Below, piece after piece: positions 1 to 36,338 of a stretch of 36,338 bases of DNA. The notes below the pieces were generated by a model that saw only the letters and a program-made list of their open reading frames with translations, made no database searches and had not been told where the DNA came from. Positions within the stretch are counted from its first letter, which is position 1; each line of letters begins with the position of its first letter. Made by a program: the position numbers and the translations under genes. The stretch is from NCBI GenBank assembly GCA_016790165.1, contig JAEUPL010000024.1, positions 1 to 36,338 on the forward strand. Reading direction: 5' to 3'. The DNA is from Burkholderiales bacterium (GTDB lineage: Bacteria; Pseudomonadota; Gammaproteobacteria; Burkholderiales; Casimicrobiaceae).

Positions 1-47
1 AACTTGCGTCCTTCCACGGTCAATCTGGCATTCTTATGGCTGTTCAC
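1..47 (-). CDS. IS481-family transposase, N-terminal fragment (partial at window edge)
   Basis: From a GTG at 45-47 the minus strand reads VNSHKNARLTVEGRKL and then runs off the window. This matches the conserved N-terminus of IS481-family transposases (M-N-x-H-K-x-A-R-L-T), which begins the helix-turn-helix DNA-binding part. The catalytic DDE domain is outside the window. The position directly inside the terminal repeat is right for this family. Only 15 full codons are visible, so intactness is unknown. Confidence 0.75.
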   Translation of the reverse strand, partial: MNSHKNARLTVEGRK

Positions 48-133
48 CTGGTTGATTTCCTCTGAGAGTTCTGAAGCGTGGTAACTCCAGTCTCCCAGAA
101 TCTTTCAGGTGAACAACCTATTGAAACATCACA
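1..133 (-). mobile_element. IS481-family insertion sequence, terminal fragment at the window edge
   Basis: Read on the minus strand, the end at 133 starts TGTGATGTTTCAATAGGTTG, which closely matches the IS481 terminal inverted repeat as I remember it. The six bases just outside (134-139) are GCTAGC and fit the NCTAGN target known for IS481. An inner inverted repeat TGTTCACCTG (41-50) / CAGGTGAACA (106-115) lies in the leader. A transposase start follows at 47. The rest of the element lies outside the window, so its completeness and the second target copy cannot be judged. Confidence 0.85.
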
Positions 134-168
134 GCTAGCCCGGATTTCGTCGCGTGGCCCACCTTGCG

Positions 169-193
169 ACAGCGAAACCGGGATCGTCGCTGT
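169..193. promoter_or_regulatory. Inverted repeat upstream of the FAD-dehydrogenase gene
   Basis: ACAGCGA (169-175) and TCGCTGT (187-193) form a perfect 7-bp inverted repeat with an 11-bp spacer, 30 bp upstream of the start codon at 224. The spacing would suit a dimeric regulator such as a LysR or GntR type, but no regulator gene is adjacent. It lies between the IS481 end and the gene. It could be chance. Confidence 0.3.
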
Positions 194-223
194 TACGCTG
201 CATGGAACAACAGAGAGTGACGC

Positions 224-1630
224 ATGCTGACTGATTCGTTGAGCGGCACCTTCGCCGGCCGTCTGCTGACTGACCCCGCCGATATGGCGCCGTTCCTCAT
301 CGACTGGCGCAAGCGCTGGACCGGGCGCGCGATTGCCGTGGCGCTGCCAGACAGCACTGACGACGTTGCCACGGTGGTGCGGTGGTGCGCGGCGAATCAG
401 GTCCCCGTGGTGCCGCAAGGGGGTAACACCGGCATGTCGGGCGCCTGTGTGCCTGACGCCTCTGGCCGTGCGCTGGCGCTCTCGTTGACGCGGTTGAATC
501 GCGTGCGCGAGATCGATGCGCTGAACAACACCATGACGGTTGAGGCGGGGTGCATCCTGCAAAACTTGCAGGACGTGGCGCGCGATGCCCATCGACTTTT
601 TCCGCTGTCACTGGGCGCCGAGGGGTCATGCACCATCGGGGGCAACCTGTCGACCAACGCCGGCGGCGTGGCTGTGCTGCGCTACGGCAACGCGCGTGAA
701 CTCTGCCTCGGGCTGGAGGTGGTCACCGCGGCGGGGGAAATCTGGAATGGCTTGCGCGGCTTGCGCAAGGACAACACGGGCTATGACCTGCGCGATTTGT
801 TTGTGGGCGCCGAAGGCACGCTCGGGGTGATCACCGCCGCGACGGTGAAGCTCTTTCCGCTGCCGGCGGCGAAGGTCACGGCGTGGGCGGCAGTGCCGTC
901 GCTGCATCACGCCATGCGGTTGCTCGAGCGAGCGCAGAACACACTTGGCGCGCGGCTCACCGCCTTCGAGGTGCTGACGCCGCCCTGCATCGACATCCTC
1001 GGTGAGCAGTTGCCGCATCTACGCTGGCCCATGGCGGAGCGCGCCACCGATGCGGTGCTGATCGAGCTCTCCGACCCCGACAGCGAGGCCGCCGGTCGCG
1101 CTGCGCTGGAAAGTCTGCTCGAGCAGGCGATGGTGGCAGGCTGGGTGAGCGACGCCGCGATTGCCGCCAACCTCACGCAGTCGCGCGAGTTCTGGAGTCT
1201 GCGCGATCACATGACCGAGGCACAGCAGCGAGCCGGCAAGAACATCAAACACGACATCGCCGTTCCCATCTCGCGGATCGCCGATTTTGTTGAACAAACG
1301 AACGCCGCGATTGCACAGCAATTTCCCGGCGTGCGCATGATCGTGTTCGGGCATCTCGGCGACGGCAATCTGCACTACAACGTGTCGCCACCCAAAGGCA
1401 CGCGCGGCGAAGACTTCGAGGTGATTGAAGGGGCGATCAATCGCATCACGCACGATGCGGTGCACGCCGTTAACGGGTCGGTGTCCGCCGAGCACGGCCT
1501 CGGCGTGCTGCGGCGCGGCGAGGCGGCGCGCTACAAGTCGGACGTTGAGCTGCGCCTCATGGCCGCGATCAAGCACGCGCTCGATCCGCAGGGATTGATG
1601 AATCCCGGCAAGGGCCTGCCTTTGTCGTAA
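224..1630 (+). CDS. FAD-linked D-2-hydroxyacid dehydrogenase (D-2-hydroxyglutarate/D-lactate dehydrogenase family)
   Basis: This 468-residue protein belongs to the GlcD/D2HGDH/D-LDH flavoprotein family, which oxidises D-2-hydroxyacids to 2-oxoacids and passes electrons to a quinone, cytochrome or ETF acceptor. The N-terminal FAD_binding_4 (PCMH) domain carries the FAD-contacting PQGGNTG loop near residues 64-70 and LFVGAEGTLGVIT near 190-203. The C-terminal FAD-oxidase_C domain has GHLGDGNLHYN near 376, with the His expected to bind a divalent metal, and SAEHGLG near 421. There is no signal peptide or membrane segment, and the length is typical. The ATG at 224 follows a GAGAGTGA ribosome-binding site. 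D-2-hydroxyglutarate is my favoured substrate because a transhydrogenase that makes it lies at 18175, but D-lactate or glycolate cannot be excluded. An IS481 end sits 90 bp upstream and may have replaced the native upstream region. Confidence 0.85.
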   Translation: MLTDSLSGTFAGRLLTDPADMAPFLIDWRKRWTGRAIAVALPDSTDDVATVVRWCAANQVPVVPQGGNTGMSGACVPDASGRALALSLTRLNRVREIDALNNTMTVEAGCILQNLQDVARDAHRLFPLSLGAEGSCTIGGNLSTNAGGVAVLRYGNARELCLGLEVVTAAGEIWNGLRGLRKDNTGYDLRDLFVGAEGTLGVITAATVKLFPLPAAKVTAWAAVPSLHHAMRLLERAQNTLGARLTAFEVLTPPCIDILGEQLPHLRWPMAERATDAVLIELSDPDSEAAGRAALESLLEQAMVAGWVSDAAIAANLTQSREFWSLRDHMTEAQQRAGKNIKHDIAVPISRIADFVEQTNAAIAQQFPGVRMIVFGHLGDGNLHYNVSPPKGTRGEDFEVIEGAINRITHDAVHAVNGSVSAEHGLGVLRRGEAARYKSDVELRLMAAIKHALDPQGLMNPGKGLPLS

Positions 1631-1748
1631 CAACTTTTTGCGAGAAACGACTATCGAGCGGCCGATTGCGGTCGATTTTGCGTGATGTCGACATGACCAT
1701 TTTCCAGGCGGAAACGACCGCCGGTGGGTCGTTAGACCTAAAAAGATG
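1631..1748. repeat. 118-bp palindromic repeat, copy A
   Basis: This copy starts on the base after the TAA stop of the preceding gene. It aligns without gaps to copies at 26350-26467 and 34356-34473. Shared columns are CTTTT (4-8), AACGAC (16-21), GTCGA (57-61), AACGACC (83-89), GTCG (98-101) and AAAAG (111-115). Here the right arm folds as AACGACC (1713-1719) / GGTCGTT (1727-1733), and the centre ATGTCGACAT is a perfect palindrome. No coding potential is seen. Confidence 0.75.
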
Positions 1749-1831
1749 ATACTTCGTGTGGCGCACCGCCGGGCGCGAGTGCGTCTACCGTCGTATGTCG
1801 GCACTGACCGACGGTCACGAAAGGATCTCCG

Positions 1832-3154
1832 ATGCCATGTTCTGGTCGAGGTAGCAGTCCGCATCGGCGCTGTGCAGAGTCCGGGCGTCGTGTGGCGCGC
1901 TGGCTGGGCGTCGCGGCGTTTGGGTTGAGCGTCACGGTCTGCGCTCAGACGCCGGTGCCGTCGAGCCAGGGTTTCGTTGTCGATACGACGGGCACGCTCA
2001 GTGCGGCAGAACGTGATGACCTGGTGGGCCAGGCCCGTTTCACGCAACAGACGACAGGCGTGCAACTGTTCACCTTGATCGTGGACCACACCGATCCCGA
2101 ACCGATTGAGTCGTTCGCGCAGCGTGTGTTCGTAACGTGGAAACCCGGACGCAAGGGCGTGGACGACGGGCTGCTGCTGGTGCTTGCGCTGAAAAACGCG
2201 TCGCCCAAGACGCGATTGCATGTCGGCTACGGCCTCGAGGGGCAGATTCCTGACGCCGCCGCCAAACGCTTGCTCGCCGACACGGTGCGCCCGCTCCTCG
2301 ACTCGCGCGGTGCGTACGTGGCCGCCACGGCGGCGGCAGAGGGCGTGCGCGAAGTGCTGGGTGCACGTTCGGCAGGCGCGGCGGGTGCCGCGCGCAATAC
2401 CGGACAAGCCGCGACGCGAGCCCCGTCGCGCGAACAGAAGAACACTCAGGAGCTGAAACTGGTTGGGTCGGTGTTTGCGCAAATCGTGCCGCTGCTGATT
2501 GCGGTGTTTGTGCTGCAACGACCACGCTCGCGGGCGGTGGCCGCAGTGACATCATTTGTCGTGTGTTCACTGTCGGCCGCGATCTACTGGCTCCTGCGGG
2601 GTGACGACGGCATTTCGCCGTTCGCAGCGTTTGCATGGCTGGCCGTTGCACTGGTGCTGTTCATCGCGTTTGCCGGTCGCAAGCTGGAGCGCGTCGCAGC
2701 GCCCGCTGCTTACCGTGAGCCGCCCCGAGTACGTGATCGCAGCGCGATGTCCTCGCGTGAACGTCGTTCCCGAGCCCGTGCCGCACACGCCGCCGCGTCA
2801 CCGGTCCAACGCGTGCGAGCCCGCATTCCCACGACGTTCGCGCACTTCTTTGCCATTGCGGCGGCATTGCTGACCGTGCTCGGCCGCTCTGAGTCGAACG
2901 TCGAGGGCATGCTGCTCGTGATTGCGGGTTTGTTTGCTTCGGTGTTTGGCATCGTTATGGTCGCGCTGATGGTGCGCCAGTTCGCGGGTGCACGGGATAC
3001 TGCGGGCGGTAGCGATGGACGCGAGAGCTGGTCGTCGTCCAGTTGGGACGATTCCAGCAGTGGCTCGTCGTCGGGTGGCAGCGACTCCGGCGGCAGCAGC
3101 GGCGGCGATTCGGGGGGCGGTGGCGATTCCGGGGGCGGCGGCTCGTCCGAGTGA
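1832..3154 (+). CDS. TPM-domain membrane protein with Ser/Gly-rich tail
   Basis: This 440-residue protein has a signal or anchor segment (about 22-38, ending near VCAQ), then a TPM domain (PF04536) at about 45-165 with the typical FVVDTTGTLSAAE start and GVDDGLLLVLAL strand. About five hydrophobic segments follow (near 210-229, 233-256, 262-283, 336-350 and 359-380). The last 45 residues are a low-complexity Ser/Gly tail. TPM domains are linked to membrane or photosystem protein quality control in plants, but bacterial roles are poorly known, so no substrate can be given. The ATG at 1832 has AAAGGA about 8 bp upstream and is preferred over the GTG or ATG codons around it. The gene converges on the zinc receptor and shares its terminator hairpin. 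Confidence 0.8.
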   Translation: MPCSGRGSSPHRRCAESGRRVARWLGVAAFGLSVTVCAQTPVPSSQGFVVDTTGTLSAAERDDLVGQARFTQQTTGVQLFTLIVDHTDPEPIESFAQRVFVTWKPGRKGVDDGLLLVLALKNASPKTRLHVGYGLEGQIPDAAAKRLLADTVRPLLDSRGAYVAATAAAEGVREVLGARSAGAAGAARNTGQAATRAPSREQKNTQELKLVGSVFAQIVPLLIAVFVLQRPRSRAVAAVTSFVVCSLSAAIYWLLRGDDGISPFAAFAWLAVALVLFIAFAGRKLERVAAPAAYREPPRVRDRSAMSSRERRSRARAAHAAASPVQRVRARIPTTFAHFFAIAAALLTVLGRSESNVEGMLLVIAGLFASVFGIVMVALMVRQFAGARDTAGGSDGRESWSSSSWDDSSSGSSSGGSDSGGSSGGDSGGGGDSGGGGSSE

Positions 3155-3176
3155 GCGCCGCCACCCGAAGCGGCGC
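3155..3176. terminator. Shared hairpin between convergent genes
   Basis: GCGCCGC (3155-3161) and GCGGCGC (3170-3176) form a perfect 7-bp GC stem with an 8-nt loop. It fills the 23-bp gap between the TPM gene stop and the stop of the receptor on the other strand. There is no long T-run on either side, so it may act with Rho or only protect the 3' ends. Confidence 0.55.
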
Positions 3177-3177
3177 C

Positions 3178-5256
3178 TTACCAGTTCAGGTCCAGCCCGA
3201 GTCGCACTTGTCGCGCAGGTAGCGGATACAGCTCGCGGACGCCGCGGAGGGTCGTGGCGTTGTAGCCGAGCTGGTTGCCGAGATTCAGGCCCGCGAGTGT
3301 GATGCGCCCACTTTGCCGGGCGAACGTGAATCGCCACGCCGCGTGCAGATCGATCGTTGTGAACGCCGGCGTGGTGCCGTCGCCGGCGGCGTTCTGCTCA
3401 CGTTCGACGCTCGGTATGCGGCGTTGCGCGGCCGAGTGCCGTATTTCGCCGCGCAACCGCCAGGGGCCATGCTCCCACAGCAGTTCCGCGGCCACGCGCA
3501 TCGGAGCGATTCGTGGCAGCGGCTCTCCCGTGGCGCGGTTCGTTGCGCGGACGGTATCGGCGCGTAGCGCAAGATCGACCGTGTGTTGCGTGGCAAGCAG
3601 GCGCGCGCGCGCCTCGACCTCCGCACCGTAGTGACGCGCGGGCACGGCGCGGAACGCGTAAACGGGCAAAGGGTCAGCCGGTTCGTCGCTGTGCGAGTGC
3701 CCCACGGCGCGTTCGCCCGTGGCATCGAGTGATATGAAATTCCGGTAGCGCGCATGGAACGCATTGACGCGCAACGCGTGCGCGCCCGACTTCCAGGCAA
3801 GCCCCAGATCGACAAGCGAGCCGCGCTCGACCGGCAGATTCGGATCGCCACGCTCGTACGCACCGGTCGCCACGTGCACCCCATCGGCGAATCGCTCGAA
3901 GTAGCTGGGCGCGCGTTCCGCCAGGGTCGCGTTGGCTGTTGCAGTGAGCGTTGGCGAAAGGGTGTGTACCCACCCGGCGGAGGCATTCCACGTGGTCACC
4001 TGGCGGGATTGGGCGCCGCCGAAACGGTTGTGTCCCTCCTCATCGATGACCTCTTGCGTGCGAATGCGGTTCTGCTCGTTGCGCAGGCCGATCTGCAGTT
4101 CGCCCGCACCGAAGCGACGCTGTGCAAGCGCGAACAGCGCGGTGTTGCGGGTATCGGCGGGCGGGACGAACGCTTCTTCGCCAAGGGCTTCCGTGCGCGT
4201 CCGTTCGAGGTGGGTGCCGAACGCGAGTCGCCATCCGCCCAGCGGCCGCGTCGTCGCCGTGAGTCGAAACTCTTCACCGTGGTTGCGAAACGTGGTGCCG
4301 ACTTCGCCGCTACCTTCAACTTCATCGTGCTTGTAGCGGGTGAGGGCGAGGTGCCCGCTGACATCGAACAGCGGGCCACTCTCGGTGCGCCATGCTCCGG
4401 ACAGGAGAGCGCGGTTACGGCGCATGCGGATGGTGACATCCTCCTCCGCCACCACGCCGTAGTTGGAGCGATAGGTGTCGAGTGTTGCGCCCAGGTGGCC
4501 GCGGGCGTTGGCCCATGACAGGCCCACGCCACCGCTTTCGGTACGGGAGGCGGAATTTGCCACGCGATCAGTGCGTTCGCCGTCGGGGCGTGTGAACTCG
4601 GGCACGCGGACGTCATCGCTATCGCGCGTCGCAGCATCCACGGTGAAGTTGAGTCCACCCACCGGGGCCGCCACTCTCATCGCGCTGCCGCGACTGCGAT
4701 CGGCGGTTCCGAAAAGGAGCGTGGCATCGCCGGAAAATGCGGAAAGACCGCCGCGTGCGATGCGGTTGCTGATGCCATTGACGACGCCACCGATCGCGCC
4801 GCCCCCGTAGAGCAGTGTTGCCGGCCCACGCAGCACCTCGATCCGCTCGACGGTGAGCGGATCAAGCGGGACACCGTGGTCGAACGATAAGGTGCTCGCG
4901 TCGTGCGAATGGGCGCCGTCGGCGAGCACCCGGACGCGTTCGCCGTCCATACCGCGCACGATCGGGCGGCTTGCGCCTGGCGCGAACTGTGTCGCCGATA
5001 CGCCAACTACTCCGGAGAGCAGCTCGCCCAGCGTTGCGGGACGGCGGTCGCTCAGCGCGTCGCCGCTCAGTGTGGTCGTGGGTTGGGCTAGCGCTTCGGA
5101 CGCCAGTGGGTTGGCGGTGACGATGACCGGTGCCACGCGTTCGATCGGCGCCGCGGCAGATTGGGCGAAGGCGGGCGCGGCGAACGTGCCAAGCGTGGCT
5201 AGCGCGGCGCCGATGGCGAGGGGAGTGACTTGGGGTGAGGCTGAGGATAGATCCAT
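3178..5256 (-). CDS. znuD: TonB-dependent outer-membrane receptor, ZnuD-like (zinc uptake)
   Basis: The 692-residue protein is expected to carry a metal, most likely zinc, across the outer membrane using TonB energy. Residues 1-31 are a signal peptide cut after AFAQ. A TonB-box-like VIVTA follows, then a plug domain with the conserved IEVLRGPATLLYG, and a beta-barrel ending in an aromatic residue (LDLNW). The plug segment DGAHSHDASTLSFDHG and an extracellular GHSHSDEP loop are rich in His and Asp, as in Neisseria ZnuD. The frame stays open upstream to 5361, but I chose the ATG at 5254-5256 because the signal peptide starts there. The gene lies 176 bp downstream of a His-rich small protein on the same strand. 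Zur control would be expected, but I see no convincing Zur box. Copper or cobalt is the main alternative substrate. Confidence 0.85.
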   Translation of the reverse strand: MDLSSASPQVTPLAIGAALATLGTFAAPAFAQSAAAPIERVAPVIVTANPLASEALAQPTTTLSGDALSDRRPATLGELLSGVVGVSATQFAPGASRPIVRGMDGERVRVLADGAHSHDASTLSFDHGVPLDPLTVERIEVLRGPATLLYGGGAIGGVVNGISNRIARGGLSAFSGDATLLFGTADRSRGSAMRVAAPVGGLNFTVDAATRDSDDVRVPEFTRPDGERTDRVANSASRTESGGVGLSWANARGHLGATLDTYRSNYGVVAEEDVTIRMRRNRALLSGAWRTESGPLFDVSGHLALTRYKHDEVEGSGEVGTTFRNHGEEFRLTATTRPLGGWRLAFGTHLERTRTEALGEEAFVPPADTRNTALFALAQRRFGAGELQIGLRNEQNRIRTQEVIDEEGHNRFGGAQSRQVTTWNASAGWVHTLSPTLTATANATLAERAPSYFERFADGVHVATGAYERGDPNLPVERGSLVDLGLAWKSGAHALRVNAFHARYRNFISLDATGERAVGHSHSDEPADPLPVYAFRAVPARHYGAEVEARARLLATQHTVDLALRADTVRATNRATGEPLPRIAPMRVAAELLWEHGPWRLRGEIRHSAAQRRIPSVEREQNAAGDGTTPAFTTIDLHAAWRFTFARQSGRITLAGLNLGNQLGYNATTLRGVRELYPLPARQVRLGLDLNW

Positions 5257-5281
5257 GGTAGCAGTGATTTGATGCGATAGG

Positions 5282-5301
5282 CGCAACCAGCACCGGTTGC
5301 G
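5282..5301 (-). other. Inverted repeat in the receptor leader
   Basis: CGCAACC (5282-5288) and GGTTGCG (5295-5301) form a 7-bp stem with a 6-nt loop, 25 bp upstream of the receptor start codon. It could be an operator or an mRNA hairpin near the ribosome-binding site. No B12-box or other known riboswitch element is seen around it. Confidence 0.35.
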
Positions 5302-5432
5302 GTGATGGTCAGCGCGGGACGCGAAAGTCTTTGTGAGCCAGGCGGCGTGTCGCAGCCGCATGCGTTCGCTCCGGGGCTACCGCGGTGCGACGAAGGAAGG
5401 GCTACGGGGCCGTCAAGCGGCTGCGGACGTGC

Positions 5433-5912
5433 TCAGGCGAGCGAGGGTGTCCGGGCGTCTGCCAGGTGTCCGACCGGTGGCCCTCGCGTGGGCGGCGTCG
5501 CCCACGGCGTGCGAGTTCCGAGCCAGACTGCGGCCGGGAGCCCAAGCGCGAGAGCGGGCGGTGGCGGCGCTGGGGATGCCGCGAGCGAGCTGTGCGCCCA
5601 CCCGAGAAGGAGTCCATCGAGCGCTTGGCAACTGGTATCACCCGGTCGGTGGCCCCAGGAGTCGCCGTGGTCGGCGTGATCGTGGGCGTGATCGGCGGTG
5701 GCCTGAAGTCCGCCGCCGGAGACAAGCGTGTGCTCATCAACGCCGTGGCGCGCTATGAATCCGTGCGCGATAGTGTGCCACTGTGCCGCAAACTGGCTGA
5801 GTAGCAGCAGCAGAGCGACGACCACGATTCCCGCGAGCGAATGATCGCCGCGCCGCTGTGCGCGTGTGCGCGTCAGCGGCAGCATGTCGGATGGTTTGGA
5901 CGAAGCGATCAC
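5433..5912 (-). CDS. Small His-rich membrane or periplasmic protein next to the zinc receptor
   Basis: This 159-residue protein has an N-terminal hydrophobic segment (AGIVVVALLLLLSQFAAQW, near 27-45), so it is either anchored or exported. A metal-ligand-rich stretch HAHDHADHGDSWGH follows near 94-107, then a single Cys in TSCQALDGLLLG and a Pro/Ala-rich tail. Unnamed proteins of this build often sit beside zinc TonB receptors in Burkholderiales, so a role in holding or sensing zinc in the periplasm is plausible but inferred. The start is uncertain: GTG at 5912, or ATG at 5885 (150 residues). Neither has a clear ribosome-binding site. Open frames on the opposite strand cover the same region, but the hydrophobic segment and the position favour this one. 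Confidence 0.65.
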   Translation of the reverse strand: MIASSKPSDMLPLTRTRAQRRGDHSLAGIVVVALLLLLSQFAAQWHTIAHGFIARHGVDEHTLVSGGGLQATADHAHDHADHGDSWGHRPGDTSCQALDGLLLGWAHSSLAASPAPPPPALALGLPAAVWLGTRTPWATPPTRGPPVGHLADARTPSLA

Positions 5913-5918
5913 GGTGCG

Positions 5919-5941
5919 CCGAGGATACCATTCATCCTCGG
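5919..5941. promoter_or_regulatory. Perfect inverted repeat ahead of the zinc gene pair
   Basis: CCGAGGAT (5919-5926) and ATCCTCGG (5934-5941) are perfect arms around a 7-bp spacer. The site lies 6 bp upstream of the GTG start at 5912, or 33 bp upstream of the alternative ATG at 5885. It may be an operator for the His-rich protein and receptor genes. It does not resemble the AT-rich Zur box of proteobacteria. If it folded in the mRNA it would block the GTG start, which favours the ATG. Confidence 0.45.
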
Positions 5942-5968
5942 GAGCGCCATGGCAAGCTCAGTCCGCCC

Positions 5969-5986
5969 GCCCTGAAAAAACAGGGC
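5969..5986 (-). terminator. Hairpin downstream of the liv operon
   Basis: GCCCTG (5969-5974) and CAGGGC (5981-5986) enclose a run of six A on the plus strand (six T on the minus strand). It lies 22 nt past the stop codon of the last liv gene. The T-run is in the loop rather than after the stem, so this is not a canonical intrinsic terminator. Confidence 0.35.
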
Positions 5987-6008
5987 ATGCGGTTTGCCGA
6001 CGCAGTGA

Positions 6009-6812
6009 CTATGCCAGCCAGCGCTTGCGACGGCGGTAGCTCTTGACGTCACGGAAGCTCTTGCGCTCGCCCGACGAGATGCCAAGGTAGAACTCCTTGA
6101 CGTCTTCGTTGCTGGCCAGATCCCTGGCCGCGCCATCCATCACCACGCGGCCGCTCTCCAGAATGTAGCCGTAGTCGGCGTACTTCAGCGCGACGTTGGT
6201 GTTCTGTTCCGCCAGCAGGAAACTCACGTTCTCCTTGCTGTTGAGGTCCTTGACGATCTCGAAGATCTCAGCCACGATCTGCGGCGCAAGGCCCATTGAC
6301 GGCTCGTCGAGCAAAATCATCGACGGCTTTGCCATCAACGCGCGGCCGACCGCGACCATCTGCTGCTCGCCGCCCGAGGTATAACCCGCCTGCGATGTGC
6401 GGCGCGTTTTCAGACGCGGGAAGTAGTGATAAACCCGTTCGAGCGAGTCCTTCAATTCGGCGCGCGAAAGCTTGCGTGTATAGGCACCGGTCAACAGGTT
6501 TTCCTCAACGGTGAGGTGGCCGAAGCAGTGTCGTCCCTCCATCACCTGGACAACACCCATGCGCACCAGATCGTTGGTCGTCAGCTTGTCGGTGCGCTGG
6601 CCGTCGAACTCGATGGAGCCTTTGGTGACTTCGCCACGCTCGGTGCGAAGCAGATTCGAAATCGCCTTCAGTGTGGTGCTCTTGCCTGCGCCATTCGCCC
6701 CGAGCAGTGCCACGATCTTGCCCTTGGGGACTTCGAGCGATACACCCTTCAACACCAGGATGACGTGGTCGTAAATGACTTCGATGTTGTTGATGCTGAG
6801 ATAGGCGGACAT
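6009..6812 (-). CDS. livF: LIV-type ABC transporter ATP-binding protein (LivF)
   Basis: This is one of the two ATPases powering a branched-chain-amino-acid-type (HAAT) importer. The 267 residues show Walker A GANGAGKST (38-46), a signature YTSGGEQQM and Walker B with ILLDEPSMGLAP, all intact. It is about 30 residues longer than classical LivF, with a basic tail (RDVKSYRRRKRW). As I recall, that tail is common in LivF proteins of synthetase-linked clusters. It is the last gene of the operon, 197 bp beyond livK, and that gap holds two strong hairpins. The start ATG (6810-6812) has a weak ribosome-binding site. Substrate is not shown by the sequence; see the synthetase entry. Confidence 0.92.
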   Translation of the reverse strand: MSAYLSINNIEVIYDHVILVLKGVSLEVPKGKIVALLGANGAGKSTTLKAISNLLRTERGEVTKGSIEFDGQRTDKLTTNDLVRMGVVQVMEGRHCFGHLTVEENLLTGAYTRKLSRAELKDSLERVYHYFPRLKTRRTSQAGYTSGGEQQMVAVGRALMAKPSMILLDEPSMGLAPQIVAEIFEIVKDLNSKENVSFLLAEQNTNVALKYADYGYILESGRVVMDGAARDLASNEDVKEFYLGISSGERKSFRDVKSYRRRKRWLA

Positions 6813-6851
6813 AGTCTCGGTGGGCTTCCGTATGGGTTGCTACGGGATCAC

Positions 6852-6894
6852 TGTGTTGTGAAGGACGTTCTCATAACCCGTCGTTCACAACACA
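6852..6894 (-). other. Strong hairpin behind livK
   Basis: TGTGTTGTGAA (6852-6862) and TTCACAACACA (6884-6894) are perfect 11-bp arms. After one G-G mismatch the stem continues with GACG (6864-6867) / CGTC (6879-6882). It sits between livK (ends 7010) and livF on the transcript, with no T-run. It probably protects the 3' end of the livK message or dampens read-through into livF. Confidence 0.6.
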
Positions 6895-6922
6895 CTGAAG
6901 AACAATCTTGCAGTGTGTCGCG

Positions 6923-6948
6923 AGCGCGCGTCGGGCGAGGCGCGCGCT
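6923..6948 (-). other. Second hairpin between livK and livF
   Basis: AGCGCGCG (6923-6930) and CGCGCGCT (6941-6948) form a perfect 8-bp GC stem with a 10-nt loop, 62 bp from the livK stop. Together with the hairpin at 6852-6894 it makes a double structured block in the 197-bp intercistronic gap. Confidence 0.5.
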
Positions 6949-7009
6949 GGCTACGTGTACTCTCGTACGCGAGCTAGCGGGCGCCGACGCGTTACGCGCA
7001 GCAGCGTCT

Positions 7010-8329
7010 TTAGCCGGCGGCGCAGGCGGCCGTGATCTTCTTCTCGGCCGCGTACTTGGCAGAGGATTCGGCAACGAGCTTCTGCACCATCGCGCGATCT
7101 CCCATCACCCAGTTTGGCGTGACGGCTTTCCACGCTTTGCCGTCCCACACCTGCACCTTGGTCGCACCGGAACCTTCGTGATCTTCGCAGCTGGTCTTGA
7201 TGGTGGGGAACATGCCGTGCGCGCCGAGTGCTTTCTGACGCGCTTCGTCGACGTTCAGGTTTTCCAGACCCCAACGAATCTGCTCGCCGGTCATGACCTT
7301 GCCCTTGCCGTACTTGGCCTGTGCGTTGCGGATGCCCTCCACCCACAGCATTGCAGCGGTGATGCCGCGCATGTGATAGACGGAGCCAATGCGATCCTTG
7401 TCTGCCAGGTTGCCCTTGCCAGCGCCGTAGACCTTCTTGCGGATGTCGTCGATCACCGGGTAATTGCCCGGCGTGTTGAACGTCATCGTGGTGTAGCCCT
7501 TGGCCGCGTCACCGGCCGGGATGGTGTCCTCTTCTGAACCAGCCCACCAGACGCCGAGCATCTTCTCGCGCGGGAAGCCAACGCGTGCTGCCGTTTTGAT
7601 TGCCACGGCGTTCATCACGCCCCAGCCCCAAAGAATGACGTAGTCGGGGTTGGCCTGGCGGATTTGCAGCCACTGCGAGTTTTGCTCATTGCCGGGATGC
7701 GGCACAGCGATTTTTGTGAGCTGGAAGCCCAATTGCTTTTCGTAGGCTTCAAGGACCGGGAACGGCTCTTTACCGAACGCGGAATCGTGATACAGATGTA
7801 CGATCTTCTTGCCCTTGAGCTTGTCCAGTCCGCCGGCCTTGTCGCCGAGGTACTTGATCATGCCTGCGGCTTGTGACCAGTAGCTGGTGATCAACGGGAA
7901 GACGTACGGGAACACTTTGCCGTTGGCCGCGTCGGAGCGACCGTAGCCCAGCGTGGTCATCGGGATCTTGTCGACCGCGACACGATCCAGAATGCCGTAG
8001 GCGATACCGGTGCCGAGCGGCTCAACCAGGCCGGCGCCGCCGTTTTTCTTCTTCAGGCGCTCGTAGCATTCGACGCCGCGGGACGCGTTGTATTCCGTCT
8101 CGCACTCTTCCCACGAGAGTTTCACGCCGTTGACGCCACCGTTGGCGTTGACGAGATTGAAGTAGTCGATCACGCCACCGAAGAAGCCGGAGCCCCCCGA
8201 CGCATAGGCGCCGACGCGATAGGACAGGATTGGGACGAATTGCTCCTGCGCGGCAGCAAGCGTGCCGGTCAGGGCCGTGGTGGCTGCAACGGCGGAGATC
8301 GCCAGCAGCTTGGAGAGCTTGAATTTCAT
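7010..8329 (-). CDS. livK: LIV-type ABC transporter periplasmic substrate-binding protein (LivK-like)
   Basis: The 439-residue exported protein binds the substrate in the periplasm and delivers it to LivHM. It has a signal peptide (KLLAISAVAATTALTGTLAAAQ, about 7-28) and a type I periplasmic-binding fold of the Peripla_BP_6 class (CETEYNASRGVECYERL; IVHLYHDSAFGKEPF). It is longer than LivK of E. coli (about 370) and resembles the binding proteins of the synthetase-linked clusters. The frame is open to 8353, but the ATG at 8327-8329 has a near-perfect AAGGAGGATTC ribosome-binding site, so I use it. Strong hairpins follow the gene, which would favour a higher level of this protein than of the membrane parts. 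The substrate is unknown. Confidence 0.9.
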   Translation of the reverse strand: MKFKLSKLLAISAVAATTALTGTLAAAQEQFVPILSYRVGAYASGGSGFFGGVIDYFNLVNANGGVNGVKLSWEECETEYNASRGVECYERLKKKNGGAGLVEPLGTGIAYGILDRVAVDKIPMTTLGYGRSDAANGKVFPYVFPLITSYWSQAAGMIKYLGDKAGGLDKLKGKKIVHLYHDSAFGKEPFPVLEAYEKQLGFQLTKIAVPHPGNEQNSQWLQIRQANPDYVILWGWGVMNAVAIKTAARVGFPREKMLGVWWAGSEEDTIPAGDAAKGYTTMTFNTPGNYPVIDDIRKKVYGAGKGNLADKDRIGSVYHMRGITAAMLWVEGIRNAQAKYGKGKVMTGEQIRWGLENLNVDEARQKALGAHGMFPTIKTSCEDHEGSGATKVQVWDGKAWKAVTPNWVMGDRAMVQKLVAESSAKYAAEKKITAACAAG

Positions 8330-8383
8330 GAATCCTCCTTGGGGAAACGACAAGCGGGTGATTTGAAAAAGTAACGCGAAAAA

Positions 8384-9442
8384 TCAGTGCGGGAACGGCC
8401 AGAGGCGGAGCTTTTCCTTGCCGATCTGCCAAAGTCTGGCGAGGCCGTGCGGCTCGACAATCAGAAAGAAGATGATCAGCGCGCCGAACACCATCAATTC
8501 CAGATTCGAAGTCACCGAATTGGGCAGACCCGTGTAATGCACGATCACCGAGAGCACGACCGGAAGCAACACAATAAACGCTGCGCCAAGGAAAGAACCG
8601 AGGATTGACCCTACCCCGCCGATGATCACCATGAACAGGATGCGGAACGACACATCGAGGTTGTAGGCTTCGGGCTCCACGGTGCCCAGGTAGCAATAAG
8701 CGTACAGCGCCCCCGCAACGCCGCAGTAGAAGGAGCTCACCGCGAACGCTGTCAGCTTGGTGCGCATGATGCGGAAGCCGATCACCTCCGCGGCGACGTC
8801 CATATCGCGCACCGCCATCCAGGAACGGCCCACCGTCGAGCGCACCATATTCTTTGCCATCAGCGCCATGATCGCGACAATGGCCAGAACGAGGAGGTAT
8901 TTCTCCTGCGGTGTGTCAAATTTGAAACCGAGAATCTCGATCTGCTGAGCGGTGATCACGCCTGACGAACTGTTGTTGGTGAACCATGGCACTTTGGTCA
9001 GGCACCACACCACAAAAAACTGCGTTGCCAGCGTGGATGCCGCCAGGTAGAAGCCGCGAATGCGCAGACTCGGCAGACCGAACACGATGCCCACAATGGC
9101 GGCACAGACGCCGCCAAGCACAAATGCAACCAGAACCGGCATACCCTCGATGCGCAACATGAAGTTGTAGCTGGCAAACGCGCCGACCGCCATAAAGGCC
9201 GCAGTACCGAGTGACATTTGCCCGGCATAACCAGTGAGGATATTCAGACCCAACGTCGCCAGGGCAAAGATGAGAAAGGGAATCAGAATCGCGGAAAACA
9301 CATAGGGCGTAGCCATCAATGGCACCGCGACGAACGCGATCAGCAGCAAGGCGACGACAGCGTAACGATCCTGTGCAATCGGGAAGATCTGCGAGTCTTT
9401 TTCGTAGGAGGTCTTGAACTGACCGGCTTCGCGATAGATCAT
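8384..9442 (-). CDS. livM: LIV-type ABC transporter permease (LivM)
   Basis: This inner-membrane subunit (352 residues) pairs with LivH to form the pore. It has about nine or ten hydrophobic helices from residue 27 on, and the family-typical LGLNILTGYAGQMSLG and GGVGSILGSFLGAAF segments. The N-terminal 25 residues (YREAGQFKTSYEKDSQIF) are hydrophilic, as I recall is usual for the synthetase-linked LivM group. The ATG is at 9440-9442. The gene lies 54 bp upstream of livK and 57 bp downstream of livH, and this gap carries GAAGGA-type short repeats. Confidence 0.92.
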   Translation of the reverse strand: MIYREAGQFKTSYEKDSQIFPIAQDRYAVVALLLIAFVAVPLMATPYVFSAILIPFLIFALATLGLNILTGYAGQMSLGTAAFMAVGAFASYNFMLRIEGMPVLVAFVLGGVCAAIVGIVFGLPSLRIRGFYLAASTLATQFFVVWCLTKVPWFTNNSSSGVITAQQIEILGFKFDTPQEKYLLVLAIVAIMALMAKNMVRSTVGRSWMAVRDMDVAAEVIGFRIMRTKLTAFAVSSFYCGVAGALYAYCYLGTVEPEAYNLDVSFRILFMVIIGGVGSILGSFLGAAFIVLLPVVLSVIVHYTGLPNSVTSNLELMVFGALIIFFLIVEPHGLARLWQIGKEKLRLWPFPH

Positions 9443-9499
9443 TTTTCGCTCCGCGACAGACGAAGGATGAAGGACGAAGGAGGAAATTGAGGACGCACT

Positions 9500-10396
9500 T
9501 CAAATTCTCCGAATGATCTTTTCACCGAAGAGACCTTCGGGACGTACAAGGAGGAACAGAAGCGCCAGCACGTACGGGAACCAGCCCTCAATGCCGCCAC
9601 CCACCAGTGGACCGATGAACACTTCGGCCAGCTTTTCAGTGGCGCCGATGATCAGGCCACCGACAATCGCGCCAGGCACCGAGGTGAAACCACCCAGAAT
9701 GAGCACGGGCAGCGCCTTCAATGCGACGAAGGTCAGCGCGAACTGCACTCCGTTGCGGGCGCCCCACAGCAGTCCGGCAACCAACGCCACGAAGCCTGCA
9801 ACGCCCCAGACCACGCCCCACACATGCTGCAGGGGAATCCCAACCGTGAGGGCTGCCTGGTGATCATCCGCCACCGCGCGCAACGCTCGACCGATTTTGG
9901 TCTTGTTGAACAGGAACGCCAGCGCGGCGACCAGTACGCCGCAAATGGCAGCTGCTGTCACGTCAAATTTCGACACCAGCATGCCCGTGGAATTCATGAT
10001 CGCTTCAATCGGTTCGTCAGCGATACCCAGATCCAGCTTGCGGACCTCTGCGCCCCACACCAGCTGGGCAAACCCTTCAATGAAGAAGGTCAAGCCGATG
10101 GTCGCCATGAACAGCGTGATGTCATGCTGGTTCACGAGCGGCCGCAACACGACGCGCTCGGTGAGGAAACCCAATGCCACCATCACGACCATGGTGATCG
10201 GAATGGATAGCCAGATGGACAGGCCAAACTTTTCCTGCAAGCCCACCGCAGTGAGCGCGGCAAAGAACACCATCGCGCCCTGTGCGAAATTGAAAACACC
10301 TGAGGCCTTGTAGATCAGCACAAAACCCAGCGCCACCAGCGCGTACATCACGCCAGAAAGCAACCCGGCAATCAACACTTCAAAGAAAAATTGCAT
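9500..10396 (-). CDS. livH: LIV-type ABC transporter permease (LivH)
   Basis: The 298-residue permease partner of LivM has seven or eight membrane helices and the conserved GLLSGVMYALVALGFVLIYK start, VFNFAQGAMVF and GFTSVPGAIVGGLIIG segments. Its ATG (10394-10396) overlaps the livG stop by one base, so the two are translationally coupled. Length is normal for the family. It is expected in the inner membrane with LivM, LivG and LivF. Confidence 0.93.
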   Translation of the reverse strand: MQFFFEVLIAGLLSGVMYALVALGFVLIYKASGVFNFAQGAMVFFAALTAVGLQEKFGLSIWLSIPITMVVMVALGFLTERVVLRPLVNQHDITLFMATIGLTFFIEGFAQLVWGAEVRKLDLGIADEPIEAIMNSTGMLVSKFDVTAAAICGVLVAALAFLFNKTKIGRALRAVADDHQAALTVGIPLQHVWGVVWGVAGFVALVAGLLWGARNGVQFALTFVALKALPVLILGGFTSVPGAIVGGLIIGATEKLAEVFIGPLVGGGIEGWFPYVLALLFLLVRPEGLFGEKIIRRI

Positions 10397-11178
10397 CAGT
10401 GCGCCCCCAGATAGGCTTTGATGACGTCGGGGTTGTTACGAACCTCGTCCGGTGCGCCGTCGCCGATCTTCTTGCCGTAGTCGAGTACCACCACGCGGTC
10501 GGAAATATCCATCACCACGCCCATGTCATGCTCGATCAACACAATGGTGGTACCGAACTGGTCGTTGGTGTCGAGCACGAAGCGGCACATGTCCTGCTTT
10601 TCCTCGACGTTCATGCCAGCCATCGGCTCATCCAGCAACAGCATTTTTGGCTCTGCCGCCAGTGCACGAGCCAGTTCGACGCGCTTCTTGATGCCGTAGG
10701 GCAGGCGTGCAACCGGCGTCTTGCGTACGTGCTGCAATTGCAGGAAATCGATGATTTCTTCGACCACGCGACGGTTTTCCATCTCCTCACGTCGCGCGCG
10801 TCCAAACCACAACGCCTGCTCAACGAAACTCGACTTGATCTTCAGGTTGCGGCCGGTCATGATGTTGTCGAGCACGCTCATACCGCTGAACAGCGCGATG
10901 TTCTGGAAAGTGCGCGCAATGCCGTGCTCTGCAGCCTGATGCGTGTCCATGTCGCGCCGAACTTCACCGTGGAAGGTCACAGTGCCTTCCTGCGGGTGAT
11001 AGACGCCGTTGATCACGTTCAACATCGAGCTCTTTCCGGCCCCGTTGGGGCCGATGATTGAGCGAATCTCGTGCTCGCGCACATCGAACGAGATGTCGGT
11101 CAGTGCCTTGACGCCGCCGAAGCGCAGGGAAATGTTGTCAACCTTGAGGATGACATCACCAATCTTGCGTTCGCTCAT
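10396..11178 (-). CDS. livG: LIV-type ABC transporter ATP-binding protein (LivG)
   Basis: This is the second ATPase of the importer (260 residues). Walker A is GPNGAGKSS (43-51), the Q-loop is FQNIALF and Walker B is MLLLDEPMAGM. The usual LSGG signature is replaced by LPYGIKKRVELARAL, a variant I recall from LivG proteins of synthetase-linked clusters, so it does not suggest loss of function. Its ATG overlaps the stop of the upstream synthetase as ATGA (11175-11178), and its own stop overlaps the livH start. This binds the synthetase and transporter genes into one operon. Confidence 0.93.
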   Translation of the reverse strand: MSERKIGDVILKVDNISLRFGGVKALTDISFDVREHEIRSIIGPNGAGKSSMLNVINGVYHPQEGTVTFHGEVRRDMDTHQAAEHGIARTFQNIALFSGMSVLDNIMTGRNLKIKSSFVEQALWFGRARREEMENRRVVEEIIDFLQLQHVRKTPVARLPYGIKKRVELARALAAEPKMLLLDEPMAGMNVEEKQDMCRFVLDTNDQFGTTIVLIEHDMGVVMDISDRVVVLDYGKKIGDGAPDEVRNNPDVIKAYLGAH

Positions 11179-13133
11179 GCGGCCGCCCTGGCCACCGCAG
11201 GCAGCCGGTTTGCATCGGAAATCTTCACGTCGGCGGCGATCATGCCGCTACGTCCATCTTCAAATTTCACTTGGGTTTCAATGTGTTGTACCGTCTTGCC
11301 GCTATATAGCGCGTCGAGCAACGGAGCGTACTTCTCGGCGATGAATCCGCGCCGTACCTTTCGAGTGCGGGTCAACTCGTCGTCGTCCGGATCGAGTTCC
11401 TTGTGCAGCACCAGGAATCGCGCGATTTGAGAGTGCGAAAGTTCTCCCTCGGTGGCGAGTTCGGCATTCACTTTCTCCACGCAATCCTTGATCAGGGCGT
11501 AGACCTCGTCCTTGCCCGCGAGATCGATGTACCCCGAGTACACCAAGTTGCGTCGCTCCGCCCAGTTGCCCACTGCGGTGAGGTCGATATTGATAAAGGC
11601 AACCACGTGATCGCGATCGTGCCCGAAGCAGACTGCCTCTTTGATGTGCGAGAAGAACTTGAGCTTGTTCTCGATGTAATTGGGCGCGAACATCGCGCCG
11701 TTCTGCAGATGCCCAACATCCTTTGCGCGGTCGATGATCTTGAGGTGCCCATCGTTGTCGAATACCCCGGCGTCACCGGTGTGGAAGTACCCGGCGGCGT
11801 CGATCGACTCGGCCGTCGCATCCGGGCGCTTGTAGTACTCCTTGAGCACCATCGCGCCGCGCACGAGGACTTCACCGTTTTCGGCGATTTTGACTTCCAC
11901 GCCCGGTGCCGCCTTGCCAACACTGTCGAACTTGATTTCGCCGTCCGGTTGCAGACAGACGTAGGCGCAGGTCTCGGTGGAGCCGTAGAGCTGCTTGAGG
12001 TTGATGCCGATCGAACGGTAGAAGCGGAACAAATCGGGCCCGATGGCGGCGCCGGCCGTGTAGGCCACGCGGACCTGGCTCATGCCCAGCGTATTCTTGA
12101 GCGGGCCGTAGACCAGCAAATTTCCCAACCAATAAGCGACACGGCCGCTGAACGGAATAGGGCGGCCATCAAGCACGTCGCTGCCGTACTTTCGCGCGAC
12201 ACGCATGAAGTAGTCGTACATGCGCTGCTTCAGTTTGCTGGCATCCTCCATTCGGATGCTCAGGTTGGTCAGCACGCTCTCAAAAATTCGTGGCGGGGCG
12301 AAGTAGTAGGTCGGCCCAATCTCGCGCAGATCAGTCATGACGGTGTCTGCCGACTCGGGGCAATTCACTGTGAAGCCGGCCACTAACGCCTGAGCGTAGC
12401 TGAATAGGTGGTCGCCGACCCAAGCCATCGGCAAGTAGGACAGCACATTGTCGTCGGCGGTGAGGTGGTCGAACTCCGCGCCGCCGCTGGCGGCGGTGAT
12501 GAACGCCTCGTGGCTTTGGCACACACCTTTCGGCTTGCCGGTGGTGCCCGAGGTGTAGAGCATGACCGAGACATCGCCCGTTTTGCCCTTGCCGACTTCG
12601 GCGTCGAAGAAACCGGGGTGCGCCCGCTCGTAGTCGCGGCCACGCGCGCGCAAGTCCTCCAGGCTCATTAGCCCCGGAGCGTTGTAGTTGCGCAGCCCGC
12701 GCGGATCGTCGTAGATGATGTGCGCGATTTCCGGCCGGGATTCACGCGCCTCGAGCAGTTTGTCGACCTGCTCCTGATCCTCGACGATGGCGAAACGGAT
12801 TGCCGCGTTGTCGAGAACGAAGGTCATTTCGGCCGCGACCGCGTCCTGATACATCGGGACGGCGACGCCGCCGAGCGACTGCGCGGCCGCGAAGCCCATG
12901 TAAAGGCGAGGTCGGTTGTCACCGATGATCGCCAGATTTTCACCGCGCGCAAAACCCAGCGAGGCCAAGCCCAGGGCCATCTCCCGCACCTCAGTCGCGG
13001 TGTCGCGCCAAGACCAGGTTTGCCAGATGCCGAGGTATTTTTCGCGCAGCGCGGGCGCATCAGGCCGAACGCTCGCGTGCTTCAGCAGCAGGCGCGGAAA
13101 TGTGTCCGCGACGTGGGCTGATTGGGCTGACAT
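11175..13133 (-). CDS. AMP-forming acyl-CoA synthetase (FAA1/long-chain type)
   Basis: The 652-residue enzyme activates a carboxylic acid to its CoA thioester with ATP (ANL superfamily, COG1022-like). It shows the P-loop-like YTSGTTGKPKG near 188-198, YGSTET near 382, TGD near 451 and the hinge region DRAKD. The frame is open to 13178, but the ATG at 13131-13133 has GGAGG upstream and starts the conserved part. It is the first gene of the operon and overlaps livG by four bases. This arrangement suggests that the transporter brings in an organic acid (fatty, aromatic or branched) that is trapped as a CoA ester, rather than an amino acid. The acid cannot be named from sequence. Confidence 0.88.
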   Translation of the reverse strand: MSAQSAHVADTFPRLLLKHASVRPDAPALREKYLGIWQTWSWRDTATEVREMALGLASLGFARGENLAIIGDNRPRLYMGFAAAQSLGGVAVPMYQDAVAAEMTFVLDNAAIRFAIVEDQEQVDKLLEARESRPEIAHIIYDDPRGLRNYNAPGLMSLEDLRARGRDYERAHPGFFDAEVGKGKTGDVSVMLYTSGTTGKPKGVCQSHEAFITAASGGAEFDHLTADDNVLSYLPMAWVGDHLFSYAQALVAGFTVNCPESADTVMTDLREIGPTYYFAPPRIFESVLTNLSIRMEDASKLKQRMYDYFMRVARKYGSDVLDGRPIPFSGRVAYWLGNLLVYGPLKNTLGMSQVRVAYTAGAAIGPDLFRFYRSIGINLKQLYGSTETCAYVCLQPDGEIKFDSVGKAAPGVEVKIAENGEVLVRGAMVLKEYYKRPDATAESIDAAGYFHTGDAGVFDNDGHLKIIDRAKDVGHLQNGAMFAPNYIENKLKFFSHIKEAVCFGHDRDHVVAFINIDLTAVGNWAERRNLVYSGYIDLAGKDEVYALIKDCVEKVNAELATEGELSHSQIARFLVLHKELDPDDDELTRTRKVRRGFIAEKYAPLLDALYSGKTVQHIETQVKFEDGRSGMIAADVKISDANRLPAVARAAA

Positions 13134-13338
13134 GACGTTGCGTTCCTCCAAAAAAACCCGGGCCGAAAAGCCCCCCAACTCCGAACCCTCCTGACGTCAC
13201 GTACGCGGTGCGCAACGCTGGTTGGGCTATCTTCTGGCAATCTAGCAGCAGTGCACTGCACAATTCGCCGTTGCACGTTCGGCGACCCGGGTCGCCACGA
13301 GCAAAACCGACCGCAGAGTCGGGAATGTCTAAGTTTAA

Positions 13339-13352
13339 GTCTTATATAAGAC
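13339..13352. promoter_or_regulatory. Perfect 14-bp palindrome GTCTTATATAAGAC
   Basis: This fully symmetric site lies in the 274-bp divergent gap between the synthetase-liv operon (start 13133) and birA (start 13408). It has the size and symmetry of a GntR-type operator. A partial second copy (GTCTAAG, 13327-13333) lies just to its left. Its AT-rich core could also overlap a -10 box for either direction. I recall very similar palindromes upstream of central-carbon genes in betaproteobacteria, but cannot name the regulator. Confidence 0.55.
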
Positions 13353-13407
13353 CTGCGGTTTAGGGTTACTACTTATCGGTGTCTGCCGCTGGCGGCTGCC
13401 TTGCAAT

Positions 13408-14208
13408 ATGTCTGAAACATTGCCTCGCCATTCCTTTGCCATTGAGCGCCACAGCGAAGTGGATTCCACCAACGCGGTGGCACTTCGGGCGATGCAATCG
13501 CTGAGCGCGGGGCCGTTCCCGCGTCGAGCGTGGGTGGCAGACGCACAGATGGGGGGACGCGGCCAGCAAGGCCGCACATGGTCGGCGGCGCCCGGCGAGG
13601 CACTGCTGATGAGTCTGGTGTGGCACTTTCGCACTGACCAGCCGCTATACGGCTTGAGTCTGGCCGTCGGCGTGATTGCTGAGCAAGCGCTCACATCGCT
13701 GCCGGGCATTGCTTCCGCGATGATCGGACTAAAGTGGCCGAATGACTTGCTCATTGATGGAGAGCGCAAGCTGGGCGGCATCCTGATCGAAACCCTGCCT
13801 CACCCGACCGGGCGCATCGCCGTGATCGGCATCGGCATCAACCTGCACAGCGCTCCGCTATTGCCTGCGACGGGTACGCAGGCGGGCCCGCCATCGCTCG
13901 TGCCGGCCTGCCTCGACGACATTGCACAAACACCGGTGTCGCGTGACGCTGTGCTGGAGGCGCTACTGGCGAGCTGCGAAGCGGAGTTGCCACAGTTCGC
14001 CGCACACGGTTTCGTCGCATTTCGTGCGCGCTGGCAACAGCGGCACAGCTTGCAGCGTCGGCCGGTGGTCGCGCGGTTGCCGGATGGTCGCCAGCTTCAT
14101 GGGGTGGTGCGCGATGTTGCCGACAACGGCGCGCTGCAGCTCGCGACGGACGACGGTTTGCATACACTGGTTTCAGGGGAGGTATCGCTTCGTGCTGCTC
14201 GTACTTGA
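13408..14208 (+). CDS. birA: Biotin--[acetyl-CoA-carboxylase] ligase (monofunctional BirA)
   Basis: This enzyme activates biotin as biotinyl-AMP and attaches it to the carrier Lys of acetyl-CoA carboxylase (AccB) and other biotin enzymes. The 266 residues hold the BPL/LplA/LipB catalytic domain with GRGQQGRTW (about 50-58), KWPNDLL (about 109-115) and KLGGILIE, plus the small C-terminal domain. The N-terminal helix-turn-helix of E. coli BirA is absent, so it should not act as a repressor. The ATG at 13408 starts the conserved region. It overlaps coaX by 17 bp, a pairing that is common in betaproteobacteria. Confidence 0.93.
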   Translation: MSETLPRHSFAIERHSEVDSTNAVALRAMQSLSAGPFPRRAWVADAQMGGRGQQGRTWSAAPGEALLMSLVWHFRTDQPLYGLSLAVGVIAEQALTSLPGIASAMIGLKWPNDLLIDGERKLGGILIETLPHPTGRIAVIGIGINLHSAPLLPATGTQAGPPSLVPACLDDIAQTPVSRDAVLEALLASCEAELPQFAAHGFVAFRARWQQRHSLQRRPVVARLPDGRQLHGVVRDVADNGALQLATDDGLHTLVSGEVSLRAART

Positions 14209-14980
14209 CATTGGCAACACCCGCCTGAAGTGGGCCGGCTTTGACGGGGAACGGATCGTTTCGCGCGGGGCCATCTTTCTGGCGGAACTCGAGCACTTCG
14301 TCGTGCGCGCAGGGTTTGACCGGGAGCCGCCGGCGCGGGTGGTGGGTAGTCACGTCGCCAACCAAATTTCACGTGATCGCGTCGAGCGGCAATTTGCAGC
14401 GCTTGGCTTAGCCGTGCAATGGGTCACCTCCACCGCGGAAGCCTGCGGGGTGCGCAACGGCTACGACGACCCTGCGCGACTGGGCACAGACCGGTGGGCG
14501 GCAATGGTTGCCGCCTGGCATCGTGGACTGGCACCCTGCATCGTGGCATGCGCGGGCACTGCGCTGACGGTCGATCAACTGGATGCCGACGGCCGGTTCC
14601 TCGGTGGCGCAATCGTGGCCGGTTATCACGCGATGCTGGGTGGTTTGGCGGGCAACACCGCGGCCTTGTCGGTGGATGCGGGGGACTGGTCGGCACGACC
14701 GACCAATACCCGCGACGCGCTCGCCACGGGTGCGATTGACGCAATGGTGGGCGCATTGGAGCGTGGCTACGCCCGATTGACGCAGCGCCTGCGCGACAAC
14801 GGCTCTGCCACCTTGCCGCGGATCGTACTGACTGGCGGCAGCGCCTATCGCCTGCTCGCCCATCTGCCGCAATCAGCTGGCGCCGCGCACCCGTCGCGCG
14901 CTGACGGCAATATGGTGATCGATTCGCTGGTGCTGGAGGGCGTGCGGCTGCTGGCAGAATCTGAGGCTGCTCCCACCTGA
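14192..14980 (+). CDS. coaX: Type III pantothenate kinase
   Basis: This cytosolic enzyme phosphorylates pantothenate in the first step of coenzyme A synthesis. The 262-residue product has the ASKHA-fold motifs DIGNTRLKW (6-14), GTDRWAA (about 98-104) and ACAGTALTVDQL (about 119-130). The frame is open from 13922, but that would put over 90 residues of birA shadow in front. The GTG at 14192-14194, preceded by GGGGAGG, starts exactly at the conserved LLVLDIGNT. It overlaps birA by 17 bp. Type III kinases need a monovalent cation and resist feedback by CoA. Confidence 0.92.
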   Translation: MLLVLDIGNTRLKWAGFDGERIVSRGAIFLAELEHFVVRAGFDREPPARVVGSHVANQISRDRVERQFAALGLAVQWVTSTAEACGVRNGYDDPARLGTDRWAAMVAAWHRGLAPCIVACAGTALTVDQLDADGRFLGGAIVAGYHAMLGGLAGNTAALSVDAGDWSARPTNTRDALATGAIDAMVGALERGYARLTQRLRDNGSATLPRIVLTGGSAYRLLAHLPQSAGAAHPSRADGNMVIDSLVLEGVRLLAESEAAPT

Positions 14981-14986
14981 CCTCGC

Positions 14987-15649
14987 ATGAAAAAACTGTT
15001 CGTCTTCTTGTTGATCGCCAACGCCGCGCTTTTCGGCTACGCGTACTACGAGCGCATGTCCGCGACCTCGCACGCTACGGCGGATCGCTTCCGTCCGTTG
15101 AATGCGGAGCAGGTGAAGTCGCTCACCCCACAGCAGGTGGCAAAACTCGGACCGGCCAAGGTGGCACAACTCACGCTGGCATGCGCCGAGTGGGGCCCCT
15201 TGTCTGAGCCGGATCGCGTTCGAGCACTCAAACTGATCGAGCCACTGGCACTGGGGCGAACGCTCTCCTCGCGGCGGGTGGATGTGAGCGCCGAGCATTG
15301 GGTCTACATTCCCCCGAAACCCAACAAGCCTGCCGCCGAGCGCGCGCTTGCTGAGCTAAAGCGCCTGGGTATCAACGACAGTGCGCTCGTGCTCGAAACC
15401 GGGCCGTGGAATTTCGCCATCTCTTTGGGTGTGTTTCGCAACAAGGAGGGGGCCGATGCCCGGCTGACCGAGGTCAGGAACAAGGGCGTCAAGACCGCTG
15501 CCTATCGTCAGCGAGAGCAGACCATCGCGATGACCGCGCTGGTGGTGCGCGAACCGACCCAGGCGACGCTTGGCAAGCTCGACGAATTCAAATCCCAGAT
15601 CCCGGCTAGCGCAGTGACGACGGGTGCCTGCCCCGAGCCCAAACCGTGA
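14987..15649 (+). CDS. SPOR-domain-like membrane-anchored protein
   Basis: The 220-residue protein starts with a single membrane segment (LFVFLLIANAALFGYAYYE, about 4-22), followed by a linker and a C-terminal SPOR-like region (about 95-190; WVYIPPKPNK, then FAISLGVFRNKEGADARL). SPOR domains bind denuded peptidoglycan at the division site. The match is by eye and the function is not established here. It follows coaX after 6 bp, and the stop overlaps the next start as GTGA. The same coaX-SPOR order is familiar from Burkholderiales. Confidence 0.75.
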   Translation: MKKLFVFLLIANAALFGYAYYERMSATSHATADRFRPLNAEQVKSLTPQQVAKLGPAKVAQLTLACAEWGPLSEPDRVRALKLIEPLALGRTLSSRRVDVSAEHWVYIPPKPNKPAAERALAELKRLGINDSALVLETGPWNFAISLGVFRNKEGADARLTEVRNKGVKTAAYRQREQTIAMTALVVREPTQATLGKLDEFKSQIPASAVTTGACPEPKP

Positions 15650-16149
15650 CCGCGCTGGCCGGGGCGTACCGCATTGCGCCGGCGACATCTGCGACCGATG
15701 TGGACAACGCGCGTGAACTCATGCGCCGCTACGCAACTTGGACCGGCATCGACCTGTGCTTCCAAGACTTTGAAGCCGAGCTGGCTGCCTTGCCGGGCAA
15801 GTATGTGCCGCCGCAGGGCCAGCTGTGGATCGCGCGGAATACTGTTGCCGTGGCGAAGGGTGTGATCGCGGTGCGTGCGATCAGCAATCTGGAATGCGAA
15901 ATGAAGCGCCTCTGGGTAGAGCCGGACACACAAGGCAGCGGGCTCGGGCGACAGCTCGCGAGCACCGCAATCAGCTTCGCGCGCGACGCCGGTTATGCCG
16001 TAATGAAACTTGACACCCTGCGCGGGCGCATGCCTGCGGCAATATCGCTCTACCGATCGCTCGGATTCGTCGAATGCGAGCCGTACATTCACAACCCGGA
16101 GCCCGACGTGCTCTACATGGCGCTCAAGCTCGCGCCGCGCTCCGCTTGA
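15646..16149 (+). CDS. GNAT-family N-acetyltransferase
   Basis: The 167-residue protein has the GNAT fold. The acetyl-CoA-binding motif A is visible as MKRLWVEPDTQGSGLGRQL (about 86-104), followed by the ISLYRSLGFVE motif B region near the C-terminus. It should transfer an acetyl group to an amine, and no substrate can be deduced. The start is a GTG at 15646 overlapping the previous stop by four bases. The next gene begins 29 bp after it, so co-transcription with neighbours is likely. Confidence 0.85.
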   Translation: MTALAGAYRIAPATSATDVDNARELMRRYATWTGIDLCFQDFEAELAALPGKYVPPQGQLWIARNTVAVAKGVIAVRAISNLECEMKRLWVEPDTQGSGLGRQLASTAISFARDAGYAVMKLDTLRGRMPAAISLYRSLGFVECEPYIHNPEPDVLYMALKLAPRSA

Positions 16150-16178
16150 CTGCTGTCTGCTGCTAACCCGTTTCGCTC

Positions 16179-17795
16179 ATGAATCCTGACTACATCATCG
16201 TCGGCGCCGGCACGGCCGGCTGTGTGCTCGCCAATCGTCTCTCGGAAGATGGTCGCCACTCGGTTTGCCTGCTTGAGGCGGGGCCGCGCGACAACTATCT
16301 GTGGATTCACATCCCGATCGGCTACGCCAAGACGATGTTCCACCCGGTCTACAACTACGGCTACTACACCGAGCCCGACCCGAACATGAACGGGCGAAAG
16401 GTCTATTGGCCTCGTGGTCGTGGTCTCGGTGGCTCGTCATCGATCAACGGCCTGATTTACATCCGCGGGCAGGCGGCCGACTACGACCGCTGGAGCGACG
16501 CCGGAAACAACGGCTGGAGCTGGAAGGAAGTGCTGCCCTATTTCATCAAAAGCGAGCACAACAGCGACGCGCGACTGCTGGCCAATGGCACCCATGGGCA
16601 GGGCGGCCCCCTCTGGGGCACCACCATCCCCGAACCACACCCGTTGATGGATGCCATCATCGCCGCCGGCGAAGAGCTCGGTGTTCCGCGCACCATTGAC
16701 TTCAACAGCGGCCCGCAGGAGGGCGTCGGCTACTACCAGCTCTTCACGAAGAACGGCTGGCGCTGTTCGACCGCCGTGGCCTACCTGCGCCCCGCGCAGA
16801 AGCGCAAGAACCTGCGCACAGAAGTCAATGCGCAGGTCACGCGGGTGCTGTTCGATGGTTCGCGCGCCATCGGTGTGGAATATCTGCAGCACGGAAAAAC
16901 GGTCATCTTGCGCGCCAATCGAGAAGTGCTGTTGACCGCGGGCGCCGTGCAGAGCCCACAGTTGCTGATGTTGTCCGGTATCGGCCCGGAGGCGCACCTG
17001 CGCGAGCAGGGCATCGCCGTTCGGCAACCCCTGCCGGGCGTTGGCCAGAATCTGCAGGATCACCTGCAGTTGCGCCTGATGTTCAAGGTGAAGAAGCCCA
17101 TCACCACCAACGACGATCTGCAGAGCCACTGGCGCAAGTTCCAGATGGGCTGGAAATGGATCACGCGTCGTGCCGGGCCGCTCGCGATTGGCATCAACCA
17201 CGGCGGCATGTTCACCCGCGTCTTGCCCGAGTCCGCCACACCGGATATTCAGTTTCACTTCGCTGCCCTCTCGGCCGAGATGGCCGGAGCGCCAACCCAC
17301 CCCTGGAGCGGCTGCACGTTCTCGGTGTGCCAGTTGCGCCCCGAATCGCGCGGCGAGATCAAACTCAAGTCGACGGACGCGCTGGTGCCACCCGCGATGT
17401 ATTCCAACTACCTCTCGCACGAGACCGACATTCGCTGCGCGATTGGGTCGGTACGCTTCGCGCGGCAACTGGCGAGGACGCGAGCGCTGAGCGCGCTGGT
17501 CGGTGAGGAATATCGTCCTGGTGACAGCGCGCAAAGCGAGGATGAAGTGCTCGCATTCGCAAGGCAGTACGGCGCAACGATCTTTCACCCGAGCGGCACC
17601 TGCAAGATGGCGCCCGCGGATGACCCGATGGGTGTGGTCGATACGCGGCTACGCGTGCGCGGCGTGACGGGCCTGCGCGTGATCGACTGCTCAATCATGC
17701 CAACCCTGGTGTCGGGCAACACTAACTCGCCGGTCGTGATGATTGCCGAGAAGGCTGCCGACATGATCAAAGCCGATCAACTGCGGACGCAGTAG
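16179..17795 (+). CDS. GMC-family FAD-dependent oxidoreductase (choline/alcohol dehydrogenase-like)
   Basis: The 538-residue flavoprotein oxidises an alcohol to an aldehyde or ketone. The N-terminal dinucleotide-binding site is IIVGAGTAGCVLANRLSE (6-23). The GMC signature region RGRGLGGSSSINGLIYIRG follows near 82-100. The second signature LLTAGAVQSPQLLMLSGIGP is near 251-270. The catalytic His of HPSGTCKM is near 470 and the Asn of SGNTNSP near 516. No signal peptide is present. Substrates of this family range from choline to polyethylene glycol and long-chain alcohols, and none can be chosen here. It shares the strand and short gaps with the ABM protein and transhydrogenase downstream. Confidence 0.9.
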   Translation: MNPDYIIVGAGTAGCVLANRLSEDGRHSVCLLEAGPRDNYLWIHIPIGYAKTMFHPVYNYGYYTEPDPNMNGRKVYWPRGRGLGGSSSINGLIYIRGQAADYDRWSDAGNNGWSWKEVLPYFIKSEHNSDARLLANGTHGQGGPLWGTTIPEPHPLMDAIIAAGEELGVPRTIDFNSGPQEGVGYYQLFTKNGWRCSTAVAYLRPAQKRKNLRTEVNAQVTRVLFDGSRAIGVEYLQHGKTVILRANREVLLTAGAVQSPQLLMLSGIGPEAHLREQGIAVRQPLPGVGQNLQDHLQLRLMFKVKKPITTNDDLQSHWRKFQMGWKWITRRAGPLAIGINHGGMFTRVLPESATPDIQFHFAALSAEMAGAPTHPWSGCTFSVCQLRPESRGEIKLKSTDALVPPAMYSNYLSHETDIRCAIGSVRFARQLARTRALSALVGEEYRPGDSAQSEDEVLAFARQYGATIFHPSGTCKMAPADDPMGVVDTRLRVRGVTGLRVIDCSIMPTLVSGNTNSPVVMIAEKAADMIKADQLRTQ

Positions 17796-17820
17796 CCGCC
17801 GCTCTGACAGAGCCCCACCC

Positions 17821-18147
17821 ATGACATCCTTCGCCAAACTTCCCGAGCCGCCTTACTACGCGGTGATCTTCTCGTCGCAACGCACGCCGGGCGACGACGG
17901 CTACGGTGAAATGGCTGAGCGAATGGTTGAATTGGCGGAAGGTCAAGCTGGCTTTCTGGGCGTAGAGAGCGCACGAGATGCTGATGGCTTCGGCATCACC
18001 GTGTCGTACTGGCAGGACGAAGCGTCCATCGCGAACTGGAAGAGGCACGGCGAACATAAGCTCGCCCAGCAATACGGTCACGAGCGCTGGTACGAGCGCT
18101 TTGAGTTGCGAGTCGCCAAAGTGGAGCGGGCGCACGGCATGCGATAA
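17821..18147 (+). CDS. ABM-fold (antibiotic biosynthesis monooxygenase-like) small protein
   Basis: The 108-residue protein fits the dimeric alpha/beta-barrel ABM fold: PYYAVIFSSQRT strand, MAERMVELAEGQAGFLGVES helix and strand, then GFGITVSYWQDEASIANWKRHGEH. Close relatives are uncharacterised cytosolic proteins (YqjZ-like). Some ABM members are cofactor-free oxygenases, others heme-degrading or isomerase-like, so the activity is open. It sits 25 bp after the GMC gene and 27 bp before the transhydrogenase. This suggests a shared role, perhaps in aldehyde or quinone handling, which is inference only. Confidence 0.8.
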   Translation: MTSFAKLPEPPYYAVIFSSQRTPGDDGYGEMAERMVELAEGQAGFLGVESARDADGFGITVSYWQDEASIANWKRHGEHKLAQQYGHERWYERFELRVAKVERAHGMR

Positions 18148-18174
18148 ATCAGCCGTAGCTTTCTGGAGATTTTC

Positions 18175-19509
18175 ATGTACACCTGCTGCCGATACTACGG
18201 ACTTGAGGGACTGACCGGTCACGAAGGCGACGCCTCATTCTCGGTAGAGGTGAATCACTTTACCTTTGGGCCGGGCTGCCTGCGTGAGGCCGGCTCGCAT
18301 GCGCGGGCGCTCGGCATGCGCCGTGTAGCGCTCTACACCGACAAGCAGGTGCGCGATCTGCCGTACGTGGCGACGGTGAAGCGCTCGCTGGAAGCCGCCG
18401 GCTGTGAGGTCGAGATCTACTGGGAATGCGAGGTTGAGCCCACGGACCGCTCGTTCCGCGCGGCAGCGAAGTTCGCGCAGGACGGCAACTTCGACGGCTT
18501 TGTCTCCGTCGGTGGCGGCTCGGTGATGGACACGACCAAAGCAGCCAACCTCTACGCGACCTATCCGGACGATTTCCTTGCCTATGTCAACGCCCCCATC
18601 GGACAGGGCAAGGCGGTGCCGGGGCCGCTCAAGCCGCATATCGCCTGCCCGACCACCTGCGGTACCGGCAGCGAGGTCACCGGCATTGCCATCTTTGACT
18701 TGCTGGCGCAGCAGTGCAAGACCGGTATCCTCTCGCGGCACCTGCTGCCGTCGCGGGCGCTGGTGGACCCGGAGGTGGCGCATACGCTGTCGCCCGCGAT
18801 CATCGCCGCCAACGGCTTTGATGCGCTCTCGCACGCGCTGGAGAGTTACACCGCCCGGCCACATTCGGCGAAGGCGAAGAACTACGACGGCTTCGACGGC
18901 GCAAAGCGCCCGATGAACCAAGGCGCGAATCTATGGAGCGACATGGGCGCCCGTGAGGCGCTTCGCCTGATCGGGCAGAACCTTGTGCGCGCCGTGAACG
19001 ACCCGGCCGATCAGCAGGCGAAGGGCAGCATCATGTACGCCGCGCTGGTGGCCGGGATGACGTTCAGCAACGCGGGTTGCCACCTGCCGCACGGCATGAG
19101 CTATGCCGTGAGCGGACTGGTGCGGGATTTCCGACCACCGACCGGCTACCCGCAGGACGCGCCGATGGTGCCGCACGGCATGAGTGTGGTGCTCAATGCG
19201 CCGAGCGTCTACCGCTTCACCGGCGAGGCCGCGCCGGAGCGGCATCTGGAAGGCGCGCAGTTTCTCGGGGCCGACACGCGCGGCGCTACGCCTGACGACG
19301 CCGGCGAAATCGTCGCCAGTAAACTGATTGAGATGATGCGTGCGGTGAACTTCCCGAACGGGCTGAATGCGGTGGGCTATACCGAGGCCGATGCGGAAAA
19401 CTTAGCTGACCGCGCCTTCCCGCAGCAGCGCGTGATCAAGAATGCACCGCGTGATGTCACCATGGCCTCGTTGGCGGAGTTGTTCAAGGGTGCGATGCGG
19501 TATTGGTGA
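18175..19509 (+). CDS. Hydroxyacid-oxoacid transhydrogenase (iron-containing alcohol dehydrogenase family)
   Basis: The 444-residue protein matches the HOT/ADHFE1 branch of the iron-containing alcohol dehydrogenases. These oxidise 4-hydroxybutyrate to succinic semialdehyde while reducing 2-oxoglutarate to D-2-hydroxyglutarate, using a tightly bound NAD. The nucleotide site [10 protein letters not shown] lies near 113-122, followed by [12 protein letters not shown] (about 158-169). The metal-binding His residues are in [18 protein letters not shown] and VPHGM. The ATG at 18175 has GGAG upstream and starts with the family-typical CCRYYG segment. It is the last gene of the plus-strand run and is followed by a strong terminator. 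A plain 4-hydroxybutyrate dehydrogenase is the alternative. Confidence 0.85.
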
Positions 19510-19525
19510 TTTTGTGACCAGCACG

Positions 19526-19553
19526 AAAAACGGCCGCAAGCGCGGCCGTTTTT
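19526..19553. terminator. Bidirectional intrinsic terminator
   Basis: AAAAACGGCCGC (19526-19537) and GCGGCCGTTTTT (19542-19553) pair over 12 bp around an AAGC loop. This gives a GC stem followed by T5 on both strands. It sits between the convergent transhydrogenase gene (ends 19509) and aapP (ends 19577). Confidence 0.92.
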
Positions 19554-19576
19554 CATACGACTGAACGAAGGATCGC

Positions 19577-20332
19577 TCAGTGCCCGAGAATCTTCGACAG
19601 AAAGTCCTTTGACCGGTCGGTCTGCGGGTTGTTGAAGAATTCGTGCGGCGAGTTCTGCTCAACGATCTGCCCCTGATCCATAAAGATCACCCGGTCGGCG
19701 ACGGCCTTGGCAAAACCCATTTCGTGGGTAACGCAGAGCATGGTGATGCCCTGGCTGGCCATCTCCACCATCACGTCCAGCACTTCCTTGATCATTTCCG
19801 GGTCGAGCGCTGATGTCGGCTCATCAAACAGCATGATCTTGGGTGTCAGGCAGAGCGCGCGGGCGATCGCCACACGCTGCTGCTGACCGCCGGAAAGTTG
19901 CAGCGGGTACTTGTTTGCCTGCTCGGCAATGCGAACGCGCTTCAACTGTGCCATTGCCTTTTCTTCGGCTTCCTTCTTTGGCACTTTGCCAACGTACATC
20001 GGCGACAGCGTCAGATTCTCCAGCACAGTGAGATGCGGGAACAGGTTGAACTGCTGGAACACCATGCCCACGTCCTTGCGGATGCGATCAATGGCTTTCA
20101 CGTCGTCGGTCAGCTCGGTGCCGTCGACGGTCAGATGGCCTTCCTGGTGCTCTTCCAGCCGGTTGATGCAGCGAATCATGGTCGATTTGCCGGAGCCGGA
20201 CGGCCCGCAGATGACGATGCGCTCGCCACGCTTCACCTGCAGGTTGATATCACGCAACACGTGGAAGTTGTTGCCGTACCACTTGTTGACTTTGTCGAAG
20301 ACGATGATGTTGTCTTGGGCCTGGGTTGTCAT
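19577..20332 (-). CDS. aapP: General L-amino acid ABC transporter ATP-binding protein (AapP/GlnQ type)
   Basis: This ATPase of a polar amino-acid importer (251 residues) has Walker [10 protein letters not shown] (43-51), Q-loop FQQFNLF, signature LSGGQQQR (about 150-157) and Walker [13 protein letters not shown], all intact. It is the last gene of aapJQMP, 15 bp after aapM. Together with two long permeases and AapJ this is the PAAT-family general amino-acid system, which carries Glu, Gln, Asp and many others in rhizobia. Confidence 0.93.
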
Positions 20333-20347
20333 GTGGGTCGTCCCCGG

Positions 20348-21454
20348 TTAGCGCAGTTTTGATTTGTTGACCTGCTTCTCGATCCACAGGCTGTAGCGGC
20401 TCATGGCGAAGCAAAAGGCAAAGTAGATGCCTGTGATGAACAGATAGCCTTCAAGCTTGTACGGCCGCCAGTCCGCGTCGGAGTTGAGCGCCAGACCGAG
20501 CGACCCGGTCAACTCGTACATTGACACGATTGTGACGAGTGAGGTGTCCTTGAAGAGTGAGATGAAATTGTTCATGATGCCCGGCACCACCATCGCGAGA
20601 GCCTGCGGCAGGATGATTTTGAATTGCGTCTGCCAGTACGACAGTCCCAGCGACGCCGCCGCTTCGCTCTGGCCCTTCGGCATGGCCTGCAAACCACCGC
20701 GGATCACCTCGGCCATGTAGGCTGCGGCAAACAGCGTGATTCCTGCGAGGACGCGAATCAGCACGTCAATGGTCACGCCTTGTGGCATGAACAACGGGAA
20801 CATGAACGACGCCATGAAAAGCACGGAGATCAGTGGTACGCCGCGGATCAATTCGACGTAAATCGTGCAGAAGCTGCGAATCGCCGGCAAATGCGATCGA
20901 CGTCCAAGCGCCACCAGCAGAGCAAGCGGAAACGCCAGCACCAGGGAAATGGTGGTCAGCATGATGGTGAGAGGCAAACCGCCCCAGCGGTCAGTGGTGA
21001 CCTTGCTCAAGCCCATGACGCCGCCAGACATGAGGACAAAGTAGCCGGCTAGCACCACCACCCACAATACGCCGAGCCACTTGTTCCAGAACACCCGCGT
21101 GCAGCTGGCGACCACCAGACCAACCATCAGAAGGGTCGCGACCAGTGGGCGCCACTGCTCCTCAAAGGGATAGCGCCCGAACAGGATCAGACGGTACTTT
21201 TCCTTGATGACACCCCAGCAAGCGCCGACGCCGTCAGCACGGCAGGCATCAGCATTGTTGTTGGTGGTGGCTGTGAGTACCGCCCAGTTGAAGAACTGCG
21301 GCAGGAAATAGAGCAGCAAACCAGCGACGATGACCGTAGTCAGCGAACTTTGCCAGCTGCCGAAGAGGTTGCTGCGAATCCACGGTATCAAGCCTTCGGT
21401 TTTGATCGGTGCCGGACGCGCGGGGAGCGACTGAAAAATGATGGTGTCAGCCAT
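20348..21454 (-). CDS. aapM: General L-amino acid ABC transporter permease (AapM)
   Basis: The 368-residue inner-membrane permease has a hydrophilic N-terminus, early helices (TTVIVAGLLLYFLPQFF), a long insertion, and a C-terminal core of five helices with the EAA loop (GGLQAMPKGQSEAAASLGLSY). AapM is longer than simple HisM/GlnP permeases because of the N-terminal extension, as seen here. The ATG at 21452-21454 lies 9 bp after the aapQ stop. Confidence 0.92.
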   Translation of the reverse strand: MADTIIFQSLPARPAPIKTEGLIPWIRSNLFGSWQSSLTTVIVAGLLLYFLPQFFNWAVLTATTNNNADACRADGVGACWGVIKEKYRLILFGRYPFEEQWRPLVATLLMVGLVVASCTRVFWNKWLGVLWVVVLAGYFVLMSGGVMGLSKVTTDRWGGLPLTIMLTTISLVLAFPLALLVALGRRSHLPAIRSFCTIYVELIRGVPLISVLFMASFMFPLFMPQGVTIDVLIRVLAGITLFAAAYMAEVIRGGLQAMPKGQSEAAASLGLSYWQTQFKIILPQALAMVVPGIMNNFISLFKDTSLVTIVSMYELTGSLGLALNSDADWRPYKLEGYLFITGIYFAFCFAMSRYSLWIEKQVNKSKLR

Positions 21455-21463
21455 GATGATCTC

Positions 21464-22645
21464 CTAGCGCTCCCGGATGGCTGATTTTGCGTTGTACCAA
21501 TTCATGAAGAACGAAGTGGACAATGACGTAGTGAGGTACACCAGCATGATGATCGCGATGCATTCCACTGCTCGCCCGGTCTGGTTAAGTGCCGTATTCG
21601 AGATTGACACGACATCCGGATAGCCAATGGCTACCGCCAGTGATGAGTTCTTCGTGAGGTTCAGGTACTGGTTGGTCATGGGCGGGATGATCACCCGGAG
21701 CGCTTGCGGCAACAGAATCTTTTGCATTTCCTGGCCGCGGCTGAGTCCGAGTGCCTGCGCAGCTTCGCTCTGGCCGCGTGCAACCGACTGAATGCCTGAA
21801 CGCACCACTTCGGCAACAAACGCGGCGGTGTAAAGCACAAGTCCCATCAGGACCGCCATAAACTCCGGCGTCAGAGAACCACCCCCCTCAACCGCGAATT
21901 CGCCCTTTTTGGGCACGATCCAGGTCGTCGGCATGCCACCGGCTACCCATCCCGCCAGCGCCGCAGCGATGATGATCGCTGCCGGGATCAGGAACATGCT
22001 CCCGAGTTGACCGGTTTCTTCGAACCTTTTCTGTGTTCGACCGCGCCACCACCATGCAGCGCCAAGTCCAATCAGTCCGCCGAGCATGGTGAAGTAGTGC
22101 GAGCTTGACCACTCGGGAACCGGGAAAGACAACCCGCCCTTGCTGAGGAAGAAGGGGCCGATGTGCCTGGCGTCAGCGATCTCCGGCAGCAGCTCGGTGA
22201 ATAGCAGGTACCACATCAGCAGTTGCAGCAGCACTGGCACATTGCGGAAGAGTTCAACATATGCCTGACACAGGCCGCGCACCAAACCGTTGCGGGAGAA
22301 GCGACCGACACCGATCAGAGTGCCCAGGATGGTCGTCAAAATGATGCCGATGATCGCGACGCGCAACGTGTTGCTGACGCCGACCGCAAAGGCCTTCCAG
22401 TACGGATCATTGGAGTCAAAGTGAAACAGGGACTCGCCGATGTCGAAGCCCGCAGGCGACTTCAGGAAATCGAACCCGCCCTGAATACCGCGGATCCGCA
22501 TGTTCTCTGCCGTGTTGTGCGCCAGAAACCAGGCCGCGCCGCCGATGAGTAAGACGGCGATGATTTGGTACAGAAGTCCGCGGAACGCCTGGCTGCGCCA
22601 GGACCAGTCACGCTTTTTGGGTGGAGTTCGTGGTGCAACTGCCAT
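21464..22645 (-). CDS. aapQ: General L-amino acid ABC transporter permease (AapQ)
   Basis: This partner permease (393 residues from the chosen start) has the expected N-terminal helix (LYQIIAVLLIGGAAWFLAHNT), the first core segment (VGVSNTLRVAIIGIILTTILGTLIGVGR, split by loops) and the EAA loop GIQSVARGQSEAAQALGLS. The frame stays open to a TTG at 22675. I prefer the ATG at 22643-22645 (MAVAPRTPPKK) because it has GGGGA about 10 bp upstream. A 176-206 bp gap with two dispersed-type palindromes separates it from aapJ. Confidence 0.92.
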   Translation of the reverse strand: MAVAPRTPPKKRDWSWRSQAFRGLLYQIIAVLLIGGAAWFLAHNTAENMRIRGIQGGFDFLKSPAGFDIGESLFHFDSNDPYWKAFAVGVSNTLRVAIIGIILTTILGTLIGVGRFSRNGLVRGLCQAYVELFRNVPVLLQLLMWYLLFTELLPEIADARHIGPFFLSKGGLSFPVPEWSSSHYFTMLGGLIGLGAAWWWRGRTQKRFEETGQLGSMFLIPAAIIIAAALAGWVAGGMPTTWIVPKKGEFAVEGGGSLTPEFMAVLMGLVLYTAAFVAEVVRSGIQSVARGQSEAAQALGLSRGQEMQKILLPQALRVIIPPMTNQYLNLTKNSSLAVAIGYPDVVSISNTALNQTGRAVECIAIIMLVYLTTSLSTSFFMNWYNAKSAIRER

Positions 22646-22745
22646 GCATTTCCCCGAAGTAGTGTTATCCGGCAATCAGGATTTCTTGCTGATCCTGTTA
22701 GTGGGAATGAGCTGGTGACATCACCACCAACGCCTTCTCGCTAAC

Positions 22746-22765
22746 CCTCTCCCGCGAGGGAGAGG
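22746..22765. repeat. Palindromic repeat CCTCTCCC/GGGAGAGG between aapJ and aapQ
   Basis: CCTCTCCC (22746-22753) and GGGAGAGG (22758-22765) form an 8-bp stem with a GCGA loop. The sequence resembles a very common dispersed repeat of proteobacterial intergenic regions. On the transcript it lies between the binding-protein gene and the permease genes. Confidence 0.65.
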
Positions 22766-22808
22766 ATTGGTTCGACGTCAAACAGCCTGTCGAACTCTGG
22801 TTCAGTAC

Positions 22809-22837
22809 GTAGGGTGGGCACAGCGTGCCCACCCTAC
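22809..22837. repeat. 13-bp perfect palindrome directly behind aapJ
   Basis: GTAGGGTGGGCAC (22809-22821) and GTGCCCACCCTAC (22825-22837) are perfect arms around AGC. The structure begins 14 nt after the aapJ stop codon. I recall GTAGGGTGGGCAC-type palindromes as dispersed repeats in many proteobacteria. It can protect the 3' end of the aapJ message. Confidence 0.75.
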
Positions 22838-22851
22838 CTTGCTGACGGCGA

Positions 22852-23883
22852 TTAACGCACCGGATACGCGTACATCAAACCACCTTTGTTCCAAAGGTTA
22901 TTCGCACCACGCGGCAGCTTGAGCGCCGATTTCGGACCTACGTTGCGCTCGAAGATTTCGCCGTAGTTGCCAACCGCCTTCAGTGCGCGACCCATCCACT
23001 CTTTGTCAAGACCGAGCAGTTTGCCCGTATCTTCTGTGGTGCCGAGCAGGCGTTGAACCACCGGATCCTGGCTCGACTTCTGCTGGTCGACGTTGGCTTG
23101 CGTCACGCCGTACTCTTCAGCTTCGAGCAGCCCGTGGATGACCCATTTGGCGATGGCGAACCATTCGTCGTCGCCACGGCGAACCATCGGGCCGAGCGGT
23201 TCTTTCGAGATCAGCTGCGGCAGGATCAGGTGCTCATCGGGATTCTTCGCTTCCTTGTTGCGAACTGAGGCGAGGCCCGATGCATCCGTGGTGTAAGCCA
23301 CGCAACGGCCGGAGAAGTAGGCGCCGGTCGCGGCTTCCACTTTCTCGAACACGACGGGCTTGATGCCGAGGCCATTGGCCTTGGAGAAGTCGGTGAGGTT
23401 CTTCTCAGTCGTGGTGCCGGATTGCACGCAGACGGTTTGACCCTTCAGCTGCTTGGCATCCTTGATCTTCGACTTGGTGGTGACCATGAAGCCCTGGCCG
23501 TCGTAGTACGTCACGCCGGTGACATGCAGGCCGAGCGACGCGTCACGCGTCAGCGAGAACGTGGTGTTGCGCGAAAGGATGTCGACTTCGCCGGACTGCA
23601 GCGCGGTGAAACGTTGCTGTGCGTTGAGCGGTACCCACTTCACCTTGTTGGCGTCACCGAGCACGGCCGCTGCGATCGCTTTGCACACATCGACGTCGAG
23701 ACCGGTCCAGTTGCCGCTGGCATCAGCCTGCGAGAACCCGGCGAGACCGGTGTTTACGCCGCAGACCACTTGACCGTTCTTCTTGATTTTGTCGAGCGTT
23801 GCACCCGCGTGAGCCGGAAGCGACAGCATCGCGCCGGCGGCAAGCAGGGATGCGAGCGCGGCCTTGGTTCGGAATTGCTTCAT
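22852..23883 (-). CDS. aapJ: General L-amino acid ABC transporter substrate-binding protein (AapJ)
   Basis: The 343-residue periplasmic binding protein starts with a clear signal peptide (AALASLLAAGAMLSLPAHA, about 8-26). The mature part is a type II binding fold (SBP_bac_3): VVCGVNTGLAGFSQADASGN, GLDVDVCKAIAAAVLG and the ligand-contacting LSRNTTFSLTRD. The ATG at 23881-23883 has AGAGGAGA upstream. It is first in the operon, and a sigma-54-like promoter lies about 180 bp upstream. Hairpins behind it could keep its level above that of the membrane proteins. Confidence 0.95.
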   Translation of the reverse strand: MKQFRTKAALASLLAAGAMLSLPAHAGATLDKIKKNGQVVCGVNTGLAGFSQADASGNWTGLDVDVCKAIAAAVLGDANKVKWVPLNAQQRFTALQSGEVDILSRNTTFSLTRDASLGLHVTGVTYYDGQGFMVTTKSKIKDAKQLKGQTVCVQSGTTTEKNLTDFSKANGLGIKPVVFEKVEAATGAYFSGRCVAYTTDASGLASVRNKEAKNPDEHLILPQLISKEPLGPMVRRGDDEWFAIAKWVIHGLLEAEEYGVTQANVDQQKSSQDPVVQRLLGTTEDTGKLLGLDKEWMGRALKAVGNYGEIFERNVGPKSALKLPRGANNLWNKGGLMYAYPVR

Positions 23884-24060
23884 GTTTTCTCCTCTGAATT
23901 GATGGGGATGAGCGTTGCGGCGTTCTGATGTCGGCCGCGGGTGGATCGGTAGTCCGCCAGCGGCGAGCGATGCCCGAGGTCTGCGTCACGTTGCCACAGC
24001 CCCGACGGCGCCGGTAATCGTTCGCTGACCATTACACCAGAGATTGCTTTCCGGTGCATA

Positions 24061-24076
24061 CGCAATCGGCATGCCA
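24061..24076 (-). promoter_or_regulatory. Sigma-54-like promoter for aapJQMP
   Basis: On the minus strand 24076-24061 reads TGGCATGCCGATTGCG. It matches TGGCAYRNNNNTTGC with GG and GC at the exact -24/-12 spacing; only the last W is missed. Start of transcription would fall near 24050, giving a leader of about 165 nt. Downstream, TGCACC and GGTGTA half-sites are present but too far apart for a standard NtrC site. Nitrogen control would fit an amino-acid importer. Confidence 0.5.
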
Positions 24077-24130
24077 CGATACGCACCGCGAATTTCCGAG
24101 CTTTGTAGTCGCGTGTTTGCGGGTATTCCC

Positions 24131-24298
24131 TAAGGAAACGCTGAACAAGTCCCACGCGCACGTCGCATCGTCGGGCTTGGGCGATCTGCGAGCCAAAAAT
24201 TTCTCGCCATAGCCCCGCTATGGCTCCAAATTTTCGACTCCCAGATCATCCCAATCCGACGCGCGACGTATCGCGCAGACTTATTCAGCGTTTCCCTA
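24131..24298. mobile_element. MITE-like imperfect palindrome of about 162 bp
   Basis: The terminal arms GGAAACGCTGAACAAGTC (24134-24151) and GACTTATTCAGCGTTTCC (24278-24295) match at 17 of 18 positions. Inside them GATCTG (24183-24188) pairs with CAGATC (24242-24247), and GCCATAGC (24206-24213) with GCTATGGC (24217-24224). No reading frame is seen. The outer TA of the right end forms the TAG stop of the antiporter gene. It resembles intergenic repeats I remember from betaproteobacteria. A transcript of it would fold into one long hairpin and may end the antiporter message. It fills most of the gap upstream of the aap promoter. Confidence 0.7.
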
Positions 24299-26287
24299 AC
24301 CGATCAGGTGGAGTTCCAGCGCTGCGACGCTGGTTTGCGTACCCAGCAATACCACCGCATCGCCGGCCTCAAACACAAAGTCGTCGGTGGGCCGAGGTAG
24401 CCGCTCGCGGCCGCGGCGCACTTGCGTGATTTCTACGTCGTCGCCGCGATACGTGGCTGCCATGTCGCCCCACGTTCGCCCTACGGCGCTGGCGGCCGCA
24501 GGCAGGTGCAGCGTATGCAACACGCGGGCGTCGCCCTCGGAGTCGTTGCCGTCGCTGGCGCCGCGGTAGAAGCCCTGAAACATGCTGTAGCGCTCCACAC
24601 GCACGGCGCGGATGCGTTTGAGTACGCGCGACAGCGGGGTTCCGAGCAGCAGCAGGGAATGTGATGCGAGCATCAGGCTACCCTCAAGCACCTCTGGCAC
24701 CACTTCGGTTGCGCCGGCGGCGAGCAGGCGCTCGATCGGTTCGTCGTCGGTCGTGCGCACCACGATGGGTAGGTCGGCGCGAATCTGGCGCGCGGTGCCG
24801 ATGATTTTGAGCGCGGCTTCCTGGTCGGCGAACGAGACGACCAGCGCGCGCGCCCGCTCGGCCCCCGCCGCGACCAGTGCCTCGCGCCGTCGCGCGTCAC
24901 CGAACACCACATGACTCGATGCCGGGGAGAGGTCGGCGCCCAGTCCGCCCATCGCTTCCCTGACGCGATCCGGATCGTGATCCAGTGCGACGAAACGCAC
25001 GTCCTCGGTTTCCAGCAGACGCGCCAGATATTGCCCGCTGCGGCCAAAGCCGCAGATGATCACGTGATCTTGCCGCTCCATGCTTTCACTGGCGATGCGA
25101 AAGATGTCTGCCGAGCGGGCCAGAAAGTCGTTCGCCATCAACCGCTGGTTCGCCCGTTCAGCGAGGCGCGGCAGAAACGGCGCTGCCAGCATCGAGATCA
25201 GCATGGCCGCGATCGCGATTTGTGCGGCCTGCGCCGGCAGTGCACCACTGGTGAGCCCGAGCGTGATCAGCACAAAGCCGAACTCTCCGGCGGGCGTCAG
25301 CAGGGCGGTGGCGATGTTGGCGTCGGTGGTTTTCAGGCCAAAACGGCGCGTCAGTGGCTGCAGGATGAGCGCTTTGCCCGCGATCATCAGCGTGACGGTT
25401 AACACCACCCACGGCAATTGCGTGATGACGAACGCCCCGTCGAGTTGCATGCCCACCGAAATGAAGAACATGCCGAGCAACACGTCGCGAAACGGCCGGA
25501 TGTCGTCTTCCACCTGCAACTTGAATTCGGTTTCGGCGATCAGCATGCCTGCGACGAACGCGCCGAGGGCGTGCGGCAAACCAGCAAGATGGCAGAGCCA
25601 GGCCAGGAGCAGGGTGACCAGCAGCACGTTGAGCATGAACAGCTCGCCGGTTTTGTGCCGTGCCACGGCGCCCAGCCAGGCGCGCAGCACCGGCTGCCCG
25701 AACCCGAGCAGCAGCCCGAGCAGCACCACCATCTTGGTGACGACCCAGCCCATCTCCATCGCGCCCATGCCGCCACCGACGCCGAGCGCCGGCAAGAGAA
25801 TCAGCAGCGGAACGACTGCCAGGTCCTGAAACAGCAGCACGCCGATGACTGGCTTCGCCACCGGCGCGGCGAGCTCGTTGCGTTCGGCCAGCAACTTGAT
25901 GCCGATGGCTGTGGACGACATGGCGAGCGCCGCGCCCAGCACAATGGCCGCCGCGACGGTTTGCGACAGCGCCAGGGCCACGAGTGCAAACAGGGCCAGC
26001 GAACCCACGTACTGCGCCGTGCCGAGGCCCAGCACCATGCGCCGCATCGCCCGGAACTGTGGCAGCGAAAATTCCAGACCGATCGAGAACATCAGGAATA
26101 CGACGCCGTATTCGGCGATTTCCTTCGCCTGCGTGGAATCCGGAATCAGCTTGATCGCCTGTGGCCCGAGCAGCATGCCGACCAGCAGGTAACCCAATAA
26201 CGACGGCAAGCGCAGCCGACGGCACACCGCCACCGACAACACGCTCGCGGCGAGAACGATGACGACAAGGGCAAGCGGCGAATGCAT
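24296..26287 (-). CDS. CPA2-family K+/H+ antiporter with TrkA-N and TrkA-C domains (KefB/KefC/YbaL type)
   Basis: The 663-residue protein has a Na_H_Exchanger domain of about 12 helices (1-385; YLLVGMLLGPQAIKLIP, GVVFLMFSIGLEFSLPQF). A Rossmann TrkA-N domain follows (about 405-520; VIICGFGRSGQYLARLL), then a TrkA-C domain (about 575-660). It should expel K+ (or Na+) in exchange for H+, gated by nucleotide or glutathione adducts at TrkA-N. The start ATG (26285-26287) gives the usual LALVVIVLAASVLSV helix. The TAG stop (24296-24298) lies inside the right end of a MITE-like element, so the original C-terminus may have changed slightly. Kup, a K+ importer, is just upstream. Confidence 0.9.
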   Translation of the reverse strand: MHSPLALVVIVLAASVLSVAVCRRLRLPSLLGYLLVGMLLGPQAIKLIPDSTQAKEIAEYGVVFLMFSIGLEFSLPQFRAMRRMVLGLGTAQYVGSLALFALVALALSQTVAAAIVLGAALAMSSTAIGIKLLAERNELAAPVAKPVIGVLLFQDLAVVPLLILLPALGVGGGMGAMEMGWVVTKMVVLLGLLLGFGQPVLRAWLGAVARHKTGELFMLNVLLVTLLLAWLCHLAGLPHALGAFVAGMLIAETEFKLQVEDDIRPFRDVLLGMFFISVGMQLDGAFVITQLPWVVLTVTLMIAGKALILQPLTRRFGLKTTDANIATALLTPAGEFGFVLITLGLTSGALPAQAAQIAIAAMLISMLAAPFLPRLAERANQRLMANDFLARSADIFRIASESMERQDHVIICGFGRSGQYLARLLETEDVRFVALDHDPDRVREAMGGLGADLSPASSHVVFGDARRREALVAAGAERARALVVSFADQEAALKIIGTARQIRADLPIVVRTTDDEPIERLLAAGATEVVPEVLEGSLMLASHSLLLLGTPLSRVLKRIRAVRVERYSMFQGFYRGASDGNDSEGDARVLHTLHLPAAASAVGRTWGDMAATYRGDDVEITQVRRGRERLPRPTDDFVFEAGDAVVLLGTQTSVAALELHLIG

Positions 26288-26349
26288 GCCGCGAATCTAG
26301 CAGACGATGCCGCGCATTGACGGCCGACATCGCCTCGCCGCAGTCGCAG

Positions 26350-26467
26350 TGGCTTTTTGGCGCCAACGACAGTACAACGGTCGCTCTAGCCGCAAAATGA
26401 CGCTAGTCGACTATGCGGAAAATATCGATGCAACGACCGTCAGGCCGTCGTTGCGAGCGAAAAGCTG
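26350..26467. repeat. 118-bp palindromic repeat, copy C
   Basis: This copy ends 5 bp from the kup stop codon and has the same 118-bp length and block order as the copies at 1631 and 34356. By hand count it is about 53% identical to the 34356 copy without gaps. Its centre TAGTCGACTA is a perfect palindrome, and AACGAC (26432-26437) pairs with GTCGTT (26447-26452). AAAAGCTG closes it at 26460-26467. It fills most of the 185-bp gap between kup and the antiporter gene. Confidence 0.75.
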
Positions 26468-26472
26468 ATTAC

Positions 26473-28371
26473 CTAAAACTTGATCTGTGCACCGAGTTCG
26501 AGCACGCGATTGGTCGGAATCTGGAAATACGCCGTCGCCGACTGCGCGTTGCGCGACATTACGCTGAACAGCCGCTGGCGCCACACCGAAATGCGCGAAC
26601 AGGGCGTGGGCACGAGCACTTCGCGCGAGACGAAGAATGAGGTGTCCATCATCTCGAAATCAATGCCCTGCTGTTTGGCGTGTGACAGCGCCTTCGGAAT
26701 ATCCGGCGCGTTCATGAAGCCGTAATGCACGATGATCTTGTGGAAGCCGTGGCCCAAGTCCTCCACCTGCAGGCGTTTGGCGCGACTGACCAGCGGAACA
26801 TCCTCAAACTGCACGTGCAACACGATATTGCGCTCGTGCAGCACCTTGTTGTGCTTGAGGTTGTGCAGCATGGCCGCGGGCATCTCGTCGGGCGCCGACG
26901 TCATGAACACCGCCGTGCCCTGCACGCGCGTGGCGTCCCGTGCCAGCGCCTCGATCATCGGCGCCAGCGGCAGGGCAGTTTGCCGCCGCTGCTCAGCCAT
27001 GAGATTGCGGCCGCGTTTCCAGGTGGTCATAAATACCAGCACCACGCCCGCGACCAGTAACGGGAACCAGCCGCCGTCGGGAATTTTGATCGCGGTCGAG
27101 GCAAGCAGCGCCACGTCAACGGCGGCGAACACGATGACCGCGACGGTAGCGGCCACCTTGTGCCACTTCCACAACGCGAACGCGACAACGGCGAACAGGA
27201 CCGTGTCGATCGCCATCGCACCGGTGACCGCCAGACCATACGCGGCCGCCAGATTGGCCGTGCTGCGGAACGCGAGCACCACGATCAGCACCAAAATCAG
27301 CAGCGTCCAGTTCACAGCGGGCAGATAAATTTGTCCTTCGGCACGATGCGAGGTGTGGATGACTTGCATGCGTGGCAGGAAGCCAAGCTGGATGCCTTGA
27401 CGGGCAATCGAAAATGCACCCGAAATCACCGCTTGTGACGCGATGATCGACGCGAGGCCAGCGAGCACCACCATGGGAATCAGCCAGGCGTGGGGCACCT
27501 GATCGTAAAACGGATGCACGTCGCATTGTGCGGTGCCGGCACAGGACTTCAGGATCAGCGCGCCCTGACCAAAGTAGTTCAGCACCAGTGCCGGCATCAC
27601 GTATGCAAACCAGGCCACGCGGATCGGCTTTCGGCCGAAATGTCCCATATCGGCGTACAGCGCCTCGGCACCCGTCACGGCGAGCACGGCGGAGCCAAGC
27701 ACCACGATGAATAGCCCGGGGTTGTGCGATAGAAACGCAACGGCGTAGTAGGGGTTCAGCGCGAAGAACACGCGAGGGTTGTCAGCGATGTGCCACACGC
27801 CGAGCACAGCAAGCACCAGAAACCAGAGCACCATGATCGGCCCGAACCACGCACTGACCTTGCCGGTGCCCGTTCGCTGCACATAAAAGAGGCCGAGCAA
27901 AATCAACACGGTAACTGGCACCACGGCGGGCAGCCAGTCCTTGTTGATCTGTTCCAACCCTTCCATCGCGCCGAGCACCGAGACGGCGGGTGTGACGATG
28001 GAATCGCCAAAGAACAGTGAAACCCCAAAGATGCCAAGTAACGTGAGCCAGCGCCGTCGTTTGGCGTTGGTGGCGGTGCGCAGCGCCATCGCCAGCAGCA
28101 CCATGGTGCCGCCTTCACCCTGATTGTCGGCACGCAGGATGATCAGGGCGTACTTCACCGCAACCACGATGGTCAGCACCCAGAAAATCAGTGACAACAG
28201 GCCGAGCACGTTGGCCTCGGTCAGTGCAATGCTGTGCGCCTTGTTGAAAAACACCTCTTTCATCGTGTAGAGCGGCGAGGTGCCAATGTCGCCGTAGACC
28301 ACACCGATCGCGCCGAGCGCGAGCGCAGCTGTGCGCTTGAGGGATACGTCGTTCGACGCGTGAGAGCTCAT
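26473..28371 (-). CDS. kup: Low-affinity K+ transporter Kup
   Basis: The 632-residue inner-membrane protein brings K+ in by H+ symport. It has 12 expected helices, the family signature GVVYGDIGTSPLYTMKEVF (about 23-41), the GGTMVLLAMAL segment and the C-terminal cytosolic domain (about 470-632; GTAVFMTSAPDEMPAAMLHNLKHNK). Length is typical. The ATG at 28369-28371 starts the MSSHAS segment. Together with the CPA2 antiporter downstream on the same strand it forms a K+ uptake/efflux pair. A 118-bp palindromic repeat follows its stop. Confidence 0.95.
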   Translation of the reverse strand: MSSHASNDVSLKRTAALALGAIGVVYGDIGTSPLYTMKEVFFNKAHSIALTEANVLGLLSLIFWVLTIVVAVKYALIILRADNQGEGGTMVLLAMALRTATNAKRRRWLTLLGIFGVSLFFGDSIVTPAVSVLGAMEGLEQINKDWLPAVVPVTVLILLGLFYVQRTGTGKVSAWFGPIMVLWFLVLAVLGVWHIADNPRVFFALNPYYAVAFLSHNPGLFIVVLGSAVLAVTGAEALYADMGHFGRKPIRVAWFAYVMPALVLNYFGQGALILKSCAGTAQCDVHPFYDQVPHAWLIPMVVLAGLASIIASQAVISGAFSIARQGIQLGFLPRMQVIHTSHRAEGQIYLPAVNWTLLILVLIVVLAFRSTANLAAAYGLAVTGAMAIDTVLFAVVAFALWKWHKVAATVAVIVFAAVDVALLASTAIKIPDGGWFPLLVAGVVLVFMTTWKRGRNLMAEQRRQTALPLAPMIEALARDATRVQGTAVFMTSAPDEMPAAMLHNLKHNKVLHERNIVLHVQFEDVPLVSRAKRLQVEDLGHGFHKIIVHYGFMNAPDIPKALSHAKQQGIDFEMMDTSFFVSREVLVPTPCSRISVWRQRLFSVMSRNAQSATAYFQIPTNRVLELGAQIKF

Positions 28372-28442
28372 CGTGTTGTTGTTCCCGAATGGGAGAGCGC
28401 GGATTGTATGCCTGTTTTTTAGGTTTTGTGCGGCGCAGCAAT

Positions 28443-28458
28443 TTCGCCTTTAGGCGAA
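28443..28458. other. Hairpin between the DUF6352-like gene and kup
   Basis: TTCGCCT (28443-28449) and AGGCGAA (28452-28458) form a 7-bp stem with a two-base loop. It overlaps the end of the coding-like tail described separately. On the minus strand an A-rich rather than T-rich stretch follows, so it is not a standard terminator. A T6 run lies at 28415-28420 on the plus strand. Confidence 0.4.
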
Positions 28459-28529
28459 GTACTCCATGTCTGCCGCGCGCAACATCCGCGTCTGCGCGGT
28501 GCCGACTCGGCGAGCGACCACCGGCTGCC

Positions 28530-29540
28530 TTACACCCGGGCCAAGGGCAGATTCAGCAGCAGGTTCTGGGGTTTCAGTTGCAGATGATTCTCGGCATCCA
28601 TCGCCATCGCCACATAAATCGGTCGCCCCGCAATCGCTGGGCGCATATCGGCCGAATTGCTGAAGCGCAATTCGAACAGGCACAGCAAACGCCTCATCCG
28701 CGCGTCATCAACCGGCGTCTGGTTGTAGAGATCGTTCAGTACGCTGGACGCGACGGCGTCGAGCCCGACGTGCCACCCCCATTGTTTGTGGTCGAGCTCA
28801 CGCCGGTGCACAAGCGTGATCTCTACGCCCAAAAAGTGGGCAACCCATTGCTCAAGCACACGCATCAGGGCGTCGAGCGCGGGCTCGCCGCGATCAAGCC
28901 TGACTGCCAGGTCGAAGCGTTGGTCGCGCTGCCAGTAGGTTTGCGCGTTGTCCGCCGACAGCACGTCAAGATCAAGCAATGGGCTGAGCGTGTTCTGCTT
29001 GCGCCGCGGCCCGCCGGGCGAGCCGAAGCCTCCACTCTCGCCGCGCCGCTCCACCGTCTCATCGTCTGCGGCGATCACGCCGTCGCCGTCGAGCACGGAC
29101 ACTTTCTGTACGCGGAACAGGCATTCCGCCATGCGCGCCCGCAGCGGGTCGGCATCGTTGCCAAGAATGTGCCGGAGGAGGATCTGCGTCAGCAGAAAAA
29201 CGAAGATCGGCGGCACGTCAAGCCGGTCGCCACGAAACAGATTCACATAGGCGGCCTCCAGCGTGGGCGCCGCCAGCAGCCGGTCGCGCAAGCGCAGCAG
29301 GACGCGGTAGTTGGCCTGCGCATCCGGGTCGGCGATCGACAGTAACTCGCCGCCAGCGACAGCGCGCCGGGGCTCGACCATCAGCGCATCGTGCAGGCGA
29401 AGCTCGGCGTCGCAGGACTCGGCCACCGGCGCCACCTCGGGCCGCAGGAACAGGCTACGCAGAAAATCGTCGCTCACGACCAGCGCGCGGCCCTGTTGCC
29501 GCAACAACTTGTAACCTGTGGAAGCCCAGAAATCAGGCAT
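28530..29540 (-). CDS. DUF6352-like hypothetical protein
   Basis: The 336-residue protein starts MPDFWASTGYKLL, which I recognise as typical of the uncharacterised DUF6352 family of Burkholderiales. It is soluble with no signal peptide. The frame is open to 29576, but the ATG at 29538-29540 starts the conserved segment. The body is rich in Arg and acidic residues, with WHVGLDAVASSVLNDLYN and LLCLFELRF segments. No catalytic motif is seen and no function is known. It is divergent from ahcY. A coding-like stretch in another frame after its stop may be a lost C-terminus (see findings). Confidence 0.7.
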   Translation of the reverse strand: MPDFWASTGYKLLRQQGRALVVSDDFLRSLFLRPEVAPVAESCDAELRLHDALMVEPRRAVAGGELLSIADPDAQANYRVLLRLRDRLLAAPTLEAAYVNLFRGDRLDVPPIFVFLLTQILLRHILGNDADPLRARMAECLFRVQKVSVLDGDGVIAADDETVERRGESGGFGSPGGPRRKQNTLSPLLDLDVLSADNAQTYWQRDQRFDLAVRLDRGEPALDALMRVLEQWVAHFLGVEITLVHRRELDHKQWGWHVGLDAVASSVLNDLYNQTPVDDARMRRLLCLFELRFSNSADMRPAIAGRPIYVAMAMDAENHLQLKPQNLLLNLPLARV

Positions 29541-29793
29541 GAACCCGCCGTGTTGCCGTACATTGGTTGACTGCAAGCGTAAAGCACCCGTTGCGCAATC
29601 TGTGCTGGCGGGGCGTTTTGCCTGTGGTCAACACCCTTCGGGCACGCGAGACCTCCGTCATGAGTCCAATCCTTCGTCGACTGTCTGTTCTCGCTATGGC
29701 AGCGCTCTGCGCCGTCGTACGCGCCGCGCGGGTCGCCCGCCAGATCAGGGAGTTTCCGCCAATCATCAAGGCGAGCGGCACAAAACTCTGAGC

Positions 29794-29799
29794 TAAAAT
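29794..29799 (+). promoter_or_regulatory. Likely -10 box for the ahcY transcript
   Basis: TAAAAT (29794-29799) lies 7 bp before the first paired base of the SAH riboswitch, which fits a start of transcription at about 29806. No good -35 box is seen 17 bp upstream (GCGAGC-like). Confidence 0.5.
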
Positions 29800-29805
29800 C
29801 GTCAG

Positions 29806-29887
29806 CTGTTCGAGGAGCGCTGCAAGCGGCCCGGAGCTCTCCGGTGACGACCAGGCTCGAACAGGTTTCTTTCAACGGCGCTCGCAG
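29806..29887 (+). ncRNA. SAH riboswitch upstream of ahcY
   Basis: This aptamer senses S-adenosylhomocysteine and turns on ahcY when it builds up. All parts are visible. P1 is CTGTTCGAG (29806-29814) with CTCGAACAG (29856-29864), a perfect 9 bp. The conserved GAGCGCTGCAA begins at 29815. P2 is CCGGA (29831-29835) with TCCGG (29840-29844). CCAGGCTCG lies at 29851-29859. The pseudoknot joins GAGCGC (29815-29820) to GCGCTC (29878-29883) in AACGGCGCTC. It directly precedes ahcY, the usual place in betaproteobacteria. Confidence 0.92.
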
Positions 29888-29920
29888 TTTTGGTGACGAT
29901 GTTCACGATGCCTGCGAGCG
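29879..29920 (+). promoter_or_regulatory. Expression platform of the SAH riboswitch
   Basis: CGCTCGCAG (29879-29887) is perfectly complementary to CTGCGAGCG (29912-29920). The first arm overlaps the pseudoknot strand, so the aptamer and this hairpin exclude each other. No T-run follows, so control may work through Rho or folding of the 63-nt leader before ahcY rather than intrinsic termination. Confidence 0.6.
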
Positions 29921-29983
29921 GCCCGCCATCCGGCCTCTCCCAAGCGTTCGCTGCTGCTTCGTCACCCCGAAATGGAGTGACCG

Positions 29984-31414
<1,431 letters not shown>

Positions 31415-31460
31415 TCCACCGGATTGCATCCCTCCTGTCAAAGGAAGGATGTTGATGCCA

Positions 31461-31476
31461 CCCGCTTTCGAGCGGG
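31461..31476 (+). other. UUCG-capped hairpin after ahcY
   Basis: CCCGCT (31461-31466) and AGCGGG (31471-31476) enclose a TTCG tetraloop, which makes a very stable RNA hairpin 46 nt after the ahcY stop. Without a T-run it more likely protects the ahcY 3' end than terminates. Confidence 0.5.
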
Positions 31477-31515
31477 CGGCACGCAATCCACAGCTTCACC
31501 AAGCCGGAGCACCCT

Positions 31516-31869
31516 ATGACCCGCCTCATCATTGTCTGGATACTCAACGCCGTCGCGCTGATGGCGGTGGCCTACCTGATGCCGTCGATCAAGATCACGA
31601 GCTTTGTGTCGGCCTTGCTCGCGGCGTTGGCGCTCGGCCTGGTCAACACGCTGATCCGGCCGGTGCTGACTTTCCTCACGCTGCCGATTTCGGTGCTCAC
31701 ACTGGGTTTTTTCTACCTCGTGCTGAACGGCCTCCTGTTCTGGATGGTCGGCAAAGTGCTCGATGGCTTCTCTGTCGACGGCTTTTGGGCGGCGGTACTC
31801 GGCGGTTTGCTCTACGGATTGATTTCGTGGCTGCTCGCGCTGATCATCCCGTTCGGCAAGAAGAAGTAG
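31516..31869 (+). CDS. Phage-holin-like four-helix membrane protein (YvlD type)
   Basis: The 117-residue inner-membrane protein has about four hydrophobic helices (4-22, 28-47, 53-80, 86-112) and a basic end (FGKKK). It matches the phage_holin_4_2/YvlD group, with the typical GLVNTLIRPVLTFLTLPI and LGFFYLVLNGLLFWM. Despite the name, these are chromosomal proteins of unknown role, not lysis genes. It sits between ahcY and tlyA, a gene order I recall from many Burkholderiales. Confidence 0.85.
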   Translation: MTRLIIVWILNAVALMAVAYLMPSIKITSFVSALLAALALGLVNTLIRPVLTFLTLPISVLTLGFFYLVLNGLLFWMVGKVLDGFSVDGFWAAVLGGLLYGLISWLLALIIPFGKKK

Positions 31870-31881
31870 GCGCCCGTCGTC

Positions 31882-32640
31882 ATGCGTGCTGATGTGCTGC
31901 TTGTCGAGCGCGGGCTCGCGCCGTCGCGCACGGCTGCACAACGCCTGATCGCAGGCGGGTATGTGTTCACCCGAATCGGACGCAAGGGCACGCGCGTGGC
32001 ACTGACCAAACCGGGTCTGACGCTGGAAGACGACGTTGCCATTGAGGTTGAAGCCAGCGAACTCAGTCGCTTCGTCTCGCGCGGTGGGCTCAAACTCGAT
32101 GCTGCGCTGACGCGGGTTGGGTTTGACGTGTCGGGTTTGCGCTGTCTTGATGTGGGCCAGTCGACCGGCGGCTTTACGGATTGCCTGTTGCAGCGCGGGG
32201 CTGCGCACGTCGTGGGTGTCGATGTCGGTCACGACCAGCTGCATGCTTCGCTGCGCGGTGATCCGCGGGTGACGTGCATTGAAGGCTTGAACGCGCGGGA
32301 CCTGACTTCAACGCAACTCGCGGCGCCAGCGGATGTCGGTTTTGACGTCATCGTCGCCGACGTGTCGTTCATCTCGCTGACGAAAGTGCTGCCGCAATGG
32401 CCCGCGCTGCTTGTTTCCGGCGGACGCGTGCTTTCGCTCGTGAAGCCGCAGTTCGAGGTTGGCGCCGGGCACGTGGGGCGTGGCGGAATCGTGCGCGACA
32501 CGTCACTCTATGCCAGCGTCGAAACCACCATCCGCAGCGCGTGCGCACTGGTGGGCCTGTCGGTTCTCGACTACTTTGAAAGCCCGATCACCGGCAGCGA
32601 CGGCAATCACGAGTTTTTCGTCTACGCGGAGCGCCCATGA
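31882..32640 (+). CDS. tlyA: TlyA-family rRNA 2'-O-methyltransferase
   Basis: The 252-residue protein has an N-terminal S4 RNA-binding domain (1-60; RADVLLVERGLAPSRTAAQR) and an FtsJ/RrmJ-type methyltransferase domain with SAM motif LDVGQSTGGFTDCLL (about 88-102) and DVIVADVSFISL. TlyA methylates ribose 2'-OH groups in 16S and/or 23S rRNA. Haemolytic activity has been reported, but rRNA is the established target in mycobacteria. As an SAM user it fits next to ahcY. Its stop overlaps the next start as ATGA (32637-32640). Confidence 0.9.
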   Translation: MRADVLLVERGLAPSRTAAQRLIAGGYVFTRIGRKGTRVALTKPGLTLEDDVAIEVEASELSRFVSRGGLKLDAALTRVGFDVSGLRCLDVGQSTGGFTDCLLQRGAAHVVGVDVGHDQLHASLRGDPRVTCIEGLNARDLTSTQLAAPADVGFDVIVADVSFISLTKVLPQWPALLVSGGRVLSLVKPQFEVGAGHVGRGGIVRDTSLYASVETTIRSACALVGLSVLDYFESPITGSDGNHEFFVYAERP

Positions 32641-33110
32641 GCAAGCCCTCACGCGCCGCGGCGGATGAGTTCCGCGACTACTGCCTGGAGCTGTTGTCGC
32701 CCGTGGCGCCGCGCGGCGGCGTTAGCGGAATCGTCGCACGCCGGATGTTCGGCGGCACCGGTTTCTCGATGGATGGCAAGACCTTCGCCATCATCGCGTT
32801 TGACCAGCTGTGGCTCAAGGCTGACGACGAAGCGCGCGGCGTTTTCGAGGCCGCCGGTTGTGACATCTTTACCTACGACGCTGACGGCAAGACGCGCACG
32901 ATGGGCTACTACACCGTGCCGCCCGACGCCATGGAGTCGGCGGCGCTGATGAAGCCCTGGGCCGAGCTGGCGTGGGGCGCGGCGCTTCGGGCGGCTGCGG
33001 GCAAGGCCAGCACAGGCGCGCGTCGCAGGGCACCGGCGGTAGCCAAGTCAACATCCGGGGCGACGGCGACGTCGCGTCGCCCGAAACAGACACAGCAGAA
33101 AAAGAAATGA
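32637..33110 (+). CDS. TfoX N-terminal-domain protein with basic tail
   Basis: The 157-residue protein has a TfoX_N (Sxy-like) domain at about 5-112 (VARRMFGGTGFSMDGKTFAII; LWLKAD; YYTVPPDAMES). The 45-residue tail is rich in Ala, Lys and Arg and ends QKKK, so it may bind nucleic acid. The TfoX C-terminal domain is absent. Full TfoX/Sxy is a competence co-activator of CRP, but N-domain-only proteins are widespread and unstudied. The start overlaps tlyA, and the stop overlaps metF as ATGA. Confidence 0.82.
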   Translation: MSKPSRAAADEFRDYCLELLSPVAPRGGVSGIVARRMFGGTGFSMDGKTFAIIAFDQLWLKADDEARGVFEAAGCDIFTYDADGKTRTMGYYTVPPDAMESAALMKPWAELAWGAALRAAAGKASTGARRRAPAVAKSTSGATATSRRPKQTQQKKK

Positions 33111-33931
33111 GCAACTTTTCGTTTGAATTTTTCCCGCCCAACACGCCAGAGGGCGCCGTCAAGCTGCGCACCGTGACGCAGGAGCTCGGCGTGCTGGCGC
33201 CCGAGTTTTTCAGCGTTACCTATGGCGCTGGCGGTTCAACGCGCGAGAAGACGTTGTCGACCGTGCTTGAAATCATCGCCTCGGGGCACGCGGCGGCGCC
33301 GCACCTCTCGTGCATCGGCGCAACGAAGCAGAGCATCGCCGAGACGCTGGACCTGTACCGTTCAAAGGGTATCAACCGCATCGTCGCGTTGCGCGGCGAC
33401 CTTCCCAGCGGCATGGGGGCGATCGGTGAATTTACCTATGCCACCGATCTGGTTCGCTTCATCCGCGAGCGCCACGGCGACGAATTCACCATCGAAGTGG
33501 CTGCCTATCCCGAGTACCACCCGCAATGCCGCTACGCTGAGGCCGATCTCAAGAATTTTGTGGCCAAGGCGCGGGCGGGCGCACATTCGGCCATTACACA
33601 GTTCTTCTTCAATGCGGACGCCTACTTTCACTTCGTCGACGAAGTGCGCAAGCGCGGCGTCACCATTCCCATCGTGCCCGGCATCATGCCGTTTCACAAT
33701 TTTTCGAAGATCGCACGCTTTGCCGCGAAGGACTCCATCGACATCCCGCGCTGGATCGCGCTCAAGATGGAAGGCTTCATGGACGATGCCGCGTCCATCC
33801 GCGCGTTCGGTGCCGATGTCATCACCAATCTCTGCCGCCGCCTGCTCGAAGGCGGCGCGCCCGGCATCCACTTCTACACCATGAACCAGTCGGCGTTGAC
33901 GTCGGATATCGTCAAGCGCCTTCGCAGTTAA
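33107..33931 (+). CDS. metF: Methylenetetrahydrofolate reductase (NAD(P)H)
   Basis: The 274-residue flavoprotein reduces 5,10-methylene-THF to 5-methyl-THF, the methyl donor for methionine. The TIM-barrel family motifs are FEFFPP (5-10, with the catalytic Glu), VTYGAGGSTR, the FAD contact region and AITQFFFNADAY with PGIMPF. The frame is open from 32972, but the ATG at 33107-33109 overlaps the previous stop and starts at the conserved MSNFSFEFFPP. Its place behind ahcY makes a methyl-cycle operon. Confidence 0.95.
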   Translation: MSNFSFEFFPPNTPEGAVKLRTVTQELGVLAPEFFSVTYGAGGSTREKTLSTVLEIIASGHAAAPHLSCIGATKQSIAETLDLYRSKGINRIVALRGDLPSGMGAIGEFTYATDLVRFIRERHGDEFTIEVAAYPEYHPQCRYAEADLKNFVAKARAGAHSAITQFFFNADAYFHFVDEVRKRGVTIPIVPGIMPFHNFSKIARFAAKDSIDIPRWIALKMEGFMDDAASIRAFGADVITNLCRRLLEGGAPGIHFYTMNQSALTSDIVKRLRS

Positions 33932-33945
33932 CCCGGAGCACCACC

Positions 33946-34350
33946 ATGAGCAACAGCGCCCTTCACCCGATCCACACCGATCAGGCCCCGGCCGCTATTG
34001 GCCCGTATTCGCAGGCGATCAGCGCCAACTTTGCCTTCAAAGGCACGGTGGTGTTTTGCTCCGGCCAGATCGGGCTCGACCCGGCCACCGGCAATTTGCG
34101 CGACGGCTTTGAAGCGCAGGTCGATCAGGCGCTGGCCAACATGCAGGCGGTCATCAAGGCCGCGGGCGGCGATCTCTCGGGCATCGTCAAGCTCACGCTG
34201 TTCCTCACCGATCTCGGCAACTTCGGCGTGGTCAACGCCAAGCTGGAGGCGTTGCTGCCCAAACCGTATCCTGCACGCTCCACGGTGGGCGTGGCGTCGC
34301 TGCCGAAGGGGGCACAGTTCGAGATTGAGGCCATCGTCGTCGCTGGATAG
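33946..34350 (+). CDS. ridA: RidA/YjgF-family enamine/imine deaminase
   Basis: The 134-residue protein fits the trimeric Rid fold. It shows GPYSQAI, VVFCSGQIGLDPATGNL, the catalytic Arg in PARSTVGV (about 106) and IEAIVVA near the end (catalytic Glu). RidA hydrolyses reactive 2-aminoacrylate and related imines made by PLP enzymes. It lies 14 bp after metF with CGGAG upstream of the ATG. A 118-bp palindromic repeat follows. Confidence 0.93.
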   Translation: MSNSALHPIHTDQAPAAIGPYSQAISANFAFKGTVVFCSGQIGLDPATGNLRDGFEAQVDQALANMQAVIKAAGGDLSGIVKLTLFLTDLGNFGVVNAKLEALLPKPYPARSTVGVASLPKGAQFEIEAIVVAG

Positions 34351-34355
34351 CGAAA

Positions 34356-34473
34356 CAGCTTTTGTCATCGAACGACCGGCCGGCGGTCGTTTCGCCTGAT
34401 TTTTCGTCTGAGTCGATATTGCGAAAATGTAGCCGCCAACGACCAGCGGCTGGTCGCTCGCGCCGAAAAGCTG
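34356..34473. repeat. 118-bp palindromic repeat, copy B
   Basis: This is the most regular of the three copies. The ends CAGCTTTT (34356-34363) and AAAAGCTG (34466-34473) are near-exact complements. The left arm folds as AACGACCG (34371-34378) / CGGTCGTT (34384-34391) and the right arm as CGACCAG (34440-34446) / CTGGTCG (34450-34456). By hand count it is about 57% identical to the copy at 1631. It begins 5 bp after the ridA stop, in the gap between convergent genes. Confidence 0.78.
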
Positions 34474-34484
34474 TATCGACCTGT

Positions 34485-35549
34485 TCAGGGCAATGGCGAA
34501 GGCGCTGCGACACCGCGCGCTGTCGCCAGCGGCGTCAACGCCGGCATGATCGACGCGTGCAGCGCAACGCCCTCGCGCAGATGCTTTGCCTTGCGCGCAA
34601 GCCCACCTTCACCGGGCAGGCGCACGCGCTCCACGCCGGGGCGAGGCGCGCTCGCATGCGCCAGCGTGCGCAGCTGATCCACCTGCCGCGTAAACGCCAC
34701 GATCCCGCCAAAGGCCGCCGGGTCAATCACCTGCACAAACACTGTCGCACCCCAACCTTCGGGTGGGTCGGCGCGACCAAAGCCCGCCAATCCGCCGGTC
34801 ATCGCCTCAATCATCAGCCCGAGGCCAAACCCCTTGTGCCCGGCGTCCAGTCCGCCGAGCGGCAACAGCGCACCTTTCGGGTCGGTGAACGCCACGGCCG
34901 GGTCGGTGCTGCCATGCCCCTCGTGATCCACGTACCAGATGCCCGGCGCGCGCTTGCCCTCTTTCATCATGCGCTGTGACGGGCCGTTCGCCGTGATTGA
35001 ACTGGAGATGTCGATCATGATCGGGTTGCTCCCGGCGGGGATGCCCACGGCAATCGGGTTCGGCGTCATGATCGGCGTGATGCCACCGTGGGGCGCCACG
35101 CTTGCGGTGCACGGGTCGCTGCTCTGCACGATCACCAGCAATCCCTCGCGCGCGGGTGCTTCGAGATAGGCCGCGAGGCAGGCAATGTGATGCGCATGCT
35201 TGATTGAAATGGTTCCCGTGCCGTGCGTGCGCGCCATCGTCGCCGCCCGCTCCACCGCACGCGCCGTCAGCCACGTGCCCGACAGGCGATGGCCGTGCCA
35301 GAGCTCGGTCACCGTGCGCGCGTTCTCCACCGTGGGTTCGCCGCTCGCGGTGAGCGAGCCATCGTCCAGCGCTTTCAGATACCCCGGCAACAGTGCCAGC
35401 CCATGCGTGCTGTGCCCCAGCAGGTCACCCTCGACCAGCACCCGCGCCGACACGGCGGCGATGTCGTCTCGCATCCCGTAGGCGCTGTAAAGCGTCTGCG
35501 CGAAGTCGGTGAGCGCGGCAGCGGCGTAGCGGGAGGTAGAGGGCGACAT
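34485..35549 (-). CDS. Ldh-family (malate/L-lactate/ureidoglycolate type) NAD(P)-dependent dehydrogenase
   Basis: The 354-residue protein belongs to the Ldh_2 family (not the classical LDH/MDH fold), which oxidises 2-hydroxyacids such as malate, L-lactate, L-sulfolactate or ureidoglycolate. It shows DLLGHSTHGLALLPGYL (about 39-55, with the catalytic His), SIKHAHHIACLAAYLE, TPNPIAVGIP and the GHKGFGLGLMIEAMTGGLAG region. The frame is open to 35705, but the ATG at 35547-35549 starts the conserved part, and the extra 52 residues are Arg-rich and lie over repeats. The substrate is unknown. It stands alone, convergent to ridA. Confidence 0.85.
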   Translation of the reverse strand: MSPSTSRYAAAALTDFAQTLYSAYGMRDDIAAVSARVLVEGDLLGHSTHGLALLPGYLKALDDGSLTASGEPTVENARTVTELWHGHRLSGTWLTARAVERAATMARTHGTGTISIKHAHHIACLAAYLEAPAREGLLVIVQSSDPCTASVAPHGGITPIMTPNPIAVGIPAGSNPIMIDISSSITANGPSQRMMKEGKRAPGIWYVDHEGHGSTDPAVAFTDPKGALLPLGGLDAGHKGFGLGLMIEAMTGGLAGFGRADPPEGWGATVFVQVIDPAAFGGIVAFTRQVDQLRTLAHASAPRPGVERVRLPGEGGLARKAKHLREGVALHASIMPALTPLATARGVAAPSPLP

Positions 35550-35601
35550 GGTGGGCAGGGTGCGTGGTGGAAGGCGGGATTGTGCGTCATCCGCCCCGTT
35601 C

Positions 35602-35960
35602 GGCCGCTCGCCCGTTCGCCCTGAGCGCAGCGAAGGGTCTGATCGCTGGAAAAACAAACGTGTTTTGTATCGCCACCAGCGCGCTCTGTGGCCGCGCGGG
35701 GCCACTTACTTTTTGGCATTGCCCCAAAAAGTAAGCAAAAAGGCTAGCCCCGCACCCCGCTGCTTCCTCCGGTGCTCGCGTTTCGCGGGATGCGTTGAAC
35801 GGCCCACGAATGCTCCGCTGACGCTCCGCAGAGTGTGGGCCGACAACGCATCTTGGACCGCGAAACGCTGCGCTCCTCGGCGCGGGCTGAAGGGGCGGTC
35901 GGGCAGGATTCTTGATCGCTTCGCGATGGGACTACGGGAACCCGGATGCCAGCATCCGGG
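35602..35960. repeat. Cluster of palindromic intergenic repeats
   Basis: The stretch 35550-36116 has no gene. It holds a stack of palindromes. CTTACTTTTTGG (35705-35716) pairs with CCAAAAAGTAAG (35724-35735). A 91-bp imperfect palindrome spans 35778-35868, with arms GCGTTTCGCGG/CCGCGAAACGC, ATGCGTTG/CAACGCAT and GGCCCAC/GTGGGCC. A REP-like CCCGGATGC/GCATCCGGG lies at 35941-35960. The CCGTTCGCCCTGAGCG stretch near 35613 also resembles a dispersed repeat. Similar blocks occur between genes in many proteobacteria, from memory. Confidence 0.7.
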
Positions 35961-36116
35961 CTACCCGGTTGTGTGCGCTGTAATACCGCTAGCCATAAGG
36001 TATAAACGAGCGAACGGCAAATGTTCACCCACGTGCACTCAACGCCTGCAATCGATGCGGTGTCCGTATAAATAGTTATGTGCGCGCCGCACGTATAAAA
36101 CAAGTTAGGCCTCGCA

Positions 36117-36338
36117 ATGACCATCGACACATCTGGCAAGTGGTGGACAGGAACGACTCCGGAGGACCTCCGCGAGTACCTGAGAGCGCTCAGCGCTGAC
36201 TCCTATCCAATGGGGGAGTTCCGCCTCTCTCAGTGCGCATGCGGCGGAAAGGTCTTTCATCTTCATGTGGAGCAAGACGAAGGGATTGCCAGGCGTACCT
36301 GCGTTGAATGCGGGCACAAGCACTGGATTGCCGATAGC
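36117..36338 (+). CDS. Cys-rich, possibly zinc-binding hypothetical protein (partial, runs off the window)
   Basis: From the ATG at 36117-36119 the frame is open for 74 codons to the window end. The product has SQCACGGKVF (near 39-48) and RTCVECGHKHW (near 60-70), two Cys pairs spaced like a zinc ribbon. A signal peptide is absent. I recall short unnamed proteins with this pattern but no known role. The codon use is less GC-rich than the rest of the window (for example ACA, TCT, AGA, CTT), and the preceding 150 bp are AT-richer, which suggests transfer. No clear ribosome-binding site is seen; GTTAGGCCTCGCA lies just upstream. Confidence 0.6.
   Translation, partial: MTIDTSGKWWTGTTPEDLREYLRALSADSYPMGEFRLSQCACGGKVFHLHVEQDEGIARRTCVECGHKHWIADS

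What the first reader, a model, noticed from the sequence alone, without database searches (positions are those of the whole stretch)
1631..34473. Three co-linear 118-bp palindromic repeats, each directly behind a gene
Copies at 1631-1748, 26350-26467 and 34356-34473 have the same length and align without a single gap. They share CTTTT (columns 4-8), AACGAC (16-21), GTCGA (57-61), AACGACC (83-89), GTCG (98-101) and AAAAG (111-115). By hand count two pairs are 53-57% identical, far less alike than recent mobile copies, yet the spacing is fixed. Each folds as two AACGACC/GGTCGTT-type hairpins around a GTCGAC centre, closed by AGCTTTT/AAAAGCT ends. All three start or end 0-5 bp from a stop codon, behind unrelated genes (a dehydrogenase, kup and ridA). 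Conserved spacing with diverged sequence suggests selection on structure. A 3'-end RNA element, a protein-binding site or a domesticated MITE are options. I know no described element with this build.
Basis: partly seen in the sequence, partly recalled or inferred. Interest (0 to 1): 0.8.

Follow-up and report, generated by a model that had tools for sequence, protein, structure and literature searches.

The report
Spaced 118-bp DNA palindromes between genes
The three repeats belong to a family of several hundred long, two-fold symmetric DNA sites scattered between genes in one bacterial genus; they look like landing pads for a large protein assembly that tend to be kept apart along the chromosome, and what binds them is unknown.

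Summary
The three copies are real and belong to a large family: a profile finds 94 copies in 1.23 Mb of this genome, about 290 genome-wide. Models R1 or R2 match all 13 genus genomes first examined; in a 300-genome draw from the order only this genus matches, 1 of 134 genera.

The RNA reading fails. In 176 copies base pairing barely exceeds shuffles (local z 0.7; whole palindrome z 2.5, one percentage point), and the 25 strongest column correlations lie one or two columns apart. A sister lineage changes the inner boxes on both sides together, keeping symmetry about GTCGAC but losing the local hairpins.

Double-stranded-DNA recognition fits better. Boxes sit at fixed distances or are shifted by 1, 10, 11 or 21 bp, whole helical turns (one +20 read as chance); control inserts of 3-21 bp stay detectable. 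No copy of 94 lies inside a predicted gene. Five of eight G008 copies between conserved gene pairs have a counterpart in G000. Strong copies avoid each other: 0 of 94 gaps under 6.5 kb in G005, 12.1 expected (capped list).

I propose a selected nucleoprotein site, perhaps organising the chromosome. Binder and function are inferred.

The parts
1631..1748 (-). Element copy 1 (118-bp core; better match to the family orientation on the - strand), between the FAD-linked oxidase gene (224-1630 +) and the TPM-domain gene (1832-3154 +)
26350..26467 (-). Element copy 2, between the kup-like gene (26473-28371 -, 5 bp from its stop) and the Na/H exchanger-TrkA gene (24296-26287 -)
34356..34473 (+). Element copy 3, between convergent RidA-like (33946-34350 +) and Ldh_2 (34485-35705 -) genes; top of the R1 list for this genome (150 candidates scored; the copy is in the model's own training set)
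34356..34363 (+). Outer box CAGCTTTT (element positions 1-8), mirrored by AAAAGCTG at 34466-34473
   Evidence: consensus and conservation
34371..34391 (+). Left arm palindrome AACGACC-N7-GGTCGTT (positions 16-36)
34410..34419 (+). Dyad centre, family consensus AAGTCGACTT (positions 55-64); flanking A-tracts at positions 45-49 and 70-74
34438..34458 (+). Right arm (positions 83-103)
19510..19576 (.). Intergenic site that is empty here but holds the element at the matching place in relative G008 (contig C226, L330); both genomes have a separate terminator-like hairpin there

Best explanation
The repeats are copies of a large, two-fold symmetric recognition site in double-stranded DNA. Half-site order: CAGCTTTT, AACGACC, GGTCGTT (GGGGCTA in a sister lineage), an A-tract, and half of AAGTCGACTT. 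A symmetric protein assembly binds about 118-122 bp with the boxes in fixed helical register, so that whole-turn insertions are tolerated. Several hundred such sites are kept by selection in intergenic DNA and tend to be held several kb apart. The most likely role is chromosome organisation, such as anchoring or insulating supercoil domains. Shown: symmetry, fixed register, lack of appreciable RNA covariation, intergenic placement, depletion of close neighbours in two of three genomes tested, and co-occurrence at some matching sites. Inferred: that a protein binds, that selection rather than repeated movement preserves the sites, and what the site does.
For: Register: of 202 copies, 194 had a located centre; outer boxes above threshold sit at offset 0 in 177 (left) and 175 (right), at +/-1 in 12 in all, else at 10 (2), 21 (2) or one inward +20 that falls inside the arm and that I read as chance. 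Six insert-bearing elements were checked box by box: +10 in three, +11 and a further +10 in three. Other lists hold the same sizes: G008 C51 +10, G003 C194 +10, and in sister genome G001 spans of 128 and 139 bases where 118-119 is usual (the first is L269, 126 bp against 116). Control: inserts of 3-21 bp at two spacers left 171 of 171 copies detected; the segment scan read the size in 159-160 of 171. Recognition: 96 bits in the symmetrised profile, against roughly 15 needed to mark about 290 sites in 3.76 Mb (my arithmetic); the 25 strongest correlations are between columns one or two apart; A-tract columns are mostly TTT or AAA (121 of 176 and 128 of 176). Symmetry: both inner boxes differ together in the sister lineage. 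Maintenance: 111 conserved adjacent gene pairs G008/G000 gave 5 with the element in both, 3 in G008 only, 0 in G000 only, 103 in neither (Fisher 4e-7; 5/2/0/38 for gaps of at least 40 bp besides the element, 1.7e-5); in the five pairs spacers have diverged like unrelated copies (identity 0.357 against 0.334). Spacing: G000, 69 gaps, 3 under 4 kb against 16.5 expected (0 of 4000 simulations); G005, 95 strong copies, smallest gap 6.8 kb, or 5.2 kb with all 24 further R1-only positions. The search tool does list pairs 2.8-3.3 kb apart in G008, so it does not itself thin close pairs at that scale.
Against: No binding protein is identified and there are no expression, ChIP or footprint data. Turnover is high: among 43 gene ends beside G008 elements with a best-hit partner in the G000 sample (some partners are only 28-45% identical), 15 have an element at the matching end (background 26 of 250), and three of eight conserved gaps are empty in G000. 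Repeated insertion into the same large gaps could mimic retention. Spacing is not significant on contig C18 alone (P 0.15-0.18; closest pair 842 bp) and is weak in G008 (10 gaps under 4 kb, 12.3 expected; dispersion P 0.019). The whole palindrome shows a one-point excess of paired cells (53.85 against 52.94%, z 2.5), and single pairs reach z 2.5-3.6 (local 18-34, 19-33, 25-27, 88-98; whole 14-105, 22-97). Some insert-bearing elements may share descent (two lie 1.4 kb apart). Weak R1 alignments in sister genome G004 show other net sizes (-3, -8), which I take for misalignment to the wrong model.
Confidence: 0.6

Rival explanations
1. An old transposon-derived palindrome (MITE-like) whose boxes are what a transposase recognised; target immunity keeps copies apart, and apparent orthologues are repeated insertions in large gaps.
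For: Inverted ends, dispersed intergenic copies, presence/absence differences between species, and spacing as expected from immunity (the immunity idea is recalled, not looked up).
Against: No target-site duplication: in 176 copies direct flank repeats of 2-9 bp are near the shuffled expectation (at 4 bp 3 against 0.8). No recent copies in G000: the closest pair among 83 is 69% identical. The one 96% pair in G008 lies in 495 bp of 95% identical DNA, so it is a larger duplication or assembly overlap. The centre is about as conserved as the ends. I saw no pair of half elements flanking a gene in the hit lists, but ran no dedicated search and did not search for a cognate transposase other than Y1_Tnp.
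Confidence: 0.2
2. A strong DNA gyrase (topoisomerase) wrapping site, a BIME-2-like site of another sequence; gyrase wraps about 130 bp around a central cut.
For: Length, two-fold symmetry and helical phasing resemble the E. coli gyrase motif, which is 130 bp, symmetric, with 10.75-bp GC periodicity in its arms (PMC6379681, passages read); intergenic location with some convergent enrichment.
Against: The GC period of the element is 9.5-10 bp and weak (power 0.15 at best in the arm; 0.04 at 10.75 bp); conservation instead peaks at a period of 13.5 bp. The gyrase motif is described as degenerate, whereas this one carries 96 bits, and matches were confined to one genus.
Confidence: 0.12
3. REP doublets (REPINs) mobilised by a RAYT transposase.
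For: Two inverted palindromic arms at fixed distance; Y1_Tnp matches in 12 of 13 genomes of the genus; one such gene in G008 has a copy 41 bp behind its stop.
Against: The REPIN paper reports common compensatory changes, invariant end 16-mers and random placement in extragenic space (PMC3116915, passages read); here pairing barely exceeds shuffles and close neighbours are depleted. No GTAG or CGTC tag seen by eye in the arm consensus. Of 13 Y1_Tnp regions fetched, a clear copy lies within about 2.5 kb in 4 of 5 in G008, 2 of 4 in G003, 0 of 2 in G000, and one weak match in 1 of 2 in G012; density alone predicts roughly 0.35-0.5 each (my arithmetic). G009 has elements but no Y1_Tnp match.
Confidence: 0.05
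4. A 3'-end RNA element or bidirectional terminator acting as a hairpin in mRNA.
For: Single-strand folds beat shuffles for five of six strands (z -2.2 to -5.7; the sixth -1.3); terminator-like matches lie in copies 1 and 3 and at the edge of copy 2.
Against: No appreciable covariation; local hairpins lost in the sister variant; 16 of 92 copies lie between divergent genes; at window 19510-19576 and its occupied counterpart in G008 a separate hairpin with a T run is present with or without the element.
Confidence: 0.03

Closest known systems
BIME/BIME-2 (E. coli palindromic arrays, gyrase-cleaved, proposed supercoil barriers; PMC6907758 and PMC6379681, passages read)
   Same: Hundreds of intergenic palindromic sites, proposed role in supercoil domains
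   Different: BIMEs are mosaics of short REPs (partly recalled); this is one fixed 118-bp dyad without appreciable covariation, with whole-turn register and depletion of close neighbours
REPIN (PMC3116915, passages read; PMC3733652, abstract, passages and section 16 read)
   Same: Two inverted palindromes at fixed distance, intergenic, high copy
   Different: No common compensatory changes, no tag seen, conserved centre, no recent copies in G000, no consistent RAYT link, not randomly placed
ERIC / RU-1 127-bp enterobacterial repeat (search listings only; the rest recalled)
   Same: Long intergenic palindrome of near-fixed length
   Different: Other host group; sequence not compared here. I do not know helical register or spacing to be reported for ERIC
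Dispersed chromosomal protein sites such as matS or parS (recalled)
   Same: Palindromic, dispersed, read as dsDNA by a chromosome-organising protein
   Different: Those sites are about 13-16 bp; this one is about 118 bp with several boxes

Membership tests
REP/REPIN | Hairpin maintained by compensatory changes | tested here: not met
   176 copies: local arms 58.95% Watson-Crick pairs observed, 58.62% shuffled (z 0.7), though of 20 arm pairs three reach z 2.6-2.8 and one 3.6; the 25 strongest correlations are all between columns one or two apart
REP/REPIN | GTAG or CGTC tag at the stem end | tested here: not met
   Not seen in the arm flanks of the 118-bp consensus, read by eye
REP/REPIN | Association with a RAYT gene | tested here: inconclusive
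   6 of 13 Y1_Tnp regions fetched have a clear copy within about 2.5 kb and one a weak match, near the density expectation; G009 has elements but no Y1_Tnp match
MITE | Terminal inverted repeats | tested here: met
   CAGCTTTT / AAAAGCTG ends
MITE | Target-site duplication | tested here: not met
   Direct flank repeats of 2-9 bp in 176 copies near the shuffled expectation, save 3 against 0.8 at 4 bp
MITE | Near-identical recent copies | tested here: not met
   G000 closest pair 0.69 of 83 copies; the G008 0.96 pair is part of a longer duplicated stretch
Intrinsic terminator | Stem followed directly by a U tract, placed at gene 3' ends | tested here: not met
   Weak matches in or at the three copies, but 16 of 92 copies between divergent genes and the local stem is lost in the sister variant
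Gyrase site (BIME-2-like) | About 130-bp symmetric motif with 10.75-bp GC periodicity | tested here: inconclusive
   Length and symmetry similar; best GC period 9.5-10 bp, weak
Gyrase site (BIME-2-like) | Cleavage by gyrase at the centre | not testable with these tools
   Needs Topo-Seq
Known Rfam family | Match at the gathering score | tested here: not met
   The only match in the window is an SAH riboswitch

The most novel reading that the evidence does not exclude
A new class of chromosome-architecture element: a compound, two-fold symmetric nucleoprotein site of about 118 bp in several hundred copies, conserved in helical register, retained at matching places after its spacers have saturated, and held at least 5-7 kb apart (strong copies of one complete chromosome), so that it marks out chromosomal units a bacterium uses as domain boundaries.
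Probability: 0.35. Interest if true: 0.9.

Novelty: new variant of a known kind. Interest (0 to 1): 0.75.

Why it matters
What sets the boundaries of bacterial supercoil domains is open; [quoted passage not shown] A sequence-defined site in hundreds of copies with depleted close neighbours would make the question testable: the site can serve as bait for its protein, be moved or deleted, or be compared with contact maps. Even if the role proves different, a 96-bit double-stranded DNA site in about 290 copies implies a large dedicated protein assembly not known to me.

Tried and rejected
RNA structure: rejected on covariation and the sister variant. In the 42-copy set two of five measures for the local hairpins were high (12 pairs with a change on both sides, 7.7 expected, 0 of 500 shuffles; further pair types 28, 23.3 expected, 7 of 500); paired cells in 176 copies showed no excess for these hairpins. 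REPIN/RAYT: first idea, rejected on the tests above. Exact periodic spacing: not found; the signal is depletion of near neighbours. Two profiles gave nothing significant in those 80 named loci (722 kb, best E 0.25). One G008 copy had no match in plasmids or phages (blastn, E 0.01). Eight paper searches (listings only unless stated) showed none I recognised as this element; the library lacks most subscription journals. Integron attC sites were considered from memory and not tested. Gene calls are from my own simple codon-usage caller. In one search only lengths 114-119 and 126-128 were tried, so its length table is limited. G000 stretches were taken at round coordinates from contigs seen in the hit list, and the five G008 contigs were long ones from that list, so densities may lean high.
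Full report
OBSERVATION. The three repeats are at the stated coordinates, ungapped, with 57, 63 and 67 of 118 identical positions as written and 65-68 on the better strand. Random 118-mers of the window reached at most 57 (300 trials against 2000 places each). A blastn search with one copy gave 49 matches at E<=10 in its genome, itself and both strands counted.

FAMILY SIZE AND SHAPE. A profile from 42 copies (A2) finds 94 copies in 1.23 Mb of G000 (76 per Mb, about 290 per genome) and 44 in 0.39 Mb of five long G008 contigs (114 per Mb). Of full-length copies, 83 of 91 in G000 and 93 of 102 in the enlarged G008 set have no net indel. The symmetric consensus is CAGCTTTTT-N6-AACGACC-N7-GGTCGTT-N8-AATTTTT-N4-AAGTC|GACTT and its mirror, with two more flanking positions that are 95-97% A or T. 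The profile of 176 copies carries 96 bits.

WHO HAS IT. Among the 13 genus genomes first examined (G000-G012), R1 or R2 matches all 13 at E<=0.001; G010 has only 6 matches (best E 9.6e-6) and G002's best is 4.7e-6, so support there is thinnest. Eight other-family genomes gave none. In 300 genomes drawn from the order, at E<=1e-5 and with the tool's stricter filters, 6 match, all of this genus (1 of 134 genera); the 294 without a match include one listed genus member (G295) and two same-family genomes. Searches score at most 150 candidates per genome and count both strands, so their counts are not copy numbers.

NOT RNA. RNAalifold predicts no pair on 42 copies. On 176 ungapped copies, Watson-Crick cells are 58.95% against 58.62% shuffled for the local arms (z 0.7) and 53.85% against 52.94% for the whole palindrome (z 2.5); a few single pairs reach z 2.5-3.6. 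The 25 strongest column correlations all lie one or two columns apart, as expected for dsDNA readout. In sister genome G001 the inner boxes are GGGGCTA and TAGCCCC instead of GGTCGTT and AACGACC while outer boxes and centre stay: what is kept is symmetry about GTCGAC, not two local hairpins.

HELICAL REGISTER. Box offsets relative to the centre are 0, 1, 10, 11 or 21 bp (one inward +20 match read as chance). Six elements were checked one by one: outer box shifted 10 in three, arm shifted 11 and outer box 21 in three, with runner-up scores far lower. Inserting 3 to 21 random bases at two spacers left 171 of 171 real copies detectable; the segment scan read the inserted size in 159-160 of 171, while nhmmer's own net-shift reading fell to 56 of 171 for 21 bp at the outer spacer. 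Further +10 spans stand in the lists (G008 C51; G003 C194), and in G001 spans of +10 and +20 against its usual length (the +10 case is L269, 126 bp). The +20 case and the two list cases were not checked box by box.

PLACEMENT. None of 94 copies overlaps a predicted gene by more than 60 bp, with about 86% of the sample coding; 51 tandem, 25 convergent, 16 divergent, 2 at edges. Convergent gaps are modestly enriched (OR 2.0, P 0.015), divergent not significantly depleted (P 0.17), and tandem copies are not nearer the stop (28 of 51).

RETENTION AND TURNOVER. Between G008 and G000 (252 reciprocal best hits, median protein identity 74%), 111 gene pairs are adjacent in both: 5 hold the element in both, 3 only in G008, none only in G000, 103 in neither. 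Because 40 of the G008 contigs were chosen for holding copies, the lack of G000-only cases is partly by selection; in the first part alone the numbers were 3, 0, 0 and 60. Copies at the five matching sites are little more alike than random copies (spacers 0.357 against 0.334, boxes 0.757 against 0.726), yet exactly 118 bp long: either long retention under selection, or repeated arrival. One-sided comparison shows many losses or gains (15 of 43 matching ends occupied, background 26 of 250).

SPACING. On four G000 contigs (69 gaps, mean 13.1 kb) 3 gaps are under 4 kb against 16.5 expected when copies are dealt to intergenic gaps by length (0 of 4000). The effect is clear on C15, C7 and C6 and absent on C18, where the closest pair is 842 bp apart. 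G008 shows it weakly. In the single-contig chromosome of G005, the 95 distinct strong copies of a capped list have a smallest gap of 6.8 kb, with 0 gaps under 6.5 kb against 12.1 expected; adding all 24 further positions from the R1 search gives 5.2 kb and 0 under 5 kb against 14.6. The G005 null is uniform and its length is rounded to 4.5 Mb. The same tool lists pairs 2.8-3.3 kb apart in G008.

MOBILITY. No target-site duplication, and no near-identical pair in G000; the one in G008 is a longer duplicated stretch. One matching gap is empty in G000 and occupied in G008 (window 19510-19576); both have a separate hairpin with a T run. Y1_Tnp genes are not specially close, and one element-bearing genome lacks a Y1_Tnp match.

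INTERPRETATION. The best reading is a compound, symmetric dsDNA site for a large protein assembly, kept by selection, possibly organising the chromosome. The protein, its binding and the function are inferred. A transposon origin with target immunity is the main rival for the spacing, and gyrase is a specific candidate binder that the weak GC periodicity does not favour.

Noticed in passing
window 29806-29890 (+): SAH riboswitch (RF01057, 57.7 bits, gathering 37) just upstream of the ORF at 29984-31414, which from the riboswitch I take to be ahcY (not tested).
   Followed up: no
L084 1243-1764 and 1988-2485 (G000 contig C12): Two neighbouring RAYT-like genes (the second recognised by eye) next to an alaS-like ORF (by eye); only the first was scanned against Pfam.
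   Followed up: partly
window 19510-19576: Gap between an Fe-ADH gene and an ABC-transporter gene that holds the element in G008 but not here; a terminator-like hairpin is present in both.
   Followed up: yes
L319 719-836 and L333 13534-13651 (G008): Two contigs share 495 bp at 95% identity around a copy, either a duplication or an assembly overlap.
   Followed up: no
G005 C1:25071: A copy scoring well with the G000-type model (E 1.3e-16) in a genome whose listed copies are mostly of the sister type, about 5-6 kb from sister-type copies on both sides.
   Followed up: no
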